64,000 bases of DNA from a virus. Made by a program: the position numbers and the translations under genes. The stretch is from IMG/VR virus record IMGVR_UViG_3300044701_003572, positions 22,379 through 86,378 of that record, one strand, 5' to 3'. The notes under the pieces were generated by a model. That model was given only the letters and a program-made list of their open reading frames with translations. It made no database searches and had not been told where the DNA came from. How positions within the stretch are numbered: position 1 is the stretch's first letter; each line of letters begins with the position of its first letter. Shown piece after piece: positions 1 to 64,000 of the stretch.

Positions 1-253
1 CTACGGGGGGTTGAGCTATAGAAGCCGGAGTTCCATCTTTAGGAGGTCCTAATCTAGGATCTCTTTGTCCTTTGAATATATGCTCAGGACAGGTTCTCGT
101 TACATCACATAATGGAAGTTTGCACATATCTTTGTCCCAATTAGCTGGATCTTGACAAGGATAACGGAAACTATCTCCTCCGAAAATAGCTAGACCTAAA
201 GGTAGGGCAAGCAAAATAATTACCCATTTAAATAATTTTAAATCACTGTTCAT
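1..253 (-). CDS. Small membrane-anchored protein, partial at window edge
   Basis: This reading frame starts at an ATG at 253 and runs open through base 1, so only the first 84 codons are present. A good ribosome binding site (AAGGAG) sits about 6 bases upstream of the ATG. The N-terminus has a hydrophobic stretch (residues about 8-25) that could be a signal anchor. After it comes a soluble part with three cysteines (near 33, 44 and 49) and a fourth at about 55. I do not recognise the family. It lies downstream of the lysis genes on the same strand, so a role in lysis or the envelope is possible but not shown. Confidence 0.6.
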   Translation of the reverse strand, partial: MNSDLKLFKWVIILLALPLGLAIFGGDSFRYPCQDPANWDKDMCKLPLCDVTRTCPEHIFKGQRDPRLGPPKDGTPASIAQPPV

Positions 254-287
254 ACCGCTCCTTTTGCTCTAACATAAAATACAATGT

Positions 288-293
288 TATTTA
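288..293 (-). promoter_or_regulatory. Late-promoter-like TAAATA element
   Basis: On the minus strand the sequence reads GGGTAAATAACATT, which matches the core of the T4-type late promoter (consensus TATAAATA). It lies 35 bases upstream of the ATG at 253, leaving room for a short leader with its Shine-Dalgarno site. Confidence 0.45.
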
Positions 294-333
294 CCCAAAA
301 AAGTTGTAAAGTGCTGCCTTGAATAAACTGCTA

Positions 334-699
334 TTATAATTCAGGCTCAGCTGGTTGGGGTACACGTTTTGGACCAGGAGCCGGGGAAATTCTGCCGACC
401 ACTGAGCTCTGCCCTTTGCTCATCCAGGCAGTTACTCCCATATAGGCACCTACTACTCCGGCCTGTGCAATATAAAACAGTCCTAGTAAATCTGCCAACG
501 CTTCGACCCTACTGTCGGATACAACAGGACTGAATAGTAAGACAGTAAACACGATCATGGAAATAATAGCTACCCAAGCCATTCTGCGCTGGCTGTCTGC
601 TTTTTCTTCTCTAAGTTCTAATTCTAACAGTTGAGTACTGTTTTCTATATCACGTCGACCTATCTTACCGTCGTTGTCTAGATCTGCAACTGAAACCAT
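334..699 (-). CDS. Small membrane protein with EF-hand-like loop (holin candidate)
   Basis: A 121-aa protein. Residues 7-18 (DLDNDGKIGRRD) look like an EF-hand/dockerin calcium-binding loop with acidic residues at the expected spacing. Two hydrophobic segments follow, at about 41-60 and 70-93, and the C-terminus is Pro-rich. It is the gene just downstream of the endolysin-spanin set, separated from the o-spanin by one base. A short protein with two membrane segments at this place could be the holin, which the cassette otherwise lacks. That is position-based inference only, since holins share no diagnostic motif. Small phage EF-hand membrane proteins of unknown function are an equally good alternative. 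Confidence 0.6.
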   Translation of the reverse strand: MVSVADLDNDGKIGRRDIENSTQLLELELREEKADSQRRMAWVAIISMIVFTVLLFSPVVSDSRVEALADLLGLFYIAQAGVVGAYMGVTAWMSKGQSSVVGRISPAPGPKRVPQPAEPEL

Positions 700-700
700 A

Positions 701-973
701 TTATTTCACTTCGTCGAAAATTTTCTTCTGCGCATTATACCATTCGACCCAGCCGTCGACTTTAATCTTACATTCGTGATATTGTGCGTAATTATCAGCT
801 ACTACACCTATGACCTTTGATAGTTGTTCTGTACCAGGCTCTACGGTTTTCAGTGCAGGACAGGCTTTCATTAATTCTTCTGGAACACCTGGAAAGTTTC
901 TTTTTACTGGTGCAGTAGTTCCTAGACAACCTGCTAATAAAAATACTGGAAGAATTAAAATTAGTTTTTTCAT
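701..973 (-). CDS. Outer-membrane lipoprotein, Rz1-like o-spanin
   Basis: A 90-aa protein with a lipoprotein signal: a charged start (MKK), a hydrophobic core, and the lipobox LAGC with the lipidated cysteine at residue 16. The mature part is soluble and has two further cysteines. It overlaps the 3' end of the upstream i-spanin candidate by four bases. A short lipoprotein next to a single-membrane-span coiled-coil protein, both beside an endolysin, is the usual arrangement of two-component spanins, which fuse inner and outer membranes in the last step of lysis. Assignment rests on architecture and context. Confidence 0.72.
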   Translation of the reverse strand: MKKLILILPVFLLAGCLGTTAPVKRNFPGVPEELMKACPALKTVEPGTEQLSKVIGVVADNYAQYHECKIKVDGWVEWYNAQKKIFDEVK

Positions 974-1437
974 TTCTTTTCTTCCTTTAACTGTCCGGTA
1001 GCTGCCATATTAAGTATGTCGATAGCTTCAGGTGCAACCTTGCATTGTGCATCGATTATCTTTTCTTTTTCAACAATTATATTTCTAACAACTTCTTGTA
1101 CTACTTTAACTTCTTTGATTTTTTCTACAATCTTAGTGCGTATCTCGATATTCTTTTCTTTGGCTTTCTGTTCTGAGATCGCTACCTTTTCTTCTAGTTC
1201 ACGAACACGTTCACGCCAATCCATTTCAGTTCCATAGCTGCCAAATACATAGGCACCTACAGTTAATAGTAGGACACCCAAGATTTCTGCAGGAAATTTA
1301 TATTGGCTTAAAAGAGGTAGCCATTGAATAACTTTGCTAAGAATATATAATGCTACCCCTAGACCAACCAGTGCATAGCTTACCCAGACAAAAAACGTAT
1401 CCGGTATAAAACTTAGCATCCAGCCAGTTAACCACAT
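970..1437 (-). CDS. Inner-membrane spanin (Rz-like i-spanin)
   Basis: A 155-aa protein with hydrophobic segments near residues 15-35 and 50-68, followed by a long charged heptad-rich region (about 72-130) rich in Glu, Lys, Ile and Val that should form a coiled coil. This matches i-spanins, which are anchored in the inner membrane and reach into the periplasm to meet the lipoprotein partner encoded by the next gene. Two membrane segments rather than one is slightly unusual. The gene lies two bases downstream of the endolysin and overlaps the o-spanin start (ATGA-type overlap), so the three are probably translated together. Confidence 0.7.
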   Translation of the reverse strand: MWLTGWMLSFIPDTFFVWVSYALVGLGVALYILSKVIQWLPLLSQYKFPAEILGVLLLTVGAYVFGSYGTEMDWRERVRELEEKVAISEQKAKEKNIEIRTKIVEKIKEVKVVQEVVRNIIVEKEKIIDAQCKVAPEAIDILNMAATGQLKEEKK

Positions 1438-1439
1438 TT

Positions 1440-2069
1440 TTAGTGTGCTCCAAAAATATGTAAAGCGTGTTGATAGTGTTTCTGGCGATCCTCTAGACCG
1501 ATAGTACCACCATTGATACGCTTGGTCAGTGTGAGTATGTCACCTGCGTCCGCCCACTTATTTAGATTATTTTGTTCCCAGAAGAAACAGGCTGACTGCA
1601 CAGCACCTTCGAAGGTCTGTAGATACTCGCTGGCTTCTTCTACAGGAATATCTAAACTTGCTGCGAAGAATGTATAATTGTCTTTACCAGTCAACTGGAT
1701 CAATCCTCTACCACAGTAGCGCCATCCGTCTCCAGATGATTCATCACCGTTGCCCATACGACTAGCATAAACTCTGTTAGCGATCTTTTCTGGCTTGTTA
1801 GCGTAGGCCGCTGCTGTTGCATCGTCTGGAAAATACTTAGGAAACACTTTGCGTAAACTTGCTGCTTTGTAATTTAGATTTTCTTTTAGGAAAATAAAAC
1901 CACCTGATTCGTGAGCGCATTGTGCTAAAAATGCTGCAACTCTCTGTGGAGTGTTTATTTCGTATTCCGGAAGAATTTCAGATATGGCTTTGTACCAGTT
2001 ATCCAAATATGGATTTTTCGGAATCATTTCTTTAAGTTGATCTTTGGTAAAGTTGAATGTAAAACTCAT
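1440..2069 (-). CDS. Endolysin, GH19 chitinase-like glycosidase
   Basis: A 209-aa protein with the hallmark GH19-type motif AHESGGF, whose glutamate (residue 54) would be the general acid. Further downstream is the GRGLIQLTGKDNY segment typical of phage and bacterial GH19 lysozyme-like enzymes. It probably cleaves the glycan strands of host peptidoglycan at lysis. There is no signal peptide, so it should need a holin to reach the periplasm. It is the first gene of the lysis cassette and its ATG overlaps the stop of the upstream gene by one base. Length is normal for a phage GH19 endolysin. Confidence 0.9.
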   Translation of the reverse strand: MSFTFNFTKDQLKEMIPKNPYLDNWYKAISEILPEYEINTPQRVAAFLAQCAHESGGFIFLKENLNYKAASLRKVFPKYFPDDATAAAYANKPEKIANRVYASRMGNGDESSGDGWRYCGRGLIQLTGKDNYTFFAASLDIPVEEASEYLQTFEGAVQSACFFWEQNNLNKWADAGDILTLTKRINGGTIGLEDRQKHYQHALHIFGAH

Positions 2070-2815
2070 TAGTCTATCCTTTGTAGTAACATGGCTCGCC
2101 CCTTGTTATCGAACAAGAAGTTCTCGCCAATTTTAGTAATGTTATAATCCCCTAATACTTTAGTTAACCAAAAAACTTCACTGGTTGATGTTTGATCTAC
2201 TGTAGTTGTATCTTCGGTATTTTCTAAAATGTGTTGAGTATTGTCTTCGCCTATTATTTTTAATCTAACAAATTTATTGAAAGGTTTTTTAATTGTGATA
2301 ACATCGTTTTCTAAAACTAAATCATCCATTAAGGTTTTGTTGAAGAATTTTTTAATACTTTCAGTTTTGGTTTTATTCATAAATCCTTCGTAGGCCATTG
2401 GAGTTTCCGGAACGATTCTTCTCAACATTTCCTGATTAGCCTCGTGTACAGCAGAATCTTTATGATATTTAAATTTCCACTGATCATTGCCGGTAAGTTT
2501 ATTGATACCGTAGGTTAGTTCTTTAATGTTTTCTGATAACTTTTCGTTTCGTGAAAGTTCTATAAAAACAAAATATTCTCCCTGATCGTTTTCACCAGAG
2601 CTAACATCTGCATCTAAAACAAAAGAGTAACCTTTTTCAACGAATTCCATTAGGTCTTTTGCCGGAGCTCTGTCTTTAACCTTAAAAGAAAGAACGCAAA
2701 CATCTCGATCCTCTCCCATTTTTGATCTGTAGGTATCTATATCAAAAATAGGATGAACTAGATTAAGTAGATCATCTGATCTTAATCCTTCATTAAGCTG
2801 CTGGTTGTTCTGCAT
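2069..2815 (-). CDS. Conserved phage protein of unknown function
   Basis: A 248-aa protein when started at the ATG at 2815. I prefer that start because AGGA lies about nine bases before it, whereas an in-frame start 17 codons upstream has no such site and would overlap the previous gene by more than 70 bases. No motif of known function is visible. The protein is acidic with alternating charged and hydrophobic segments and no membrane span. It overlaps the upstream gene by 23 bases and abuts the endolysin. From memory, this pair of genes is conserved in marine T4-like phages as hypothetical proteins; I cannot assign a role. Confidence 0.7.
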   Translation of the reverse strand: MQNNQQLNEGLRSDDLLNLVHPIFDIDTYRSKMGEDRDVCVLSFKVKDRAPAKDLMEFVEKGYSFVLDADVSSGENDQGEYFVFIELSRNEKLSENIKELTYGINKLTGNDQWKFKYHKDSAVHEANQEMLRRIVPETPMAYEGFMNKTKTESIKKFFNKTLMDDLVLENDVITIKKPFNKFVRLKIIGEDNTQHILENTEDTTTVDQTSTSEVFWLTKVLGDYNITKIGENFLFDNKGRAMLLQRID

Positions 2816-3326
2816 TAGCTTGATCCTGTACTTGTGTTTCTGATGCGTCAACATTAGTGTTAACAACGCCGAACTGATTTATGATATCTTCTACTTTATT
2901 TTTGTCTAAATTCTTATAACCACGATTAATGTCCTGCATTAATTTTTTAGGCATCAAAATTTTAACTAACCAGATATCTTCGATATCGATTTTACCTTTG
3001 CGTGTTCCTGGTCTTATATCATCAGGAGTTTTAATTTTTCTTACTTTTTTTAGGGTCGATTCTGCAAATTTAACTTTGCACCCGTAATCTAATAATCTCA
3101 TTCCGCCTCTAGGCTCGGGCATACGATCTTTTGGCCACATAAAGGTACACTCTACAAAATACCTGTGTTCCTTAGGACCCGCCACTAATTGCCCGTCTAA
3201 CCAATTATCATAGACATAGGTATCTAGCTCGTCTATAACACGTTCAAAATCTTTAAGTAAATTTAAGCTATTATTAGAACCGTAGATTTGTTCTATATTG
3301 CTTATGATATCTTTTATATCTGCCAT
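2793..3326 (-). CDS. Conserved phage protein of unknown function
   Basis: A 177-aa soluble protein preceded by a clear GGGAG ribosome binding site. The N-terminal third looks helical; the middle contains a conserved-looking RPGTRKGK stretch; the C-terminal 20 residues are Gln/Ala/Asp-rich and probably disordered. No enzyme motif is seen. It is the first gene of the leftward run that leads into the lysis genes and has a TAAATA late-type element 15 bases upstream, so it is probably expressed late, which fits a structural or assembly role but does not prove it. Confidence 0.7.
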   Translation of the reverse strand: MADIKDIISNIEQIYGSNNSLNLLKDFERVIDELDTYVYDNWLDGQLVAGPKEHRYFVECTFMWPKDRMPEPRGGMRLLDYGCKVKFAESTLKKVRKIKTPDDIRPGTRKGKIDIEDIWLVKILMPKKLMQDINRGYKNLDKNKVEDIINQFGVVNTNVDASETQVQDQANAEQPAA

Positions 3327-3341
3327 GGAGTTCTCCCAATG

Positions 3342-3349
3342 TATTTATT
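3342..3349 (-). promoter_or_regulatory. Late-promoter-like AATAAATA element
   Basis: The minus strand reads GGAATAAATACATT, seven of eight bases of the T4 late consensus TATAAATA, 15 bases before the ATG at 3326. It would drive the leftward lysis transcription unit. Confidence 0.5.
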
Positions 3350-3394
3350 CCGCCTAAAACTTAAACATAACTTATAATAAAATAGGCTTCCGGT

Positions 3395-3400
3395 TAAATA
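3395..3400 (+). promoter_or_regulatory. Late-promoter-like TAAATA element upstream of phoH
   Basis: The plus strand reads GGTTAAATACG, about 72 bases upstream of the phoH start. A second possible element, TATAAT at 3373-3378, has no recognisable -35 box at 17 bases. Either could start a transcript whose leader contains the stem-loop at 3406-3449. Confidence 0.4.
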
Positions 3401-3405
3401 CGTTT

Positions 3406-3449
3406 GTGTTCGGCTACGGACACTACGGTTTGAGGTCCGTGCCTAACAC
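3406..3449 (+). promoter_or_regulatory. Stem-loop in the phoH leader
   Basis: Arms 3406-3421 and 3435-3449 can pair over 14 base pairs: a 6-bp stem (ACGGAC/GTCCGT), then GGC/GCC after a one-base bulge, then GTGTT/AACAC after one mismatch, closing a 13-base loop. The hairpin ends eight bases before a strong AAAGGAGGG ribosome binding site. It is one of very few non-coding structured elements in the window and could control phoH translation or mRNA stability. No known riboswitch class is recognised. Confidence 0.5.
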
Positions 3450-3472
3450 GTTTAAAGGAGGGCTAACCTTAT

Positions 3473-4207
3473 ATGAAGCGTAAAAGAGCAGCAGTACTGA
3501 AAGCTACTAATTATCAAGAAGAGTCTAATGTAATAAAGCTAGTTGATAAAAATTATCAAAAGCGCCCGAAAGTCCAGTTATACCCAAAAAATCTTAATCA
3601 AGAAAACTACCTGTTAAAACTTAACAATGAGCAAAAAATGATAATTTTTGCCATAGGTCCAGCAGGCACGGGTAAAACTATGTTAGCTGTACAGTGGGCG
3701 ATAGACCAGTTGAAATACGGGTCAACTACGAAAATTGTTATTACTAGACCAGCTGTTTCAGTAGATGAACAACACGGATTTTTACCGGGAGACCTACAGC
3801 AAAAAATGGAACCTTGGACTAAACCGATAATGGATGTTTTCGCCGAGAACTACAATGCTAGAGAAATTACTAACATGATAACCGAGGGGGTGATTGAAAC
3901 CAGTCCTTTAGCATATATGAGAGGCCGAACATTTAAAAATGCTGTAATCATCGCAGATGAGATGCAGAATGCTACACCTAGTCAAATGAAGATGCTGCTT
4001 ACTAGGTTAGGTCAGGGTTCTAAGATGATTGTTACTGGAGATTTGCAACAGGCAGACCGTCCTTCAAACAACGGACTGCTCGAGTTCCTTGGGTTGTATA
4101 ACAACTTTGCAAATCACAGATATGTAGATATCTGTCACTTCACAGTAGGTGACGTTGAACGCCACGAGGCGGTTAAGGAGATACTAGCAATATACGGAGA
4201 TGATTAA
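3473..4207 (+). CDS. phoH: PhoH-like P-loop ATPase
   Basis: A 244-aa protein with the Walker A motif GPAGTGKT at about residues 63-70, a Walker B segment (VIIADEMQNA) at about 159-168, and the downstream TGD motif typical of PhoH proteins. PhoH family members are cytoplasmic ATPases, often linked to RNA metabolism and phosphate stress, and are among the commonest auxiliary genes of marine phages; their phage function is not settled. It is one of only three rightward genes in the first 37 kb, has its own leader with a hairpin, and its end overlaps the convergent gene by four bases. Confidence 0.93.
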   Translation: MKRKRAAVLKATNYQEESNVIKLVDKNYQKRPKVQLYPKNLNQENYLLKLNNEQKMIIFAIGPAGTGKTMLAVQWAIDQLKYGSTTKIVITRPAVSVDEQHGFLPGDLQQKMEPWTKPIMDVFAENYNAREITNMITEGVIETSPLAYMRGRTFKNAVIIADEMQNATPSQMKMLLTRLGQGSKMIVTGDLQQADRPSNNGLLEFLGLYNNFANHRYVDICHFTVGDVERHEAVKEILAIYGDD

Positions 4208-4446
4208 TCTTTAGGAAGATAGGGGGTCAATTGATCCCCTAACAATCTTTTATAGAATTCTAACATATCATCGAAGCCAGCCTGAGGATTGATAGAATTC
4301 ATAATACACTTCTTCTCTTTAAAATCTAAAATGACTTTAGAAGTTTGGTAGTGCCGAGTTTTTAGACTATTTTTAAAATCGGTAATTTCGTCCCATTTGC
4401 CGTTGGGTTTCTGGATGTACGAAACTAACATATATCTATATTTCAT
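4204..4446 (-). CDS. Small conserved phage protein of unknown function
   Basis: An 80-aa soluble protein with mixed alpha/beta character and no recognisable motif. It overlaps the ferredoxin gene upstream by four bases (ATGA type), so it is probably translationally coupled to it, and its 3' end overlaps the convergent phoH by four bases. Whether it works with the ferredoxin is unknown. Confidence 0.6.
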
Positions 4447-4766
4447 TCTTCCAACAATGGTAACTTATTAGGTTTACCATCCCATTCTTCAGAATCCGGT
4501 AACGACGATTTCTTTTTAGTGATATTCGGCCATTTAGAGCTTAGTCTACGATTTAAATCTGTCCAAAATACTATATCAATGTCTTTATCGTTGTCTGGAA
4601 CGATAGCATCAACAGGACACTCAGGAACACACACCGCACAATCAATACATTCGTCTGGATTGATTGCTAAAAAATTTGGACCTTCGTAAAAACAATCAAC
4701 TGGACATACTTCTACACAATCAGTATGTTTGCATTTAATACAGTTTTCTGTAACCAAATAACTCAT
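4443..4766 (-). CDS. fdxA: 7Fe-8S type ferredoxin (FdxA-like)
   Basis: A 107-aa protein with two clusters of ligands: an N-terminal segment with cysteines spaced for a [3Fe-4S]-type site ([14 protein letters not shown]) and a second segment [12 protein letters not shown] for a [4Fe-4S] site. This is the pattern of FdxA/7Fe ferredoxins, which carry single electrons at low potential in the cytoplasm. The C-terminal extension is also typical of FdxA. It is directly downstream of the clamp loader gene with a one-base overlap, which is odd company for a redox protein. A role as electron donor to the many radical-SAM enzymes encoded further right is attractive but inferred. Confidence 0.9.
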
Positions 4767-5683
4767 TATACTATCCTTGCAAGTTTGACTAAAGTAGCAG
4801 ATAAATTTATTTCTGGATCAACTATCAAAGTATGATCCACTAATCCTTGTTTGATAATCAAAATAGCTTTGTCCTGATTGTCTTCTGAACCAAAAATATC
4901 TAAATTGTTATATAACCAAACAAATACTTCTTCCATTTCCTCTGCTCGAAGTTTTCCGCAGAGCATTTTTCGAGCCTCGTTGATTTTTCCTTCTTTGAAC
5001 AATTTTACCATGTCAAATTTCCAATCGGCTTCACCTGCATCTCCCTTATTAGGAGCTGCCAATTTATTATCTTGAACATTTTGTTGGATCAGATTAATAC
5101 ATTTGCGAAGATCAGGATAAGTTACTTTGACATAATTATCTAGAGTTTCAAGATCGAACTCCACAGCCTCTTCAACAAGAACAGTAGCAACACGAGCGGT
5201 AAACTCAGTAAGATCCGTTCGCTCAACGTGAAATCCTTGACATCGTGAGTGTATAGCAGGGATAATACGATTAGGGTAGTTACAGGTGAGGATGAAACGA
5301 GAAGTTGCATGGTACTCCTCCATGACCCCACGTAACGCTGCCTGAGCGTTCGGACTAAGATAATCAGCTTCATCTAATAGCACCACCTTGAATGGTCCAA
5401 ATGGAATCATCTGGACAAAATTTGTAATTTTATCACGCACATCATCTACCGAATTGGTACGACTTGCGTTAATTTCTAATACATCATAATCTTCAATTCC
5501 TAACTCTTGGATAAGAATCTTAGCAAGAGTAGTCTTACCTATGCCAGCTGTTCCGCTTAGTAATAGATGCGGAATGCTTTTGTCTTTGATCCAGGTTGCG
5601 ATCTGTTTACGCTGATGGTCATCTCTAAAGACATAACCATCAATTGTTTTCGGACGATACTTCTCTACCCATAGTTCTTTCAT
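4766..5683 (-). CDS. 44: Sliding-clamp loader subunit, T4 gp44-like
   Basis: An AAA+ ATPase of 305 aa from the ATG at 5683, chosen because GAGG lies eight bases upstream and the protein then begins with the usual [11 protein letters not shown]. It shows Walker A (GTAGIGKTT), Walker B ([11 protein letters not shown]) and the SRC box that supplies the arginine finger. In T4 the gp44 tetramer with gp62 loads the gp45 clamp onto DNA for replication and late transcription. No gp62 or gp45 gene is recognised in this window. Length and motif order are normal for the family. Confidence 0.93.
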
Positions 5684-5765
5684 TTTTTTCCTCTGTGTCT
5701 TTAGCCCAGTCGCCTTCAATTATATAGCAAGGTTCGGGCGGTTCGTGATATTCATCATCGTTCAT
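5640..5765 (-). CDS. Tiny overlapping protein upstream of clamp loader
   Basis: A 41-codon frame starting at an ATG at 5765 with GAGGA about six bases upstream. It is acidic (starts MNDDEYHEPPEPCY) with no recognised motif. Its last 44 bases overlap the start of gp44 in another frame, and its own start overlaps the stop of the preceding small gene by four bases (ATGA). The chain of overlaps and the good ribosome site argue that it is translated, perhaps to couple the genes, but no function is suggested. Confidence 0.5.
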   Translation of the reverse strand: MNDDEYHEPPEPCYIIEGDWAKDTEEKNERTMGREVSSENN

Positions 5766-5929
5766 ACCAATTCCTCAGCGATACCTAGAACTTCGGCTAA
5801 TACAATACATAAACCAGCTAACCAAAAGTTTCCAGCCATTAATACACCACCGGCAAATATTCTGATTCCACTTTTTGCAAGACTCACATAAAAGTGTCCT
5901 TTGCTGGTATCTTTAGGCTGTATGTTCAT
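5762..5929 (-). CDS. Small single-span membrane protein
   Basis: A 55-aa frame from the ATG at 5929 to a TGA at 5762, with four-base overlaps to both neighbours. Residues about 25-50 are hydrophobic (GGVLMAGNFWLAGLCIVLAE) and probably span the membrane. No family recognised. It belongs to a run of three very small genes between the cytidylyltransferase and gp44, two of them membrane proteins. Confidence 0.55.
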   Translation of the reverse strand: MNIQPKDTSKGHFYVSLAKSGIRIFAGGVLMAGNFWLAGLCIVLAEVLGIAEELV

Positions 5930-6120
5930 TTATGTTCTTTCTTTAGTTCTTGAGGTTCTGCAAATCTTACGTTCGGGTCTATTATTTTGTAGATTCCCAC
6001 AGGCTTCCAATATTTGTGTACAAGATTATTAATAATTAAAATAGCGATTACCCATACTATTGCGGCTAACATAGTTAAAATACTACTGGCTAAAAACATA
6101 GCCGCATGGTCCATATTCAT
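5926..6120 (-). CDS. Small membrane protein
   Basis: A 64-aa protein with one long hydrophobic segment at about residues 8-34 followed by a basic soluble tail. No family recognised. It overlaps the stop of the cytidylyltransferase gene by four bases and the next small membrane gene by four bases, so the three are likely co-translated. Confidence 0.6.
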   Translation of the reverse strand: MNMDHAAMFLASSILTMLAAIVWVIAILIINNLVHKYWKPVGIYKIIDPNVRFAEPQELKKEHK

Positions 6121-6551
6121 TGTTTTAATCCTTTTTCTACTTCTGCGGCTACTACACGATTCCGCAATTCTGTTGTTGAAAAACTGTGTTGGCGCCTGTT
6201 GAAATAAAATTCAATTCCTTTAGCAATACATTCGTACTTTCCAGTGAATTCTTTTTCTTGATATTCATCTCCTAATATTCTAACAGTAATAGGATAAGAA
6301 AGCAAGATGTCTACTAATTCTTTTTCAGTAGAATAGGGGATTACTTCGTCGATATACTTGCAGGCTTTAAGTTGTACGAATCTTTCAAATACACTTTGTA
6401 CAGGCTTGTTTTTTTCTGTCGGTCTATCTATAGTAGGATCTGTTTGTAAACCTACAATGAGATAGTCGCATTGTTTTTTGGCTTCTTCTAACATCAAAAG
6501 ATGTCCGGCATGAAACAGATCAAAGGTTGAGCAGGTAAATCCTATCTTCAT
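6117..6551 (-). CDS. Cytidylyltransferase (TagD / glycerol-3-phosphate type)
   Basis: A 144-aa nucleotidyltransferase when started at the ATG at 6551, which gives the normal family start MKIGFTCSTFDLFHAGH. It contains the HxGH nucleotide-binding motif (HAGH, about residues 14-17) and a C-terminal FSTTELRNRV block equivalent to the ISTT signature. Such enzymes transfer CMP to glycerol-3-phosphate, ethanolamine phosphate or sugar phosphates to make activated precursors for lipids or surface polymers. The exact substrate cannot be read. The start overlaps the end of the MazG-like gene by four bases. Confidence 0.85.
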   Translation of the reverse strand: MKIGFTCSTFDLFHAGHLLMLEEAKKQCDYLIVGLQTDPTIDRPTEKNKPVQSVFERFVQLKACKYIDEVIPYSTEKELVDILLSYPITVRILGDEYQEKEFTGKYECIAKGIEFYFNRRQHSFSTTELRNRVVAAEVEKGLKQ

Positions 6552-6958
6552 AGGATATCCATTTCCGGCGAGATCCATCCATTACCGTTATCTTTAGAAA
6601 CAAAAGGTTTTAAGTTAGGAGGTTCCCAGCCCAATGGTTTGAGAACTTTACCATCTTCACGTTTACGAACTTTGCCTGTTTCTTTGTCAATCTTGGCAAA
6701 GTTAGTACGCATTACTTCTTTCCAGGCGCCTTCAGCGTCTGCACCCATAGAATGAATAGTGCCGATGGTAACAACAAGAATATCTATTAGTGCATCTAAC
6801 GTTTCTACTTTGTCATTATTATCAACAGCTACGGCTAATTCTCTATGTTCTTCTTGAATGAGTTTAAGATACATATTGAATTGATCTTGATTGAATGTGT
6901 CGGTGCTTTGATCACAGGCTCTCATGAACTTTTCTTGATCTCTAAAAGCATTGGTCAT
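6548..6958 (-). CDS. MazG-like all-alpha NTP pyrophosphohydrolase
   Basis: A 136-aa protein. Residues about 28-90 carry the helical MazG/HisE-type pattern with paired acidic metal ligands (EEHRELAVAV and ETLDALIDILVV). This family hydrolyses (d)NTPs to the monophosphate and pyrophosphate. Phage MazG-like proteins have been proposed to alter host alarmone or nucleotide pools, though biochemical support is mixed. The C-terminal third carries KVRKREDGKVLKPLGWEPPNL, a feature often seen in MazG-related phage proteins. Confidence 0.8.
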   Translation of the reverse strand: MTNAFRDQEKFMRACDQSTDTFNQDQFNMYLKLIQEEHRELAVAVDNNDKVETLDALIDILVVTIGTIHSMGADAEGAWKEVMRTNFAKIDKETGKVRKREDGKVLKPLGWEPPNLKPFVSKDNGNGWISPEMDIL

Positions 6959-6967
6959 TTGATTTCC

Positions 6968-7207
6968 TTAGGACTTTAGAATGTTAATAATACGCTTCTT
7001 TTCTTGTTCTTGCAACCAGTCTTTTTCCAACTGGCCGAAATCAGGAGCATCGTTTATTGATTGGTCTATGATATTTTTAAGAATGTATAATTCTTTTTTG
7101 AATTCAAAAGAAGTGAAACCGTCGTTATATGCACTGTTACATTCTCTTGATAGGGAATGTATCTGGTTGACTATGTCAGCCAAATCCCAACTCTTTTTTA
7201 ATCCCAT
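6968..7207 (-). CDS. Small helical phage protein of unknown function
   Basis: A 79-aa, probably all-helical soluble protein with no recognised motif. It sits between the co-chaperonin and the MazG-like gene, overlapping the start region of neither by more than one base. No function is suggested. Confidence 0.55.
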   Translation of the reverse strand: MGLKKSWDLADIVNQIHSLSRECNSAYNDGFTSFEFKKELYILKNIIDQSINDAPDFGQLEKDWLQEQEKKRIINILKS

Positions 7208-7605
7208 TATTTTATAAAATCTTCTGGGCGTATAGTTGTACTGGATCCGTGACCAAATTCTTGTCCTATGTAGGCATCATTGGGTCTTTCGTCAGCAACG
7301 GCTAGAATACTAGAAACTTCTACCTTTTGAATCTCTTTCTCACTGTCACCGTCGTTGATTTTTATTTTTCTGGTCCAACGACCGTGTTCTATCAAGATCC
7401 ATTGACCTTCTTTGATATCTTCTTGCTTGGGACCTACTTTGTATACTTTACCCCATCTAGGTTTAACACCGTGAGCCTTACCGTCATCGCTTAGAATTAC
7501 GATACCACCCATAGTTGTTTGTTCTCCCAGATCCATATCTGTGATGATTACGTCATCGTGTAACGCACGAATTTTTATATGTTTTACATCGTAGGCAGTG
7601 ACCAT
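7207..7605 (-). CDS. Co-chaperonin, GroES / T4 gp31-like
   Basis: A 132-aa protein with the GroES fold signature: an N-terminal strand (KIRALHDDVIITDMD), a Gly/Thr-rich segment where the mobile loop lies (LGEQTTMGGIVILSDDG, about residues 27-43), then VKPRWGKVYKVGP. In T4, gp31 replaces GroES so that host GroEL can fold the major capsid protein. An insert around residues 80-95 (INDGDSEKEIQ) and a C-terminal extension distinguish it from cellular GroES, as expected for phage versions. Confidence 0.88.
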   Translation of the reverse strand: MVTAYDVKHIKIRALHDDVIITDMDLGEQTTMGGIVILSDDGKAHGVKPRWGKVYKVGPKQEDIKEGQWILIEHGRWTRKIKINDGDSEKEIQKVEVSSILAVADERPNDAYIGQEFGHGSSTTIRPEDFIK

Positions 7606-7607
7606 AA

Positions 7608-7838
7608 TTACCTCTTGTTACCTCGAGATCCCAATTCTTCTTTGATTGCTCTAGGATTATTTTTATAATAATCTTGTAGAATTTCTTCTCTAGTTTTAAC
7701 GACTTTACCACCGGTTCCGATGATATCCCCGCGAGCATTCATTTTAGCATTTCCTACAGCAGGTTCTTTTTCATTTTTAAGAGCTAGCTTTTCTAGATCA
7801 ACTTCTTTGCCTCGCATACTTGTGTATGATTTACCCAT
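7608..7838 (-). CDS. Small conserved phage protein of unknown function
   Basis: A 76-aa basic, polar protein, probably largely unstructured or helical, with the recognisable block VNARGD-like NARGDIIGTGGK in the middle. I recall similar proteins in marine T4-like phages without assigned function. It lies between the co-chaperonin and the DnaE-like gene with gaps of one to two bases, so it is part of the same transcript. Confidence 0.6.
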   Translation of the reverse strand: MGKSYTSMRGKEVDLEKLALKNEKEPAVGNAKMNARGDIIGTGGKVVKTREEILQDYYKNNPRAIKEELGSRGNKR

Positions 7839-7839
7839 T

Positions 7840-8310
7840 TTATATCTCCTTGAAGAATTCTTCTATTGGTAATTTGTATTTAACACTGTCTATCCTGTGT
7901 ACCCCTATCAAATAGAGTACATAACTAGCTACGCTCGAACCTCGCCCTACACCCCAGACTATATTGTTAGCACGAAGTGTGTCAACTATATATTTCATAG
8001 TTTTTAACATAGGAATCATATTGTATTTGGCAAATAATCTAAGTTCTTCAACTACTCGTTCTTTAGTTTCAGGAGTAGGGCAACGTTGGTATAACCAATC
8101 TAAAATATCCATCGTTTGGTATTTCTCTGGAATAAACCAATTTGATGGATCGATACTAGCTGGAGGGATTGGATAACTTAAATGCTCTTGATATACTCGA
8201 TCTATATATTTCTCGAGATCGTCAGAACAGAGACAATGGTCTAGGATTTCTGGACCATGTTTTAGTATGCCTTTGATTAATTGTTCTTCAGTGTTAATTT
8301 CAGTCCACAT
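7840..8310 (-). CDS. Short DnaE-like (C-family polymerase) fragment protein
   Basis: A 156-aa protein whose C-terminal half matches the palm region of bacterial DNA polymerase III alpha: a helix (LKTMKYIVDTLRANN), then WGVGRGSSVASYVLYLIGV, matching the GPGRGSxxGS nucleotide-handling motif, then IDSVKYKLPIEEFF, equivalent to the ITDIDPLxxxLLFERF block. It ends just where the PDFD catalytic aspartates should begin, so it cannot be an active polymerase alone. The N-terminal half is not recognisable. It is intact and embedded in an operon, which argues against a decaying pseudogene. It may have been repurposed. Confidence 0.7.
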   Translation of the reverse strand: MWTEINTEEQLIKGILKHGPEILDHCLCSDDLEKYIDRVYQEHLSYPIPPASIDPSNWFIPEKYQTMDILDWLYQRCPTPETKERVVEELRLFAKYNMIPMLKTMKYIVDTLRANNIVWGVGRGSSVASYVLYLIGVHRIDSVKYKLPIEEFFKEI

Positions 8311-8533
8311 TAATTAGTTGATCCAAGTCAGTATCAGTTTGTCCTTGATTTTTTCTAAGATATCTCTTAGACATCTCTTCTCTATATATTGTAACAAACG
8401 TACCTAATTGTGTCAACAGGTCAGTCTTACCTAATCTTGCTGCTGCGTGGTATTTTTTGGTAACTTCTAACAGCTTAGATTCTACTTCAGAATCCTTTAG
8501 ATCGGATAAGTCATTGACAAATGGATGAAACAT
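8300..8533 (-). CDS. Small conserved phage protein of unknown function
   Basis: A 77-aa helical, charged soluble protein starting MFHPFVNDLSDL. No enzyme motif is visible. It overlaps the DnaE-like gene by 11 bases and is preceded by the tail-block gene at one base distance. From memory similar proteins occur in marine T4-like phages; role unknown. Confidence 0.6.
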   Translation of the reverse strand: MFHPFVNDLSDLKDSEVESKLLEVTKKYHAAARLGKTDLLTQLGTFVTIYREEMSKRYLRKNQGQTDTDLDQLINVD

Positions 8534-8534
8534 A

Positions 8535-9149
8535 TTAACTAAAGCTACCTAGATAATTTAGGAAAATATTATCAGAATCGTGTTGCCAAACTTCTATAAT
8601 TACAGGATTGGTTTTTGATGTTAATGTAATTTGAGGACTAGCACCTACTACCGGAAAAGTAGCATTTTTCTTAAAAACAGTACCGCCTTCTGTGGTAAAG
8701 ATAATCGTTTTATTTTCCGTGGCTGCTGTATCCAAATATATCTCTAAGGTTATCTTGCCAACTCCTGATACAACATTAGTATCTGGATCGTCTAAGGTAG
8801 GAAAATTTCTAAATACTAGATTTGAGTTTTCTTGTATACTTACAATTTGATATTGTCCTTGCTCAAAATCTATTTCCCTATTAGCTGATGTTACAACTAT
8901 CTGTCGTTTTCTAGTGATAAAATTTTGAGTATAAGCTTCATTTAAGAGTTTATAGTTAAAGCTATTGTCAGTGTCTGTCTTAGCTGTATTTTCTAGTAAG
9001 TCAGACAGCTCTCTATTAGCTTCGTAGAGTCCGTTATAAATGGTATCAAAGTTATCTCTAAATGTCTGTGTGTCGTTGTCCTGTCCTGCTACAGGAAAGT
9101 TCACATCAATATTATAAATGACTCTGCTGGTTGTTAGTCTTTCTGTCAT
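8535..9149 (-). CDS. Tail-fibre-associated structural protein
   Basis: A 204-aa protein. The N-terminus has a helix with NFDTIYNGLYEANRELSDLL, resembling the short NF..LY module at the start of the neighbouring fibre proteins, followed by a beta-rich region to the end. It overlaps the large Ig-like protein gene by four bases and is the last gene of the leftward fibre block. I infer a virion role from composition and position. No enzymatic motif is seen. Confidence 0.6.
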   Translation of the reverse strand: MTERLTTSRVIYNIDVNFPVAGQDNDTQTFRDNFDTIYNGLYEANRELSDLLENTAKTDTDNSFNYKLLNEAYTQNFITRKRQIVVTSANREIDFEQGQYQIVSIQENSNLVFRNFPTLDDPDTNVVSGVGKITLEIYLDTAATENKTIIFTTEGGTVFKKNATFPVVGASPQITLTSKTNPVIIEVWQHDSDNIFLNYLGSFS

Positions 9150-11908
9150 GGTAATTTTTCTCCGCGTTGTGGGAACGCAAGGTATTTATTCTCTATCTCA
9201 CCCTCTAAAACGTCAATTAGATAACGATCAGCTGTGAAATCTATTTTTTTGAAATCAAAGCCATTGGCTTTAATTCTGCTAATAATATAGTCCGCTCTAC
9301 CCGATTTAGCATAGCAAAGTACTAGAGCTTTTGTATAACCTAGCTCTACCGGTGAAGTAATTTGAGTAGAACGCATCCAAAGAGGTAAAAAATCTCTATC
9401 TCGATCTCCAACTGATCTAATTCGCTTCCTCATATTTTTTATTGAATTTGGAAATAACCGCTGATGATCACTGTCGCTGACAAACGGTATGTCGCTGTCT
9501 ACTTTAATAGCATCATAGCTAATAAGCACTTTGCTGTTTATGTTATCGGGTAAGTTAATAGTGTCGCTGATACTAATTCCGCCTTCTTCAAATTCATCTA
9601 CAATTTCTACATATATTGCTTCGTAGACAACTTCTTGAGTAGTAGGATCTTTAGCCAGGGCCTTTTTTATTTCACCGAACCTAATCTGTTTTCTATAATG
9701 ATTTCTGCTCATTGCCTGCACAAACTTTACCGCATCTACACTTTCTATCCCTGCAAACACCAATACTTTTATTTCCGATTGAACTCCGAAATTAGAATCA
9801 CCGTACCTATAGATATCTTCTATTTTGAAAATATTGGCATCCGTGATAAAGTTAAACCAATTCAATCTATTTAACTTGGACTGCAAAGCGACCATGTATA
9901 GGTTGGCAAATGTTTTTTGATTATCGGCTACAACAGTAATAGAAAATTCTTTGATAGATTCGGCGTAATTGGCTGTATCCCTGGCTTTAACTCTGAAAGT
10001 AAATTTCTTATCAAAAGTCGTAGTCTCATCATCGAATGTAGTGGTGTAAGCACGTGATCCTGTAGAACTATCTTCGTTGACATTTATACTATCAGTACGT
10101 TCGTAGAATCGAGTAAGACCAGTAATGCCGTTGTTTATATCACCGAATTGTCTAACCTTACCAACTATTAACCCAGTACCTAGTAAGTTTAATCCTGGAG
10201 GTAAATTGCCGCTGACTAATTCATAGATCGCTAAATTTCCGTATAATAAACTATTTGCTATTAATTGTTTTCTGCTAGGCTGATTAGGTTTAATAGTTCC
10301 TAAATCGCCGTCAGTAACCCATTCGATAGCACTTTCTATTTCTCCTATGATATCTATAGTAAATGTTTTTTCTGCTGTAGAAACACCTAATCGCCAGTAG
10401 TCTGTCGAAACGTCCGGAATTTGATTTTGATTATCTGAAATAGCCACATAGATAAAACCTTCGTACCTTACAGATTCACCTTCGAAATACGTAGAAGTCC
10501 CGTCCCAGTCTCCTTGAAGAGTTGATTCTGTAAGGTCAGCAGGGAAATTTACAGCCAACATTGTGAATTTATAAGTCTTGGTAACTGCTGACTGATAAGG
10601 AATCTTACCCGCTAGGTCACCTGATAGACTATCTAATGTTAATCCAGGAGGAAATATACTGTCTGTTTCTTTCTCAGTTACAGTCCAGTAGGACGGACTG
10701 GGAGCCGTGAATTTTCCTAGCTGTGTGTTTATTAATTCGTTTGACCAATAGGAGCCTTCTATCGGAGTTTGATTCAAATGATTTGAAATACAAACCCAGG
10801 TTAATCTGTTATAAATTACAGCATCCCCTACTTTGTAATTAATGACACTCGACCAATTACCTTTTAGGTTATAAGTGAATTTAGGCAATATGTCTGAAAT
10901 TTCGTATTTCCCGTCAGTGATGGTTTCCCCAGTTTCTTTTAAGATGTAAGTACCAGGATTAGTATCAGATTTATAATAAACTATAGTTCCAGTGAATTCA
11001 GCAGGATCGTATACATCTAAGAAAATTGTTAGATAATTATTAGCCCTTCTACGACCAAGATACCCTGGAGTGATCCATTGAGGTACACGGTCTCCTGCTG
11101 AGTCTGCTCTGAATAGATTAGTATCTACTTGAACTATGCTGTTGTCTGCTCTAAGAAATTCTTCAGTTACTACATAAATTTTAAAAAGTCTTCGAATTTC
11201 ATTGCGCCCATCTGTTGCAGAAACTACAAAAGCGTATGGTCGACTGATACGTCTTGGAGCTCTAACTGGTTCATTATAATCAAAAGTTACGGCATCATAA
11301 AAGTAACTATCAAATCCGTTAGACCTAGCTTGGGGAACATCTAACGGTAGCACATCAAATGCGCTGGTATCGTAGGCGCCTGTAGGGTTTTCGCTATATT
11401 CTACAGCGAAGATAGGATCAGTAAATCCGTATATTCTTCCTTCAGCGGTAAGAGTCAATCCGGGAGGTAGTTCCCCACCATTAGGAATTAGATAGTATTC
11501 TAAGCTATCTCCGGCTATTTCGTCAGTGTCTCTGGCTTCTAATTGAAAATCAATATAGCTGTTATCTAAAGCATAGTAAGCTTCGCCTTGTCCAACCTGT
11601 AGAAATCCTTCCTCAGTAATCCATCGGGGTGCGTCTGAGCCATCTATAGATATAGAAAATGTTCTATCTTCAAGATCGGAAGAATCTCTAGCTCTGATTA
11701 CAAATCTACTTTCTGTAAATTTTCTTACTTCTGTGGGAGTTCCAACAATAGCAGATCCGCTAAGTCGTAGACCTCGTGGCAATGATCCTGAAATCACTTC
11801 AAACGATACAGCTCCAACATCTGATGATGCCTGTAATTGTACAGATATTGTCTGTCGTTCTTGAAAAGTTCCTAAACTGCCAGCTGCCGTTGTCCAGGAT
11901 ATGGTCAT
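9146..11908 (-). CDS. Large structural protein with Ig-like (He_PIG) repeats
   Basis: A 920-aa beta-rich protein. At least four segments carry the putative-Ig signature LPxGLxL...G.I.G: near residues 43, 148, 420 and 555. Two further segments have the pattern W-x-Y-x-GD-x-V-x-Y typical of small carbohydrate-binding modules (near residues 350 and 470). Phage proteins of this kind sit on tails or baseplates and bind cell-surface glycans. The C-terminal 250 residues lack the repeats and look mixed alpha/beta. There is no transmembrane or signal segment. It is in the middle of the tail-fibre block, with a four-base overlap to the downstream gene. Confidence 0.78.
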   Translation of the reverse strand: MTISWTTAAGSLGTFQERQTISVQLQASSDVGAVSFEVISGSLPRGLRLSGSAIVGTPTEVRKFTESRFVIRARDSSDLEDRTFSISIDGSDAPRWITEEGFLQVGQGEAYYALDNSYIDFQLEARDTDEIAGDSLEYYLIPNGGELPPGLTLTAEGRIYGFTDPIFAVEYSENPTGAYDTSAFDVLPLDVPQARSNGFDSYFYDAVTFDYNEPVRAPRRISRPYAFVVSATDGRNEIRRLFKIYVVTEEFLRADNSIVQVDTNLFRADSAGDRVPQWITPGYLGRRRANNYLTIFLDVYDPAEFTGTIVYYKSDTNPGTYILKETGETITDGKYEISDILPKFTYNLKGNWSSVINYKVGDAVIYNRLTWVCISNHLNQTPIEGSYWSNELINTQLGKFTAPSPSYWTVTEKETDSIFPPGLTLDSLSGDLAGKIPYQSAVTKTYKFTMLAVNFPADLTESTLQGDWDGTSTYFEGESVRYEGFIYVAISDNQNQIPDVSTDYWRLGVSTAEKTFTIDIIGEIESAIEWVTDGDLGTIKPNQPSRKQLIANSLLYGNLAIYELVSGNLPPGLNLLGTGLIVGKVRQFGDINNGITGLTRFYERTDSINVNEDSSTGSRAYTTTFDDETTTFDKKFTFRVKARDTANYAESIKEFSITVVADNQKTFANLYMVALQSKLNRLNWFNFITDANIFKIEDIYRYGDSNFGVQSEIKVLVFAGIESVDAVKFVQAMSRNHYRKQIRFGEIKKALAKDPTTQEVVYEAIYVEIVDEFEEGGISISDTINLPDNINSKVLISYDAIKVDSDIPFVSDSDHQRLFPNSIKNMRKRIRSVGDRDRDFLPLWMRSTQITSPVELGYTKALVLCYAKSGRADYIISRIKANGFDFKKIDFTADRYLIDVLEGEIENKYLAFPQRGEKLP

Positions 11909-11917
11909 TAATACTCC

Positions 11918-12508
11918 TTAGATCAACGGTGCTGCGACCGTTCCGAAATCTACAGATATCCTACTAGGAATTGGAACAGTTCCGAAATCAATATTAGATG
12001 CAGATAAATTAAATTGCACGACACTGTCGTAGTCGTTGGACACTGGTCCAAAATCAACATTTCTTAAAATGTTAGTTACTGGTAAGTCAGTATCTATAGT
12101 GATAACATTGTTTGCAGCGGTAACACTTATATTATTACCACCTTGCATGGTTAAAACTGTGTTTGCCGAGACGCTAGTTCCGCTAGGTACTGCAGATGCT
12201 ATACCGCTTTCAGTTATAACTTTGGTAAATGCATCTGGAGTGTTATTTGAAATTACAACAGTATCTGAAGTTGATGAAAGTAAGATCTTGTTATTTCCAG
12301 CAATTAATTTTTTAAATTCTAGATTAAGACCATTCTTTTGTTTAAAAATGCCTTCACCGTTTACAGTTTCTGGTATGTTTTTTCCTGTAACCGATAGTTC
12401 TGCATCTAATGACGAGAAGTTTGCATTGACCTTTTGAAACGCTGACCGTAGATCATCGCCTAGGCCATCATTTACCACGTTTCCGATATTAATTGTTTGT
12501 ATAGTCAT
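11918..12508 (-). CDS. Short tail-fibre protein with shared N-terminal module
   Basis: A 196-aa protein. Residues 3-34 carry the module found at the start of several neighbouring genes (INIG...NDGLGDDLRSAFQKVNANFSSL). The remainder is rich in Thr, Ser, Asn and Val and probably forms beta structure. The C-terminus repeats a short DFGTV/DFGPV phrase three times. The shared module suggests attachment to the same tail site as its larger paralogues. A late-type TAAATA element lies 18 bases upstream. Confidence 0.72.
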   Translation of the reverse strand: MTIQTINIGNVVNDGLGDDLRSAFQKVNANFSSLDAELSVTGKNIPETVNGEGIFKQKNGLNLEFKKLIAGNNKILLSSTSDTVVISNNTPDAFTKVITESGIASAVPSGTSVSANTVLTMQGGNNISVTAANNVITIDTDLPVTNILRNVDFGPVSNDYDSVVQFNLSASNIDFGTVPIPSRISVDFGTVAAPLI

Positions 12509-12526
12509 AACACGCTCTCTTTAGTA

Positions 12527-12532
12527 TATTTA
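12527..12532 (-). promoter_or_regulatory. Late-promoter-like TAAATA element
   Basis: The minus strand reads GGGTAAATATACT, 18 bases before the ATG at 12508, in one of the few gaps inside the fibre block. Confidence 0.4.
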
Positions 12533-12542
12533 CCCTATTGTA

Positions 12543-13631
12543 TTATCTTACCCAATACCAAATAACGCCCGGGCTACCGCCATCTTGGATTGTGGCCAAC
12601 CACGGTGCTGGTTCCCATCCGCCACACGAGATCAATGTTCCCCACCAACCGCCACGGAATCCATCTGTGGTCAACCAACCGTGATTGATACCAATGCCTA
12701 CCCAAGGCATACGTGCTTCCATAGCATCGTAATGATAATCCCACGTTTTATCATTGTAACCAAAGCGAGCTAGTTCTGTAATGTTCTTGCGCCAGCCAGG
12801 TGTACCTAAATGTTCATCACCCATGTCAGCACTTTCATGAGTTTGAGTAAATGAGTATGCTTCGTTGGCAGTCCAAGCACCGCCCAGTGATCCGTGTTCG
12901 CGAGCAGTGATCATAAAATCAAATCCTGTCTCTGCACGTTTGATCTTGTTAGCCCAACTTAATATGCTGTAGTTTTGTTCAACTGAACGATTGTTGTATG
13001 CAGCCAGTTGAGTAGGGCAAGTGGTAGCGTTGCGACTAAACACTTGTTCTTCTGTCCAGTTACTAATAGAATTTTGTAAAATCAATGTCCAACCACCACC
13101 AAGTGTAGTCATATCACAATAGACTTGGAACGGATCGCCATTATTGATTGCGTCATTCTGTATCCAGTATACACTATCTTCACTGTCCGGGTAGTCTTGT
13201 TTGATCTGCCACGCACTAGTGCTGTATTCTTCTCTAGTCTTGCCGTTAGGTACGCCTAATGCTTGATTACGTGCTATAAGTTCTGCCTTTTCACGTGCTA
13301 GAATAGTCTGTTCTTCTGTGCGTATTGCGGCAACTAATGCTGTACGATCAGTAATGCTTAATGTTTCGTAATAATCTAAAACAGTTTCGTTGTCTACAAC
13401 TGCGTCAGTGTTGTTGATGGTATCCGCATTTTGCAAAGAGTCGTGTAGCGTATCAAAGTTTTCATTGACAGTATTGATAACTTCGACTAGTGGATTAGCA
13501 GGATGTAAATCTTTTAGTTCTAATTTCTTAAATGTCATAGGATTCTCAAAGTTTTCGTTAACCGTATTAATAACTTCAACTAACGGATTAGCAGGATGTA
13601 AGTCGTAGAGTTCTATTTTCTTAACGGACAC
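12543..13631 (-). CDS. Fibre protein with fibrinogen-like lectin domain
   Basis: A 362-aa protein. Residues 4-61 are a tandem duplication of a 31-residue unit (DLHPANPLVEVINTVNENF twice) related to the N-terminal module of neighbouring fibres. A helical linker follows to about residue 130. From about 140 to the end is a domain with YWIQNDA...PFQVYCDMTTLGGGWTLI, the hallmark of fibrinogen-C-terminal/intelectin-type domains, and many Trp and Gly residues after it. In animals these domains bind sugars or acetylated groups through calcium. Here it is probably a receptor-binding tip recognising host surface glycans. It lies among the tail fibre genes. Confidence 0.78.
   Translation of the reverse strand: MSVKKIELYDLHPANPLVEVINTVNENFENPMTFKKLELKDLHPANPLVEVINTVNENFDTLHDSLQNADTINNTDAVVDNETVLDYYETLSITDRTALVAAIRTEEQTILAREKAELIARNQALGVPNGKTREEYSTSAWQIKQDYPDSEDSVYWIQNDAINNGDPFQVYCDMTTLGGGWTLILQNSISNWTEEQVFSRNATTCPTQLAAYNNRSVEQNYSILSWANKIKRAETGFDFMITAREHGSLGGAWTANEAYSFTQTHESADMGDEHLGTPGWRKNITELARFGYNDKTWDYHYDAMEARMPWVGIGINHGWLTTDGFRGGWWGTLISCGGWEPAPWLATIQDGGSPGVIWYWVR
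13449..13622 (-). repeat. Tandem 93-bp in-frame duplication
   Basis: Codons 4-30 (13542-13622) and 35-61 (13449-13529) encode nearly identical peptides 31 residues apart, but the two DNA copies differ at many third codon positions. The duplication is therefore old and kept at protein level by selection. Confidence 0.85.
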
Positions 13632-13642
13632 AGTATTTCCTT

Positions 13643-14779
13643 TTACCAGCTAGTGCCAGTCCACGCTACACGGACCCAAATGTCAGTGGTGTTATTAACG
13701 TAGTTTTGTTTACAATAGTATATGTACGGGTCAGTGAATACCACCATTCCTTCTAGGTCTCCGGCAGCACCATAACTGTGTTCTGGCACAGTTCCATTGG
13801 GGAATATCATCCTGCCGTCAGGAGAAAATGTAAAAGTAGTACTGCCTAAAAGTGTTTGTGCAATAATCTCGGTAGTACCGTCGGAATTTATTAAAATTCC
13901 TCCTAGCGGCTCGAGTAATGGGCCATCTGCACCGGCGGCTCTCAACTGTATATATTTGTTAGAGGCACCCCAGATATTGGTATTACCAGCGACATCGCTT
14001 TCTACTCGGACTCCGCTAGGAAATGTTAGACTACCGTCATTGTCATCAAAGTGCCAAGGATACGATGGTGTGCCTATCGTAAGTATTCCGCCGGAAGCCG
14101 GCGAAAGACCAAGACCACCGGAAGTTGATATAACACTACCGCCTGGGAGTGTCAGTCCACCGTAACTATCAAATGTCCAAGACTTTAGTGTAGTTAGTGC
14201 ATTAGTATTAACCACAACAGAGTCAGATGATGTAATTGCCACGGCTCCATTAGCAGATGCTATTTCAGCGCCTTGGATAATGATATTTTCACCAGATGCT
14301 ACTGTTGGAAAAGTCACATATGGATTAGCACCACCAGTTAATACTACCTCCTTAGCACCAACTGCTAATTTATCAGTTGAAGAAACTAATGTGCCGTTGA
14401 CTGTTAATTGCCCGCTACCGTTTACACTTAGGGGAGTTTCACCTAGATAGATAGTGTTGTTGCTGACATATAAACTCTTCCAAGGTTTAGCAGCACTACC
14501 TAAGTTACCACCGAGAGCAGTCTGTGGAACAACATCCCCGCCTACATTTAAGTCGCTAGTAACAGTAACAGCCTGGTCAATGGTGATCGCTGAACTGTCT
14601 GTGGTGCTGATAGTGCTGCCGGTAAATTCAAATGCGCCAATATTTAAAGGAGCAACATCTAATCCTAGTGCTGTATAAAGTTCAGTGAAGTTGGCATTTA
14701 CTTTTTGGAACGCAGCACGTAGGCTATCACCTTGTTTATCATTTGATGTTATGCCTACGTTAATTGTTTGCTTAGTCAT
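13643..14779 (-). CDS. Tail-fibre protein with shared N-terminal module
   Basis: A 378-aa protein that starts with the common module (INVGITSNDKQGDSLRAAF then QKVNANFTELY, residues 5-36). The central part is beta-rich with many short Thr/Val/Gly segments such as GGNLGSAAKPWKSLYVSNNT, typical of phage fibre shafts. The C-terminal 40 residues (MVVFTDPYIYYCKQNYV... WVRVAW) look like a small compact tip. It probably forms part of a trimeric fibre. It is 11 bases from its downstream neighbour, which starts with a variant of the same module. Confidence 0.75.
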   Translation of the reverse strand: MTKQTINVGITSNDKQGDSLRAAFQKVNANFTELYTALGLDVAPLNIGAFEFTGSTISTTDSSAITIDQAVTVTSDLNVGGDVVPQTALGGNLGSAAKPWKSLYVSNNTIYLGETPLSVNGSGQLTVNGTLVSSTDKLAVGAKEVVLTGGANPYVTFPTVASGENIIIQGAEIASANGAVAITSSDSVVVNTNALTTLKSWTFDSYGGLTLPGGSVISTSGGLGLSPASGGILTIGTPSYPWHFDDNDGSLTFPSGVRVESDVAGNTNIWGASNKYIQLRAAGADGPLLEPLGGILINSDGTTEIIAQTLLGSTTFTFSPDGRMIFPNGTVPEHSYGAAGDLEGMVVFTDPYIYYCKQNYVNNTTDIWVRVAWTGTSW

Positions 14780-14790
14780 TTATACGCCCC

Positions 14791-16905
14791 TTATGCCAAC
14801 GCTGCTATTGCTGATTGGAATGCAGCATAACTGCCAGCTGCCGCCACCAATACTTTTAATTCTGCTATACTAATCGCAGCACCAGTTTGATACCTAGAAT
14901 CGGGGAATTGAATTTGACCGTTAGTATCAAACACCCATTCTTTCTGTGTTGGTCCAACTCCAGTAACAACTCCCACAACTCGATTTGATGTTAATGTAAC
15001 TGATTCTGTTCCAGCCCCAGAATATATAGAAATGCCAGTGTCTTTAGCCCAGTTGGAGTAAATGTTTAGCTCTTCGTTAACACCTTCTATTTCTGCAATA
15101 GCTAATCTTTTCTCAAGAATTAAATTATCTTTGAGTGTGATATTACCGTCAACTGTGATTGAAGTTTGGAATATAACTGGACTGTCAAACTGGATGGCAC
15201 TGGAATCACTAGTCGAAACAGTGCTGCCTATAAATTCCAATACACTGCTTGAAAATAGTTCGCTGGTAGCTGTGTCATACATCAATGGTCGACCGTTGCC
15301 GGACGATCGTATTGGATTAACAAAGAATCCTGCAGCCGCAGCTTCTACTGCAACACCGCTGGCATTAAGTACAATTGAACTGGCATTTTGATTAGTAAAG
15401 CCTGCTCGGTATCCAATAGCGATTGAGTAGGCACCTTGATTAGTTTGACCAGCACTCCATCCTATGGCCACTGCTGAAGTACCTTGTGTAATCTGTGCAG
15501 CGGTATAACCTAGTGCAATTGAACCTGCGCCCTGAGTAGTTTGACCAGCAGTATAACCCATAGCAATTGAATTACTTCCTTGCGTATTATAACCTGCTGT
15601 AGGACCAATAGCTATTGATTGCGAGCCTTGTGATATTTCTCCAGCAATGTGTCCTATTGCTACTCCGTAGGTACCCTGCGAAGTTTTACCAGCTTCAAAT
15701 CCAATAGCCACTGCACCTTGGCCTTGCGTAGTTGTGCCAGCCTGATAACCAATTGCTGTTGCCCATTGTCCTTGTGTAGCACTTCCTGCAAGATAGCCAA
15801 CAGCTACAGCTAATGTCCCTTGTGTGGTTTTCCCTGCTTCTTGACCAATAGCTATTGAATACGTACTTTGGGAAGTTTTGCCAGCATCACTACCTAATGC
15901 AATTTGAGATTCTACTGTTCGTAGTGTTGTGGCTGAAACATTGCCGTAAATGTAATTGCTGACAGCATCAACTAAGATTGAACTGTCATCGCCGAACACT
16001 GACCCTTTGAGATCAAAACTTGTAGTAGATGAGATAGTGATCGTATCAGTACCAGGAACAGTAGTGATAAAAATATTTGTACCTGCTGTTAAAGTAAGAG
16101 TATCTTCACGAACCTCAGCAACCACAGAACTTTGTCCAGTGACTGCTATAGTTCTAAAACCAAACGTGTCCGGTAAATCGTTAGTAATCGTTACAGCACC
16201 TGTGCCTCCTACTGGACTGATTGAAATACCTGTACCTGCTGCGATACTGGTTACTCCTAGGTTAGTCAGTGTTACCTGACCCCTACCACCTGTTAGTGTT
16301 CCGCTAATTCCTATCTGTCCTGCAGTACCTACAAGCTGTGTGACACCTAAATTAGTTAATGTAACATTACCTTTGCCAGTACCGCTAACTCCTATTTCAT
16401 TAGCAGTGCCGTTAAGTTGCGTTACACCATTGTTAACAAACGTAACAGTATCTGTTGTGGCGTTGGTTGTGATATTGATATCTGTGCCAGCAAATGTAAC
16501 GGTATCAGTGTAGTTGTCTGCTGATACAGTAGTTTGACCGCTGACCGCGATGTTTTTAAAACTTGCTTCTGCAGGATTTTTTATTAATTCACCGCCTACT
16601 GTTGATCCTGCAGGAAGATTAACAGCAGCGCCATCTGGGCTAAAAACCACTGCTCCACCTATATCGATACCGTCTGTGGTAAGATACAGTGCTTTCCATC
16701 TGTTGTCACTAGATCCTAGAAAAAATGCTCCTGATGTATTTGGACTTAAGTTACCTGCTAGGTTTTCTAAATCTACAGCACCGGAACTACCGCCGGATAT
16801 AGTCAAATATAGTTCAGTGAAATTTGCATTAATTTTATCAAATGCATCGCTGACAGAGCTCCACAGTATAGGAGCCGAACCAGGAGTTATATTTTGTTGT
16901 GCCAT
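14791..16905 (-). CDS. Tail fibre with YadA-head-like repeats
   Basis: A 704-aa protein. Residues 12-36 hold a degenerate copy of the shared module (VSDAFDKINANFTELYLTI). A beta-rich shaft follows. Residues about 334-509 are eleven tandem 16-residue repeats of the form SIAIGxxAGxTTQGxx, the sequence signature of the left-handed beta-roll of trimeric autotransporter (YadA) heads and haemagglutinin repeats. A C-terminal part contains GAAISIAELKVLVAAAGSYA. Such proteins are trimeric adhesins, and in a phage this would be a receptor-binding fibre. Its start overlaps the stop of the 2527-aa gene by one base. Confidence 0.8.
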   Translation of the reverse strand: MAQQNITPGSAPILWSSVSDAFDKINANFTELYLTISGGSSGAVDLENLAGNLSPNTSGAFFLGSSDNRWKALYLTTDGIDIGGAVVFSPDGAAVNLPAGSTVGGELIKNPAEASFKNIAVSGQTTVSADNYTDTVTFAGTDINITTNATTDTVTFVNNGVTQLNGTANEIGVSGTGKGNVTLTNLGVTQLVGTAGQIGISGTLTGGRGQVTLTNLGVTSIAAGTGISISPVGGTGAVTITNDLPDTFGFRTIAVTGQSSVVAEVREDTLTLTAGTNIFITTVPGTDTITISSTTSFDLKGSVFGDDSSILVDAVSNYIYGNVSATTLRTVESQIALGSDAGKTSQSTYSIAIGQEAGKTTQGTLAVAVGYLAGSATQGQWATAIGYQAGTTTQGQGAVAIGFEAGKTSQGTYGVAIGHIAGEISQGSQSIAIGPTAGYNTQGSNSIAMGYTAGQTTQGAGSIALGYTAAQITQGTSAVAIGWSAGQTNQGAYSIAIGYRAGFTNQNASSIVLNASGVAVEAAAAGFFVNPIRSSGNGRPLMYDTATSELFSSSVLEFIGSTVSTSDSSAIQFDSPVIFQTSITVDGNITLKDNLILEKRLAIAEIEGVNEELNIYSNWAKDTGISIYSGAGTESVTLTSNRVVGVVTGVGPTQKEWVFDTNGQIQFPDSRYQTGAAISIAELKVLVAAAGSYAAFQSAIAALA
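15379..15906 (-). repeat. Eleven 48-bp repeats encoding YadA-like head units
   Basis: Eleven in-frame 48-base units each encode (S/A)(I/V)A(I/V/L)G-x-x-AG-x-(T/S)-(T/S)-QG-x-x. They vary at synonymous and variable positions. Copy number is likely to change by recombination between strains, and short-read assembly may miscount it. Confidence 0.85.
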
Positions 16906-19900
16906 TATGCTCTCCCTACAGCAAGTTCAATAGTTCCAATATGATCACTGTCATAATCTGCTAGTGCCTTACCTAAAATTGTTCCTGATGATGCAGAGCC
17001 TTTGGCAGAAACAGCCACCCCTGGAATATTGCTAGTTACCATTAAATCTCCTTTGTTGACTTTGCCCACTACTTTGCAAGGAACTCGACCTTGTAACGCA
17101 ATTAAATTTTTGTATCCAGGACAAGCACCGTTCATCACGTACCCTGCATTGTCGCTGATGATACCCGCTACTCTATGATCTCTTTCTTTGGTAGATACTG
17201 TAACTTCTTTGTCACCGCCAAACACCAGTACTGTTCCTACTTCATATTCTCGATCACCTTCGTAATATTCTGCTAAGTCAGCGGAATATGTTGCTTGGAA
17301 TCTCGCACCAGCGTTCAAAGTCCATGTTCCCGAAACTGTAGCAGTTGATCCCGTATTACCTGCAGATAAAGAATAAACACTTACTGTACCTGTAGAAGTA
17401 ACGTTTCCGCAAGTTATAGGAGCATTCGATAAACCGTTTTGAGTATAGAAAATATGAGATTCGTTGTAATATAATGTTTTCTTATCATTTGCAACTGTGC
17501 CATCGCCTACGAATATTGCTCCCACAGATGCTCCTGAGCCGTTATAACCATATAACTGAGTATAACCTCCTGTGCCTGCACCTGTTAAGTCCAATATAGT
17601 CTGAGCTACCGGTGTTACTGCATCGTTGTTCAGCAACAGTCTATTAGCTGTAACATCAGAAAATGCGATGTTCCCTCCGGAACTTCTTACGGCAACTGTG
17701 CTGCCAGTCGCTAGATCCGTGCCAGCGATCATTCCGTAATCCGATGCACCCGCTCCAGTTTTTCTTAAAAATCCTAAACTACTGTATTGACTCTTAAGAA
17801 TAGCCCCACCCTCTTCTACTATAGTTGTGAATGCCACTGCGGCAACGTTATCTGTGCCTGCCGAGTTATTAGCCAATGCAGTCTTCGTGGTAATCTGTTG
17901 CAGTTTTCCTGTAGGTATACCATTGGTTTTCAGTGAAGCCCAACCGTTAGTTACATCAAATTGACTGGAGTCGAATCCTGATATGCCTTTAAGAGCAGTT
18001 ACTGAACCTCCCGATTCAGATCCTGTTTTTGTTCCCGCATAGGTGATTTGAGTTGCTGTGCAGGTTGATACAGTATAGATTCCATTATAACTAGGTGTAC
18101 CTGCAGCAAATCCTGATACTATGATTTTCTGTCCTGCTGTGAATACCGCAGTAGTTGTTGAAGCGAACGATAATGTTACTACAGATCCAGTGCCGGTAGC
18201 CGATACTGATAAAATACTAGCTACAGATGTAGCATAAGCATTGTTTAAAGACAGTTTAGATTGATCGATAGCTGCTGCAGAATTAATCTGAGAGTTAACA
18301 ATTTTATCATTCTGTACATTCAGGGTTACTGAATGAGCAGTACTATCTAGAGATAGAGTGATATCTCCGCCGGAAGATATTTCAGCATTGGTAATAATAG
18401 ATTCGGCACCGGTAAAGATAGCTAAATCACCGCCTCTAATATTGTCTAGATCAAAATCATCTATATTGGAAATAGTAAGACTTCTAAGATTTACAGCATC
18501 TTGAGGATTTTCAGGATCGGCGAGATTAACGATCTTGTAATTAGACATTTTCAGATTGTCTGGCCCTTCCCAATCGAGTATACCACTCAGTGCTAAAAAG
18601 CCTCCTGTATTGTTAGGAATTCTTGATTCAGCGGCAACAGCAGCCCCACTTGCTGCTCTTGTACCTAATCTTCTTTCTATGTAACCAACTATAGCCGACT
18701 CTGTAGGAACAGTATCCTGTTGAGGATCGGCCATGTTGTCGTCTGTAGAAAATTCAGCGATTGTAGCTCCACGCTTAAATCCTAGACCGTCAAGATTACT
18801 CAATGCCAAAGATGCTGCAAACGTAACAGATCCAGTTCCTTGGTCAACTCTGAAATATGGTCCTACCGAGAAGTTACCAAACTGATCAGTGGTTACAAAA
18901 AACACACGACCCGAACCTCTTTCTTGTGTCTGTGCTCTAGTCACAGCGTTACCTTCTTCGTCGATGCTGGTCGCTGCGAGCGGAACACTATCTATGCTAT
19001 TCACTGCCTGGCCGTAAATTTCATTAGGATAGTTGGTGTCGGCATACGAGCCTGTACCAATATCTAACAAATCGTGAGATGTCACACGAGTAAGAGAAAT
19101 CCTAATAGTCAGTGTACCTAAAGCAAAACTAGAATAAACAGGAATTCCAGCTTTTAATGTTATCTGTGAGTCGAATGAAATAGGACTTATATCAAAAGCA
19201 GGAGAAACAGTAATTAATCCGTAGAGAGTTCCTAGAGATGCTTTACTCTGATAATTGGTTATTTGATATGTGGTTCCTTGATAAACAAACTCATATTCTG
19301 TTCCCGCCGCTATGCCGTTGTTAACTCGCTGAGCATCAAGAATCGAAAGATCTCCCACGGCCAAGGTAGTTGAGTTTTGGCCTCCTATGAGGGTACCATA
19401 CACCTGTGTTCCTACTCCTGTAGTAGATACATTTAACTCAGGTTTTTCAATATTAAAGACCACAGTACCATTCGAAGGACTAGTAGAGTCGATAGTAATC
19501 GAAGTTTCGCTGACGATAGTTAAAACAGTTGGGTCAGTGCCTAGGCTTCCTGTTGCTACAACAGTAATAGTACCTCCGCTGGCTGAAGCTACAATAGTGC
19601 TGTTAGCATAGGTTACTGTAGTAGTTGTACAGCTTATTACAGTTTTTGTACCGTTTAAACTAGTACCACCTCCACCAAATCCACTAACGGTAATTGATTG
19701 ATTAGCTAGATATGGAGGTCGAGGCTGTTTGATAAAAGTAAGAGTAGCTAGAGTAGCGGTACTAACGCCACTTACGCTGGTGATATTTGGTCTCGAAACT
19801 AATCTATCACCAGCAGCTATATTTTCAGTACAGGCTAATCCTGTTATAGTCGTTCCTGATAATGTACCGCCTACTCCTATCAATGTGCTGTCAATAGGAG

Positions 19901-22900
19901 GCTCATTAGAAACTTTAAAGGAATCTGCGGCTAGATCTTGAGACACTACCCAGTAATAACTATCGATACTGCCAATACCAGAAGGCAAACTAGATCCAGT
20001 ACCACTGGAATTAAATTTCAGCATAGTACCTGCCGTTAGACCGTGGGCTACTTTATTAAATACTCCAGGAGTTCCCGGAGTAACAGTATAGGTTACAAGA
20101 CTACTGGGAGTAGAATAGGGTTGGGAAATATACGCACCAACATCAACATAATTATAATTTTCACGAAGCTGGGTCAAGGCCAACCCAAACGGAATCATAT
20201 ATACAGTACCTGACAGAGTGATAACATCTGCAGATGTGTTCACCGGTGTTCCGCCGTCAACAGCAGAGATAGTAAATGTATAATCACTAGGAACAGATGT
20301 TATATAATATTCAGTAGCGAAGTCCGGATCAACATCCGCATCGATTGATTCTGGAACTGTGGCTCCAGAAGTGGCCTTAATAATTTTAACCTTATATCCT
20401 ATTTGCTGTCTATGTGCAATATCTGTAGTAATCACTCCCGGATTAGCGATCGAAATTCCTGTTATGGTAAATGTATCCCCGTCGTAGGCTGAATCGTATG
20501 CTGAAAAATCTAAAACACGATAGATGTCATTGGAGTCTGCTAGTTTAAGAGCTGTACTAGGGCGTGTAGCAACATCTACAACATCTCCTGTGAGCACAAC
20601 ATAACTATTCTGTCTGATAGTACATATCGCACCATTAGGAACACTGAACTGCAATCCTCCACTGCTGCTGATATTTAATTTGGTAAACTTAGTAGCTGCA
20701 TTGACAATCTCCACAGTGGATATTGAATATTTTACCAATGCACCGTTGTGATTTATTTCTAATTCGGATCCGTTTAACGGATTATAATCTTCATAATATC
20801 CGTAGATCGCAGTGCTAGCTTTTCGATTACTATACTGACTAGGAGTAGTAACCACAGTAAATCTCTGTGACAGTTTGTGGTATAAACTAACAGGAGTAGG
20901 TACTTCTAGTGGATCTGCTCCTTCAGCAACTAGAGCAAAGTTACCGTGAGAGCTAGATCCTCCGATCGATCTAATTTGTCCGCCGTTGATTGAATAATAG
21001 GATACATGACAGTAATAGGTAAACATCGATACCGCTTCAGTTAATCCACCGTTAGTAGCGATTAAACCATAACCTAAGTCGTTGACCTGTGTAAAGTCAT
21101 TGCTTAACATAGATCTATTACCAGGCATCAGCACTTCGTATATTCTTTCGTAGTTCAGTGTACCAGAACCCGTGCTAGTTATTTCTACCGGGTCACCGTC
21201 CGGCTCGTCTGAAAATCTAAATGTATTTGCAGTTTTACCACCTAACAATACATAATAGTCCTGACCGGCGGTGATACCGCTAGGTAAGACTCCGCCTGCT
21301 CCTAATGCGAATCGTATAGTCGCTCCACTTTGTAATCCATGACCTGTTTTATTGACAGTGGCTATATTTGAAGGATTAGTAAAAGTGAATGCCAGTGCAC
21401 CATAAGTTAAAGAAAATGGAGTTGTTTCGTCTAATTCAAACTGTGCAGTTGATCCTGCCGGGTCAAAAATATACTGTCTGAGATAATTAATTCTATATAC
21501 TTCGTCGTTGACGATAAATGAACAAGGCAGCTGCGGGGGTCTAATTAGCCCTGAGATCGCCAATCTTGTAGAAGTTATAGCATTAGTGATACGGAATTGT
21601 AGGTTACCGGTAAATCCGTCAACAAACATACCTCCACCGAATTTTTTGTAGCCGGTGCTTTTGCTGAATACAGCACCTTCTTGTGCGTACGGCGACTTAG
21701 CAAGAATTTGTCCTTCCGGGTCAAGTACCAACGCAAAACCACCATGGCCTTGCATAGTCATTGCTCTAAGTATTACAGCATCGTTACACAGGAATACATC
21801 GAGTTCGTCATTATTTTTCGGTAAATTACTAGGAGAATTTTCAATTATATCTAGAAGAACATCTATTAATATACCTACAGCCCCACCTTGAGGTGTAACA
21901 GTTCCTCCGCTACCTGGTACATAAGCAGTAAATCCAGCGCCATTTACACTGGTAGTAAGATTAAAATCTGTATATAAATCTATTCTAGTCGGTTGATTGG
22001 CGACAGTTTTCACATAATAGGTATTGCCATTGAGATTGGTCATGCTGCCGCCGGCTATTCCGGAAATGTCTATTTTTTCTTTGTCTGCATAACCGTGTGC
22101 TGCGGTAAAGGTTAATCTCACGGGATTGGCTTGAGATGCTGCGCTGATACTTCTTGGCAGAGCACCTGCTCCCCGTTCTGCTTGATACGCAGCATCGGCA
22201 ATCTGTGTAGCGGTGCTATAGATCTGTGACTCGTCTAATTCTATATTTTGTATAATTCGTTGAACTAGGTACTCTAATCTTTCAATAGCAGCTAGTGTTT
22301 CATCTAGCTGACTACTTATAGCTAGAGCTGCACTTTCATTATATGGGTCTCTGTACTTCAATGCAGCAGAAACAGTTCGATTATAACCTCCGTATTTCAA
22401 ATCGTATATCATTGAATCGATGATTAATCCTACATCTCGTTTACAGATTTCACTATTGTAGGAGAATGAACTAGTAAAGGGTGCTAGGTTTTCTTCTATT
22501 TGATAATCGATCCAAGATACTACTTCTGTTTGTAAAAATAATTTATTGCGGCTTAATAGTTCTGCAGCACTATTAAAAGACCCTTTATTGTTTACTATAG
22601 GATAGATAGGACTGTCTGAATTTTCCAAATAATGATAACCGAACAGTCTGTCTGATGTTACAAGACTGTCAATGCTTCTATCTCTTCTAAAATTTATTAA
22701 TGCCCATGGGCTAGTGCTAAATCCTAATTTAGGTCTTATTATAGTTCTTCTAAATTCATCACCGATAACAGCAACGTTTTGTGGAATTTTTATAGGTAAG
22801 TTTTCTTCATAAATACCGCTTTCTATGAACACAGATATCTGTACATTTCTAGTGATATCGCCATAGGCTATTCTTTCACCTTCTTGAAACGAACCGTAAA

Positions 22901-24488
22901 TGATATCAACATCAAATACTTCAGATAAATTACCGAATTCCGAAGTTCCGTCTAATGCACCTGTATGCGCTAAAATCTGAGCCAGAGCACCGGATGCTTC
23001 TCCATAAAGATACAACCCTTCTCTGATGTCTCTTCCACGTATAGCTTCCGGGGTACCTGTTAAAACATCGCCAGTAAAATCAGTTCTCTGACCATTAGTA
23101 AAGATTAAAAATCTCGGCAAGTCTACCACGCAGGTTGGGATTCCGGTGAACCCTGAACCTCTACTAGTGATAGTAAGTGTATCGATGCTGCCATCTATTT
23201 GATTTACAGTTGCAGTTCCAAAAGCGTTACTTCCTCCTCCGCCTACGAATCTCACTGATACTAGTGTATAACCTGTACCTGCACCTCCTTCATCAATCTC
23301 GACACTGTTAACGTTGAATGTGGTATTAAATGTAGCACCACTACCTGGTGTTGAACCACCATTGGAATTTGTTGCAGTGGTGCTTAATCTAACCGAACCA
23401 CTTATAACGCTGCCAGGGATTACTCTGTATTTTCCTGCGCTCAACTGCTTTATAGATAAAATTGGCCCTCTTCCGCCGCTGCCTTCGAATGCATCTACAT
23501 CTAATACTTCATACCTTGCCTGAAGACCTGTACCGCCAGATACTGTTAGTATGTCACCGATGGCATAGTTAGCACCGCCAAAATGTATAGAAATTTCATC
23601 TATGCTTACAAAAGTCGTACCCAAAAATCCCGAACCAGACAGGGGAGAAGTGCTAATATCAGTTAGATAACAAAAGTTAGCTCCGTCGTTATATGTTAGA
23701 ACTTTTTTGTAAGGTCCTATTTCTAATGGACTTTCGTTAATAATCTCTTCGGCTCGTTTTAATGCAGCTTCTATAGTTCTATATGCATATGCTAATGCTC
23801 TTCCTTGCAATGCGTTCGATACACCAACTCTAGAATCTTCTCCAGAAGTTGCAACATATAAGTTTGCTACACTGCCGAATGCAGACGCATCTACATATCT
23901 TTTAGTAGCTGCGATCAGTCCGTTATAAGTTTCGTCGTCGTCTGGTTCGGGGTCTCTAGATAAAATTAATGGACCGGTCATTCTACCAAACGCTGAAGTA
24001 GGTTGACCACCATCTGGATCTATAGCTTCCACGCCCGCTAGAGATATTTTTGTATCAACATATCCTTTATTAGCAGCCTCGTCGCTGGTCACAGGAGTTG
24101 CAAGATCTTGAATACGGAATTGAGTATTGGCTGATTGCGCTGAAAGATTACCACCTAATTGTGGATTTTTATCTCCGGATATGGAAGAAAATAGCGAGGA
24201 TATAGATATAGATGAAGGAGTATTATTGATACTAACACCATTACCCCCAACAATAGATTTAAAAACTACCTGTCCGCCCCCTTCTTCACTAACAGCCAGT
24301 ACTCTATTATCTTGTCCTTGAAATGAATTTGGTGTTTGATCTAGCCCTGTAAAGGACAATCTTTCACCTAGTCCCAATGAACCGTAGAGTTCTCTAAAAT
24401 TATCATTAACTTTTCGGAACGCATCGCGGATACTATCGCCGGTGCCGTCATTGCCTAGTGTACCAATATCTATCGAGTTTCTTGCCAT
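16905..24488 (-). CDS. Giant tail-fibre protein, 2527 aa
   Basis: The largest gene of the window. Residues 5-36 hold the best copy of the shared module (IDIGTLGNDGTGDSIRDAF, KVNDNFRELY). Around residues 550-590 is a stretch typical of a pectin-lyase-like right-handed beta-helix (FIESGIYEENLPIKIPQNVA). Much of the rest is Gly/Thr/Ser-rich beta structure with repeated phrases such as FTxTxPSNxATVxKTGHGL. The C-terminal about 120 residues begin with ATYSADLAEYYEGDREYEVG, which resembles the chaperone or peptidase-G2-type end domains of phage fibres. It is probably a long distal fibre and a main host-range determinant. It has a late-type promoter and a clear AGGA site. Confidence 0.85.
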   Translation of the reverse strand: MARNSIDIGTLGNDGTGDSIRDAFRKVNDNFRELYGSLGLGERLSFTGLDQTPNSFQGQDNRVLAVSEEGGGQVVFKSIVGGNGVSINNTPSSISISSLFSSISGDKNPQLGGNLSAQSANTQFRIQDLATPVTSDEAANKGYVDTKISLAGVEAIDPDGGQPTSAFGRMTGPLILSRDPEPDDDETYNGLIAATKRYVDASAFGSVANLYVATSGEDSRVGVSNALQGRALAYAYRTIEAALKRAEEIINESPLEIGPYKKVLTYNDGANFCYLTDISTSPLSGSGFLGTTFVSIDEISIHFGGANYAIGDILTVSGGTGLQARYEVLDVDAFEGSGGRGPILSIKQLSAGKYRVIPGSVISGSVRLSTTATNSNGGSTPGSGATFNTTFNVNSVEIDEGGAGTGYTLVSVRFVGGGGSNAFGTATVNQIDGSIDTLTITSRGSGFTGIPTCVVDLPRFLIFTNGQRTDFTGDVLTGTPEAIRGRDIREGLYLYGEASGALAQILAHTGALDGTSEFGNLSEVFDVDIIYGSFQEGERIAYGDITRNVQISVFIESGIYEENLPIKIPQNVAVIGDEFRRTIIRPKLGFSTSPWALINFRRDRSIDSLVTSDRLFGYHYLENSDSPIYPIVNNKGSFNSAAELLSRNKLFLQTEVVSWIDYQIEENLAPFTSSFSYNSEICKRDVGLIIDSMIYDLKYGGYNRTVSAALKYRDPYNESAALAISSQLDETLAAIERLEYLVQRIIQNIELDESQIYSTATQIADAAYQAERGAGALPRSISAASQANPVRLTFTAAHGYADKEKIDISGIAGGSMTNLNGNTYYVKTVANQPTRIDLYTDFNLTTSVNGAGFTAYVPGSGGTVTPQGGAVGILIDVLLDIIENSPSNLPKNNDELDVFLCNDAVILRAMTMQGHGGFALVLDPEGQILAKSPYAQEGAVFSKSTGYKKFGGGMFVDGFTGNLQFRITNAITSTRLAISGLIRPPQLPCSFIVNDEVYRINYLRQYIFDPAGSTAQFELDETTPFSLTYGALAFTFTNPSNIATVNKTGHGLQSGATIRFALGAGGVLPSGITAGQDYYVLLGGKTANTFRFSDEPDGDPVEITSTGSGTLNYERIYEVLMPGNRSMLSNDFTQVNDLGYGLIATNGGLTEAVSMFTYYCHVSYYSINGGQIRSIGGSSSHGNFALVAEGADPLEVPTPVSLYHKLSQRFTVVTTPSQYSNRKASTAIYGYYEDYNPLNGSELEINHNGALVKYSISTVEIVNAATKFTKLNISSSGGLQFSVPNGAICTIRQNSYVVLTGDVVDVATRPSTALKLADSNDIYRVLDFSAYDSAYDGDTFTITGISIANPGVITTDIAHRQQIGYKVKIIKATSGATVPESIDADVDPDFATEYYITSVPSDYTFTISAVDGGTPVNTSADVITLSGTVYMIPFGLALTQLRENYNYVDVGAYISQPYSTPSSLVTYTVTPGTPGVFNKVAHGLTAGTMLKFNSSGTGSSLPSGIGSIDSYYWVVSQDLAADSFKVSNEPPIDSTLIGVGGTLSGTTITGLACTENIAAGDRLVSRPNITSVSGVSTATLATLTFIKQPRPPYLANQSITVSGFGGGGTSLNGTKTVISCTTTTVTYANSTIVASASGGTITVVATGSLGTDPTVLTIVSETSITIDSTSPSNGTVVFNIEKPELNVSTTGVGTQVYGTLIGGQNSTTLAVGDLSILDAQRVNNGIAAGTEYEFVYQGTTYQITNYQSKASLGTLYGLITVSPAFDISPISFDSQITLKAGIPVYSSFALGTLTIRISLTRVTSHDLLDIGTGSYADTNYPNEIYGQAVNSIDSVPLAATSIDEEGNAVTRAQTQERGSGRVFFVTTDQFGNFSVGPYFRVDQGTGSVTFAASLALSNLDGLGFKRGATIAEFSTDDNMADPQQDTVPTESAIVGYIERRLGTRAASGAAVAAESRIPNNTGGFLALSGILDWEGPDNLKMSNYKIVNLADPENPQDAVNLRSLTISNIDDFDLDNIRGGDLAIFTGAESIITNAEISSGGDITLSLDSTAHSVTLNVQNDKIVNSQINSAAAIDQSKLSLNNAYATSVASILSVSATGTGSVVTLSFASTTTAVFTAGQKIIVSGFAAGTPSYNGIYTVSTCTATQITYAGTKTGSESGGSVTALKGISGFDSSQFDVTNGWASLKTNGIPTGKLQQITTKTALANNSAGTDNVAAVAFTTIVEEGGAILKSQYSSLGFLRKTGAGASDYGMIAGTDLATGSTVAVRSSGGNIAFSDVTANRLLLNNDAVTPVAQTILDLTGAGTGGYTQLYGYNGSGASVGAIFVGDGTVANDKKTLYYNESHIFYTQNGLSNAPITCGNVTSTGTVSVYSLSAGNTGSTATVSGTWTLNAGARFQATYSADLAEYYEGDREYEVGTVLVFGGDKEVTVSTKERDHRVAGIISDNAGYVMNGACPGYKNLIALQGRVPCKVVGKVNKGDLMVTSNIPGVAVSAKGSASSGTILGKALADYDSDHIGTIELAVGRA

Positions 24489-24517
24489 AATAATTCCTAA
24501 GAATATGAATTTCTAAG

Positions 24518-24523
24518 TATTTA
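24518..24523 (-). promoter_or_regulatory. Late-promoter-like CTAAATA element for the fibre block
   Basis: The minus strand reads GGGCTAAATACTTAG, 29 bases before the ATG of the 2527-aa gene, with TTAGGA as ribosome site between. It is likely the start of the leftward fibre transcript. Confidence 0.55.
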
Positions 24524-24547
24524 GCCCAAAATTCTGTAAGCCTAATG

Positions 24548-24553
24548 TAAATA
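24548..24553 (+). promoter_or_regulatory. Late-promoter-like TAAATA abutting a start codon
   Basis: The plus strand reads AATGTAAATACTTGATG: only four bases separate TAAATA from the ATG at 24558. By T4 geometry transcription would begin at or next to the start codon. Confidence 0.45.
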
Positions 24554-24557
24554 CTTG

Positions 24558-24845
24558 ATGTTTCTAAAAACAGAAATTGAATCTACAGAATATGTTCGAG
24601 TCAGCAAGTTAGGCAAAGAACATAGGTATAAAAGAAAAAAGACCTTAGCGGTCTTTAGATGTGATAACTGTGATCAAATTTTTAAGAGAGAACTTAAAAA
24701 AATACACAGTAAAAGATTAAGTAACAATTATTTTCATTGTTGTTCAAACTGCGATGCAAAGAAATTTGCTCAACGAAAAGGAGTGGAGCGAAAGAAAATA
24801 TGGGATATGCCAGCTAGTTTAGAGTGGCCAGTGTCTAAATTCTAA
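24558..24845 (+). CDS. Small zinc-ribbon-like phage protein
   Basis: A 95-aa basic protein from the ATG at 24558. Two CxxC-type pairs (CDNCDQ at about residue 36 and CCSNCD at about 61-66) could hold a zinc ion, and the spacing is that of a zinc ribbon or treble clef. It may bind nucleic acid. I recall similar proteins in marine T4-like phages but no assigned function. There is no Shine-Dalgarno site, and the late-type TAAATA lies four bases before the ATG. The 3' end overlaps the convergent iscA by 11 bases. Confidence 0.65.
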   Translation: MFLKTEIESTEYVRVSKLGKEHRYKRKKTLAVFRCDNCDQIFKRELKKIHSKRLSNNYFHCCSNCDAKKFAQRKGVERKKIWDMPASLEWPVSKF

Positions 24846-25155
24846 AACTTTCGCCGCAGCCACAGCGGTCTCGTTCGTTAGGATTAATAAAATCAAAACC
24901 TTCGTTTAAGCCTTTTTTTAGCCAATCCATAGTCAAACCGTTTAGATAAGGCATAGCTTTAGGATCTACGAATATATGTATCCCTTCGCTAACAAAGCTA
25001 AGATCTTCCTGTATAGGATTGTCGACGTATTCTATAGTATATGCAAGTCCGCTACAGCCTGTGGTTTTTACACCGATTTTAATTCCGTGTCCTTTGCCTC
25101 TATGTTCTAGATGATGTTTTACTTTGTTAGCTGCTAACGGTGTTAGTGATATCAT
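24835..25155 (-). CDS. iscA: A-type Fe-S carrier protein (IscA/ErpA/HesB family)
   Basis: A 106-aa protein with the complete A-type carrier signature: a cysteine in TTGCSGLAYTIEYV (about residue 33) and the C-terminal pair in RCGCGESF (about residues 98-100). A-type carriers accept clusters from the IscU scaffold and deliver them to apo-proteins, particularly [4Fe-4S] enzymes. The start overlaps the iscU end by 29 bases. Carriage of both scaffold and carrier in one phage operon suggests a demand for new Fe-S clusters during infection. Confidence 0.93.
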   Translation of the reverse strand: MISLTPLAANKVKHHLEHRGKGHGIKIGVKTTGCSGLAYTIEYVDNPIQEDLSFVSEGIHIFVDPKAMPYLNGLTMDWLKKGLNEGFDFINPNERDRCGCGESFRI

Positions 25156-25531
25156 GTTTGGCTTTATAATCAGCTACTGCGGCTTTGATCGCATCTTCGG
25201 CTAGAATACTACAGTGTATTTTAACTGGCGGCAAGGCTAGCTCTTCGGCGATAGCGGAGTTTTTAATTGTTCCTGCTTCGTCGAGGGTTTTTCCTTTGAG
25301 CCATTCTGTAACGAGGCTCGAGCTTGCGATAGCCGATCCGCAGCCATACGTTTTAAATTTTGCATCTGTAATAATACCTGTATCATCATCGACCTTAATC
25401 TGTAGTTTCATAACATCTCCGCAGGCAGGAGCACCAACCATACCGGTGCCCACCTCCGGATCATTCTTATCAAAGCTACCCACGTTACGAGGGTTCTCGT
25501 AGTGGTCAATAACTCTGTCAGAATATGCCAT
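25127..25531 (-). CDS. iscU: Fe-S cluster scaffold protein IscU
   Basis: A 134-aa protein with all IscU landmarks: the first ligand in PACGDVMKLQI (Cys about 37, followed by the conserved Asp), the second in YGCGSAIASSS (Cys about 63), and the third in LPPVKIHCSILAEDAIKAA (Cys about 106). LPPVK is the site recognised by the HscA chaperone in bacteria, so this protein could plug into the host HscA/HscB system. The cysteine desulphurase IscS is not encoded here and would be supplied by the host. It shares an operon with iscA and a superoxide dismutase. Confidence 0.94.
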   Translation of the reverse strand: MAYSDRVIDHYENPRNVGSFDKNDPEVGTGMVGAPACGDVMKLQIKVDDDTGIITDAKFKTYGCGSAIASSSLVTEWLKGKTLDEAGTIKNSAIAEELALPPVKIHCSILAEDAIKAAVADYKAKHDITNTVSS

Positions 25532-25540
25532 ACTATCTCC

Positions 25541-25660
25541 TTATTGTTTCTTAGCAATCATTGCCTGAATTTTTTCCTGTACGATCTTAGCCCAAAATGG
25601 CTGTGGAAAATTCCATCCAATAAATGCCCCGACTGCTACCCATAATAGTGTATCTAACAT
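25541..25660 (-). CDS. Tiny single-span membrane protein
   Basis: A 39-aa frame with an excellent AAGGAG site before its ATG at 25660. Residues 3-22 are hydrophobic (DTLLWVAVGAFIGWNFPQPF), followed by a basic amphipathic tail (KIVQEKIQAMIAKKQ). It lies between the superoxide dismutase and iscU, one base from the former. No family recognised. Confidence 0.6.
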   Translation of the reverse strand: MLDTLLWVAVGAFIGWNFPQPFWAKIVQEKIQAMIAKKQ

Positions 25661-25661
25661 T

Positions 25662-26225
25662 TTACGCTCCTTGTAAACGGATATCAACAACTTCCCAGTT
25701 GATGATTCTCCATATATTATTTAAGTACTTTGCTTTGTCTTGTTGATAATCCAGTGCCCAAGCGTGTTCCCAAGCATCTATCAACAGAGCAATTTTCATA
25801 TTCTTTTTATATTCGTGATTATGTATTGTGTGCAGTTTGCCGGAGGTATCCATATAGATCCAATTGGATCCTTGAGCGGCCATGAACTCTTTTTCAAAAG
25901 CCTCTTTAAACTTTTCAAAATTTCCATAATTATCTTCGATTAGGGTCTTACTGATCCCCTCTGGTTTATTAGCAGCTCTAGGTGGGGTAAGATTAGCAAA
26001 GAAAATATTATGTAACATAGCACCACCGTAGTTAAAATCCGGGTCGCCTTCACCTTTGTTGTAACGTTCAGAGTATTTGGCAGCTAATCCGTCGTAATGA
26101 TATTTAACGGTATCTTCGCTCATCACAGGCTCTAACTCGTTTTTATCAAACTTGAGTTTATCTTGACGGATTTCGCTCTTGTCTTTGTTTTCTGTTATAC
26201 TTTTAATAAAATGTAGCATATGCAT
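25662..26225 (-). CDS. sodB: Iron/manganese superoxide dismutase
   Basis: A protein of up to 187 aa with all four metal ligands of the Fe/Mn family: His in KYHYDGLAAKY (about 43), His in GAMLHNIFFANL, and Asp and His in DAWEHAWALDYQ, plus the QGSNWIYMD active-site strand. It converts superoxide to peroxide and oxygen in the cytoplasm. The start is either 26225 or the second ATG at 26219; a TAAATA element touches these codons. The N-terminal 25 residues before the usual SOD start are not typical. Its place beside iscU/iscA suggests a role in protecting Fe-S clusters, which superoxide destroys. Confidence 0.9.
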   Translation of the reverse strand: MHMLHFIKSITENKDKSEIRQDKLKFDKNELEPVMSEDTVKYHYDGLAAKYSERYNKGEGDPDFNYGGAMLHNIFFANLTPPRAANKPEGISKTLIEDNYGNFEKFKEAFEKEFMAAQGSNWIYMDTSGKLHTIHNHEYKKNMKIALLIDAWEHAWALDYQQDKAKYLNNIWRIINWEVVDIRLQGA

Positions 26226-26230
26226 ATTTA
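26225..26230 (-). promoter_or_regulatory. Late-promoter-like TAAATA at the sod start
   Basis: The minus strand reads ACGGTAAATATGCATATGC. The element runs into the first possible ATG and lies five bases before the second, an arrangement also seen at 24558, 49688 and 60262. Confidence 0.4.
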
Positions 26231-26236
26231 CCGTGC

Positions 26237-26242
26237 TAAATA
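26237..26242 (+). promoter_or_regulatory. Late-promoter-like CTAAATA element
   Basis: The plus strand reads GTGCTAAATAAACC, 20 bases before the ATG at 26263, with AAGGAG between. It is back to back with the minus-strand element for the dismutase. Confidence 0.5.
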
Positions 26243-26262
26243 AACCACAAGGAGAAAAACCT

Positions 26263-26571
26263 ATGGAAATCGTACTTCTAGCAATCGCCGCAGTGGTAAT
26301 TGGTGCTTTTGTTTATTACAATCGTTCTTCAAAAGGACTCGATGTAAACAATGATGGCAAAGTTGACGCTGCTGATGCCAAGGCTGCTGTTCAAAATGTC
26401 GTTGAGGGTGTAAAAGCCACCGCCGATGTTAACAAGGACGGAAAAGTTGATTCTGCAGATGTAGCAGTGGTAAAAGAAAAGGTCAAGACAGTTGCCAAAA
26501 AGACAACAGCCAAGGCCAAAGAAACTGTTACGAAAGCAACAACTCGCGGTCGCAAGCCAAAGGCTCAATAA
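26263..26571 (+). CDS. Membrane-anchored protein with two EF-hand/dockerin loops
   Basis: A 102-aa protein from the ATG at 26263, chosen because AAGGAG precedes it. Residues 2-20 are a hydrophobic anchor. Two near-identical calcium loops follow (DVNNDGKVDAAD and DVNKDGKVDSAD), and the last about 35 residues are rich in Lys, Ala and Thr, resembling histone H1-like tails (KKTTAKAKETVTKATTRGRK). The combination of an anchor, Ca-binding loops and a basic, possibly nucleic-acid- or polyanion-binding tail is unusual. Function unknown. Its 3' end overlaps the convergent uvdE by 44 bases. Confidence 0.72.
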   Translation: MEIVLLAIAAVVIGAFVYYNRSSKGLDVNNDGKVDAADAKAAVQNVVEGVKATADVNKDGKVDSADVAVVKEKVKTVAKKTTAKAKETVTKATTRGRKPKAQ

Positions 26572-27586
26572 TCTTTTGAGCCTCTTCGTAAAGTGCAAAT
26601 GAAGCTAGATTCTTAGCTTTGCTTTCGCACATTATATCGAAGTCATCCCTAAAACTCAGTGCCCATTGATTCGCTGCTGTATTCCAGTAGAAGTTTGAAT
26701 GCGCTCTGAGTTTTGCTTTTTTGTGTCCGGATTCTAGTAGCGTCCGAAGATCGGGACGGATGTGTCTGGGATGGTCATTAAGATGCTCTTCCCGTGAAAC
26801 ACTATAATGTATGACAGGACGCACACCACGCCAGCTATCAATAATCCTTTTAACACGGTCGTCATTCGCATTTATATATTCTCCTGTGTGTATCCAATGA
26901 TGGTGTATGTCTAATACTAGAGCACAATGATCGACTAGTTCTAGGCTAGAATCAATACCCCAACTAATTTCGTCGTTCTCAATAGTTAGTGTATTGCGAG
27001 CCTCTGGAGTCATGCGAGCCAACGCAGCAACGATTCCCATTGGGCCTTGTCTACCTGCGATATGAACGTTGATTTTAAAGTCTTGAAACGTTCGGCCAAA
27101 TCCCATCCAGCGAGCCATGTCCACATGATATTCAAACTCCTCTATACTTCTATTTACAATATCTGGATTATCGCTAGCAAGGACAGTAAACTGCCCAGGA
27201 TGAAAACTAAGGCGAACACCCCTCTTGCGAGCCAAATCCCCCACGGCTCGAAATGCTGTTTCACAATAGGCTCGGACATCGGAAGTCCGCCAAAACCAAC
27301 TCCAAGTTGGCTCAGTGTACACAGGAAGGATATCGCTGCTGAGTCGTACCATTCTAAGATTTTCATCTAGTTCTCCTACTCGTTCCACAAGCAAGCGGCA
27401 CGATTCAATGTTCTGTTCCATAAGGGACCAGAGTTTTTCAGTAGCCACGTCCTTAGTCTGTCTATTTAACCAGGCTACGGTGGTACTACCGGTATTGTAT
27501 TTTTTACAATCATCTTTGGGTTTAATGCCGTCTACTTGATCGGAACGGTCGATCCATTTGCAGGCAAAGCCAATACGCTTGATCAT
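26528..27586 (-). CDS. uvsE: UV damage endonuclease (UvdE/UvsE)
   Basis: A 352-aa TIM-barrel nuclease. Family motifs appear in order: MVRLSSDILPVY, LSFHPGQFTVLAS, NVHIAGRQGPM, LTIENDE, LVLDIHHHWIHTGEY and PVIHYSVSREE, which supply the His/Glu/Asp metal ligands. UvdE nicks DNA 5' to pyrimidine dimers and other lesions, beginning an alternative excision repair. For a phage of sunlit surface water this would repair the phage genome after UV damage. Length is close to the cellular enzymes. The neighbour upstream is a small gene starting one base away. Confidence 0.92.
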   Translation of the reverse strand: MIKRIGFACKWIDRSDQVDGIKPKDDCKKYNTGSTTVAWLNRQTKDVATEKLWSLMEQNIESCRLLVERVGELDENLRMVRLSSDILPVYTEPTWSWFWRTSDVRAYCETAFRAVGDLARKRGVRLSFHPGQFTVLASDNPDIVNRSIEEFEYHVDMARWMGFGRTFQDFKINVHIAGRQGPMGIVAALARMTPEARNTLTIENDEISWGIDSSLELVDHCALVLDIHHHWIHTGEYINANDDRVKRIIDSWRGVRPVIHYSVSREEHLNDHPRHIRPDLRTLLESGHKKAKLRAHSNFYWNTAANQWALSFRDDFDIMCESKAKNLASFALYEEAQKIIEPLACDRELLLS

Positions 27587-27754
27587 TTAATGTACCGCTT
27601 TCTTAGCATCTACTTCGCACTCAACTACCCAATTATTAAATTCGGTAAATTTGTTTACTTCAACTCCTAGTCCAACGGCTTCATTTACAAAGTGCTGCAG
27701 AAGTGCATTATAAAGCTCGTCGGGCATTGTGTTTTTATCAAATTTAATTTTCAT
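27587..27754 (-). CDS. Small soluble protein of unknown function
   Basis: A 55-aa frame from the ATG at 27754 to a TAA that directly abuts the uvdE start codon. Acidic and basic residues alternate around a probable helix (PDELYNALLQHFVNEAV). No recognised family. The tight junction to uvdE suggests co-translation. Between it and the glycosyltransferase stop are 18 bases. Confidence 0.5.
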   Translation of the reverse strand: MKIKFDKNTMPDELYNALLQHFVNEAVGLGVEVNKFTEFNNWVVECEVDAKKAVH

Positions 27755-27772
27755 AATACAAGTATAACACCA

Positions 27773-28561
27773 TCAGCACCAGTTGTCAACAACAAACTTG
27801 TCTCTAACGTCTTGAGGTTTTGGATCACCGTGGAATACTGCCACGCAGCATTCTGGACTTATATTGAGATTATCCTGAGTGTCTTTAAAAAATCGTTTAC
27901 CCTTTTCATAGATCAGCTCTTCTCTTTTTCGTATTTCCCACTTGTAACTTAATATCCAATCGGTGGGCCAATATTTGATTTTATTGAAACTTACTTTATA
28001 GATCCAATCTTGGTCACCCTGCAATCTTTGAGCCTCAGATGGGTTAACCATAAATTTTTCATATATTTCTGTTTGGGAACCGTGTCTCCAAGACATCACA
28101 GAACTGTTAACAATTTTCCAATTGTTATAAAATTTTCTATTAAAATCTTGTATACCGTAAAAACCGTTACCTAAATTTGTCACTAACTTATTGATGTTAG
28201 CGTGTATTACAACATCCAAATCAAAATATAAGATTCTACCGTGTACCGGTAATCGAGAATCGAACATATGAACTTTGTGCCACCAAAGTTTTTTATAAGG
28301 ACCTGTTGGTTGATAGATGTTTCTAACTCCGTCAATTGTGTGACGATCGTCAGTTAGACAAACAAATTCATAGGGAACAGTAAGATGTCTTGCGACCATG
28401 TTGCGGAGACGTTCAACATATTCTCTACCGTATCGTGTACCAAATCTCACACAGAGAACGGTGACTTTATCATCTTCAGCTGAAATTACAGATTGTTGAT
28501 TAAATTTTTCTGCACGTTTTTCCGCTTTAAGACGTCTACGTTCTTCTTTTGACAATTCCAT
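27773..28561 (-). CDS. Glycosyltransferase, GT-A fold (GT8-like)
   Basis: A 262-aa protein. After a basic N-terminal helix ([16 protein letters not shown]) the GT-A domain begins at about residue 30 ([13 protein letters not shown]). The metal-binding DxD motif is in [12 protein letters not shown] (about residues 117-119). [10 protein letters not shown] and GDQDWIY follow, and the C-terminal HGDPKPQDV carries the His seen at the end of related enzymes. It would transfer a sugar from a nucleotide sugar to an unknown acceptor. It overlaps KdsA by 26 bases, so lipopolysaccharide sugars are a plausible setting. Confidence 0.8.
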
Positions 28562-29366
28562 CGATAGCCACCAATTCTTCTAATAGTTCTTTTAATTTAT
28601 CTAGACGAACCATATTTGGACCGTCGCTTGGAGCATTGTCTGGATTTTCGTGAGTTTCGATAAAAACTCCAGCAACACAACCTGTAGCTACAGCAGCTCT
28701 CGCCAGGTAGGGTACCATGGTCCGATCTCCACCAGATCGTTCTCCCATTCCTCCAGGTTGCTGTACACTATGAGTGGCATCAAAGACCACTGGATACCCG
28801 GTGCTTGCCATAATAGGCAAACTGCGCATATCCACAACAAGATTGTTATATCCATGGGTGTATCCTCTTTCGCATAACATAACTCGATCATTCCCGGTAG
28901 ATGCTATTTTTTCTGCGACATTTTTCATGTCGTGCGGTGCTAAGAATTGTCCCTTCTTAACATTAACAGCCTTACCGGTACTACCTGCTGCTAGTAGCAA
29001 GTCAGTTTGTCTACATAAAAAAGCTGGTATCTGTAACACATCTGTGCCAGCACTGGCAACTAACTCTGCCTGCCAGCACTCATGAATATCAGTCAATATA
29101 GGCATACCAAAAAGATGTTTAACAGAATTTAATATTTGTAAACCCTTTTCTAATCCGACACCTCTTTTAGTGTTTATACTGGATCTGTTAGCTTTATCGA
29201 AACTGCTTTTATAGATCAAACCAATATTAAGATCATCGCAGATTTCTTTAATTGATCCTGCTGTTTGATGAGCATGATCTTGACTTTCTATTTGACAAGG
29301 GCCAGCGATTAAAAATATTTTGTTCTTATTGCTGATCTCTACGTGGTTGATTGAAAATGTATGCAT
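28536..29366 (-). CDS. kdsA: 3-deoxy-D-manno-octulosonate 8-phosphate synthase (KdsA)
   Basis: A complete 276-aa enzyme. Diagnostic segments are [76 protein letters not shown] and [17 protein letters not shown]. KdsA condenses phosphoenolpyruvate with arabinose 5-phosphate to give Kdo-8-phosphate, the precursor of the lipopolysaccharide inner core sugar. Phage-encoded KdsA could sustain or alter host LPS during infection, or feed the overlapping glycosyltransferase. The full set of motifs argues for an active enzyme. Confidence 0.94.
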
Positions 29367-29374
29367 ATTATTAT

Positions 29375-29566
29375 TTACCAGTGTCTAATGACATTGGCAA
29401 TAATGAACAGGCAAGTAACTACGTGGATAACTACCCAAAAAGTTTTTAGAAACAAAGCTATTCTAGCTTCTCGAATAGTGAGAATAGGCACATCTGGCCT
29501 ATCCTCGTCAGTTCTGCCCATTAAATGGCCAGTAGCCCTAGCCCAGATTTTTTCTAAACTGTTCAT
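29375..29566 (-). CDS. Small conserved membrane protein
   Basis: A 63-aa protein with a basic/polar N-terminal half and one membrane span at about residues 37-58 ([20 protein letters not shown]). I recall closely similar small proteins in marine T4-like phages without known function. Its start overlaps the end of queD by four bases. Confidence 0.65.
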
Positions 29567-30090
29567 CCCTCGTACACTGCCGAGTTTCCTGCGTGTTCAA
29601 ATACTTCGGCGGATTTTAGTCTAACACCTTGTCCGACTGGATAACGTGCTTCAAATACACGACCATCCGGATGCGTCCAACCGCGACCTTCTTGATAAGC
29701 AGTTAAAATTTCATTCATAGTTTTGTAAACTAATTCAGCGAACATTTCACAGCCAACACCGTCTACAATACGTAGATCGATGATGCCCATGTTTTTAAAT
29801 CCGCCTTGGATTTTGTTTAGTTCTACAAATGTGCCGCGTTCCGGATCGTCTTTGCCGATGACCATAGTATGATCAAACTGCCATTCGCTCCATTCTTTAA
29901 AAGCTTTAAGTCCGCCAAAGTCCATGACCCAATTCCGATCATCTAAGGTTTCAGATTCAAAGATTAGTTTGATGCCAATGGAATAACCATGTAGCAGTGA
30001 GCAATGGCTGTGTGTTGAACGCCATTGTCTAAAACAGCATGACAGGCCTCTGTCGTTACCGTAAGTTTTTGTTGAAAGATATTTCGCCAT
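29563..30090 (-). CDS. queD: 6-carboxy/6-pyruvoyl-tetrahydropterin synthase (QueD-like)
   Basis: A 175-aa protein from the ATG at 30090, which has a perfect AGGAGG six bases upstream. It carries the pterin-synthase zinc region (THSHCSLLHGYSIGIKL), the MDFGGLK stretch, FDHTMVI and the downstream CEMFAE glutamate. QueD makes 6-carboxy-tetrahydropterin from dihydroneopterin triphosphate, the first dedicated step to 7-deazaguanines such as queuosine and phage DNA base modifications. A QueC-like gene is found at 41153 but QueE and FolE are not recognised in the window. Biopterin synthesis is an alternative. Confidence 0.85.
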   Translation of the reverse strand: MAKYLSTKTYGNDRGLSCCFRQWRSTHSHCSLLHGYSIGIKLIFESETLDDRNWVMDFGGLKAFKEWSEWQFDHTMVIGKDDPERGTFVELNKIQGGFKNMGIIDLRIVDGVGCEMFAELVYKTMNEILTAYQEGRGWTHPDGRVFEARYPVGQGVRLKSAEVFEHAGNSAVYEG

Positions 30091-30141
30091 CTCTTGCCTC
30101 CTATAAAATGCATAAGCGAGTAAGTTTGATGACACGCAGAG

Positions 30142-30147
30142 TATTTA
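30142..30147 (-). promoter_or_regulatory. Late-promoter-like TTAAATA element
   Basis: The minus strand reads CTTTAAATACTCTG, 51 bases upstream of the queD ATG, in a 95-base gap that holds no other gene. Confidence 0.4.
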
Positions 30148-30185
30148 AAGAGGGGTGAGCGTCATAGAAGTCCTCTATATGTATA

Positions 30186-30833
30186 TTACACGATATTTAG
30201 CTGAAGTGCAAGACCTTGATCGATATTCTTGAAATTCTCTATCTCCATAAAAGAAACATTGTCTAAAATCCACTCTTTAGGCATTTTCCAATCTTTATAA
30301 TTGACAATGATATATTCTTTATGGGTATGATGTTTGAACGTTTCGGATATTTGATAGATCCAAAAACTAGGATCTACTGGTAAAGAATCGGTACTGTTAT
30401 AATTTTTTGTACCTTTATAGATATTATTAAATTTGTTATTAGTTGAATAAAGATCAAAACCTATGAGATAGATTTGATCATGATCTAATAAACTGGCTAC
30501 TAATATTGCATACGGACCGCTGCCCCAATGTTCAGGGTTATCTCTTTTGATATTGCCATTTGTAGGCACTGCAGGAAGTTGACATATATTTTTATTTTTT
30601 TGTATCTTTTTGAAAGATTTATAAAATCTTTCTCTTACATATATTTTTGTTGATAGATTGTTTTTATTTTCTAATGACTCAAAGACCATTCGATGATCGC
30701 AACAAATTAGATGATCGACAGTAATATCTCTGTGTATAGCGTTGCAACCTACTATCGGATATATCTTCTTGAGATTGTCGATATCAACGGCTGACCTGCT
30801 TTCGCCGTTGCCTAAAACTATTACCGAGTTCAC
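30186..30833 (-). CDS. Putative glycosyltransferase-like Rossmann protein
   Basis: A 215-aa protein starting VIVLGNGESRSAVD and continuing VGCNAIHRD, HLICCDHRM and, later, IYLIGFDLYS. This order resembles DUF115/MptE-like proteins and the sialyltransferase family GT42, where GNGxS binds the nucleotide sugar and the GFD segment lies in the second half. I therefore suggest a sugar-nucleotide-using transferase, but the match is from pattern recall and the acceptor is unknown. It overlaps the upstream fibre gene by four bases, so it might glycosylate that fibre or a host surface sugar. Confidence 0.5.
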   Translation of the reverse strand: MNSVIVLGNGESRSAVDIDNLKKIYPIVGCNAIHRDITVDHLICCDHRMVFESLENKNNLSTKIYVRERFYKSFKKIQKNKNICQLPAVPTNGNIKRDNPEHWGSGPYAILVASLLDHDQIYLIGFDLYSTNNKFNNIYKGTKNYNSTDSLPVDPSFWIYQISETFKHHTHKEYIIVNYKDWKMPKEWILDNVSFMEIENFKNIDQGLALQLNIV

Positions 30834-31987
30834 AGTGTAGGTTTAATATCACCAAATGGTAACCATATCCCGGGTGCGCCTGCAGAAATACAGACCCAGC
30901 CAATATAAGATCCGGGTCTTGGTTCAGTGTTCCAGACCACGTCCCCTTTATTGTAATTGCCGCTGCTAGGAAATCTTTCTCCGTATTGATGTAATCTGTC
31001 GTCGAACTTTATAGATCCCTGAACGTGTAATGCAGCACGATCGTCGGGATTTTTAGCACCGATAGATAATTTGCCATGAACAAAAACTTTACTTGGAAAT
31101 TGATTTTGATTACCAAGAATTATATCGCCGTTTGGTTGTACGGTAATTCTAGCTGTGTTATCAGTAACGATGTCGAAAGGTAAACTTGCGTAAGTTCCTA
31201 CGATACCTCTGGTCTGATCTTTAGTGCCTAACAATACTTCAACACCATCTTCCATTACAGATAAAGCGGCATTGGGTTCTTCGGTTCCTAGACCTAACCT
31301 ATTACTATTAGAACTATAAACAATATACTGATCGATTATTACATCACCGTCTACTATTAAACCTTTTAATCTTCCTAGCTCTCGGAGAGAACTTTTAGTC
31401 ACTGAGTTACCTAATTCATTAGGAGCCAATACAGGAACTCCATTAATAGCGTAATGTTTGTCTTTGTGGATATCGATTATTTCTGTACTGAAGAATCTAT
31501 CAGGATATGGTTTGTAAACAAATTGTTTAGCATAGCCTTCACCGATCCACCAAAGTCCTTTGTTTTCTAAAGACTCAGTTTCAGTTTTTTTAAACTCTAA
31601 AGAAGCAGACCTTTCTATTCTAGTATCTGATAAAATTTCAGTTACTTCAATAGTTGCTGCTTTGAGATGCCCACTGATAGTTAGATTTTTGGCTGTTATA
31701 TTCTCGGAAACATTGAGGTTTCCTTGTAATGTGCCTACACTTAAAACGTCGATTTTAATACCGTCGTTGCCTACTACTAGCTTAGTAGAAGTAGCATCAT
31801 CTTTAATACCTAGGCTAGAAAATGCAGTTATTGTTCCGCCCGTTATATGATCTCCGCTTAGACCTCTTTTCGGTATCGATTTAACGATATCGTTAAAGTC
31901 AAAAACAGGTTTGGTGTTATTGGCCAGGTCTTTTAGAGCTGTGCCAAGGTATGCGATTGCTTTATCTAGATTGTTTTGGTCTGTCAT
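30830..31987 (-). CDS. Tail-fibre / virion structural protein
   Basis: A 385-aa protein with a short helical N-terminus, a Gly-rich stretch (GLSGDHITGGTITAFSSLG), beta-rich repeats (NLNVSENITAKNLTISGHL, LGLGTEEPNAALSV, LSIGAKNPDDRAALHVQG) typical of phage fibre shafts, and a C-terminal tip with NYNKGDVVW and GWVCISAGAPGIW. It probably forms a trimeric fibre or whisker. It is separated from the main fibre block by about 6 kb. TAAATA elements lie seven and eleven bases before its ATG. Confidence 0.75.
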   Translation of the reverse strand: MTDQNNLDKAIAYLGTALKDLANNTKPVFDFNDIVKSIPKRGLSGDHITGGTITAFSSLGIKDDATSTKLVVGNDGIKIDVLSVGTLQGNLNVSENITAKNLTISGHLKAATIEVTEILSDTRIERSASLEFKKTETESLENKGLWWIGEGYAKQFVYKPYPDRFFSTEIIDIHKDKHYAINGVPVLAPNELGNSVTKSSLRELGRLKGLIVDGDVIIDQYIVYSSNSNRLGLGTEEPNAALSVMEDGVEVLLGTKDQTRGIVGTYASLPFDIVTDNTARITVQPNGDIILGNQNQFPSKVFVHGKLSIGAKNPDDRAALHVQGSIKFDDRLHQYGERFPSSGNYNKGDVVWNTEPRPGSYIGWVCISAGAPGIWLPFGDIKPTL

Positions 31988-31994
31988 AGTCTAG

Positions 31995-32004
31995 TATTTA
32001 TTTA
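31995..32004 (-). promoter_or_regulatory. Overlapping late-promoter-like TAAATAAATA element
   Basis: The minus strand reads TTCTAAATAAATACTAGACTATG. Two overlapping TAAATA cores end seven and eleven bases before the ATG at 31987, with no Shine-Dalgarno site between. Confidence 0.45.
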
Positions 32005-32029
32005 GAACTATGACAGATCAAGAATTGAA

Positions 32030-33214
32030 TTACAAAGTTTTAAGTAGAATTGTATCTTCGTTGATGCGACCGTTGAGCTTGATATCTACTGCTTTAATGT
32101 CCTCTAAGAACTTACGCAGGGCTACTTTACCTGCCGCTTTGAACTCTTTGAGTTGCTCTTCGGGCTTGCGCAAGGTCTTCTGCACAGATCGATTTTCGTC
32201 AAAACCCGTGATAGAAGTACCCTTAACTCCGAGCTCACCAAATTCGCTGGTAACATATTTGCCTAACTTACGGGTCTTGATATTGAAGATCCATAGTTCT
32301 TTGGCACCCACGATATCTGCAGGGCTAATAGAAACCAGTTTGAGCTTATCATCTTGCTTCAAATATTTGAGCTTTTCGACGATCTTCTCTACGGGTTTAG
32401 ACTTCTTAGCACGTGGCTTACGATTAACTTTGGCTTCCTGCATCAGCATATCGCAGGCCGACAGTATTTCTTGATAGAAGGTTACGATTTTTTTGACCTG
32501 TGCTTTGCTTAGGTGACGATAGGCTTCTTTGAGCTGTTCGCATTTACCTTCTTGAAGCTCTAGATATTCGTTATATTGGCGCTGATAATAATCTTTAATG
32601 ATGCGAGCGTGAGCAGCCTTGGTCTGTTTTCCACGCAGAAGATTAAGTACCTTAAATGCTTTAGGATCAAAAGCTTCGGGATCTTGACTAAATGATTCGA
32701 TAGTGTCCTCGATCTCTTCGGTCATTACAAAGGTAGCTTCGCGAACACGTTCTTGGATAGTTATCTGAGGTACAGCAGCCTTTTCCTCAGTAACTTCTGG
32801 TTCGTAGTCGTCTTTGCCTTCTTCGATAATTTTAGAAATCTGTTCCCCTAGCCATTGAGCGGTATTTCTGCCTTCATTAAAGTCTGCTCGAACTGGAGGC
32901 ATTCCTCTGAGAAGATTAGCAGCTATAGCTCCCATAGTTCCGCCGCAACGAAAGTCTTTGGTATCTTTAAAGGCTTTAACTTGGTCCTTAGTATAACCAT
33001 TAACTCCCATCCAATTGATTACTTTAGGTTTAAGATCTCTCCCGCTAAACTCTACACGATAGTAATCCATTGATCGACGAAAGTGCATATAAAACTCGTC
33101 CGTGGACATAGTTTCGTATCCGTCCCATTTTGGACTTAGATCGCGCTTTGAATTTGCACGATGTGCCGCTACGTCTTTAGCGGTAACACGAGTCTTAGTA
33201 GAGAGTTTGGCCAT
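32030..33214 (-). CDS. Conserved phage protein of unknown function
   Basis: A 394-aa protein from the ATG at 33214, preceded by TAGGAG. It is basic at the N-terminus, mostly helical in the middle (including a KPRAKKSKP basic patch near residue 270) and ends with a mixed region. No catalytic motif is recognised. I recall long proteins like this conserved in marine T4-like phages as hypothetical. It lies in the run of leftward genes behind the promoter at 35441-35469, so it may be expressed early. Confidence 0.65.
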   Translation of the reverse strand: MAKLSTKTRVTAKDVAAHRANSKRDLSPKWDGYETMSTDEFYMHFRRSMDYYRVEFSGRDLKPKVINWMGVNGYTKDQVKAFKDTKDFRCGGTMGAIAANLLRGMPPVRADFNEGRNTAQWLGEQISKIIEEGKDDYEPEVTEEKAAVPQITIQERVREATFVMTEEIEDTIESFSQDPEAFDPKAFKVLNLLRGKQTKAAHARIIKDYYQRQYNEYLELQEGKCEQLKEAYRHLSKAQVKKIVTFYQEILSACDMLMQEAKVNRKPRAKKSKPVEKIVEKLKYLKQDDKLKLVSISPADIVGAKELWIFNIKTRKLGKYVTSEFGELGVKGTSITGFDENRSVQKTLRKPEEQLKEFKAAGKVALRKFLEDIKAVDIKLNGRINEDTILLKTL

Positions 33215-33263
33215 CAATTGCTCCTAGTGTTTAACAGTATGTATATATTATAATGCCAATCTG

Positions 33264-33452
33264 TCATGCTGTCAACCGTTCGATTTCTTCATAGTCGCCG
33301 TCGGCAGTTTCTCTAAATACTTTGGAAACTTCTGCACCTTCATTAATGGCTTTTTTGGCTAATTGAATAGCCTCTTTACGACTTTTGGTTGTGTCAATAA
33401 GTTCTTCGTGTCCGTCAACTTCGGACCAGACCTCATAAAGTTCCCAGGTCAT
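33264..33452 (-). CDS. Small conserved phage protein of unknown function
   Basis: A 62-aa acidic protein (starts MTWELYEVWSEVDGHEELI) with a probable beta-beta-alpha-beta pattern. I recall similar small proteins in marine T4-like phages. No function is known to me. Confidence 0.65.
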   Translation of the reverse strand: MTWELYEVWSEVDGHEELIDTTKSRKEAIQLAKKAINEGAEVSKVFRETADGDYEEIERLTA

Positions 33453-33477
33453 TTTAGTTTACTTTTCTCCTATTAGG

Positions 33478-34062
33478 TTAAACAAATTTAAGCCAATCTC
33501 CATCAGGCGCCACTGCCCAACCAAGACGTTGGAGATCATTCCGGATCTCGTCGGTTATAAGGCCTTCCGGCACATATCTGTTAACCATTTCTATTCTAGC
33601 CATTTGTTCTTCAGTGAGTTCTTTTGGCTCTTCGTCCGCCGGAGGATATATACCGATATCTCGAATACCAGAACAGTACCAATCGATGTAATCGCCTTTT
33701 TGTTGCATATCTGCGATTATGCCGCCCGCTGATCTCCAAGAGCAACCCCATTCTTCTTCTTTAAGAATAGGAATGATATCCATTTTAATAAAACCGTTGT
33801 TACACATAGCCGCATATAAATTCTGTGCATAGGCATCGTCAGCACGAACTTTCTCCAGAATCCAATCAGTGGTTAGGAGATCGTATTCCATATTGTTGAT
33901 TCTGCTTTTGGGATCGTCGAATTTACGCTTATGATCGTCGATTATTTTTTCAAACCAATCGATATAATCTTCGTTGACAGATTCACCTTTTTCTGCCTGA
34001 CGGTTGACATAGCCCTCTTTTTGGAAGCTGTGTCGTTCAGGGCTTTTTGAAATCTTTGACAT
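33478..34062 (-). CDS. Conserved phage protein of unknown function
   Basis: A 194-aa acidic, helical protein with a central WGCSWRSAGGIIADM block and a Glu-rich C-terminal third. No known motif. It overlaps the upstream gene by 26 bases. Confidence 0.6.
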   Translation of the reverse strand: MSKISKSPERHSFQKEGYVNRQAEKGESVNEDYIDWFEKIIDDHKRKFDDPKSRINNMEYDLLTTDWILEKVRADDAYAQNLYAAMCNNGFIKMDIIPILKEEEWGCSWRSAGGIIADMQQKGDYIDWYCSGIRDIGIYPPADEEPKELTEEQMARIEMVNRYVPEGLITDEIRNDLQRLGWAVAPDGDWLKFV

Positions 34063-34378
34063 CTTTAATTGCTGATTTTAAAGTTTCTGCATAGTTTAGA
34101 GCAGTCTGCTCATTCATTGTTAATACAGTTTGATGTTCAAGATAGCCTTTAGCAAGTAAGGTCCAGATCTGTTTAAACCTATTCATAGACCACCAAGGTG
34201 ATTTCACTGTGGCATAGATTGTAACAGTAATACCAACATCTTCGGCTTCGATCCAAAGATCGTGAGTGTGATCTTCTGAGCCGCAGTCACAGACCACATG
34301 ATATGTTTTGGCATCACCCCAATCATTCTTTTTAAGAATACCCTCCGCCGGTGTCTGTAATTCCATATTAATCATTAA
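34037..34378 (-). CDS. Conserved phage protein of unknown function
   Basis: A 113-aa protein from the ATG at 34378. A GTG 21 codons further upstream is in frame, but it lies well inside the previous gene. Beta-rich with a CDCGSEDHTHDLW segment whose cysteines and histidines could hold a metal, followed by WWSMNRFKQIWTLLAKGY. It looks like a small single-domain protein. No family recognised. Confidence 0.55.
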   Translation of the reverse strand, partial: LMINMELQTPAEGILKKNDWGDAKTYHVVCDCGSEDHTHDLWIEAEDVGITVTIYATVKSPWWSMNRFKQIWTLLAKGYLEHQTVLTMNEQTALNYAETLKSAIKDVKDFKKP

Positions 34379-34592
34379 ATGTTTTAACTTGATCTCGTTG
34401 GTCGTAAATGCTTTTGACCATTCGTTGATAATCTTCTTCACTCATACAGGTTCTATATAGACTCAGCGCCTGTATAGCCATTATACCTGCTATTTCCATA
34501 GCATCATATTCTTCTAACATCACACCGGTGAATTGAAGATATTTTGCATACAGGTCTTCTGTACTGTGTTTATAATTATCAAGCAAGCTCAT
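34368..34592 (-). CDS. Small helical phage protein of unknown function
   Basis: A 74-aa all-helical acidic protein. It overlaps the following gene by 11 bases and lies two bases from the preceding one. No recognised motif. Confidence 0.55.
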   Translation of the reverse strand: MSLLDNYKHSTEDLYAKYLQFTGVMLEEYDAMEIAGIMAIQALSLYRTCMSEEDYQRMVKSIYDQRDQVKTFND

Positions 34593-34594
34593 TA

Positions 34595-35413
34595 TTATGT
34601 CCAGAGTGATTGACGTATCTTGATTAAACGAATCATCATTTCTTCGTCTTCTTGTTCGTATTTTGCTTCCAACTCACGACTCTTGTCAAGAGCAGTCTTA
34701 CACATTTCTGCTTCTTCTGGAGTTTTATCTTCCATATCAAGGAGGTGATATCCTTTTTCGCGACGCATATCGCAGTAGGCACTCCAACCGCTAGCGTCAT
34801 AAACATCGGGGCGATTTGGGTAGATTTCTTTCCACCAGGTGTAAAGCTCTAAGATTTCTTTAGCAGCCTTAGCCTGATGAGTAGGATCTTCTTGTTCGCC
34901 TTCTTCGATGAAATCTTTATTGGTAAGAGTCATTGCCCATTTTAGATGAGCGACGCCTGCTTCTGGACAGCGCCAAGTTCTCCAACGTAGCCAACCACTG
35001 CGCCACCAAGGCGGAGAATACTTTTTACGTGCTTCATCGTCCCACATACAGGTATGCCAGGCCTGTTCTACTTCAACAAAATCAACAAGCTCATTAAACA
35101 AACATGGAAGAAAACGGTTGCCAACATCACGCCACTCGCCGCGAGGAATATCGCTTGGATGAGCAGTAAGAGCGTGGGTTTTAGTGATCCAGCGATTGTT
35201 GATATAGTAGCGTACATCATTGATCCTTTCAGGAATGTAACACCAAACATCTTGAATTTTATCCAAACCTTCTTCAGCAATCCACCAACGGATCGGATAT
35301 TTGTCTTTAGCAGCCTTCTCCCATTCGTGCCATTCTTTTCCAGTACCGCACTTTAACTTAGTAGTGCCACGAATCCAATCAGCAAATGGTGAACAAGTCC
35401 AATAATTTCTCAT
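34595..35413 (-). CDS. Tryptophan-rich phage protein of unknown function
   Basis: A 272-aa protein with an unusually high number of Trp residues (for example PPWWRSGWLRWRTWRC and TWWKEIYPNRP) and several cysteines. No known catalytic motif. It is the first gene directly behind a strong sigma70-type promoter, so it is probably transcribed early by the unmodified host polymerase and could act in host takeover; that is inference from position only. Confidence 0.6.
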   Translation of the reverse strand: MRNYWTCSPFADWIRGTTKLKCGTGKEWHEWEKAAKDKYPIRWWIAEEGLDKIQDVWCYIPERINDVRYYINNRWITKTHALTAHPSDIPRGEWRDVGNRFLPCLFNELVDFVEVEQAWHTCMWDDEARKKYSPPWWRSGWLRWRTWRCPEAGVAHLKWAMTLTNKDFIEEGEQEDPTHQAKAAKEILELYTWWKEIYPNRPDVYDASGWSAYCDMRREKGYHLLDMEDKTPEEAEMCKTALDKSRELEAKYEQEDEEMMIRLIKIRQSLWT

Positions 35414-35440
35414 AATATATTCTTTCTGTCGAACATTTTA

Positions 35441-35469
35441 ATTATACGATCTTTTAAAAAACTCGTCAA
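35441..35469 (-). promoter_or_regulatory. Sigma70-type early promoter
   Basis: On the minus strand TTGACG (35464-35469) and TATAAT (35441-35446) are separated by exactly 17 bases, five of six and six of six matches to the bacterial consensus. It lies 28 bases upstream of the ATG at 35413, in a 78-base gap without a gene. Confidence 0.8.
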
Positions 35470-35491
35470 TAAGATTCTTTTTTGACGTATT

Positions 35492-35845
35492 TTATTTTAC
35501 AAGATGTTGGGACAGCACCATACAAGCTAGCCAAATCCAAAGTGTGTTAAATCCTACCAATGTTGGTAGTAGTTTTTTATTACTGGCCCAAATTAATGTC
35601 ATGCTAGTGGCCAGTGCTACAAAATATAATTGCCAAATTTGTATTCCAAATATCAAACCTGGAACGATAATAGACGCTTTAGCTAACCAACTAGCAGCTT
35701 CTATGATATTGTAGTTTGTCCAATAAGATCTAGTGAACCACATCTTGTAGCAGTTTACAACATTTTTCCATCCTGTAAAAGAATATATCAAGGATGTGCA
35801 AAAAATAAAAGCTAAAAATGCGAATAGGATTTGATCTGCGTTCAT
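35492..35845 (-). CDS. Multi-span membrane protein of unknown function
   Basis: A 117-aa protein with about four hydrophobic segments (near residues 5-23, 53-70, 72-86 and 94-112). No family recognised. It is the last gene before the early promoter gap. A small polytopic membrane protein in an early-type region could modify the host envelope, but nothing in the sequence shows this. Confidence 0.6.
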   Translation of the reverse strand: MNADQILFAFLAFIFCTSLIYSFTGWKNVVNCYKMWFTRSYWTNYNIIEAASWLAKASIIVPGLIFGIQIWQLYFVALATSMTLIWASNKKLLPTLVGFNTLWIWLACMVLSQHLVK

Positions 35846-36229
35846 TTAAAATCTCTTTTGATATCCAGCCATATTTAACATTATAGAGTACTGCTCGTAG
35901 GATTTTTGGACAGCAGGATTAGTGTTACGATAAAAAGATTCTTCTCGCTCCTTGTCCATAAGAGTTTGAAATAGATCAACTTCGCTTCTAGTATGATGTT
36001 GCCATTTGAAAAACTTACGTTCTAACTCTATCAGTGTTCGTAGGCGACTTTCCGGAATCTCTAAAGTGATTACTTTTTCGGTTTCGTATTCTACAATATC
36101 ATTACGAATAATATCAGCACGTTCGGGGTCTGTAAAAAATCTAGGAGGATGATACCGTGCCCTACGCTTTTGATCGTTTAGGACACGTACCTCATAATTT
36201 TCACAAAACTGAGAAACTTCTTTATCCAT
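35846..36229 (-). CDS. Conserved phage protein of unknown function
   Basis: A 127-aa charged, helical soluble protein (DQKRRARYHPPRFFTDPERA near the start). No recognised motif. It overlaps thyX by eight bases. Confidence 0.55.
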   Translation of the reverse strand: MDKEVSQFCENYEVRVLNDQKRRARYHPPRFFTDPERADIIRNDIVEYETEKVITLEIPESRLRTLIELERKFFKWQHHTRSEVDLFQTLMDKEREESFYRNTNPAVQKSYEQYSIMLNMAGYQKRF

Positions 36230-36908
36230 TATTAACTAGACTTTCAGTCATCGGAAAGATTGCAGCAATAGCTTTGGCACATGCCAGTGCTACTAACTGA
36301 TGTTCTTTTTGTGTACCATTAGCTGATCGCAATTCAATAAAGTGTACCCAAGACCGTAAGGTACCATTCATATAAAGTTTACTTTCAATGTTTCCTTCGG
36401 GTAGAACAGCACGAGCTTGCTCTTTGGCTATACCGTTTGACACAGCCCAAGTGTAGGCCTCTCGAGCGGCTCTAATAACAGCCTGTTGTTTTTCTTCCCA
36501 TAGACGTGCAAGCTCTCTCTGCTCAGGGTCTGCCATGTCCAATTCGACAGAATTTTGTCTGTTTTTTGTGTCCTGCAACCGTGCTTCTCTAATGACGAAG
36601 TTAAGATCTTTTGTAGGGTCAGCGTATCGTTGACTAAACTCTTGGAAGGCAAAGCTTCTGTGTCGTAGGATCTGTCTTGCGATGTCTCTGGTTGTGGTGA
36701 TTTCAACGCAGGCTGAAACCATTTCCAAGGGACTCCAGTGTGCGTGTTTAACAAGATATCGAATAAGCTTCTCTGATGTCTCTGTATTGAGTTGGTTGCT
36801 TGGGTTGCTGACACGGGCGCAATACGCAATGAGTTCTTGTGCATCGTCGACACCCAATCCGGCAAATTCTGCTGTTGGTTGTGAATAGGATACCAGTTTA
36901 ACATTCAT
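36222..36908 (-). CDS. thyX: Flavin-dependent thymidylate synthase ThyX
   Basis: A 228-aa enzyme from the ATG at 36908. The ThyX signature RHRSFAFQEFSQRY matches RHRxxSxxExSxRY, though the first Ser position is Phe-Ala rather than the usual Thr-Ala-Ser. Downstream are LPEGNIESKLYMNGTLRSW and FIELRSANGTQKEHQ, which bind dUMP and FAD. ThyX methylates dUMP to dTMP with methylene-tetrahydrofolate, supplying thymidine for phage DNA. The start overlaps the preceding gene by 11 bases. Confidence 0.93.
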   Translation of the reverse strand: MNVKLVSYSQPTAEFAGLGVDDAQELIAYCARVSNPSNQLNTETSEKLIRYLVKHAHWSPLEMVSACVEITTTRDIARQILRHRSFAFQEFSQRYADPTKDLNFVIREARLQDTKNRQNSVELDMADPEQRELARLWEEKQQAVIRAAREAYTWAVSNGIAKEQARAVLPEGNIESKLYMNGTLRSWVHFIELRSANGTQKEHQLVALACAKAIAAIFPMTESLVNNG

Positions 36909-37395
36909 CTTTCTCTTCTTTCTCGTCTGGGAAACACAATGATTCCATTGTTTTATAATGTTCGTAGGCTTTTTTGAGAGCTTCAAACTTTTCAAGTTTT
37001 TCTGGATCGGGAACCAGTATAGCTAATCTTTGCTCCATCTTTGAGATAAAATCTTTAAGACTAACATTACCAATTTTAAGATCGCCACCTTCTTTTATAT
37101 TAACACCATCAGTGTCTATGTTTACGGTGGGTGCATAATTTTGAGTCCAAGTGTAACCACTAGTCCCGTTCGTTGTGTATACTCCCCCGCCACCTCCACT
37201 AATTGTATAAGTTGAGGATGGAAAAGTTATAGTCGATGAAGTCATATTTAAATCATCCAAGGTGATAGTTTGCACACCATCCAGTTCCAGAGCTGCACCA
37301 ACAGCACCAATGTCAAGATCCAAAGTTATTGTATCAGTGACTGTGATGCTGTCAGTTTCGCTACCGCTAAGGATGTAATTATCCTTATCGTCCAT
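36898..37395 (-). CDS. Conserved phage protein with beta-rich head and helical tail
   Basis: A 165-aa protein. The first about 105 residues are Thr/Ser/Asp-rich and beta-like with a Gly run (SGGGGGVYTTNGTSGY). The rest is a helix pair (LKDFISKMEQRLAILVPDPE and KAYEHYKTMESL). I recall proteins of this organisation in marine T4-like phages with virion or unknown roles. No enzymatic motif. Confidence 0.6.
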   Translation of the reverse strand: MDDKDNYILSGSETDSITVTDTITLDLDIGAVGAALELDGVQTITLDDLNMTSSTITFPSSTYTISGGGGGVYTTNGTSGYTWTQNYAPTVNIDTDGVNIKEGGDLKIGNVSLKDFISKMEQRLAILVPDPEKLEKFEALKKAYEHYKTMESLCFPDEKEEKDEC

Positions 37396-37396
37396 A

Positions 37397-37597
37397 TTAG
37401 GCCTTTGTTACTTTTGCTTCTTTGCGAGCGTTCTTTTCTGCAGTGATTTCGTTACGGCGAGCCTTTACACTCTTAGCCACTTCTTGTAGGGCTTTACGAG
37501 CGCGAGTACCTGCTGCCGAGTTACCTGCTGTAAACTTTGCATCTTCTGCTAAAAATGTTTCGAAGTCTGCTTTTAGTTGTTCTACTGTATTTGACAT
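37397..37597 (-). CDS. Small basic histone H1-like protein
   Basis: A 66-aa helical, Lys/Arg/Ala-rich protein (GTRARKALQEVAKSVKARR). Composition and pattern resemble bacterial Hc1/histone H1-like proteins and their phage relatives, so DNA binding is plausible. The gene lies next to a tRNA and behind a sigma70-like promoter, suggesting early expression. Confidence 0.6.
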   Translation of the reverse strand: MSNTVEQLKADFETFLAEDAKFTAGNSAAGTRARKALQEVAKSVKARRNEITAEKNARKEAKVTKA

Positions 37598-37640
37598 AAT
37601 TGTTTCCTTTAAGTTATGTTATTCTACTTATTCTAGAATT

Positions 37641-37753
37641 TGGTGTGGTCGGTAGGTTTCGAACCTACAAAGGCTGCGAGTTATACTCAGCGCCCCGTCC
37701 CCATTCTCGACTATGAGTCGAGCGGGAGGTCTGCCTATTCCACTCACGACCAC
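37641..37753 (-). tRNA. Unusually long tRNA(-like) gene, apparent anticodon CAU
   Basis: Acceptor arms GTGGTCG (37747-37753) and CGACCAC (37645-37651) pair perfectly, and a discriminator A plus encoded CCA follows (37641-37644). The T arm GTAGG-TTCGAAA-CCTAC is canonical (37652-37668). A 5-bp/7-base hairpin at 37706-37722 has loop CTCATAG, giving anticodon CAU. A further hairpin at 37673-37691 looks like a class II variable arm. The D region (GTGGAATAGGCAGAC) resembles leucine tRNAs. At 113 bases it is about 25 longer than class II tRNAs, with extra bases on both sides of the anticodon stem. Identity (Met, Ile2, Leu-like or other) is not resolved. Confidence 0.7.
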
Positions 37754-37759
37754 AAGTAT

Positions 37760-37788
37760 ATTATATAACCTTAATCTTAAAAATACAA
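37760..37788 (-). promoter_or_regulatory. Sigma70-like promoter upstream of the tRNA
   Basis: On the minus strand TTGTAT (37783-37788) and TATAAT (37760-37765) lie 17 bases apart, directly upstream of the tRNA, and would serve the tRNA and the leftward genes behind it. Confidence 0.6.
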
Positions 37789-37816
37789 TATATGATAGGT
37801 TAAATAATAGCAGTTT

Positions 37817-38800
37817 ATGACACACGACTTTCAAAAAATACCTTTTCAAAATATAATTAAATTTGGACAGAGAACTATGTTAGAAAGACCTTTGTTCTCT
37901 GTAAGTTGGATATTAGGACGATTTTGTAATTATAGTTGTTCATATTGCTGGCCGTATGCAAGATCGGATAGAATTGATCACCAATCACTAGACATCTATA
38001 AAAATACAGTAGACGAAATTAAAAGACAAGCAAGACAGAATGGATTTACAGAGTTTCATTGGAGCTTCAGTGGTGGCGAACCAACGGCCTATAAACAACT
38101 ATTAGATCTAGCAAGACATTTAGAAAATGATTTAGAAAGTCCGTATCAGAGCATACATATGACTACCAATTTAAGTCCGGGAAGCAAATGGTGGAAAAAT
38201 TGGTCGAATACTACTGCTAATTTGCAGAGAAGAAGTATTACAGCAAGCTATCATTCTGAGTTCGCTAAAGAACAGGAATTTGGTGATAAATGCCTTCAGC
38301 TTATGTACGACAACGTATATGTTACAATCAATCAAGTAATGGTGCCGGATCAATTTTTTCAATTATACGAACGCTGTGAAAGACTGCATAAAAGAGGAAT
38401 CAATGTAACTCTGAAGCCTCAGAGTGATCCTACGGCCAGCGGCGTTGTAGATGGATATACCAAGGAAATGATTAACCTGATGCAGACAGGTTTTCCTCAG
38501 CAGGCCAACGCCGAAGAATTATATCAAATTGTACTTTATGATACTAATGATAAAGAGTATTTGTTTGATCAGGCAGAAAGATTTAACGCTTATGATTTTA
38601 ATAAGTTTCAAGGATGGCATTGTAATTCTGGATACCAAAGTGTTATAATTCGCAGCGATGAAGTAAAAAGATCCTATAGTTGTCATGATCAACTGTTAGG
38701 AACTTTAACAGAAGGATTTAATTTGTTTAATAAACCTCGACGCTGCATTACACCTAGTTGTGTAAGTTCAGCTGATAGTAAAGTACCAAAATGCAAATAG
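37817..38800 (+). CDS. Radical-SAM protein with SPASM-like C-terminus (1)
   Basis: A 327-aa protein. The [4Fe-4S]/SAM motif is CNYSCSYC (Cys 37, 41, 44), followed by SFSGGEPTAY, the GGE motif that holds the SAM amino group. The C-terminal 70 residues hold six cysteines (GWHCNSGYQS, SYSCHD, RRCITPSCV, PKC), as expected for auxiliary cluster binding in SPASM/twitch proteins. It is the first gene of the island and has the same Gx(R/H)CNxG block as the genes at 43737 and 44575. The substrate is unknown. A TAAATA element lies 10 bases before the ATG. Confidence 0.9.
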   Translation: MTHDFQKIPFQNIIKFGQRTMLERPLFSVSWILGRFCNYSCSYCWPYARSDRIDHQSLDIYKNTVDEIKRQARQNGFTEFHWSFSGGEPTAYKQLLDLARHLENDLESPYQSIHMTTNLSPGSKWWKNWSNTTANLQRRSITASYHSEFAKEQEFGDKCLQLMYDNVYVTINQVMVPDQFFQLYERCERLHKRGINVTLKPQSDPTASGVVDGYTKEMINLMQTGFPQQANAEELYQIVLYDTNDKEYLFDQAERFNAYDFNKFQGWHCNSGYQSVIIRSDEVKRSYSCHDQLLGTLTEGFNLFNKPRRCITPSCVSSADSKVPKCK

Positions 38801-39399
38801 ATACAGAACATTTACATTACTGGATGCAGGCTATCCGGCAAAGCCCGAATCCTATGCGAACCATGGATGCATTCTGGAGAGGACAACTTAAAAGCAAAGA
38901 ATGGTTAATCGAAAATTTACGTAAGCACGTAAACAAATTTGTAACAGTAGATATTCACGGAGGATGGGTTGGAGTATTAGCTAGTATGTTGTTCCAGAGC
39001 GAAATTCCTATCATTAATATTCGTAGTATTGATATTGATCCAACGTGCGAACCTATCGCTGTTAATATGAATAAGATTGAAGAAATGGTAGGGAAGTTTC
39101 GAGCAGTCACTGCCGATATGTGTGTTATTAGCAGTAATGCAGATGTTATCATTAATACCAGCTGTGAACATATTACACAGTACGATTATGATACGTGGCT
39201 AAATGGTATTCCATCTAGCTCATTGCTTGTTTTACAAAGTAATAATTATCAAATTCCGGAGCACGTTCGAACAGCAAAAACATTAGATGAATTTAAAGAA
39301 CAATCTAATATTAACATATTGTGGTCCGGAGAACTAGAATTGCCCTTATACAACCGATATATGATCATTGGAAGAAAGAATGTTACCTTATCCACATAA
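38791..39399 (+). CDS. SAM-dependent methyltransferase-like protein
   Basis: A 202-aa Rossmann protein. The glycine-rich SAM-binding motif I is FVTVDIHGGWVGVLASML (about residues 51-68), the acidic end of strand 2 is SIDIDP, and motif IV is DVIINTSCEHI. The pattern matches class I methyltransferases, with an unusual GGWVG in place of GxGxG. The acceptor is unknown. It overlaps the radical-SAM genes on both sides by 10 and 20 bases, so the three are probably made together. Confidence 0.72.
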   Translation: MQIDTEHLHYWMQAIRQSPNPMRTMDAFWRGQLKSKEWLIENLRKHVNKFVTVDIHGGWVGVLASMLFQSEIPIINIRSIDIDPTCEPIAVNMNKIEEMVGKFRAVTADMCVISSNADVIINTSCEHITQYDYDTWLNGIPSSSLLVLQSNNYQIPEHVRTAKTLDEFKEQSNINILWSGELELPLYNRYMIIGRKNVTLST

Positions 39400-40480
39400 T
39401 ATAAAATCAGTTCATATCGAATTAACTGACAAATGTCAAGCAGCCTGTCCTATGTGTTCGAGAAACGAGTTCGGCGGCAAAGAACGCAGTCATATTAAAA
39501 ATACTGAAATTACTTTAGAACAGTTTGTTCAATGGTTCCCTAGAGAATTCTTAATGAAACTTGATAGTTTTTATGCTTGTGGAAATAACGGAGACCCTTT
39601 ACTGGCTAAAGATTGTTTAGAAATATTCGAATATCTGGCTAATAACACTACTGATGATTGTAGACTTGCCATTCACACTAACGGAAGTTTGAGAAATAAA
39701 GAGTGGTGGACGAATCTTGCTAGAGTTCTGGGTAATAAAGGTTTGGTAGTTTTTGCTATCGATGGATTTAAAGGTCAGCATGAAATGTATAGGCGAAACA
39801 CTAGTTGGGATAAAATTATTGAGAATGCTAAGACATTTATAGCTGCTGGCGGCAAAGCAAGATCAGATACTTTGTTATTCAAACACAACGAAGATGAGGC
39901 AGAAAATCTAAAAGAATATCTACTTAGCATCGGGTTTGAAGAAGTTATTCTAAAACCAACACAAAGGTTTCACGGATTACCTCAGTTCCCAGTAAAAGAT
40001 CAATATGGTAACGTGGAATACTATATCGAAGGACCTACGAAACCGCAGTATAAAGAATACATTATGCAACCAAACATGGTTAAGTTAGTAGAAAAAGAAA
40101 CTTATAATGCTCTAATTAAAAATTCTGAAATTGATCCGAAGTGTCAAACTGGTCGAGACTTATTTGTTAATACTTTTGGTAATGTGTGGCCCTGCTGTTT
40201 TGTACAGGCATTAAATGTCACTGACGGACTTGACTGGCAAGGTGCCGAATATGTTATTAGGGAAAGATTAAGACTATCCGCTGTAGATGTAGCAGATGAT
40301 ATTGGTATTCCAAATTTGCACGGAACTAATATCGTTGATATTTTGAATTCTTGCGGTTGGGGCGAAAGTCTTCCTAAACATTATACCACTGATAAAAAAT
40401 TAGTTTGTGTTAAAAGTTGTTCTACAAACTTACGAAAGTTGGTTGAAGATAATAACAAACCTCAAATACAATACTGGTAA
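39380..40480 (+). CDS. Radical-SAM protein with SPASM-like C-terminus (2)
   Basis: A 366-aa protein from the ATG at 39380, preceded by GGAAGAAAGA. The cluster motif is CQAACPMC (Cys 19, 23, 26). Where most family members have GGEP it has CGNNGDPLLAKD. Then HTNGSLRNKEWW and DGFKGQHEMYRRN follow. The C-terminal half has CQTGRDLFVN, a WPCCFVQA pair and further cysteines near the end for auxiliary clusters. It is clearly related to the gene at 49685. The closest described architecture is a SPASM peptide maturase, but no peptide substrate gene is seen nearby. Confidence 0.88.
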   Translation: MLPYPHNIKSVHIELTDKCQAACPMCSRNEFGGKERSHIKNTEITLEQFVQWFPREFLMKLDSFYACGNNGDPLLAKDCLEIFEYLANNTTDDCRLAIHTNGSLRNKEWWTNLARVLGNKGLVVFAIDGFKGQHEMYRRNTSWDKIIENAKTFIAAGGKARSDTLLFKHNEDEAENLKEYLLSIGFEEVILKPTQRFHGLPQFPVKDQYGNVEYYIEGPTKPQYKEYIMQPNMVKLVEKETYNALIKNSEIDPKCQTGRDLFVNTFGNVWPCCFVQALNVTDGLDWQGAEYVIRERLRLSAVDVADDIGIPNLHGTNIVDILNSCGWGESLPKHYTTDKKLVCVKSCSTNLRKLVEDNNKPQIQYW

Positions 40481-41142
40481 TCTAAAATAACACCTGCTCG
40501 GGTAATTGATTCAAAAGCACCTGTAAATGTATCTGGAGTCAGCGTGTTTAAATAAACTTCCTTTTCGCTGATTGCTTTGAAACCTGTAATTGTATTATTT
40601 TTTACACCTGCATTGATCAATGTCATAATCGGTGTGTACGCCAATTGCTTCCAATCATAGTCGCCTTCGATAATTTTAATTTTAAGAAAAGGATCTTGTT
40701 CGTTGTATCTCGGTAAAAGAACACGCACATTAAGATGTATTCTAGTTCGAGGTCCCCAATTTGCCGCAACGTGTATTTTGCCTGTGTTCATATACCATAG
40801 TTGTCCGTCGGCAGGCAGATGGTATAATTTGTTGTCAGTTATATCAACTAAAAAACTGTAAGGATTGGTAATAATAGCAAGATGTATTCGATCATCTGGA
40901 TCAGCGTGTGCAGTATATGACTCCGCAGATTCTAGTTTAAGAAGTCTAGCCTGCCCAATATTTCCTAAAGACTTTAATACCTCACCTAACGGAGTTGATT
41001 CAAACTCCGGCAAAATTATCCAAGGATCATGAAAGAAAGATCCAGAAGGTTTATTCAAGTCTAGACGTTTTTCAAATACCAAATCATCAACTTGTTGTAT
41101 AATGGGTTCTATAGAAAATTTTTGGTCGAGTTTAGTAAGCAT
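40462..41142 (-). CDS. Aspartyl/asparaginyl beta-hydroxylase-like oxygenase
   Basis: A 226-aa protein. The core AHADPDDRIHLAIITNPYSFLV, then YHLPADGQLWYMNTG, then HVAANWGPRTRIHLNV follows the AspH family pattern: metal-binding His residues on the double-stranded beta-helix, and an Arg in RIHLNV that grips 2-oxoglutarate. AspH enzymes hydroxylate Asp or Asn side chains of proteins. The target here is unknown. It faces the radical-SAM gene at 39380, overlapping its end by 19 bases, and is divergent from the QueC-like gene with 10 bases between the start codons. Confidence 0.75.
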   Translation of the reverse strand: MLTKLDQKFSIEPIIQQVDDLVFEKRLDLNKPSGSFFHDPWIILPEFESTPLGEVLKSLGNIGQARLLKLESAESYTAHADPDDRIHLAIITNPYSFLVDITDNKLYHLPADGQLWYMNTGKIHVAANWGPRTRIHLNVRVLLPRYNEQDPFLKIKIIEGDYDWKQLAYTPIMTLINAGVKNNTITGFKAISEKEVYLNTLTPDTFTGAFESITRAGVILDYQYCI

Positions 41143-41152
41143 AATTATACTT

Positions 41153-41875
41153 ATGAAAGTAGATATACCGTTTGATAATAATTGGAAAAGTGTTGCTATT
41201 GCGGTAAGTGGCGGCGCTGATAGCGCATTACTGACATTTCTAGTTTGTCAAACAGTAACAGAAAGAAATATTAATCCTTTTACTGTACACGTTATTAATA
41301 ACATTAGATGCTGGAAGACTAAGCCCTGGCAACAAAGCGATTTTAAAAAAGTTTATAATTGGTTAGTTCAACGATTTCCAAAAATTAATTTTCAAATACA
41401 CACAAATTTCGTACCTCCTGAACTAGAATGGGCCAATAAAGGTCCTAGCATTATCGATGAATACGGTAAGTTAGTCAGTGGAGACACACTAGAATTAAGA
41501 TCCTTTGCAGAATTTGTATGCATCAATCAGGATGTTGATGCATATTTCAATGGCGTTACACGAAATCCAAAAGGCGTTGATTTTCAGGGAATGCATACTA
41601 GAGATATAGAACCTACCGAAGAAAATCGTCATCTTAAACTAATGATACATATGGGAAAACTGGTATCGCATCCTTTTAGATTTTTAGATAAAAGTTGGAT
41701 AATTAAAAAGTATTATGAATTAGAGCTAGAGGATCTACTTAATACCACTAGAAGCTGCGAAGGAACTGTTCCAGGTTTAGATTATACTAATTATAAACCT
41801 TATCAATATGTTCCGGTGTGTGGAGAATGTTTCTGGTGTAAGGAACGAGAGTGGGGAATTAAATGTCAAGATTAA
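41153..41875 (+). CDS. QueC-like PP-loop adenine nucleotide hydrolase
   Basis: A 240-aa protein from the ATG at 41153. The PP-loop AVSGGADSALL (about residues 17-27) binds the pyrophosphate of ATP. The C-terminus carries cysteines in RSCEG and CGECFWCKERE, matching the four-cysteine zinc site of QueC. QueC turns 7-carboxy-7-deazaguanine into the nitrile preQ0, activating a carboxylate with ATP. The middle part differs from canonical QueC, so the substrate may be another carboxylate or carbonyl. It overlaps the SGNH gene by 13 bases and lies among radical-SAM genes rather than near queD. Confidence 0.75.
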   Translation: MKVDIPFDNNWKSVAIAVSGGADSALLTFLVCQTVTERNINPFTVHVINNIRCWKTKPWQQSDFKKVYNWLVQRFPKINFQIHTNFVPPELEWANKGPSIIDEYGKLVSGDTLELRSFAEFVCINQDVDAYFNGVTRNPKGVDFQGMHTRDIEPTEENRHLKLMIHMGKLVSHPFRFLDKSWIIKKYYELELEDLLNTTRSCEGTVPGLDYTNYKPYQYVPVCGECFWCKEREWGIKCQD

Positions 41876-42495
41876 TTACATTTGGGTGTTCATATACATT
41901 TGGACATGGTTTACCCGACTGTCTAGATCAAGAAGTTGATGGTTGTAGAATACCTCCAGAAACTGCTAGTAATCTAGGTTGGCCAGTTATTCTAGCAAAC
42001 AAAATGAATAGAACACTGATAAACGTGTCTAGGCCAGGATCTAGTAATTTAGAAATACTATATTCTATATTAAGTTTTGATTTTCAATCAACCGATCAAA
42101 TTGTTGTTATGTGGTCACATAACATTCGAGATATTATCTTTACTGAGGATGATATGAACCCATTATTACGTTTACGACTAGGACCTTGGAGTAACGAACG
42201 ATATGCACAGCAATGGGTATTAAAGGTAACTGAAAGAGATTATTGTTTAAAGACCTGGATATATATTCAACATTCTGATTTATTTTTTGAAAAGAAAAAT
42301 ATTAAATGGCTTCATTATCCGGCAGCGCCTCACGAATTATTAGAATTTAAATTTAATTTTATCAATTCTGATCATATTTGTTTCGACGGATTTAAAATAG
42401 TCGATGATGCTGAAGATAATAAACATCCAGGTTTGAAAACCCAACAATTAATAGCCGACAAGATTTACAACCAATTGTATGAACAATCAAAGTAA
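41863..42495 (+). CDS. SGNH/GDSL-like hydrolase
   Basis: A 210-aa protein. Block I is ITFGCSYTFGHGL with the nucleophile Ser in GCS (about residue 10). RPGSSNLEI supplies the block with Asn. KHPGLKTQQ near the C-terminus supplies the catalytic His of the DxxH region. SGNH enzymes are esterases or acyl hydrolases acting on lipids or O-acetylated sugars. The substrate cannot be read. It overlaps the genes on both sides. A second, diverged family member lies at 52307-53035. Confidence 0.72.
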   Translation: MSRLITFGCSYTFGHGLPDCLDQEVDGCRIPPETASNLGWPVILANKMNRTLINVSRPGSSNLEILYSILSFDFQSTDQIVVMWSHNIRDIIFTEDDMNPLLRLRLGPWSNERYAQQWVLKVTERDYCLKTWIYIQHSDLFFEKKNIKWLHYPAAPHELLEFKFNFINSDHICFDGFKIVDDAEDNKHPGLKTQQLIADKIYNQLYEQSK

Positions 42496-43744
42496 AACAT
42501 TTTGTATACATCCTTTCACAGGATTGGCAACACGAGAAGACGGTGCAGTCAAGGTCTGCTGCCGTAGTCAGCCTGTGGGTTGGATACAAGAACAGAGCAT
42601 AGAAGATATTTGGAACAGCGAAACTATATGTGAAGTTCGCAGGCAAGTGCTCTGCGGTGAGCGTCCTGAAGTCTGCAAACCCTGTTTTGATCTAGAAGAT
42701 CAAGGTGTAGAAAGTCTGCGCCAACGACACATCAATGGCGTCATACCTGAATCAAGAATTAATTTATATCCCAACGCACTAGATAGCCTACGTGAAGATT
42801 ACACAATGCCGTTTGAATTTCCTACAATGGAAATTAAACTTAATAATCTCTGTAATTTAAAATGCAGAATGTGCAATCCGTTAGATAGTACTAGCTGGAA
42901 AGACTGGGATTATGTCAAACCTTTTTATGAAAAAGAAAATAACTACCTTGTTCCCACAGTGGCCAAGTTGGTGCGTACTCCCGGACAGTACATTGGTCCT
43001 TTTGATGACACTGAAAACTGGTGGGTTAGTTTCGAAAAACTTTTGCCATATTTTCGTAGAGTAGAGTTTGCGGGAGGAGAACCTTTGATGGATCCGCAGC
43101 ACTATAAGATCTTAGATATGTTAAAGCCTTACGCTAAAAACATAGAAATCAAGTATGCTACTAACGGCACTACGTTAGGTATAAGTCGAGATAGAACTAT
43201 TCACGACTACTGGCCATATTTTAAATCTGTAGCAGTGAATGTTAGTCTTGATGGTATACATAGTGTATATGATTATATTCGTACCAATAGCAACTTTGCA
43301 GAAGTCGAAAAGAACATCAAAGAAATACAGACAATACCAAATGTCAGTAGAGTAGTAGGGGCATTTACTGCACAGGCTGGAAATATTTTACAGGCAGCAG
43401 AGTGTATCGATTATTTTATCAATGAAATGAACATAGTATTCTACAGCCATCGTGTAAGTTATCCTAATGTACTATCGGCCCAAGTACTACCGCAGGAATT
43501 AAAAGACTTAGCCATCAGCAGATTGCAGACAGTATCTAACAGAATTTGTACATTCCCTAACATAGAAAAATATCCTATTCTAGAAAAAATTACCCAACAA
43601 CAAATTAAAGATAATATCAACTATCTGCGAGCCAGGGATCAAAGTCATTTATGGCAAGATTTTTTAGAATTTAATCGTAAATTAGATACTACAAGAAATC
43701 AAAATTTATTAGAGGCTGTACCGGAGTTTACTGCATATGTATAA
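42479..43744 (+). CDS. Twitch-type radical-SAM protein (3)
   Basis: A 421-aa protein with the auxiliary-cluster part first: TFCIHPFTGLATREDG (Cys 9), VKVCCRS (27, 28), then CGERPEVCKPC (59, 66, 69). The radical-SAM core follows with CNLKCRMC (125, 129, 132), EFAGGEPLMDP and YATNGT. This N-terminal twitch then core arrangement is shared with the genes at 45594, 57129 and 58339. Such proteins usually modify peptides or proteins. It overlaps the next radical-SAM gene by eight bases, forming a two-enzyme module. Confidence 0.9.
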   Translation: MNNQSKTFCIHPFTGLATREDGAVKVCCRSQPVGWIQEQSIEDIWNSETICEVRRQVLCGERPEVCKPCFDLEDQGVESLRQRHINGVIPESRINLYPNALDSLREDYTMPFEFPTMEIKLNNLCNLKCRMCNPLDSTSWKDWDYVKPFYEKENNYLVPTVAKLVRTPGQYIGPFDDTENWWVSFEKLLPYFRRVEFAGGEPLMDPQHYKILDMLKPYAKNIEIKYATNGTTLGISRDRTIHDYWPYFKSVAVNVSLDGIHSVYDYIRTNSNFAEVEKNIKEIQTIPNVSRVVGAFTAQAGNILQAAECIDYFINEMNIVFYSHRVSYPNVLSAQVLPQELKDLAISRLQTVSNRICTFPNIEKYPILEKITQQQIKDNINYLRARDQSHLWQDFLEFNRKLDTTRNQNLLEAVPEFTAYV

Positions 43745-44636
43745 GGTTACTTCAGCTTGGCCTCACCAAGATCAGCTTAAAGTAGAATGGAATCTAGGTA
43801 AACGCTGTAACTACGATTGCAGTTATTGTCCTTCTGAGATACACGATAATGTTAGTCCCCATACAGATATCAATCTTTTAGAGAGAGCAGTGGATAGACT
43901 CTGCGAAATAGGCAAGCCTTTACGCATCAGTTTAACGGGTGGCGAACCTTGCGTTCACCCCGACATAGAAGATCTTTTAGATTATTTTAAGAGAAAAGAC
44001 ATATTTTGGGTCAACTTAACTACTAATGGAACTAGGGGTTATCGTTGGTATTTAGATCATGAAATGTTTTACAATCACATAGTATTCAGTCTGCATTTTG
44101 AACAAGACTGGCATAGAATTTTTGATACAATATTAAAATATTATGATACTACCGAGAGAGATTTTTTTGTGAATGTAATGGCACATCACAAGTATATGCA
44201 TAATGTCAAGACTGTAGTCAAGAAGTTTGACGAATTAGGAATTAAATATGCCGTTCGTAGAATACGATGGACCGAAGGCGATCATAATGTATTCGATGAT
44301 CTTAAATACGACGGACAAGACCTACAGTGGATATTGAATAAAGACGCTACAGCTAAACCTAATTGCCGTATAGACGATGAAAAAATCATTCATTCTAACG
44401 ATGTAATCAAACAACATTTAAATCAATTTAAAGGGTGGCGGTGCAATGCTGGACTTGAAAGCCTAATGATTAATTGGGACGGTGATGTACATCGTGCAAC
44501 CTGTCGAGTTGGCGGAAGTTTGGGCAACATCTACCAAGGTACTTTTGCAGTCCCGCAACAGCCCATCGAGTGTACTAGAGATTGGTGTACCTGTGCAGCA
44601 GATATACCTCTGACGAAGGTGAAGACGATTGAATAA
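43737..44636 (+). CDS. Radical-SAM protein with SPASM-like C-terminus (4)
   Basis: A 299-aa protein. The cluster motif is CNYDCSYC (Cys 24, 28, 31), then SLTGGEPCVHPD and LTTNGTRG. The C-terminus has GWRCNAGLESLMINWDGDV, a Cys in RATCRVGGSLGNI and CTRDWCTCA, fitting an auxiliary Fe-S cluster. It is coupled to the twitch protein upstream. The 3' end overlaps the convergent, clearly related gene at 44575 by 62 bases, the longest overlap in the window. Confidence 0.92.
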   Translation: MYKVTSAWPHQDQLKVEWNLGKRCNYDCSYCPSEIHDNVSPHTDINLLERAVDRLCEIGKPLRISLTGGEPCVHPDIEDLLDYFKRKDIFWVNLTTNGTRGYRWYLDHEMFYNHIVFSLHFEQDWHRIFDTILKYYDTTERDFFVNVMAHHKYMHNVKTVVKKFDELGIKYAVRRIRWTEGDHNVFDDLKYDGQDLQWILNKDATAKPNCRIDDEKIIHSNDVIKQHLNQFKGWRCNAGLESLMINWDGDVHRATCRVGGSLGNIYQGTFAVPQQPIECTRDWCTCAADIPLTKVKTIE

Positions 44637-45597
44637 TTTTCTTAGTGAGATTACTTTCTGGTTGACACCAACAACTTAATTTAGAGCAAGTAGTTGACCT
44701 AAGAGCTGGTTTGAAATTTTCTATAAAATCTTTATCTCTAATATTATATTGAAAATCTAAATTATAAAGATTGTTTCCGCAAGCGCCTGTTAAATTTCCA
44801 TTTTTGTCTATGAACAGACTATCAATGCCTAGGTTACAGTCCCAACCATAGAAATTATTGATCTTCTTCAGTATGATTTCGTTGTTTTTAACATTAATCT
44901 TACTGCCGTCTTCGGTAACTACACTAGTTTTTAACAAAGTATGTTTGTTATTGATTAGGAACCAAAAAGGATTAGCCTGACGCAGTCTATGTTTCTTTAG
45001 TATTTCTTTTTGTTCTTCGTTGTAATTTATAGTACTATGATAGATCTCTTGTATATCTATACCCCATCTACGTTGGCTTTTCTTAAGGCGTTTTACTAAA
45101 TCCATGCATTTGTCCCAATGATTAGGATCCATTAATACCAGACCTGTGATAATTACCCGTTGGTCATATAGACAATCGGCAACTTTGATAAAGTGATCTA
45201 CATCCACACTCTCATGATGACAACTAAGTATAACCTTATCCATATACTTGCCATATTGTTCCCACCAGCGTAGTGTTCTAGATCCGTTAGAACTCATACT
45301 GAATATACAATCAAAGTTATCTTTAAAATGTTGTATGAAGCGTCCGAACTCTGGCCACATAGTGGGTTCGCCGCCTATGATGTGTAATTCAAAAGTTTTT
45401 TTATCTAGATTTTTAATGTAGTAATTTAATAAGTGTTCTAAATTTTTAACAAACAAATCATATTCGGGCCACCGATGTGTGCCTTCATTGCTACCTGGAA
45501 AACAATACCAACATTTGTAATTACAGGTATTGCCTAGCATGATTTCAATCCGTAATTTATTTTCAGGCCAACGGTGTTTAACTTCTACAATTTTCAT
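44575..45597 (-). CDS. Radical-SAM protein with SPASM-like C-terminus (5)
   Basis: A 340-aa paralogue of the gene it faces. The cluster motif is CNYKCWYC (Cys 25, 29, 32), then HIIGGEPTMWPEF and SMSSNGSRTLRWW. The C-terminal region repeats the pattern GWDCNLGIDSLFIDKNGNL, GACGNN and CSKLSCWCQP. The start overlaps the end of the twitch gene upstream by four bases. Similar length, order and motifs indicate gene duplication with the whole pair inverted relative to 42479-44636. Confidence 0.92.
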   Translation of the reverse strand: MKIVEVKHRWPENKLRIEIMLGNTCNYKCWYCFPGSNEGTHRWPEYDLFVKNLEHLLNYYIKNLDKKTFELHIIGGEPTMWPEFGRFIQHFKDNFDCIFSMSSNGSRTLRWWEQYGKYMDKVILSCHHESVDVDHFIKVADCLYDQRVIITGLVLMDPNHWDKCMDLVKRLKKSQRRWGIDIQEIYHSTINYNEEQKEILKKHRLRQANPFWFLINNKHTLLKTSVVTEDGSKINVKNNEIILKKINNFYGWDCNLGIDSLFIDKNGNLTGACGNNLYNLDFQYNIRDKDFIENFKPALRSTTCSKLSCWCQPESNLTKKIIQSSSPSSEVYLLHRYTNL

Positions 45598-46979
45598 ACT
45601 AGATGTGACAGCTCTGGAAATATTGATTGAAAGCTTGTGCCTCTAATCTCATCTAGATTATTGATATATTCTTTAAATGCAGGTAATTGATCTGTGTGAT
45701 CTTCTGCATCCATAAAATCTAATACAGCTTGCCAACGACGCCAACCGTAGGGATTGTCCTTCCAATAGTCTTCGTCTTGCCGGTAATTTTCGTGTAACCA
45801 GTTAGATAGCTCTGCGAATTTTCTGCGAACTTCGACTTTGTCTTCGGAGGGTAGACAATGTATGCTTAAAAATGTTGGTATGTACAATAGGTGCATATTG
45901 AAGATCCCACCACCCATCTGTACATTGCCCGGTACTAGGCCCAGATTAATTTTCTTAAAATTTTGTTGTACTTTCCAACGAGCAAAGTCTGGCAAGTGTT
46001 TGATATTCAATATCTGTATAGCAGTGGCTATACTAACTTGTACGTTGTCTGGTGTTCGATCTAACTTGTGTAGATTTTCTACAATAGTTGCCCACTCACT
46101 AGGATATCTAATATACCAATTGCGTTGATCTGTAGCATCTAAACTAACAGCAAATTTAACTCTATTAAAAGGCTTCCATAGTTCTAGAATTTCATCATCT
46201 AATAAGAGTGCATTACTATTATAACGAATTAAAATTTGATCAGCATAACCCTGTCTAATGATTTCTTCCAAGAAAAGTTTATGCTCCTTGATCATTAAGG
46301 GTTCACCACCTGCGAAATACACCTGTTTTAGATTAGGTATCTGAGCATACATCTCTTTCCAGAAGTCCGGATTCTCATACCAAGTGTTGTTAAATTTATC
46401 ACTGTTCCATTCCATCTGTTCAGCAACAATAGGTATGGTAGTTTTTTTCATTAATTTTTCGTAATCTTGTACCCAACGACTGCTGTCGTGAGGCGAACAC
46501 ATTACACATTTTAGATTACAGGTGTGTCCTAATCTTAAATCTAGATAAGTGAGTTTATCCGGTATCGTTCCGTCTTTTTTAGTTTGACGAACTAGCTCTT
46601 CTAAATCGATACCGTCATTCATCCACGTATAAGTTTCCCAGAGCCTTTTACTAATTACACCTTGATCTTCTTCACTTATACATTTACCACAACTGGCAGG
46701 TATTTTACCTTCCAACATAGTTAGACGTACATCTCTCATGTATTGATTATTCCACGCCTCTAAAGGTTTACTAATACCAAAATTTGCAGGTACGCCCTTT
46801 TCATTCTTTACTAAACCTACACCATGATCTGTGCCGGCACCGCTGGCATTGGCTGAACAACAAAGCCGCATATCACCATTAGGCCTTGTGGCAAAATGAA
46901 TCCAAGGCAATATACAAAAGGTGCGACTGCCTGTTTTTTGTTCGAGAAGTTGGTAAAACTTTTTTTTATCGTTATTCAT
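45594..46979 (-). CDS. Twitch-type radical-SAM protein (6)
   Basis: A 461-aa protein with the N-terminal auxiliary region TFCILPWIHFATRPNGD (Cys 22), RLCCSA (40, 41) and CGKC (97, 100), then the core CNLKCVMC (154, 158, 161), YFAGGEPLMIKEH and YNSNA. The same order as the gene at 42479, with a longer spacer. It is coupled to the B12-type radical-SAM gene upstream (four-base overlap) and to the SPASM gene downstream. The last 60 residues (TDQLPAFKEYINNLDEIRG) resemble the C-terminal tail of its paralogues, which end in a similar YP-x-L phrase. Confidence 0.92.
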   Translation of the reverse strand: MNNDKKKFYQLLEQKTGSRTFCILPWIHFATRPNGDMRLCCSANASGAGTDHGVGLVKNEKGVPANFGISKPLEAWNNQYMRDVRLTMLEGKIPASCGKCISEEDQGVISKRLWETYTWMNDGIDLEELVRQTKKDGTIPDKLTYLDLRLGHTCNLKCVMCSPHDSSRWVQDYEKLMKKTTIPIVAEQMEWNSDKFNNTWYENPDFWKEMYAQIPNLKQVYFAGGEPLMIKEHKLFLEEIIRQGYADQILIRYNSNALLLDDEILELWKPFNRVKFAVSLDATDQRNWYIRYPSEWATIVENLHKLDRTPDNVQVSIATAIQILNIKHLPDFARWKVQQNFKKINLGLVPGNVQMGGGIFNMHLLYIPTFLSIHCLPSEDKVEVRRKFAELSNWLHENYRQDEDYWKDNPYGWRRWQAVLDFMDAEDHTDQLPAFKEYINNLDEIRGTSFQSIFPELSHLV

Positions 46980-48454
46980 TTACAGTTAAACTTTTTTTCT
47001 TTATATTCATTAATATGCTTATCTCTATTATAGCATTTAATTTCTTGATTGTCTTGATGAAAACCAATATTAAATGCCGTATCAAAATCTACACCATTCA
47101 ACAACATTTCGTTACCAATGTTCCAAATACCCTGTTTGAAATCGTACTTATTTGAATTAGTCCACCAGTGATTACATAGTTCTACAGCATCGAATATATC
47201 CAAATGTTCTGTGCTCCATAGCAACTGTTTGTCTAATCCCCATTTAAAAAACATCTGTCTGATACTTTCTGGAAACAAATCTACAGTTCTATCTGTAATA
47301 CTAAATCCTTTTTCACGCCACTTGAGGCTGAACTCCGAAGGATTGTGATCATCCATAGGTATAATTAAAGGATTAACAGCCATAGCCTCGCCCTGCCAAT
47401 TATCAATCAACCATTGGAAACCACGATGAGTACTTTCTTTAGTTTCGTGAGGTAAACCAACTATAAGACTTACCTCTCCTCTGTAAGGACCTTGTTGTTT
47501 AAAATACTTTCTTATTTCTACTAGCCCAGGTAACAATCTATCTGGATGCATTCCTTTGCCGATGCTTTTAGCACTTTCATAATTCGTACTTTCTATACCG
47601 TAGAACTGCCCAAACAATCTCATTCTAGCAATATGTTCTAAGTCTTGCGGGCGCGATACCATTAGATCGGCTCTAAGAAATCCGCTGAAAAAAGGTTGAA
47701 AGTTTAGTCTATCAACAACATCAGCAAACTTGATTAATTTTTCTGTGCGATCATTGATAGTTTCGTCTGCTACATAATAGTTTTTTATACCGTAGCGTTC
47801 GTAGGTAGTTCGTAATTCTCGTTCAAAATCTTCAGCATCTCGACTGTAGTCTCCTTTAACACCTAGAACAGGAAAATTACAGAAGTCGCATTTAAATTTA
47901 CAACCTCGTCCTAGCTCTATTCCTAACCATTCGTTAGATAAAAGAAAGTCTCTGTCCTCGTATTCTATTAATAGAGATCTCATAGGAAATGATGGATAAA
48001 ATTGATTGGCTTTGATAACCTTTTTATTGCCTAAATACTTTGCATCAAAGGATATTTTATTGCTGTTGCCGGTTAGATACTTGGTTAACTCTAACATAGC
48101 GTTCTCGCCAAACCCATCTACCCAGTAATCAATATTCTTAGCTGGAGTAGTCATTAGGTCCTGACCGCCTATGACTGTCTTTAGGTGAGGCCACTCTGTT
48201 TTTAACCAAGAGGCATATTGTTCAAGAGTATCTGACCAAGCATTAAAAAAACTACTAAACCCTACAAATACAGTTTTTGATGTAATTCTAGATTTACTTA
48301 ATTCTTTTAACTCGTCTAAAGTCCAGGACATACCGAAGTCAATAACTTCTACGTCCCATTCGTGTTGCCTTAGCCAAGTTGCTATTCTATATACTCCTAC
48401 TCCTCTTCTAATTAAAACAGAATTTACATGGAATAGTAGAGCATGATTACTCAT
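46976..48454 (-). CDS. B12-binding-type radical-SAM protein (7)
   Basis: A 492-aa protein. The first about 120 residues have the Rossmann outline of B12-binding domains (YRIATWLRQHEWDVEVIDFG, TVFVGFSSFF, VIGGQD), but the DxHxxG cobalamin motif is not visible. The radical-SAM motif is CKFKCDFC (Cys 185, 189, 192), preceded by IELGRG and followed by VADETINDR and YGIESTN, as in B12-dependent methyltransferases and methylthiotransferase relatives. Substrate unknown. The gene at 50748 is its closest relative here. It overlaps the dehydrogenase gene by eight bases. Confidence 0.88.
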   Translation of the reverse strand: MSNHALLFHVNSVLIRRGVGVYRIATWLRQHEWDVEVIDFGMSWTLDELKELSKSRITSKTVFVGFSSFFNAWSDTLEQYASWLKTEWPHLKTVIGGQDLMTTPAKNIDYWVDGFGENAMLELTKYLTGNSNKISFDAKYLGNKKVIKANQFYPSFPMRSLLIEYEDRDFLLSNEWLGIELGRGCKFKCDFCNFPVLGVKGDYSRDAEDFERELRTTYERYGIKNYYVADETINDRTEKLIKFADVVDRLNFQPFFSGFLRADLMVSRPQDLEHIARMRLFGQFYGIESTNYESAKSIGKGMHPDRLLPGLVEIRKYFKQQGPYRGEVSLIVGLPHETKESTHRGFQWLIDNWQGEAMAVNPLIIPMDDHNPSEFSLKWREKGFSITDRTVDLFPESIRQMFFKWGLDKQLLWSTEHLDIFDAVELCNHWWTNSNKYDFKQGIWNIGNEMLLNGVDFDTAFNIGFHQDNQEIKCYNRDKHINEYKEKKFNCK

Positions 48455-49004
48455 TTAGATCTATACCTAGATTCTCTTTGATCTTTGACCTAGTATAATC
48501 AGTTAGTTTAAGTTCAAAGTCCATTTGATTAATTCTAGGATTTTCGATCCACCAATCGACTGCGGAAACAATATCACTATAAAGTATAGGATGGTCGCAA
48601 CTGACAGCATTTTCTAACATAGATATTTTCATATACAAGATGTTAGATGTAGACTTTGAACTTAATTTCTTACATCTCTGTTCTAGTTGATGTTTGATTT
48701 CGCCGTAGGGTCTACAATTAGGATACATCTGTTCATAGTAATCTCCAGCGATAGATCCCATAACGATTATCTTAGGCACTGTGCCTTCTAGTCTGTTTAG
48801 CAGATCAATTTGATGAGTTTTAACAAATGAGTTGTTAATAAACAGATCGCAATCTTTTGATAGTTCAACAATTTCTTCTAATTTATCGTTGATGTCGAAT
48901 CCATTAGATCTAGAGAATCCCTGCACTTCCCAACCTTTGGCTGTGAAATGATCATAAAGAATTTTACCTATTCCAAAAGTATGACCGGTGATAGTACATT
49001 TCAT
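48447..49004 (-). CDS. Short-chain dehydrogenase-like protein
   Basis: A 185-aa Rossmann protein. The nucleotide-binding loop is TITGHTFGIGKILYDHF (about residues 4-20), the NNAG-equivalent is INNSF, a Ser is in VMGSIAGD (84), and the catalytic pair is YGEIK (Tyr 100, Lys 104). It is shorter than classical members (about 250 aa), so the substrate lobe is reduced. It would oxidise or reduce an alcohol/carbonyl with NAD(P). It sits between the oxygenase-like gene and the radical-SAM genes in one leftward run. Confidence 0.8.
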   Translation of the reverse strand: MKCTITGHTFGIGKILYDHFTAKGWEVQGFSRSNGFDINDKLEEIVELSKDCDLFINNSFVKTHQIDLLNRLEGTVPKIIVMGSIAGDYYEQMYPNCRPYGEIKHQLEQRCKKLSSKSTSNILYMKISMLENAVSCDHPILYSDIVSAVDWWIENPRINQMDFELKLTDYTRSKIKENLGIDLNE

Positions 49005-49017
49005 CTTGTACTTATTG

Positions 49018-49644
49018 TTAAATTGCTCCAGTGATCTCTAATAATGAATTGACATCTTCAGCATCGACTGAAAATATAATGTGAGGTCGATCCTCAGTGT
49101 CTTCATTATGTACGCTGTGCATCTGGGTAGTATCTACTAGATATATTGATCCGGCCTCTAGATTGTATCTTTCTCCTGCGTCGTCAAAATCAAAATATGC
49201 CTTTTTTGGACTATAGATAGGAATATGTACGTGCCACGATTCATCTACGTGTGTAGGAATATACGATCCGGGATAAGAAAGGCTAACTCCCATTCTATAA
49301 CCCATGGGAAATTTATTAGCGATTCTTTCCGCTATACCAAAATATAATTCAGTATTCCATTCCGGAGAAGGTACTTTAACAAGTACATTCCAAGGTGCGC
49401 AGATTCTCGACTGATCTTCTAAATAAGATTGTATGCTCCATCCGTGGGGCATTCTATTTAAATCGTGTTCTACATTGTCGCCAAATTCGTTAATCTGATC
49501 TGTGGTATACGCTTCTTTCTTGATATAATTTTTCTGTTCGCTGTGTACAAACTTTTTATGCTGAAAATTTTCAACGATAGCCTTGTAATAATCTCTAAGC
49601 TCTTCGATATTCACAGTGACGTCTAATTTATAAATTCGTTTCAT
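49018..49644 (-). CDS. AspH/2-oxoglutarate oxygenase-like protein
   Basis: A 208-aa protein from the ATG at 49644. The region YPGSYIPTHVDESWHVHIPIYS, then AGSIYLVDTTQMHSVHNEDTEDRPHIIFSV, has the H-x-D...H and distal Arg spacing of cupin-type Fe(II)/2OG hydroxylases related to AspH. The N-terminal 90 residues are helical. It leads the leftward run to 44575, with a TAAATA element seven bases before the ATG and no Shine-Dalgarno site. Substrate unknown. Confidence 0.72.
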   Translation of the reverse strand: MKRIYKLDVTVNIEELRDYYKAIVENFQHKKFVHSEQKNYIKKEAYTTDQINEFGDNVEHDLNRMPHGWSIQSYLEDQSRICAPWNVLVKVPSPEWNTELYFGIAERIANKFPMGYRMGVSLSYPGSYIPTHVDESWHVHIPIYSPKKAYFDFDDAGERYNLEAGSIYLVDTTQMHSVHNEDTEDRPHIIFSVDAEDVNSLLEITGAI

Positions 49645-49651
49645 AGTCACA

Positions 49652-49657
49652 TATTTA
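49652..49657 (-). promoter_or_regulatory. Late-promoter-like AATAAATA element
   Basis: The minus strand reads GGCAATAAATATGTGACTATG; seven bases separate the element from the ATG at 49644. Confidence 0.45.
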
Positions 49658-49677
49658 TTGCCCAAAAAAACTAACAG

Positions 49678-49683
49678 TAAATA
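49678..49683 (+). promoter_or_regulatory. Late-promoter-like TAAATA abutting tandem ATGs
   Basis: The plus strand reads ACAGTAAATATATGATG; one and four bases separate the element from the two possible start codons of the rightward radical-SAM gene. Together with 49652-49657 it forms a compact divergent pair. Confidence 0.45.
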
Positions 49684-49684
49684 T

Positions 49685-50755
49685 ATGATGTTTTATGACA
49701 CTATAAAAGAATTAGATATTGAACACAGCTCGGTCTGCAATGCTGCTTGTCCTAGTTGCACTAGAGAACTACGTCCGGGAGATTATAGCTGGTTTAAACA
49801 AACTTGGTTACCCGAAGAGTTTTACAGAGAACGTATTCCACAAGAAATCTTTGATAACTTAGAAAGTATTTTCTTTAGCGGCATGGTTGGTGATCCTTGT
49901 GCTGCTCCAAATTTTTTAGAAGTCTGTAGAATTATCAAACAGAGAGCACCTCATATTAATATCAAAGTTAGTACTAATGGAGGAATGCGTAATCCGGAAT
50001 GGTGGGCCGAATTGGCAAAGATCTTAGATAAAGGATCCTGGGTCCGATTTGCTATAGATGGTTTAGAAGATACCAATCATATCTATAGAGTTAATGTTCG
50101 ATGGGATAAGACTATTGAAAATGCTCGATCATTTATCGATGCCGGCGGCGAGACCGAATGGCAATTTATCGCATTTAAGCACAACGAACATCAAATTGAA
50201 CAGGCTAGAGACTTTGCTTTATCTATAGGTTTCGATAGATTCATTGTTCGTAAGAGTCATAAGTTCTTATTAGACGCACTTTTTGAAATGCAACTCGCAG
50301 GTACGGGGGGCATTAAAATAGAAAAGCCTACACAGGACAAGTATGTGCATCCGTTGATATTAGAAAAATCTAAACCTTTTAAACTCAAAGAAGCATTAGA
50401 ACTTTCTAATAACAGTCCTATTACTTGTGAAGTACAAGGTCGCAAGGCTATGTATATTTCTGCAGAAGGATTTTTATTTCCCTGTGTTTATACCGGAACT
50501 TGTGTACATTTATCAAAAAGCAAAGACCTAAATGACAGTTGGGGTCAACTATGGTCAGAACACGGTAGTGATAAAATTAACCTAATGAAAAATGAGTGGC
50601 ACGATATTCTTAACGGCGATTTTTTTAACAATATACAGAAAGGTTGGAGTTGCGGCTACAGTAATGGACGCTTGGCTGCTTGTGGATTATTCTGTAGTAA
50701 GTCCGCAGCAAGAATTTTTGACTCGTGCGTAAATTACGATATTACAGATGTATAA
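49685..50755 (+). CDS. Radical-SAM protein with SPASM-like C-terminus (8)
   Basis: A 356-aa protein starting at the ATG at 49685 (or 49688). The cluster motif is CNAACPSC (Cys 18, 22, 25). The GGE-like position reads SGMVGDPCAAPN. Then STNGGMRNPEWW and DGLEDTNHIYRVN, nearly superposable on the gene at 39380. C-terminal cysteines lie in CEVQGRKA, LFPCVYTGTC and CGYSNGRLAACGLFC. It is coupled to the B12-type gene downstream by an eight-base overlap. Confidence 0.88.
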   Translation: MMFYDTIKELDIEHSSVCNAACPSCTRELRPGDYSWFKQTWLPEEFYRERIPQEIFDNLESIFFSGMVGDPCAAPNFLEVCRIIKQRAPHINIKVSTNGGMRNPEWWAELAKILDKGSWVRFAIDGLEDTNHIYRVNVRWDKTIENARSFIDAGGETEWQFIAFKHNEHQIEQARDFALSIGFDRFIVRKSHKFLLDALFEMQLAGTGGIKIEKPTQDKYVHPLILEKSKPFKLKEALELSNNSPITCEVQGRKAMYISAEGFLFPCVYTGTCVHLSKSKDLNDSWGQLWSEHGSDKINLMKNEWHDILNGDFFNNIQKGWSCGYSNGRLAACGLFCSKSAARIFDSCVNYDITDV

Positions 50756-52352
50756 TGTTATTCTTTTTACAGACACCCCTGGCACAGATTGGTTAAGCAG
50801 AGGTTACGGTTGTTATCGTTTAGCCACAGAGATCAGAGAAGCAGGATTTACTGTACTTACAGTTGAATACGGATCTAGCCTTACGTGGGATCGATATAAG
50901 GAAGTAATTGATCAGGCAGTTGGGGATGACACCTTAGTTGTTGGTTATTCCACAACCTGGTTCCCTTACAGGAATCTTAATAAGATTAATCCTAGATATT
51001 CTGTAGGTTTCAAAAGCAACAAGGAACATACAGATTTTAAACACGACAAACATTCTTGGTATTATGAAAGCCTTAGTCATTGTTTTAGTCAAGAGGATCC
51101 GGACAAATGGGTTGATTATGTTAAACAAAAAAATCCTAAAATTAAATGTATAGTAGGTGGTGCTAAATCTAACGAATATGTTTTTGAACCTAATGTAGAT
51201 AATATATTCATTGGATTCAGCGAGAATATGATTCTAGATTATGTTAAAAGTCTCAGCGGCCAAGGACCAAAAAGAATTTTTAATAAAATAGTTAATTATG
51301 ATCCCAAGGCATCGGATCCACGATTTGATTTTAAAAGTTCTTTTACAAGATATGTCGATACAGATTGTCTAGTCCAAGGAGAATTATTAACATTAGAATT
51401 TGCTAGAGGTTGTATCTTCAATTGTAATTTTTGTTCTTATCCTCATCGAAATCAACAGACCAGAGATTATATCAAATATAAAGAAAATATTCGAGCAGAG
51501 TTAATGGAAAATTGGGAGAAGTGGGGATGTACTAGATACATGATCACCGACGATACATTCAACGATGCCACAGAAAAATTAATACACATTAAAGAAGTAA
51601 TCGAAACTTTGCCTTTTAAACCTAAGTTTTGGGCGTATTGTCGAATGGATTTATTTCATAAATTTCCAGAACAGATACAGCTGATGAAAGATATTGGTGT
51701 TACTGAAATCTATTACGGTTTAGAAACCTGGCACGACAAGACTGCTAAAGTAATTAACAAAGGTGGTAAAATAGAAAACAAAATTTCTGCTATGAAAAAG
51801 GCTAGGGAAATCTGGGGATCTGACGTATACGTTACAGTAGGCTTAGTTATGGGATTACCTCACGACACAGTCGATAGTGTACAACAGGCCTGTGAGTGGT
51901 TTAAAGCTGAAGGACACAAATATATCGATTGGTTTAACGTATCATCATTAACAGTGTATCCCCCTACCGATAATTTAAAATATAAATTCTTTTCAGACAT
52001 AGAAAAAAATTTAGACAAGTACGGATACACATTCCCGGACGTAGAAAATAATCCTATAGAATGGAACAGACACGACGATGGCGATATCTGCAGTAAAAGT
52101 CAGGCTGATCAGTTAATGGACTTTTGGATGAAAGAAATAGGTCCCTACCAAGCTCCTAGAAAACAAATGTGGTTTTCTAATGCTCTTACAACAATAGATC
52201 CTAGATTAGATTACGAGTATCTTTTACATACGACTAGAGATGAATGGAATGATATTTTTAGAGGATTTAATCCTACAGAATATTATTGGAAATACGTAAA
52301 TTTTTACTATTGGCCGAAACTTTTAAGTATGTTACGGAAAAACAATTCGTGA
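50748..52352 (+). CDS. B12-binding-type radical-SAM protein (9)
   Basis: A 534-aa protein. The N-terminal 165 residues look like a B12-binding-type Rossmann domain (YGCYRLATEIREAGFTVLTV, CIVGGAKSNEYV) without an obvious DxHxxG. The cluster motif is CIFNCNFC (Cys 222, 226, 229) after LEFARG, then ITDDTFNDA and YYGLETWH. It is a longer relative of the gene at 46976. Relatives include enzymes that methylate unactivated carbons or rearrange skeletons. The 3' end overlaps the convergent SGNH gene by 46 bases. Confidence 0.88.
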   Translation: MYNVILFTDTPGTDWLSRGYGCYRLATEIREAGFTVLTVEYGSSLTWDRYKEVIDQAVGDDTLVVGYSTTWFPYRNLNKINPRYSVGFKSNKEHTDFKHDKHSWYYESLSHCFSQEDPDKWVDYVKQKNPKIKCIVGGAKSNEYVFEPNVDNIFIGFSENMILDYVKSLSGQGPKRIFNKIVNYDPKASDPRFDFKSSFTRYVDTDCLVQGELLTLEFARGCIFNCNFCSYPHRNQQTRDYIKYKENIRAELMENWEKWGCTRYMITDDTFNDATEKLIHIKEVIETLPFKPKFWAYCRMDLFHKFPEQIQLMKDIGVTEIYYGLETWHDKTAKVINKGGKIENKISAMKKAREIWGSDVYVTVGLVMGLPHDTVDSVQQACEWFKAEGHKYIDWFNVSSLTVYPPTDNLKYKFFSDIEKNLDKYGYTFPDVENNPIEWNRHDDGDICSKSQADQLMDFWMKEIGPYQAPRKQMWFSNALTTIDPRLDYEYLLHTTRDEWNDIFRGFNPTEYYWKYVNFYYWPKLLSMLRKNNS

Positions 52353-53035
52353 GTTTTCGTACCTGGATGCTTTAAATCTCTGCCGTAATCAATTTGATTA
52401 GTGTTGTCAACTTCAATGACTCTGATGTTTTGATATTCTAACATCGAAACTATAGTGTCTCTGATAATTTTACTATAATGATCAAAGTAATCAGTGTCGA
52501 TAACTGAATTAAAATTTCTCCAATCCTGCTCAGATATTCTATCACCGATATCGGATTTACAAGACCAGGGACCTATAGGAACAATTTTATCTTGATATGC
52601 TCTAAAGGTTCTGACTATCTGTGGCCATTTTATGATCACTGCCTGTGGTTTAAGTTTTATGTGTTTAAACCAGGAACTTAGATTGAATGACACGAGGTCA
52701 TAACCCGCTCCTTCTACAGCAAGATTGTAATAATCAATTCCTAGTTGCTGTGAAACCAAATAAGGAAAAGTTTCTTTTAATGAAACAGCAGAACCTACTG
52801 TGATACTACAGCCTAAAAATAAAATAAAATCTTTGTCTAGATTTTCTATTTCTTTAGATCTATGACCGTAAGAATTTCTATCATATAAAACTCGTTTTGT
52901 TCTATAGATCCAATCTTGAGATTGAGATTTCAAATTACCAACAAATACCTGTTCGGTGTCCTGACCGTAAAGGCCAAATTCTGATACTCCGGATTCGCAG
53001 TATCCTACCAATTTTTCATTATACAGTTTTAGCAA
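52307..53035 (-). CDS. SGNH/GDSL-like hydrolase with TTG start
   Basis: A 242-aa protein. Block I is ILFLGCSITVGSAV with the nucleophile Ser at about residue 76, VEGAGYDLVSFNL follows, and LKHPGTKTHELF gives the His region, as in the gene at 41863. The frame begins at a TTG at 53035 (TAATAAATTGC on the minus strand), with no ATG near the expected start, so initiation is unusual. About 65 N-terminal residues precede the hydrolase fold and are not recognised. Substrate unknown. Confidence 0.7.
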   Translation of the reverse strand: MLKLYNEKLVGYCESGVSEFGLYGQDTEQVFVGNLKSQSQDWIYRTKRVLYDRNSYGHRSKEIENLDKDFILFLGCSITVGSAVSLKETFPYLVSQQLGIDYYNLAVEGAGYDLVSFNLSSWFKHIKLKPQAVIIKWPQIVRTFRAYQDKIVPIGPWSCKSDIGDRISEQDWRNFNSVIDTDYFDHYSKIIRDTIVSMLEYQNIRVIEVDNTNQIDYGRDLKHPGTKTHELFFRNILKSFGQ

Positions 53036-53047
53036 TTTATTACCAAA

Positions 53048-53053
53048 TAAATA
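53048..53053 (+). promoter_or_regulatory. Late-promoter-like AATAAATA element
   Basis: The plus strand reads CCAAATAAATAGTG, 24 bases upstream of the ATG at 53078, a normal distance for a late promoter with a short leader. Confidence 0.5.
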
Positions 53054-53077
53054 GTGTTATATTTAATATACAATAAA

Positions 53078-54250
53078 ATGTCAGAAATTTTTTTTCAAAT
53101 TAACCAATTTAATCAACTGGACTTCGACTCGGTATTTAAACACGTAGAATCTCTAGGCGGCCATCTTTTAGAGCCAACAGTTAGTCTGTGCCATCAGTGC
53201 CATTATCATATACCGGGATATACCTACTATGTTAACGACCAATTATGGATGATTAAAAAATGTAAAATTCACGGTATCACAACACATATGCTCGAACGTG
53301 ATTACACTTTTTATAAAAATTTAATTTACACCGATGCTTCTTTTACATTTACTAAAAAAAGCATCTTAACAGAAGTAACGGATAGATGCAATGCTGATTG
53401 CCCTCATTGCTATCATATTCCTGATAATAAAACATTAGATATTTCGATAGATGAAATAATATCTAGAATCGAAAAATGGAATCAGGGAGATGTTGATATT
53501 AACTTTGCAGGAGCAGAACCAACAATAAGAAAAGATTTTCCTGAATTGGTTAGGCGTGTAAAAGAAAGATGGCCTAATAATGCTCTTGGAGCATTAACTA
53601 ACGGTATTAGACTAGCAGACAAGGATTGGTTATTGGAAATTAAGGAAGCAGGAATTACTGCTTTAACTATAGGATTGAATCATCCTAGCTATCTTAATAA
53701 TGAAACACTAAGAAAGAAACAATTACAAGCGATTGATAACTGTTATGAGTTAGGAATGATGACATATTCGATTGGTTATACTATGGCAAGTCTAGAAGAG
53801 TTACATTTTATATTAGATGAAATTTGTAGCAATCCTTGGACACCAGTACATTTTAGAATACGATACGGAAGCGACATAGGTCGTTATCCTAATCAAGAAA
53901 GAATGTACGTAAGTGACACATATAAAGCTATTAAAATTTGGTGCGAAAAAAATGGTGTACCGTTCGAAGATATACCCGGGGATAATAATCTATATCATAC
54001 GATGGTCAATGTTAATGGAAAGTCAGTCCGAGTAATACAATGGTGCGATGAAACAGATATTCATATGGAAGAATTGTTAACTGGACCTTATTGCGACTTT
54101 GTTTCAGACGGTGTGACTAATTTCTTGCATCAAATAATCCGCAGAGACATAGAAAAAAATCAAGGAATTCGATTGCCGGATAGACCTCCTGCTAGATATC
54201 TTATGGAAAATAGATTTAACGTAGAATCTTTGGAGTTTAAAAATTTATGA
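53078..54250 (+). CDS. Radical-SAM protein with N-terminal zinc motif, Tes/MJ0619-like (10)
   Basis: A 390-aa protein from the ATG at 53078. Before the core is a CxxC...CxxH knot (SLCHQCHYHIPG, then KKCKIHG; Cys 38, 41, 62, His 65), as in tetraether-lipid synthase (Tes) and pterin methylase-like (MJ0619) radical-SAM proteins. The cluster motif is CNADCPHC (104, 108, 111). The GGE motif is changed to FAGAEPTIRKDF. A C-terminal auxiliary cysteine set is weak (QWCDETD, GPYCDF). It may join or methylate lipid or pterin-like substrates, but this is only family-level inference. Confidence 0.82.
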   Translation: MSEIFFQINQFNQLDFDSVFKHVESLGGHLLEPTVSLCHQCHYHIPGYTYYVNDQLWMIKKCKIHGITTHMLERDYTFYKNLIYTDASFTFTKKSILTEVTDRCNADCPHCYHIPDNKTLDISIDEIISRIEKWNQGDVDINFAGAEPTIRKDFPELVRRVKERWPNNALGALTNGIRLADKDWLLEIKEAGITALTIGLNHPSYLNNETLRKKQLQAIDNCYELGMMTYSIGYTMASLEELHFILDEICSNPWTPVHFRIRYGSDIGRYPNQERMYVSDTYKAIKIWCEKNGVPFEDIPGDNNLYHTMVNVNGKSVRVIQWCDETDIHMEELLTGPYCDFVSDGVTNFLHQIIRRDIEKNQGIRLPDRPPARYLMENRFNVESLEFKNL

Positions 54251-54822
54251 GAATGATAGAATTTGATCACGACGATTTTGTAAAATTTTCTAAAGATGTT
54301 TTTAAAACTCTAGATTTTCCTATTGATTACTATAAAGGAACTGCGGTTTGGAATATGGCCTCTGTTAGGCCTGATTTGATAAATCAAGCTAAGAATTTTT
54401 TTCCTTGGTTATCAGGAAATGTTGCAGCATTTTTTTTACAACCAAATTCTCATTGTCCTATTCACGTTGACGATCATGACAATGTATCTTATTTCAACGC
54501 ACTCAATGTATTAATTGAAGACAATAACGGAAATCATAAAACATATTATTATGATGTTCCGGGAGGTTGGAACATACACGATCAGGGTACAATATACGGA
54601 TGGGGTGACGAGTATGTTGAAGGCGATCAAAAAATTCAAAGAGTATTTTCGCACACTGTAACAAAACCAACATTGTTTAATCATCAACAATTACATAGTA
54701 TTGAAAATTTTGATGGTAAGATACGAATAGTATTATGTTGGCAAATACATAAAGATTATAGTATAGAACATTTGAATTTATGGTTAGAAACAAATAATTT
54801 TAATCCTAAGGTACTTTATTGA
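54247..54822 (+). CDS. Cupin / 2OG oxygenase-like protein
   Basis: A 191-aa protein. LQPNSHCPIHVDDHDNVSYF gives an H-x-D pair, and NHQQLHSIENFDGKIRIVLCW gives the distal His and Arg of the double-stranded beta-helix of Fe(II)/2OG enzymes. Divergence is high and activity unproved. It overlaps the radical-SAM gene upstream by four bases and the next oxygenase gene by one (TGATG). Confidence 0.65.
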   Translation: MRMIEFDHDDFVKFSKDVFKTLDFPIDYYKGTAVWNMASVRPDLINQAKNFFPWLSGNVAAFFLQPNSHCPIHVDDHDNVSYFNALNVLIEDNNGNHKTYYYDVPGGWNIHDQGTIYGWGDEYVEGDQKIQRVFSHTVTKPTLFNHQQLHSIENFDGKIRIVLCWQIHKDYSIEHLNLWLETNNFNPKVLY

Positions 54823-55397
54823 TGTTGTTAAATTATAAACAGTATCGTCACTATAATTTGATAGATAATATTCTGTTAGTAGTTCAAGAAGAATTAAAAG
54901 AATATTTAAAATATAAAAAACAAAGTGATATGGCTTCTCTTGATTGGTTCGAAAATCAATATGGACATCAGTTACCTATGAGAGATATATTAAAGTTATG
55001 GTGGACTGTTCCTAGTATAAGAGCAGGTAATTATACTGAATGGTCTTTATTGATGCCCAATATGTCTAAGGCAGCTTACGATTTACCAGGGATAGTTAAT
55101 TTTAGTTTAAACTGTATATCTCCGGGGGGTATGATTCCAGTACATTCTGATTATACTTATGACATGAGAGAAGATTTATCAAACATTAAAAAAGCCTTTG
55201 CGATAATTGTTGCGGTTGATATACCTGCCGGGTCTCTAGACGAATGTGGCTTTGAACTCAACGGTAATAAAATTTATCTTAAGACCGGTGATATTATTGC
55301 ATTTGATGGAAAATTTCCTCACGGTTCTTGGAATTATACTTCTCAATGGAGGTACACATTGAATATGGATATAGAGGAGTCGTACTGGAATGTTTGA
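54822..55397 (+). CDS. Aspartyl/asparaginyl beta-hydroxylase-like oxygenase
   Basis: A 191-aa protein. ISPGGMIPVHSDYTYDM contains the first His and Asp of the AspH type. Then KTGDIIAFDGKFPHGSWNYT and QWRYTLNMDI contain the second His and the 2-oxoglutarate-binding Arg. It is one of three consecutive oxygenase-like genes made as one unit (one- and eight-base overlaps). The target amino acid or small molecule is unknown. Confidence 0.75.
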   Translation: MLLNYKQYRHYNLIDNILLVVQEELKEYLKYKKQSDMASLDWFENQYGHQLPMRDILKLWWTVPSIRAGNYTEWSLLMPNMSKAAYDLPGIVNFSLNCISPGGMIPVHSDYTYDMREDLSNIKKAFAIIVAVDIPAGSLDECGFELNGNKIYLKTGDIIAFDGKFPHGSWNYTSQWRYTLNMDIEESYWNV

Positions 55398-55974
55398 ATA
55401 TTTAAATTATGTACAAATCCCGATCGATTTAAGAGATCATATTTTAGATTTAGCATTTAAAAATTCTTCTTATCAGGCGGAGAGGTTTGAAAAATTTTAT
55501 ATCGATAATAGAATAGAAGAAGCCATAGACGAAAGTTATCCTACTGTAAAATTAGGATTAGGTATATCTCCTAAAGAAGCTGAGAAAGTTTCCGGTATGT
55601 GTACAATGACTATGTTTCAATCAGATAAAGTTACAGATTGGGTTAGAAATAATATCAATGATTCTTTTATGGCTGTACACATTCAAAACTTCGATCGGGG
55701 GAGTTTATTCTTTCCTCACGTAGATCTAATTAGAACAAAAGCTTTAAATTATCTTATTGAAAGCGGCGATGCTGATACAATATTTTTCGAACCTCTCGAA
55801 GAGTTTAAAAATTTAGTTCCGCAACCTAGTACATATATACCTCATAATAGAATACGAGAAATTAAAAAAATTAAAATAGAAACAAATAGATGGCACCAAC
55901 TAGATGTTACTAAAATTCATAATGTAGAAAATATTAAATCTAGAAGATTAGCAATCACTGTTAGTTTCGCTTAG
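55390..55974 (+). CDS. Cupin / 2OG oxygenase-like protein
   Basis: A 194-aa protein. FDRGSLFFPHVDLIRTKALNY supplies H-x-D, and QLDVTKIHNVENI followed by RRLAITVSF supplies the distal His and Arg. It is distantly related to its two upstream neighbours. The 3' end overlaps the convergent aminotransferase gene by 27 bases. Confidence 0.65.
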   Translation: MFEYLNYVQIPIDLRDHILDLAFKNSSYQAERFEKFYIDNRIEEAIDESYPTVKLGLGISPKEAEKVSGMCTMTMFQSDKVTDWVRNNINDSFMAVHIQNFDRGSLFFPHVDLIRTKALNYLIESGDADTIFFEPLEEFKNLVPQPSTYIPHNRIREIKKIKIETNRWHQLDVTKIHNVENIKSRRLAITVSFA

Positions 55975-57132
55975 TACTGAAACGAGTTTATTTTTTAAAG
56001 AATCAAAATAGTCAAATTCGGCGGTGATAGGAATCATCACTAAAACTCCATCTCGACTGCTATTCCAAATCCCCATATGCATTCCATGTTTGTAAAAAAT
56101 AGATTCTTTTTCTAAATAGTTTGATATTTCTGTTTTTAAGATTAGATTAAAACATACTCCGAAGTTTCTATAGTCTTTGATTAATTTTTGATTTTTTAAA
56201 TCATCAAATAATGATCTTGCAGTTGAAATAATTGTATCGTGCATCGATAAAATATTTTCTTTTTCGATTATGTCTAGATATTTTAAAACACTAATGATCC
56301 CGGCCATAGGAAAACTATAACTGAATCCGTGCATCAACATTTGTGGTTTAACGACATCTGCAACACGCTGGTTACAAAGAGTTGCACTTAAGGGAAAATA
56401 ACCTCCTGTTATTCCTTTTCCTATACAAAATATATCCGGTTGAACACCGTACATTTCGAACCCGAATAAGGTCCCTGTTTTTCCTCCGCAAAATGCTATG
56501 TCATCGATGACTAATAATACGTTATTTTTATTGCAAATATCTCTCAGATTTTGAAAATATTCTTGACCTAAATCAATTAGGCCGCCTTGCCAGGAACAAG
56601 TTTCTATTATTACTGCTGCGGTATCGGAATCGATTTGATCTAGTTGATCATATGAAATAATTTGACAATCATTATGACGCCCAAAAATATTTGTAATATA
56701 TTCACTTCCGCTCACACTAGAACTCATATATGTCGAACCGTGATAAGAGTGTTGAAAACCTATAATTTTTTTCTTTTTTCCTTGATGAAACATATGAACT
56801 AGTTTAATTGCACCCTCTATAGCATCACTGCCTGATAAAGAATACATTGGATAATAACCGTTAGATAAATTATAAAGTTTTTGAGAAAGCAAAGTAGTCA
56901 AATAATTAGCTGTAACGAAGTCTCCTTGACAGAAAGGGTATTTCTTTAATTCGTCTGTAACCGAGTCAATTAAGTCTGTTCTTTTAAATCCGAGTAAGAA
57001 ACAACCACTACTACCTAATCCAAGATCTAAAATATCTCTCTCGTCGTCTTTAAAACCGTATTTGGTTATTTCTGTTGATTTTTTAACAGTCGGCAACGGA
57101 TCGTTTATGCTAAATGGAAATAATTGTTTCAT
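55948..57132 (-). CDS. Class III PLP-dependent aminotransferase
   Basis: A 394-aa enzyme with the class III motifs: SGSDAIEGAIKL (phosphate-binding region, about 100-111), FQHSYHGST (127-134), VIDDIAFCGGKTGTLFGFE (Asp 210 for the pyridine ring) and CIGKGITGG (Lys 239 for the Schiff base). Relatives move the amino group of an amine or omega-amino acid, or act as aminomutases. The usual DExxxGxGRTG is replaced by DDIAFCGGKTG. It is the last gene of a leftward run with two twitch radical-SAM proteins, overlapping the upstream one by four bases. A plausible use is to install an amine in a biosynthetic product. Confidence 0.88.
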   Translation of the reverse strand: MKQLFPFSINDPLPTVKKSTEITKYGFKDDERDILDLGLGSSGCFLLGFKRTDLIDSVTDELKKYPFCQGDFVTANYLTTLLSQKLYNLSNGYYPMYSLSGSDAIEGAIKLVHMFHQGKKKKIIGFQHSYHGSTYMSSSVSGSEYITNIFGRHNDCQIISYDQLDQIDSDTAAVIIETCSWQGGLIDLGQEYFQNLRDICNKNNVLLVIDDIAFCGGKTGTLFGFEMYGVQPDIFCIGKGITGGYFPLSATLCNQRVADVVKPQMLMHGFSYSFPMAGIISVLKYLDIIEKENILSMHDTIISTARSLFDDLKNQKLIKDYRNFGVCFNLILKTEISNYLEKESIFYKHGMHMGIWNSSRDGVLVMIPITAEFDYFDSLKNKLVSVLSETNSDC

Positions 57133-58346
57133 TCGTACCTCTTAATAAAAGGATATAGTTTTTGGTAGTTAGTTTTTCTAGTGATATCGTATAGATCCAG
57201 AACTCTGGTTCTTTCTGTCACTACTTCGTTAAAATCATTTATTTGACTTTGTAAAATTTCGATAGAATCTAGGATACCTTTCTTAAATCCTTTGCTATCA
57301 CTTAATATTTTTAAATCTTTATTTGAACATTTTTTGAGAAGACATATAGCTTTTTCTTTTTGTTCGGGTTCTAGATATTCAAAAGAAAAATAGTCTGGTT
57401 GAAATACGATTCTAAGTACAACATCTAACCATTCTATATTATATTTTTCTGCTGTCTTTTCGAAAGTGTCTAGAATTTCTTCTATATCAAATATATTGAA
57501 TATACTTATGGTAAAAGATATTCCAAGATTTCGATTGCCTGCTGAAATTAGTTTGTCTAAATTTTTTAAGAAATTGGAATAAGTAGCAGGATATCTTATG
57601 AGCCTAAATTTTTCATCCTCTATATGATCCCAACTAATCCATAGTTCTTTTTTTGGAAATTGAGTTAGCTTAGATAACATATCGTCAGTTAAACTAGTGA
57701 GATTTACTGTAGTTGATAAGTGTATATCTGTATATTTGTGTCTAATACAATAATCCAAGAGATTGTGTGTTACGGGACTAATTAATGGTTCACCACCCTG
57801 TAGTTCTAGTTTAATCTTATTCTTTAATAAACTTTCGATATTTTCTAAGATATAATCGCCTGCATAGAAATTACCTTGATTAATTTCTTCAATGACTTCG
57901 AGCCATTTAGGCATTTTTATATTTTCAGTTCTAAACAATTTTACTTCTTTCTCATGCTGAGAACTCTGATAATGATTACAAGTAATACATTTTAAATTAC
58001 AAGTATTATCTGATTTTAATCCTAACATCGAAGGTAAAGACTTTGTTTTTATGTTAATGTCTGTGTTTAGATTCTTAAACACTTTATTGAACTCTTGACG
58101 TTGACTGGTTGTTCCTCGAAGCTCTCTATTCCAACATACTTGACAATTTTTGTTTCTAACACCATTGAGTAAATCTTGTCTTAAGTTAACAAAATAATCA
58201 TCGTTCCACGCTTGTTCTATAGTGTGAGTATTAATGTTACTATTTTTTGTATCGCCGGTCTGACTGTGACCGCAGGCTACATAATCTCCGTTACGCTCTA
58301 AATAGACATTAATAAAAGGCATAATACAAAATGTTTCTTTATTCAT
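57129..58346 (-). CDS. Twitch-type radical-SAM protein (11)
   Basis: A 405-aa protein. N-terminal auxiliary cysteines: TFCIMPFINVYLERNGD (Cys 7), ACGHSQ (25), CQVCWN (68, 71). Core: CNLKCITC (116, 120, 123), ELQGGEPLISPVTHN. It keeps a single Cys at position 25 where its relatives have a CC pair. It is a tandem paralogue of the gene upstream with an eight-base overlap, and both end in a TNYQKLYPF / TDYRTMFPY type tail. Confidence 0.9.
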   Translation of the reverse strand: MNKETFCIMPFINVYLERNGDYVACGHSQTGDTKNSNINTHTIEQAWNDDYFVNLRQDLLNGVRNKNCQVCWNRELRGTTSQRQEFNKVFKNLNTDINIKTKSLPSMLGLKSDNTCNLKCITCNHYQSSQHEKEVKLFRTENIKMPKWLEVIEEINQGNFYAGDYILENIESLLKNKIKLELQGGEPLISPVTHNLLDYCIRHKYTDIHLSTTVNLTSLTDDMLSKLTQFPKKELWISWDHIEDEKFRLIRYPATYSNFLKNLDKLISAGNRNLGISFTISIFNIFDIEEILDTFEKTAEKYNIEWLDVVLRIVFQPDYFSFEYLEPEQKEKAICLLKKCSNKDLKILSDSKGFKKGILDSIEILQSQINDFNEVVTERTRVLDLYDITRKTNYQKLYPFIKRYE

Positions 58347-59646
58347 AATCTTTTAAGTAAGGAAACATTGTTCTGTAATCTGTATTTCGAATTTGATCGT
58401 AAATTCTCAAAACTCGAGTTCTTTCTCTGCACACATCAGTGTGGTCAAGATTTTCATCTCCCATATAACCCGGCACGCTAATCACACTTTCTACAAATTC
58501 TGGATTATCACGGAATATTTTATAATCATAATTGCGTGTCATAAAGTTGTTGATTCGGTCAGTTATTTCTTGTTTTTGATCTAATTCTAGGTAGCGTAGA
58601 CTAAAATAATTTGGATAATAAATTAATCCAAAGTTTATAACAAAACGATTAGTAGTTCTATGTGCAATAGTTTCCCATTCGGTAAAGATATCTTCGAAAT
58701 CGAAGATATTAAAAATACCCCAGGTAGTACTAAGTTTTTTCTCTATATGTTCATATTCCCAAAGTTTTTCAAAATTTCTTTTAAACACCGAATAGTCTGC
58801 GGGATATCTTATAAAATTAAATTTTGCAGGATCAATATGGTCGTAGCTAATACATAGCATCGGATATTTGAATTGATTTAGCAATCCTATGGTTTTAGGA
58901 TTGATCACAGATAGGTTTGTGATGATCTGTAACATCATATTTTTTGCATAACCTTTTTCCACACATTGCTCTAATAATCTTTGTGTGGTTTTGTTGACCA
59001 ACGGCTCCCCGCCTACTAGACTCATGTGTATGGCCTGTTGCAAACTAGGGTCTAAATTTTCTACTATTGGTTCGATATCTAAATCTCTAGGATTAAAATC
59101 TTCAACCTTAAAATTAAATTCTTTTACTCTATTGTCGAACATCTTTAGAAGGCCAGGAAGCTCTATACCTTTAGATGTCATTTCTTCTTGTTCGTCTTGA
59201 TGTAGACTACTACTGCCCGGATAGCACATAATACACTTTAAGTTGCACTGTGTTCCTACTTTCACATCAAGGTCAGTTGGCGGTGTTGATAATGCACCTC
59301 CATTGGCCAGAGCATCGTTAACAAATTTATCATAATCTGGATACATAAAGTGTTTCTCGTCATTGGTCTTTTGACGCTTACTATATGCACCCCCTGCTTC
59401 ATAATTCCAGCAGTATTCGCAGGTGGGATTTTTAATTCCATTTAATAGATCTAATCTAAGCTTTTTATACTGATCGCTGTTCCATACCTCTATTACATTA
59501 TCCTTTCTCATATTATAAGGAGTACCGTCGGGTTTGGCCACAACTATTTCTTCGCTGCAACAACAAGCTCGATAATTGCCGTCATTAGTAGAGCTTATGT
59601 GCGTAAACGGCAAAAGACAAAATGTAGGATGATTCTTATAATCCAT
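58339..59646 (-). CDS. Twitch-type radical-SAM protein (12)
   Basis: A 435-aa protein. N-terminal auxiliary cysteines: TFCLLPFTHISSTNDGN (Cys 10), ACCCSEE (28-30), CEYCWN (76, 79). Core: CNLKCIMC (134, 138, 141), SLVGGEPLVNKTT. A tandem paralogue of the next gene. The start overlaps the kinase-like gene upstream by 11 bases, so the leftward unit runs kinase-like, twitch, twitch, aminotransferase. Confidence 0.91.
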   Translation of the reverse strand: MDYKNHPTFCLLPFTHISSTNDGNYRACCCSEEIVVAKPDGTPYNMRKDNVIEVWNSDQYKKLRLDLLNGIKNPTCEYCWNYEAGGAYSKRQKTNDEKHFMYPDYDKFVNDALANGGALSTPPTDLDVKVGTQCNLKCIMCYPGSSSLHQDEQEEMTSKGIELPGLLKMFDNRVKEFNFKVEDFNPRDLDIEPIVENLDPSLQQAIHMSLVGGEPLVNKTTQRLLEQCVEKGYAKNMMLQIITNLSVINPKTIGLLNQFKYPMLCISYDHIDPAKFNFIRYPADYSVFKRNFEKLWEYEHIEKKLSTTWGIFNIFDFEDIFTEWETIAHRTTNRFVINFGLIYYPNYFSLRYLELDQKQEITDRINNFMTRNYDYKIFRDNPEFVESVISVPGYMGDENLDHTDVCRERTRVLRIYDQIRNTDYRTMFPYLKDYE

Positions 59647-60226
59647 AAACTTTCTCGTAGATTTTAGGCAAAATGTTTCCAGGCCATTTTATATAATCAT
59701 TGAACGCATACTTCATTAGAATTCTCATGTCTAATTTTCCGTCTGTACTGATCTTTTCAATAAGATCTAATCGATCGCTATTTAAGATGGGTTTGTAAAA
59801 ATCTATACTTATAGGTTGCTCAGAATAATCACTGGCAGAATAAAAGTTAAATGCGTGAATTTTATTTCTCGAGTCTACATAAAAATATTTCGGATAGAAA
59901 CTAGGCTTGTAAATTCCTTCTCGATCAAGATCAATAACAATAGATTCTAATTGACTAACATAATCGTCGGGAATAATATCTTCGCAGGTATTTCCGTACC
60001 AACGAAAAACAATGCGCCTAGTAATTTTATCCATAGTAACAATTTCGGGAGACCAGCTATACTTCTGTAATCGTTCCAAGTATCTCACTTCTCGAGAAAA
60101 ACTGCTGTTAATTAAGTCTTCGGGATACCAGTTACCTTCGGGGTTAAAGTCCATGCAGAAAAGTCTACCGTCGTTGGTGATTAGGCTTCTATAGATTCCA
60201 CGATTTGAATTATATAATTTGAACAT
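59636..60226 (-). CDS. Small kinase-fold-like protein
   Basis: A 196-aa protein. A beta-rich N-lobe (RSLITNDGRLFCMDFNPEG) is followed by a helix SREVRYLERLQKY, RIVFRWYGNTCED (hinge-like) and a C-lobe with LDREGIYKPSFYPKYFYVDS, which recalls the catalytic-loop region of aminoglycoside- and lipopolysaccharide-kinase folds. The typical HxD is not exact, so it may be a pseudokinase or a very small kinase. The gene at 63187 is a clear paralogue. Function unknown. Confidence 0.55.
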   Translation of the reverse strand: MFKLYNSNRGIYRSLITNDGRLFCMDFNPEGNWYPEDLINSSFSREVRYLERLQKYSWSPEIVTMDKITRRIVFRWYGNTCEDIIPDDYVSQLESIVIDLDREGIYKPSFYPKYFYVDSRNKIHAFNFYSASDYSEQPISIDFYKPILNSDRLDLIEKISTDGKLDMRILMKYAFNDYIKWPGNILPKIYEKVYGL

Positions 60227-60237
60227 TTTTTCTCTAG

Positions 60238-60243
60238 TATTTA
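60238..60243 (-). promoter_or_regulatory. Late-promoter-like TAAATA element
   Basis: The minus strand reads GCGTAAATACTAGAG, 11 bases upstream of the ATG at 60226, back to back with the plus-strand element at 60250. Confidence 0.5.
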
Positions 60244-60249
60244 CGCATC

Positions 60250-60257
60250 TATAAATA
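60250..60257 (+). promoter_or_regulatory. Perfect late-promoter TATAAATA abutting a start codon
   Basis: The plus strand reads CATCTATAAATACTCGATG. The eight bases match the T4 late consensus exactly, and four bases separate them from the ATG at 60262. Confidence 0.65.
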
Positions 60258-60261
60258 CTCG

Positions 60262-60804
60262 ATGAAACTTATTGGGAATACTCTACATCTCATAGATTGG
60301 GATACTGTTATTAACACAATTAAAGATCGATCTGGAAACACACTAAAGTATAATGATAGTTGTTTTCCAAAAACTGACGACTTTGATCGGTTAGATAAAA
60401 TTTGGACAAAGGCAGGATATCTAAGAAACTCTGAAGTAGTTGAGTGGACTAACTACTTTCCAGGAGATGATTTTGATAAAACAGTTGTTGATCAATTTCG
60501 CAATATAGTTAGAGCAGAACCTTGGATGGTTTGGATTAGTAGAATACGCCCAGGAAAAATGGCTCCTTGGCATTTTGATGCACACAGCAAAATTAAAGAT
60601 TTAGACAAATTAGGAACGCCGGTTAGATTTACTTGTTATATTCAATCACCGCAACCAGGACACGTTAGCATTGTAGAAAACAGTTCAGTCTATATGCCGG
60701 ATAAGGGAAGCATATACCAGTGGCCTAGTCATGATGCTTGGCATTGCGGTATGAATGGAGGATTAGAGGATAAGTTTATGTTTAATTATTGGGGTTATAA
60801 ATGA
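60262..60804 (+). CDS. Cupin / 2OG oxygenase-like protein
   Basis: A 180-aa protein. IRPGKMAPWHFDAHSKIKD gives H-x-D, TCYIQSPQPGHVSIV follows, and WPSHDAWHCGMNGGLEDKFMF gives the distal His. This fits the beta-helix Fe(II) fold of 2OG enzymes, although the terminal Arg is not obvious (FMFNYWGY). It overlaps the halogenase start by four bases, so the two are probably made together, which suggests sequential action on one substrate. Confidence 0.65.
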   Translation: MKLIGNTLHLIDWDTVINTIKDRSGNTLKYNDSCFPKTDDFDRLDKIWTKAGYLRNSEVVEWTNYFPGDDFDKTVVDQFRNIVRAEPWMVWISRIRPGKMAPWHFDAHSKIKDLDKLGTPVRFTCYIQSPQPGHVSIVENSSVYMPDKGSIYQWPSHDAWHCGMNGGLEDKFMFNYWGYK

Positions 60805-62375
60805 ACGTAATAATTGTAGGAGGCGGAACAGCCGGATGGATGACCGCCGGATGGCTAGTTAAAAAGAATAAGAATGTGTCAATAACAGTAATTGAAAGCC
60901 CTGACATTCCAAAAATCGGAGTAGGTGAAAGTGTAACACCACACGTAGCTAATTTCTTTATAGAATTAGGAGTTCCCGAAGAACACTGGATGTATCATAC
61001 TGGAGCAATCTATAAATTGGCTAATAAATTTGTTAATTGGAAAACAAATACAGGCGAAGCTGAATATTTTAGTTTTAATTACACAGGGGACTCCCGATTA
61101 TTCTATAAAGAAAATAGTGTGCCGTTGTCGAAGGACGACTGGCAAATTAAAAATCTACGATCATCAGATATATTATTAGATTTATGTAATCAAGGTAAAA
61201 TCGATAAATTTGGTAGTTATTTTCATACTCAGCATCATTACATGGAACAAAATCGAGCACCGTTTATTGATAACGAATATTTGCTTAATCCGTTGTTTAG
61301 TTGGAGTCATCATATCAATGCTGAACTAACTGCTGAATACATACGAGATCACATTGCTATTCCAGCAGGGGTTGTTCATATACAAGCCAAGGTAGTAGAT
61401 GCTAGTATGCAGGGCGAAAATATCACTTCAGTTATTCTAGAAAATGGCGAAGTGATTACCGGCGATGTCTTTGTGGACTGTACAGGATTTAGACGATTAC
61501 TAACAAATAAGTTAGGATGGAAAGTTAAAGAATATTCTGATGCCGCAGTTGACCGTGCATGGGTTTGTCAAATTGATTATACTAATCGTGAGAAAGAAAT
61601 GGTCAATTATAGTCAGACTATTGCACACCCGCACGGTTGGATGTTCAGGATTAGTCTATATCATCGAATGGGGACCGGATACATCTTTAGCTCTAATCAT
61701 ACTACCGAAGAAAAAGCTAGAGAATATTTTCTTAATCAAATAGGTGATATGGATCGTAGATTTGATCCTAAATTAATAAAATGGAATCCTAGTAGATTAG
61801 AGCATGCCGCTAATGGAAATACAGTAGCAGTGGGGTTAAGTTTTGGGTTTGTTGAACCTATGGAGGCTAATGCACTCTACACTATTATTACTACTATTGG
61901 TAAGTTGAGCGAGGCTATAGATAATAATTTAGACTTTGAGTTATTAAACAAAAATGTGTGTTATAGTATGGATGACATTGCTGACTTTGCAATGTTACAT
62001 TACAGCCTAAGTCAGCGCACCGATACTAACTTTTGGAGTGACATGAGAAGTCGTAATGTTAATAATGGTCATATCGATCTGCTATACAGTAAGTATACTA
62101 ATCCAATGCATTCGATGTCTAGTTGCATCGATGGAACTACATTATTTCCTGACTACATGTGGGCACACTTAGCACAGGCATGGGGAGTTGATACTAGCTC
62201 CTGGAATATTAAAGTTGATACGGCAACTCAAGAACTTGCCAAACTTTATTATGAATATCAATACAATAAACATAAGATAGCCAGCAGCAAATGTAACAAT
62301 AATTATTTATGGCTAAAAAAGAATCGATTCAACAATTTAAATTCCCAAGAATGGGAACGTTTAATACGAGGTTAA
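60801..62375 (+). CDS. Flavin-dependent halogenase (tryptophan-halogenase family)
   Basis: A 524-aa protein. The FAD-binding motif is IVGGGTAGWM (5-14), then PKIGVGESVTP (37-47). The lysine equivalent to PrnA Lys79, which carries the activated halogen, is Lys 72 in IYKLANKFVNW. SFGFVEPMEANALY supplies the EPxE glutamate, but STG after it is replaced by ANA. The WxWxIP signature that suppresses mono-oxygenation reads GWMFRIS, so it is degenerate. A halogenase of this family (VirX1) has been described from a cyanophage. Substrate and halide are not predictable. Confidence 0.86.
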   Translation: MNVIIVGGGTAGWMTAGWLVKKNKNVSITVIESPDIPKIGVGESVTPHVANFFIELGVPEEHWMYHTGAIYKLANKFVNWKTNTGEAEYFSFNYTGDSRLFYKENSVPLSKDDWQIKNLRSSDILLDLCNQGKIDKFGSYFHTQHHYMEQNRAPFIDNEYLLNPLFSWSHHINAELTAEYIRDHIAIPAGVVHIQAKVVDASMQGENITSVILENGEVITGDVFVDCTGFRRLLTNKLGWKVKEYSDAAVDRAWVCQIDYTNREKEMVNYSQTIAHPHGWMFRISLYHRMGTGYIFSSNHTTEEKAREYFLNQIGDMDRRFDPKLIKWNPSRLEHAANGNTVAVGLSFGFVEPMEANALYTIITTIGKLSEAIDNNLDFELLNKNVCYSMDDIADFAMLHYSLSQRTDTNFWSDMRSRNVNNGHIDLLYSKYTNPMHSMSSCIDGTTLFPDYMWAHLAQAWGVDTSSWNIKVDTATQELAKLYYEYQYNKHKIASSKCNNNYLWLKKNRFNNLNSQEWERLIRG

Positions 62376-63164
62376 GTGATCAATACCTAACTTTTTTCGA
62401 AAAGCTTCTGTAAATTTTCCGTCAATGCGTAAGCTGTAACTTTGTTCGATGATCTTTTCGCCGCCGTGCCAGTCTTGATCGTTCCACCAAGCAGCACGAG
62501 TGTTTAGATAAACTTTATTTTTTGTATCCGGATCCCAAATATAAAAGGCTTTTTTAGTATTGGGTCTAATATGTATGAATTCATTACGATGTGGAAATGT
62601 AATGTTCATACCGTTCTTAGCATCTAGATCCCTGTGTTCAAATGGTATACCATCATGATCACAGTGAAAGAAAATAACACGACCGATGTGTTCAAATATA
62701 CCTCGATCGATGGTAGATTCCACCCACTTGACTACATTGGGAAAATACGCAGCTTCTTCTGTAAGTTTGCGAGGAGCCGTGCGATCGTCCCAAGAACCTT
62801 CTTCCCATAAGAAATAGTAAATGTAGGGATCGTACGCACCTAGAGCCATTTTTAGATAACGAGTAAATTTGTTTCTAGTTTGATGGTCTTTGATATTTGT
62901 ATAAAGATCCCATCCCCCTCGTTTGATAGGGTCATTATCCGGTAAGGATAGATATTCTTCTAGTGCTTGGTAGATAGGTTTCCAATGGGGAGTGTAGCTC
63001 ATTTCTTCAAAGGTAAATCCCGGTGCCATCCAAGTACCTTCTTTGGCATAGGGGCGTGCCTCGGCGAACCCACGGATGATTTCTGGTTGCAGTTTATCAA
63101 AAGTCTGCATATCCAAAAATTTTTCCATATCGAAATAGGTTTGGCCGTTTATTCCTCTGATCAT
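62361..63164 (-). CDS. Putative 2OG-Fe(II) oxygenase-like protein
   Basis: A 267-aa protein. VIFFHCDHDGIPFEHRDLDA, FIHIRPNTKKAFYIWDP and AAWWNDQDWHGGEKIIEQSY, SLRIDG contain candidate H-x-D, a distal His (WHGG) and Arg of the cupin oxygenase fold. The N-terminal 140 residues are not recognised. It has a good AGGA site before its ATG. Its 3' end overlaps the convergent halogenase gene by 15 bases. Confidence 0.6.
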   Translation of the reverse strand: MIRGINGQTYFDMEKFLDMQTFDKLQPEIIRGFAEARPYAKEGTWMAPGFTFEEMSYTPHWKPIYQALEEYLSLPDNDPIKRGGWDLYTNIKDHQTRNKFTRYLKMALGAYDPYIYYFLWEEGSWDDRTAPRKLTEEAAYFPNVVKWVESTIDRGIFEHIGRVIFFHCDHDGIPFEHRDLDAKNGMNITFPHRNEFIHIRPNTKKAFYIWDPDTKNKVYLNTRAAWWNDQDWHGGEKIIEQSYSLRIDGKFTEAFRKKLGIDHLTSY

Positions 63165-63186
63165 ATTTTTCCTAGATAATTACTGT

Positions 63187-63873
63187 ATGAAGTACGAATA
63201 CTACTATAATAATGTTCCCGGCATTGGTTTAACAAGGAACAACCTTATTTACACCAGTCTTATCAGTGACGATAAAAAAACTTTTGTCATGTGGTTTCAC
63301 AATGACAGCGAATATCATCGAGGTCAAAATGAAGTAATTGATTCAGAGTTAATGAAATCTAAATGGAACCGTGAAGTAAAATACCTTATAGAAATGTCTT
63401 GGAAGTATGAGGATAAAGTCCCAAAAATACTAGAGATAGATCATCAAAATCAAAAAATATATTTGGCTATCGATGGTTTAGATTTTTGGAATCGCGCAGG
63501 CTGTTTGACAGAAAACTATAACAGCGTATTACCCGATTGGCAAGATCAAATGTTAAGAATATTAACTGCTCATAGATCTTTGGGATTGTACAAGTATTCA
63601 ATGCACCCGAGCAGTTATTTTATTGTTGATGGTCAATTAAAAAGTATAAATTATTTCTTTTGCTATCACAAAAATGAAGGACCAATCTCTATCAAAGACC
63701 ATTCAAGTCATATACATTCTAATAGACAAGTAGAAATGCGTAAACATATAGATAGGCTAGGAATTAGTTGGACAGAACCTCAACCTTTGGCACTCCTGCA
63801 AGACCTCTGCTGGGAAAGTTTTAGAACAAATTATCCTAGCGATTTTATTGAGAAGGCAAAATGTATAAAGTAA
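63187..63873 (+). CDS. Small kinase-fold-like protein, paralogue of 59636
   Basis: A 228-aa protein matching the gene at 59636 in order: TSLISDDKKTFVMWFHND, NREVKYLIEMSWKYEDKVPKIL, KIYLAIDGLDFWNRAG and HRSLGLYKYSMHPSSYFIVD. The phrase HRSLGLYKYSMHPSSY resembles a kinase catalytic loop. No HxD aspartate is evident, so activity is uncertain. It overlaps the last gene of the window by 13 bases. Confidence 0.55.
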   Translation: MKYEYYYNNVPGIGLTRNNLIYTSLISDDKKTFVMWFHNDSEYHRGQNEVIDSELMKSKWNREVKYLIEMSWKYEDKVPKILEIDHQNQKIYLAIDGLDFWNRAGCLTENYNSVLPDWQDQMLRILTAHRSLGLYKYSMHPSSYFIVDGQLKSINYFFCYHKNEGPISIKDHSSHIHSNRQVEMRKHIDRLGISWTEPQPLALLQDLCWESFRTNYPSDFIEKAKCIK

Positions 63874-64000
63874 TTCCTTGGTCAGAAGATTTAGATCTCG
63901 ATCAATTTTATATTACAGCAAGGGCTAAAGGTTTTGAAAATAATTCTAGTCAACAGATGTTAGTCGATTGTTTTCGTAAAGAAAAAGAATGGCAGGTATG
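63861..64000 (+). CDS. Protein of unknown function, partial at window edge
   Basis: An ATG at 63861 opens a frame that runs off the window after 46 codons (begins MYKVIPWSEDLDLDQFYITA). Only the N-terminal part is visible. It has a beta strand followed by helices and vaguely recalls the start of GNAT-type acyltransferases, but too little is present to assign a family. Confidence 0.5.
   Translation, partial: MYKVIPWSEDLDLDQFYITARAKGFENNSSQQMLVDCFRKEKEWQV

Follow-up and report, generated by a model that had tools for sequence, protein, structure and literature searches.

Why should a single phage carry a dozen radical-SAM (rSAM) genes side by side, and do they act together? The question is raised by positions 37817-59646 of the stretch analysed here (the window), 64,000 nucleotides corresponding to positions 22,379 to 86,378 of the virus record IMGVR_UViG_3300044701_003572, an 86,378-base (86 kb) fragment of a T4-like phage. 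We find a block of about nine closely linked enzyme genes, including six rSAM genes, that is shared across a large group of aquatic phages, mostly uncultured. Its products probably make an unusual chemical change, perhaps to sugars at the surface of the infected cell.

Twelve radical-SAM genes

Over the whole 86,378-base record PF04055 (Radical_SAM) gives 12 matches, all 12 above the curated cut-off, all inside 37817-59646 and all in genes free of internal stops. Every one of the 12 proteins has a stop-free translation with exactly one CxxxCxxC motif, letter for letter as in a first-pass annotation of this DNA, whose claim of twelve intact rSAM genes is thus confirmed. All-against-all BLASTP (E up to 1e-3) sorts them by gene start into {37817, 43737, 44575}, {39368, 49658}, {42479, 45594, 57129, 58339}, {46976, 50748} and {53054}, the same five groups as the architectures previously proposed, and the sole match between groups is weak (37817 with 53054, 67 residues, E 1e-4). 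The four proteins labelled N-terminal twitch all exceed the cut-off of 170 bits of NCBIfam NF033640, N_Twi_rSAM, with 320.8 (42479), 396.2 (45594), 247.5 (57129) and 281.7 bits (58339), so that 4 of the 12 are members by score of a model whose name gives no function. Two other labels fitted only in part. One member of the "B12-binding-type" pair has a B12-binding domain below the cut-off (25.7 vs 32.1 bits) and the other shows none by Pfam, while the "Tes-like" protein at 53054, which does have an HMPTM zinc ribbon, scores higher with TrsS (79.9 bits) than with Tes (68.5 bits), both far under their cut-offs.

A conserved core cassette

The new element is a conserved block within 37817-46979, the core cassette, whose nine members are given below with the proportion of long loci holding each family, in the order of the three baits used for the search: Tw1 (38 long loci), Tw2 (33) and the non-rSAM gene PP (47).

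37817-38800, plus strand: rSAM A, 327 aa, GWxCNxG C-terminal SPASM-like, PF04055 45.4 bits; 22/38, 29/33, 27/47
38791-39399, plus strand: MT, probable class I methyltransferase, named by reading, no match in the Pfam scan; 25/38, 27/33, 33/47
39368-40480, plus strand: rSAM B1, 370 aa, altered GGE, PF04055 40.6 bits; family B in 30/38, 33/33, 47/47
40462-41142, minus strand: AspH, 2OG-Fe(II) oxygenase-like, HxD...H invariant in the alignment, profile matches PDB "Beta-hydroxylase" 7v4f (E 7.5e-19); 37/38, 29/33, 47/47
41102-41875, plus strand: PP, PP-loop ATPase, SGGADS and four Cys invariant in the alignment, PF01171 20.3 bits (under cut-off), predicted model (pLDDT 88.6) nearest NcsA, PAPS reductase and TilS; 26/38 (Tw1), 30/33 (Tw2)
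42479-43744, plus strand: rSAM Tw1, N_Twi_rSAM, NF033640 320.8 bits; 31/33 (Tw2), 47/47 (PP)
43737-44636, plus strand: rSAM C, 299 aa, GWxCNxG, PF04055 52.1 bits; 38/38, 31/33, 47/47
44575-45597, minus strand: rSAM D, 340 aa, GWxCNxG, PF04055 44 bits, less constant; 25/38, 20/33, 26/47
45594-46979, minus strand: rSAM Tw2, N_Twi_rSAM, NF033640 396.2 bits; 38/38 (Tw1), 47/47 (PP)

Each bait recovers most of the other core genes in most long loci. Tw1, Tw2, C and B are near-constant across all three (B from 30/38 up), and with PP as bait Tw1, Tw2, B, C and AspH are all present in 47 of 47. This co-occurrence shows the core to be inherited and recombined as a unit; for four tested genes 109-136 lineages were sampled (95% identity). 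Related contigs, drawn from 80 loci found with bait Tw1 and mostly the longer ones, hold 5-13 PF04055 matches each in 50 of 50 cases (E up to 0.001, not the curated cut-off), so chance is no issue. The first-pass annotation had seen in the twelve genes a biosynthetic or protein-modification pathway carried by the phage. Since the genes recur as a linked set, a phage-carried pathway is the right reading, but conservation extends to only about half of the set: it is the core genes that recur jointly in other phages rather than independently. Nor is the contig a chimera, because the island is flanked by the Thy1 family and adjacent phage genes in no fewer than 13 of the 80 loci mapped for bait Tw2.

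A dozen rSAM genes in one phage is already known, against the earlier remark that one or a few is the usual number in phages, and the novelty lies in the conserved core. Campylobacter phages CP220 and CPt10 were reported with 11 and 12 rSAM proteins and an exchangeable cluster of 10-12 genes, five of them rSAM genes and another a putative glycine amidinotransferase (Timms 2010, PMC2853527). The CPt10 genome gives 11 PF04055 matches, 10 above the cut-off. Membership in that cluster was rejected: CPt10 has no N_Twi_rSAM match at 1e-10, the relatives that A, B and C have in Campylobacter phages share only 21.7-27.8% identity with them, and Tw1, Tw2, AspH, D, PP and MT find no match in these phages. 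The 183-kb T4-like marine virus TARA_ERS488813_N000010 has 12 rSAM genes and an A-type Fe-S carrier, interpreted as Fe-S linked auxiliary genes (Nishimura 2017, PMC5332604); it was compared by its description only, the available part of which gives no operon, core set or substrate. In pelagimyophages a hypervariable island related to host recognition acquires rSAM cassettes, while the freshwater group PMP-D is without rSAM genes, and the accessible portion of that report describes no conserved rSAM core (PMC7029224). The cultured Vibrio phage K566 (OZ196521) has five NF033640 matches in its genome, two above the cut-off; four of these N_Twi_rSAM-type genes, the two above the cut-off among them, are interleaved with two GT8 genes and a weakly GT4-like one, and LpxC and an annotated PagP lie about 4 kb away. 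However, the relatives in this phage are only 23-27% identical, and A, B, C, D, PP, MT and AspH have no match there. Among phage records generally, core-gene matches are distant (33% identity or less) or none.

Accessory genes and the wider contig

Around the core lies an accessory ring that varies by phage and includes extra rSAM genes, 2OG oxygenases, an aminotransferase, a halogenase, an SDR and an acetyltransferase, several of them named by reading. Proportions below refer to the 80 related loci.

41863-42495, plus strand: SGNH-hydrolase-like (by reading); 15/80
46976-48454, minus strand: rSAM B12a, 492 aa, PF04055 44.3 bits, weak B12-binding domain (PF02310 25.7 bits, under cut-off); 15/80
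48447-49004, minus strand: SDR-like (by reading), no Pfam match; 20/80
49018-49665, minus strand: Asp/Asn beta-hydroxylase-family 2OG oxygenase, PF05118 36.3 bits
49658-50755, plus strand: rSAM B2, second family B copy, 365 aa, PF04055 40.7 bits, 32% identity to B1
50748-52352, plus strand: rSAM B12b, 534 aa, PF04055 71.3 bits, 27% identity to B12a, no B12 domain in the Pfam scan
52307-53035, minus strand: SGNH-like (by reading), DUF6473 23.8 bits (under cut-off)
53054-54250, plus strand: rSAM with HMPTM zinc ribbon, TrsS/Tes-like, PF04055 64.1 bits, PF23545 33.5 bits; 15/80
54247-54822, plus strand: 2OG-oxygenase-like (by reading), no Pfam match
54819-55397, plus strand: Asp/Asn beta-hydroxylase-family 2OG oxygenase, PF05118 37.9 bits
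55390-55974, plus strand: 2OG-oxygenase-like (by reading), no Pfam match
55948-57132, minus strand: class III aminotransferase, PF00202 167.4 bits; 12/80
57129-58346, minus strand: rSAM Tw3, N_Twi_rSAM, NF033640 247.5 bits
58339-59646, minus strand: rSAM Tw4, N_Twi_rSAM, NF033640 281.7 bits
60262-60804, plus strand: 2OG-oxygenase-like (by reading), no Pfam match; frequent, 53/80
60801-62375, plus strand: flavin-dependent tryptophan halogenase family, PF04820 297 bits; rare, 6/80
62361-63164, minus strand: conserved protein F62361, no Pfam or PHROG match; frequent, 37/80
63187-63873, plus strand: Kin, kinase-like by reading only, conserved in the alignment, no Pfam or PHROG match; frequent, 34/80

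The variable add-on rSAM genes are thus those at 46976, 49658, 50748, 53054, 57129 and 58339; for the last two no other family member was found in the 80 loci at the thresholds used. Relatives of the halogenase occur in 73 phage records, mostly cyanophages. Island genes overlap and leave little spare coding room, in keeping with the core being a unit, and gene order and accessory content differ between related loci. Outside the island the following genes bear on Fe-S supply and lipopolysaccharide.

4443-4766, minus strand: 7Fe-type ferredoxin, possible electron donor, PDB ferredoxin I 1.3e-43
24835-25155, minus strand: IscA, Fe-S carrier, PDB YfhF E 6e-36, also SufA and IscA
25127-25531, minus strand: IscU, Fe-S scaffold, PDB IscU/NifU-like 1.4e-68
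25662-26225, minus strand: Fe superoxide dismutase, adjoins IscU, PDB Fe-SOD 3.4e-26
27773-28561, minus strand: glycosyltransferase adjoining kdsA, phrog_1962 82.9 bits, no Pfam match
28536-29366, minus strand: KdsA, Kdo-8-phosphate synthase (LPS inner-core precursor), PDB KdsA 9e-106

IscU was found in 10 of 51 records only, which may be fragments. The kdsA and glycosyltransferase genes lie 8-10 kb upstream of the island, and their homologues share the island's locus in 2 other contigs. The contig also carries a PTPS/QueD-like gene (PF01242) and, by reading, FolE-like and TGT-like genes, and Thy1 stands beside the island.

What the core may modify

We tentatively favour the reading that the core remodels the surface glycan of the infected cell, or its lipid- or nucleotide-linked precursor, because distant relatives of Tw1 and Tw2 include a Wzt fusion in a bacterium and the genes interleaved with glycosyltransferases in K566. 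NF033640 exceeds its cut-off in 2 of 398 Pseudomonadota genomes, against 5 of 5 island-bearing virus records tested, and one more genome brings the distinct bacteria to three. In the first, an 854-aa fusion joins ABC_tran, Wzt_C, SPASM and Radical_SAM domains, Wzt being a subunit of the O-antigen exporter; the same locus holds RmlC, RmlD, an ABC-2 permease, WbsX, TylF and three more N_Twi_rSAM genes. The second has an N_Twi_rSAM fused to an FkbM methyltransferase, with two GT2 and one GT1/GT4 enzyme nearby, and in the third the gene is one gene away from a GT2. All three contexts, assigned by homology, are near glycosyltransferases, and they concern N_Twi_rSAM proteins only, related to Tw1 and Tw2 at no more than family level. 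The island of the window shows no glycosyltransferase or NDP-sugar gene above cut-off in a Pfam scan; neither Pfam nor PHROG matches the commonest GT-like family of the related loci, which gave matches in 52 loci. The kdsA and glycosyltransferase genes that this phage carries upstream of the island suit the glycan reading.

It is possible, though doubtful, that the core instead alters residues in a protein of phage or host, such as a virion or tail protein, in a RiPP-like manner without a small precursor. SPASM and twitch rSAM enzymes frequently act on peptides. The one clear bacterial context of the C/D group, that of the nearest relative found (E 6e-24, 30% identity to D), is an apparent peptide-export operon with a bacteriocin-type ABC exporter and an 88-aa GG-leader-like Gly-rich ORF as candidate precursor, which argues for a peptide as substrate of that group and against a glycan. 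AspH has "Beta-hydroxylase" and L-proline cis-4-hydroxylase as best PDB matches, the fold modelled for Tw1 most resembles, though weakly, the RiPP maturases SkfB and CteB (TM about 0.35) with SuiB also matched, and a PqqD lies near the FkbM-fused bacterial N_Twi_rSAM. On the other hand, N_Twi_rSAM contexts include the Wzt fusion and glycosyltransferases, and no precursor recurs: small ORF families (ORFs of at least 20 aa whose overlap with large genes is below 40%) each occur in at most 18 of 160 loci, the most frequent sitting outside the core block in the listed examples and maps. With that precursor missing, and with neither an RRE/PqqD recognition domain nor an exporter in a Pfam scan of the 28 island proteins, a RiPP biosynthetic cluster is not supported.

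That the core turns amino acids or nucleotides into a diffusible metabolite or modified nucleotide, serving as antimetabolite, cofactor or signal, seems unlikely. The accessory class III aminotransferase and tryptophan halogenase are typical of amino-acid chemistry, and amidinotransferase-like and SAM-decarboxylase-like families occur in relatives (by reading), but none of the core genes was recognisable as coding for a scaffold-building enzyme (NRPS, PKS, nucleotide synthase). Weak scores of A, C and D (37.4, 43.9 and 44.9 bits) with the prokaryotic viperin model NF038283 fall far under its cut-off of 180, and viperin was rejected. Hypermodification of phage DNA or tRNA bases is quite improbable: the QueD-, FolE- and TGT-like genes, the neighbouring Thy1 and the fold relation of PP to tRNA-modifying PP-loop enzymes would suit it, whereas the N_Twi_rSAM context is one of glycans. 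The 7-deazaguanine pathway was discarded, as C scores 36.6-37.1 bits against QueE cut-offs of 206-260 and PP has no QueC match in the Pfam or PDB lists. That there is no joint pathway, only a hypervariable region gathering unrelated auxiliary genes, has very little probability; varying order and accessory content, and the rSAM cassettes acquired by pelagimyophage hypervariable regions (PMC7029224), agree with it for the accessory genes, but it is contradicted for the core by the five genes that accompany a sixth, the non-rSAM bait, in all 47 long loci recovered with it.

If surface-glycan remodelling is indeed the role of the core, the rSAM enzymes would take hydrogen atoms from unactivated sugar carbons, leading to dehydrogenation, epimerisation, C-methylation or deoxygenation; adenylation by the PP-loop protein may activate a group, on which the oxygenase and methyltransferase would perform the final steps. 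Phage-borne IscU, IscA, ferredoxin and superoxide dismutase could keep such Fe-S enzymes working in aerobic water. A receptor altered in this way during infection might exclude superinfecting phages or help the progeny to be released from debris.

The radical-SAM island and its phage

The window covers bases 22379-86378 of a virus record of 86,378 bases. The fragment belongs to a T4-like phage: relatives of its DNA polymerase occur in 2,580 phage records, and the best match is that of Sinorhizobium phage Phosso (51% identical); further genes of the phage, assigned by reading, are probably T4-like as well. All 12 radical-SAM (rSAM) genes reported in the first-pass annotation are present, without stops and with CxxxCxxC intact, and they form the five groups named there. 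The island in which they lie, a core of nine genes set among variable ones, has a G+C content of 34.7% versus 39.5% in the 37.8 kb before it, and its neighbouring genes mostly overlap, by 4-62 bases. A chimeric contig is ruled out, since the island is flanked by phage genes (the Thy1 family and its neighbours) in no fewer than 13 of the 80 loci collected with the core protein Tw2 as bait, as counted from locus maps.

The number of rSAM genes is not in itself new, since earlier reports describe 11-12 rSAM proteins in the Campylobacter phages CP220/CPt10 (Timms 2010, PMC2853527) and, in one T4-like viral genome, 12 rSAM genes together with an Fe-S carrier gene (Nishimura 2017, PMC5332604). Earlier work also placed rSAM cassettes within the hypervariable region of pelagimyophages (PMC7029224), and the gene cluster of CP220/CPt10 combines five rSAM genes with a putative amidinotransferase (Timms 2010, PMC2853527). 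An amidinotransferase-like family, recognised by reading with no Pfam match, likewise occurs in the variable part of related islands (L083:17332-18408 and 12 other loci).

Several other genes were noted along the way. The gene at 63187 has neither a Pfam nor a PHROG match and its identity as a kinase was rejected; the assignment remains a reading because its alignment (A6) has few invariant residues. By reading, window 26528-27586 encodes a putative UV-damage endonuclease (UvdE)-like protein. A PTPS/QueD-like gene (PF01242; window 29563-30135) and, by reading, FolE-like and TGT-like genes (L009 336-1172 and 4681-6237) may represent a 7-deazaguanine base-modification pathway; neither QueE nor QueC was recognised beside them.

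A conserved core of nine genes

The core (window 37817-46979) comprises six rSAM genes, namely A, B, C, D and the N-twitch members Tw1 and Tw2, together with MT (methyltransferase-like), PP (PP-loop ATPase) and AspH (2OG-type oxygenase). A search of IMG/VR contigs with Tw1 (42479) gave 86 relatives, 80 of which were used; all 50 related contigs tested whole carry 5-13 PF04055 matches each, and gene clustering across the 80 loci set the core apart from the variable genes. The core genes occur together in related viral loci under three baits, one of them not an rSAM protein, so that the set does recur in linked form.

Core genes counted in long loci (at least 19 kb) under three baits. Each set has 80 loci (for Tw2 and PP, the best 80 among the matches listed) and the sets share contigs; loci below 19 kb (42, 47 and 33 of 80 for Tw1, Tw2 and PP) are omitted. 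B combines 39368 with 49658, and the Tw1-locus gene families were defined at other identity thresholds than the Tw2- and PP-locus counts.
Gene; Tw1 bait, 38 loci; Tw2 bait, 33 loci; PP bait, 47 loci
Tw1; 38 (bait); 31; 47
Tw2; 38; 33 (bait); 47
B; 30; 33; 47
C; 38; 31; 47
AspH; 37; 29; 47
PP; 26; 30; 44 (bait, by the filter applied)
MT; 25; 27; 33
A; 22; 29; 27
D; 25; 20; 26

Absences make these counts lower bounds, because the loci reach at most 10 kb on each side of the bait. The nine core genes are represented by 6-9 members in each of the 47 long PP-bait loci; a core rSAM gene is found in 79 of the 80 PP-bait loci of any length, the exception being an 11.7-kb fragment. After collapse at 95% identity there are 122 lineages for Tw1, 136 for Tw2, 128 for C and 109 for PP; matches of Tw2 and PP include IMG/VR contigs of 265-364 kb. 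Outside the core, the rSAM genes 46976, 49658, 50748, 53054, 57129 and 58339 are accessory, as are the remaining oxygenases, the aminotransferase, the halogenase and others, and no family members of 57129 and 58339 were found among the 80 Tw1 loci. The proposal that all twelve rSAM genes make up one phage-borne biosynthetic or protein-modification pathway is thus supported for the conserved core with its six rSAM genes and not for the other six. A dozen rSAM genes is thereby narrowed to a testable nine-gene unit, in which Tw1, Tw2, B, C, PP and AspH are the most constant.

Core enzymes and a plausible iron-sulfur supply

PP is a PP-loop ATPase, with a specific reaction not assignable from model or matches. 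Its structural model (pLDDT 88.6) has [4Fe-4S] thiolase NcsA, PAPS reductase and TilS as nearest structures, and four cysteines are invariant in its alignment. Among more specific identities that were rejected, PP gave no NCBIfam match at 1e-6 as an N-acetyl-sugar amidotransferase and no QueC match in the Pfam or PDB lists, C scored 36.6-37.1 bits as QueE against cut-offs of 206-260, and a viperin-like antiviral nucleotide synthase stayed far under cut-off (best 44.9 versus 180 bits). In AspH the HxD...H motif is invariant in the alignment.

An Fe-S assembly and oxygen-defence module is encoded before the island:
window 24835-26225, Fe superoxide dismutase, IscU and IscA, adjacent

A 7Fe ferredoxin is also encoded by the phage, and these four proteins would be a plausible supply for O2-sensitive enzymes; in this phage, the apparent radical pathway comes together with genes for Fe-S assembly, an electron carrier and superoxide defence. 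Of 51 records, all of them possibly fragmentary, 10 contain IscU. The phage IscU is 80-87% identical to its best 80 bacterial matches, mostly of Betaproteobacteria and some of Gammaproteobacteria, a similarity that may serve as a weak hint of the host.

Candidate targets and distribution of the pathway

We tentatively regard the core as a phage-borne tailoring cassette with a surface glycan as its most likely target. To our knowledge, the N-twitch family (N_Twi_rSAM, NF033640) gains its first functional clue from a fusion with Wzt, a protein of O-antigen export. In one bacterial locus (L266), five NF033640 matches in four proteins lie amid RmlC, RmlD, an ABC-2 permease, WbsX and TylF, and one N-twitch rSAM shares its polypeptide with ABC_tran and Wzt_C domains (L266:8579-11143); this fusion with a Wzt-type ABC ATPase is in itself an unusual O-antigen exporter subunit. 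Elsewhere in bacteria, N_Twi_rSAM is fused to an FkbM methyltransferase with two GT2 and one GT1/GT4 enzyme nearby (L270, where PqqD and a weak HPr-kinase match also occur), or lies one gene away from a GT2 (L267). Vibrio phage K566, which is in culture and so open to a test of part of this reading, has four N_Twi_rSAM-type genes alternating with two GT8 genes and a weak GT4-like gene, with LpxC and an annotated PagP within about 4 kb. The phage under study carries

window 27773-29366, KdsA (Kdo-8-phosphate synthase) and an adjoining glycosyltransferase

and homologues of both are found in two island loci (L236 and L240). According to a virome study, rSAM, RmlD, glycosyltransferases and methyltransferases are prominent together in Tasman Sea phage (PMC7150976).

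The main rival, that the cassette modifies a polypeptide, seems to us somewhat less likely, though several clues point to it: AspH has profile matches to 'Beta-hydroxylase' and L-proline cis-4-hydroxylase, the Tw1 model (pLDDT 76, poor N-terminus) is predicted to be closest to SkfB, CteB and BlsE at a TM of about 0.35, which is not decisive, and the nearest bacterial relative found of the A/C/D group (best match D, 30%) adjoins an 88-aa ORF, by reading a Gly-rich peptide with a GG leader, and an ABC exporter. The top PDB matches of this exporter are multidrug ABCB proteins, over the ABC half, and its best full-length matches are bacteriocin transporters, HlyB and ComA. Against an ordinary RiPP, small ORF families (ORFs of 20 aa or more that overlap large genes by less than 40%) reach at most 18 of the 160 loci, and a RiPP cluster with a small precursor was rejected on this ground; ORFs of 120 aa or longer leave only 4.6% of bases in these loci uncovered. 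C-type matches occur in five bacterial genomes, and the contexts cover three of them (G382 and G422 being left out): G388 has the exporter operon, G175 a region rich in rSAM genes, whose GT-like genes are named by reading only, and G401 no clear gene context on inspection. L277:8305-13595 is a candidate new RiPP cluster, in which the 88-aa Gly-rich peptide with a GG leader is joined by an rSAM, an HlyD-like protein and an exporter of the bacteriocin type; a GT2-like gene lies upstream, and the peptide, HlyD and GT2 assignments are by reading. A small phage protein resembling, by reading, translation initiation factor IF-1 recurs in L258:1803-2054 and 17 other island loci.

Searched against 50,697 phage records at E up to 1e-5, Tw1, Tw2, AspH, A, B and C reached no more than 21.7-33% identity, and nothing matched PP, D or MT. 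A Tw2 scan of viral contigs found at least 595 stretches that encode relatives at E up to 1e-3; identity is 57-83% for the best 80. A pattern search of bacterial genome contigs from the Tw1 alignment, its reach limited by the patterns, gave 83 pattern stretches and no relatives, and PP had no match at 1e-12 in 398 bacterial genomes, in a search with no positive control. NF033640 exceeded its cut-off in 2 of 398 Pseudomonadota genomes and in 1/78, 2/297 and 1/298 of narrower samples; the order and class samples returned G138 and G173 again and G489 as new, three distinct genomes altogether. It did so in none of 12 bacterial genomes picked by IscU similarity, and G365, at 87 bits below cut-off and with housekeeping neighbours by reading, was excluded from the contexts. 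All five island-bearing virus records tested have at least two matches over cut-off, so that N_Twi_rSAM looks like a mainly viral family within the samples taken.

Searches of the open-licence PMC literature found neither the conserved core nor its near-restriction to phages nor the link to Wzt, which are, to that extent, apparently new. With confidence somewhat short of even, we propose a phage-exclusive metabolic pathway, in which a tightly linked nine-gene cassette without counterpart in the cultured phages and bacterial genomes sampled would install a modification of a new chemical kind, its most likely site being a surface glycan or the precursor of one. About 100 of the phage lineages sampled, or more, would share this pathway, contigs of more than 300 kb among them. 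Auxiliary genes of phages usually mirror the metabolism of the host; in this case, a radical pathway of several steps is seemingly resident in phages and hardly anywhere else in what was sampled.

Follow-up and report, generated by a model that had tools for sequence, protein, structure and literature searches.

In flavin-dependent halogenases (FDHs), the WxWxIP motif, which is conserved in most but not all members, has been proposed to keep the substrate off the flavin and so prevent monooxygenation (PMC8407142, PMC10696468), while active FDHs without this motif are known, e.g., Bmp5 (PMC8407142), so that its absence does not exclude an FDH. In Thal, halogenation is lost with any replacement of the catalytic lysine (Lys79), although HOX formation continues (PMC7948982). 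The halide is bound through backbone amides (PMC5945002), an FX[DE]PX[EFL] motif has been described for FDHs (PMC8407142), and Trp2 and Trp4 motifs have been defined for free-tryptophan halogenases (PMC8269204). What separates halogenation from monooxygenation has been called an open question (PMC10696468).

Separately, radical-SAM-rich islands with no known product were reported from T4-like phages in 2010, including the Campylobacter phages CP220 and CPt10, whose radical SAM gene clusters and amidinotransferase have no known function (PMC2853527). These were followed in 2017 by a T4-like ocean virus genome with 12 radical SAM genes and, again, no known product (PMC5332604), and pelagimyophages have been described as carrying radical SAM cassettes in their host recognition cluster (PMC7029224). 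Our literature searches for viral gene clusters combining halogenase and radical SAM genes yielded nothing of relevance, and no report was found that ties such modules to the halogenase clade described below. To our knowledge, no product of the radical-SAM-rich phage modules is known.

Here, we describe a halogenase-like gene within such an island of an uncultured virus. The enzyme family and the radical-SAM phage islands were already known, whereas what is new is that the altered motifs of this protein are the signature of a viral halogenase-like subfamily.

A halogenase-like gene and its oxygenase-like partner

The window, i.e., the whole stretch of DNA analysed, covers the final 64 kb of a record of 86,378 bases from an uncultured virus. 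This record encodes an endolysin, a clamp loader, a DNA polymerase, and baseplate and tail-fibre genes and is therefore consistent with a T4-like virus. An initial annotation had drawn two overlapping genes near the end of the window, and both open reading frames were recovered with the same coordinates, strand, and frame, joined by an ATGA overlap:

60250–60257, +, TATAAATA, late-promoter-like octamer; only perfect copy in the window, position conserved in one relative (L031)
60262–60804, +, double-stranded beta-helix Fe(II)/2OG oxygenase-like protein, 180 aa (invariant residues, AF2, Foldseek)
60801–62375, +, flavin-dependent halogenase-like protein, 524 aa, PF04820 (Pfam, PHROG, AF2 model and Foldseek)
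61014–61016, +, Lys72 codon, aligned with Lys79 of RebH, PrnA, and VirX1 (31/31 clade rows covering the column, 131/132 bacterial rows)
61635–61655, +, GWMFRIS, residues 279–285, variant of G-WxWxIP (W280 and F282 in 32/32 clade rows)
61854–61874, +, EPMEANA, residues 352–358, at the EPLESTG site (E352, P353, E355, and N357 in 32/32 clade rows)

The 524-aa product is firmly placed as a relative of the flavin halogenases with the PF04820 fold, in agreement with the initial annotation. It matched PF04820 (Trp_halogenase) at E = 3.2e-88 (297 bits vs. a cut-off of 21) and PHROG 2928 ("tryptophan halogenase") at 2e-93, and an AF2 model built from 28 relatives (mean pLDDT 91.7) returned only halogenases among the 50 Foldseek matches listed. 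First among these was VirX1 of cyanophage Syn10 (PDB 6QGM; 1.8e-39, TM about 0.77), which was also the best solved relative by single-sequence search (1e-58), in support of the initial comparison with this protein. VirX1 is likewise a viral PF04820 protein with Lys79 and the EPLE glutamate and no free-tryptophan motifs, but it is only about 29% identical overall, keeps WVWNIP and ESTG where the 524-aa protein has WMFRIS and ANA, and comes from a phage with no radical SAM gene. RebH, PrnA, and PyrH, together with AbeH, matched the model at TM up to 0.82, and the first three share its GxGxxG, lysine (Lys79), and catalytic glutamate.

Alignment with VirX1 and RebH upheld the individual motif readings. 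The FAD motif is kept (VGGGTAG, residues 6–12), Lys72 aligns with RebH Lys79, and both glutamates of EPxE are present, Glu355 being the second E of EPLE and the catalytic one, while WxWxIP is not matched because the second W and the P are changed, and ANA stands in place of STG. FVEPME (residues 350–355) satisfies the FX[DE]PX[EFL] motif, whereas the Fx.Px.Sx.G tunnel motif (taken as FxxPxxSxG) is not matched, FVEPMEANA carrying S-to-A and G-to-A changes. By alignment, Asn75 (Ile82 in RebH) lies beside the lysine, and Asn357-Ala358 occupy the halide site (the amides of T359/G360 in RebH). The notion that ANA marks a loss of halide binding is unsupported, as backbone-amide ligands could be left in place and these residues vary widely in other homologues (ESTS, EATA, EASA). 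Trp2 (HxFG-type) and Trp4 (YYxxF.. or YHG..) free-tryptophan motifs were absent from the 524-aa sequence by reading. A tryptophan-binding motif is likewise missing from BrvH and metagenomic halogenases lacking Trp4, which are of marine type (PMC8269204, PMC5945002), and by analogy with these BrvH-type enzymes indole-level substrates would be expected, although BrvH differs in keeping WxWxIP and in having T351 and S352 at the halide site (PMC5945002).

The overlapping upstream gene had been called cupin-type, a label that stands as a fold class, while Fe(II)/2OG oxygenase fits better as a precise one. Its 180-aa product carries an HxD...H metal triad (H104-x-D106...H161) on a double-stranded beta helix, and H104-x-D106, R122, H161, and N165 are invariant in 15 relatives. 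R, K, or H stands 11 residues after the distal His (K172 here), in the region where a basic residue would be expected to bind 2-oxoglutarate. Sequence searches found no Pfam, PHROG, or phage-genome match and nothing significant in the PDB, while Foldseek with the AF2 model (pLDDT 92) retrieved AspH, collagen prolyl hydroxylases, and viral vCPH. The protein thus looks like an Fe(II)/2OG oxygenase of the AspH/prolyl-hydroxylase kind, with TM values of about 0.5 leaving the exact family unfixed. Its coupling to the halogenase, also claimed initially, goes beyond local chance, since the pairing recurs in two other loci (L010 and L031) and the two kinds of genes are also neighbours in HTVC008M and Sf-CH11, yet it is not universal in the clade. 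In Pelagibacter phage HTVC008M, a dioxygenase gene likewise lies directly upstream of and overlaps the halogenase gene, but that halogenase is canonical (GWVWKIP and EPLEATS) and lies in the terminase region of a phage with one radical SAM gene.

A perfect late promoter had been annotated before the oxygenase-like gene, and the octamer is indeed present. TATAAATA occurs perfectly once in the window vs. about 9.8 copies expected, and NATAAATA/ATAAATA is similarly depleted (8 copies vs. about 33), with sites including 60250–60257, 53046, 49659, 32002, 9190, and 3349 in the window and L031:4465. Given this rarity, and given that six of the eight ATAAATA copies lie 0–33 nt upstream of an open reading frame (several at 0–7 nt), a late-promoter-like role for the motif at 60250–60257 is plausible. 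The box stands 4 nt from the ATG of the oxygenase-like gene, an arrangement kept in L031 as CATAAATA. With T4 spacing, transcription from it would begin at the start codon. If the copies 0–7 nt before open reading frames are promoters, leaderless late transcripts would be implied.

A viral clade with its own motif signature

A degenerate scan of viral contigs yielded 79 loci, and a joint alignment comprised 32 clade rows (near-copies included; one is a fragment beginning after Lys72), 45 other viral rows, and 132 bacterial rows. The 32 clade rows are 33–88% identical, and above roughly 33% identity to the window protein, rows have GWxFx[IV][GSAD] and EP[ML]E[AS]N[AMSV] in common. Phe282, Asn357, Asn75, Asp391, and His424 are invariant in the clade, whereas bacterial rows have W282 in 131/132 (Phe282 in one), T or S at position 357 in 131/132 (Asn in none), and I or S at position 75 in 123/132. 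Lys72 is present in all 31 clade rows that reach its column and nearly universal across the joint alignment, and Glu355 is universal. RebH, PrnA, and PyrH differ from the clade, which has WxFxI[GSAD], EAN for EST, and neither Trp2 nor Trp4.

In a tree built by a quick method (LG+G4), to which we give moderate weight, the clade fell on a single branch (SH-aLRT 90, rising to 99 once the long row L057, which likewise has EAN, was added) and joined the VirX1 group (SH-aLRT 89) as its sister rather than nested within it. None of four query sequences found a clade member in a cultured phage, identities being at most about 32% among the matches listed. A first scan for bacterial homologues gave no matches because its peptides were clade-specific, and a second found ordinary PrnA-like homologues only. 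The clade is a branch of flavin-dependent halogenase-like enzymes that had not been marked before, and its unusual motifs are kept in many uncultured viruses.

The initial annotation had described the WxWxIP motif as degenerate, and departure from the textbook consensus could in principle reflect a decaying, non-functional halogenase copy. This is extremely improbable and already contradicted: the frame is open at full length in relatives, the signature is shared and fixed in the clade, and dN/dS was 0.03–0.08 (five pairs). The "degenerate" motifs are therefore the signature of a viral subfamily under strong purifying selection, a maintained variant rather than a decayed halogenase, and gene decay is rejected. 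The clade also conserves substrate-domain residues of its own (H424, K431, W454, and PDYMW), which, together with the absence of Trp2 and Trp4, suggests that one specific substrate may be common to its members.

Halogenation or another flavin reaction

On balance, the 524-aa protein probably belongs to a distinct viral subfamily (W-x-F-x-I, E-P-x-E-A-N) of two-component, FADH2-dependent halogenases and would tailor an electron-rich aromatic group that is not free tryptophan. FADH2 would come from host reductases, given that none of 12 virus records held a flavin reductase of PF01613, the family searched. O2 and halide would then form HOX at the flavin, with bromide and iodide no less probable than chloride, and HOX would reach Lys72 and Glu355 by way of a tunnel and halogenate the substrate there, late in infection. 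That substrate may be the island product or an intermediate of it, or a peptide made with the island.

The main competitor, which we consider unlikely, is a switch of the clade to flavin monooxygenase or oxidase activity, its WxWxIP opened and its halide site altered so that C4a-hydroperoxyflavin reacts directly with the substrate. The clade-wide replacements of W282 by F and of P285 by G, S, A, or D point this way, as do T357 to N, S356 to A, and G358 to A or M, and the altered strand has itself been suggested as the barrier between flavin and substrate site (PMC10696468). Asn75 and Asn357, being subfamily-wide, could signal different chemistry, and the unmatched tunnel motif also counts against the halogenase reading. 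However, Lys72 and Glu355 remain invariant, and an ordinary monooxygenase would seem to have no use for Lys72, since the equivalent lysine of Thal is required for halogenation and not for HOX. Single changes of a similar sort are also seen outside the clade (bacteria have GWIWDIG and EPLEASA/EPLEATA, and a separate phage group has GWQFRIP), the halide ligand is a backbone amide (PMC5945002), and FDHs such as Bmp5 do without WxWxIP altogether (PMC8407142). Retention of Lys72 and Glu355 under strong selection makes it most likely, on sequence grounds, that the clade still uses HOX, and the same pair favours halogenation as the likely reaction of the 524-aa protein. A clade that alters WxWxIP and the residues after EPxE but keeps the Lys/Glu pair offers a naturally occurring test of what divides halogenation from monooxygenation.

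The radical SAM island and what it may make

The enzyme-island setting noted initially was borne out, as the halogenase gene lies in an island (37.8–63.9 kb) with 12 radical SAM genes, a class III aminotransferase, and hydroxylase-like and PP-loop-like genes; the whole record encodes 12 radical SAM domains. Its genes are:

37817–50755, strand not assigned, rest of island: radical SAM at 37817, 39368, 42479, 43737, 44575, 45594, and 49658; PP-loop-like at 41102; hydroxylase-like at 40462 and 49018
46976–48454, −, B12-binding-like/radical SAM protein (PF04055 3e-11; PF02310 1e-5, under its cut-off)
50748–52352, +, radical SAM protein resembling B12-type methyltransferases (PF04055 1e-19; NCBIfam matches sub-threshold)
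53054–54250, +, radical SAM protein with HMPTM-type zinc ribbon (PF04055 2e-17, PF23545 3e-8)
54819–55397, +, aspartyl/asparaginyl beta-hydroxylase-like protein (PF05118 2e-9)
55948–57132, −, class III aminotransferase (PF00202 5e-49)
57129–58346, −, Twitch-type radical SAM protein (NF033640 2e-73, over cut-off)
58339–59646, −, Twitch-type radical SAM protein (NF033640 1e-83, over cut-off)
59636–60226, −, 196-aa protein, kinase-like by eye only (family 1; second member at 63187–63873; no Pfam match)
62361–63164, −, 267-aa protein adjoining the halogenase in many relatives (family 4, 16 loci; no match in phage genomes)

The two family 1 genes, 59636–60226 and 63187–63873, flank the oxygenase-halogenase pair, and this family occurs in 16 loci.

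Such islands accompany the clade more widely. Nine to 22 radical SAM genes were present in 16 of 20 clade records, whereas none of 16 phage records with other halogenases had at least nine (Fisher p = 7e-7, a value that ignores the shared ancestry of the viruses). Two clade records of 47–51 kb had one radical SAM gene each, and in L034 the halogenase stands apart, yet its 116-kb record holds nine. Eight clade records carry a full-length amidinotransferase-like gene, one family member of which (L014) matches StrB (6e-19), AGAT, and SxtG, and seven loci (L019, L023, L024, L026, and L028–L030) show, with some variation, the order SDR-like, amidinotransferase-like, aminotransferase, halogenase, unknown families, radical SAM. 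In five others (L003, L005, L035, L037, and L039), a small AMP-binding (adenylate-forming, AMP-ligase) gene directly precedes the halogenase, overlapping it in places. Among records with 9–22 radical SAM genes each (G000, G003, G009, and others, i.e., the records behind L003 and L040), some also encode B12-binding or HMPTM zinc-ribbon domains.

The best reading of this co-occurrence within related viruses is that the 524-aa protein is a late tailoring halogenase of the radical SAM island. More tentatively, uncultured T4-like viruses may carry a self-contained biosynthetic pathway of 9–22 radical SAM enzymes, an aminotransferase, an amidinotransferase or AMP-ligase, and 2OG oxygenases, whose output during infection would be a halogenated specialised metabolite or a modified peptide, tailored by the halogenase subfamily. 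It is also possible, if doubtful, that the substrate is no small molecule but a virion or host protein, e.g., tail-fibre residues, halogenated or oxidised within a host-recognition cluster. The island does sit among tail-fibre and baseplate genes and encodes SPASM radical SAM proteins and AspH-like hydroxylases. Proteins of both these kinds commonly act on peptides. Pelagimyophages have radical SAM cassettes in their tail-fibre region, which is the host recognition cluster (PMC7029224), and MibH halogenates a peptide, with the BrvH site being open and MibH-like (PMC5945002). Against a protein substrate, the aminotransferase, amidinotransferase-like, and AMP-ligase genes of the same islands suggest small-molecule chemistry. 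If the halogenase does tailor the island product, halogen isotope patterns would offer a direct handle for finding that product.

Among described phages, CP220 and CPt10 resemble the window virus in being T4-like and in their radical SAM clusters (11–12 radical SAM proteins per genome), and no clade halogenase was found in CP220. Their relative CP21 encodes a 399-aa halogenase-like protein (L173:8572–9771) with WCWTIP and EPLQST, in which Gln aligns with the catalytic glutamate. In another phage halogenase group (L045, L048, L055, L067, L070, and relatives), the GVGE flavin loop is lost (IGVGES is replaced by ITIGGS or IEMSAS), while the lysine and EPMEAT are kept.
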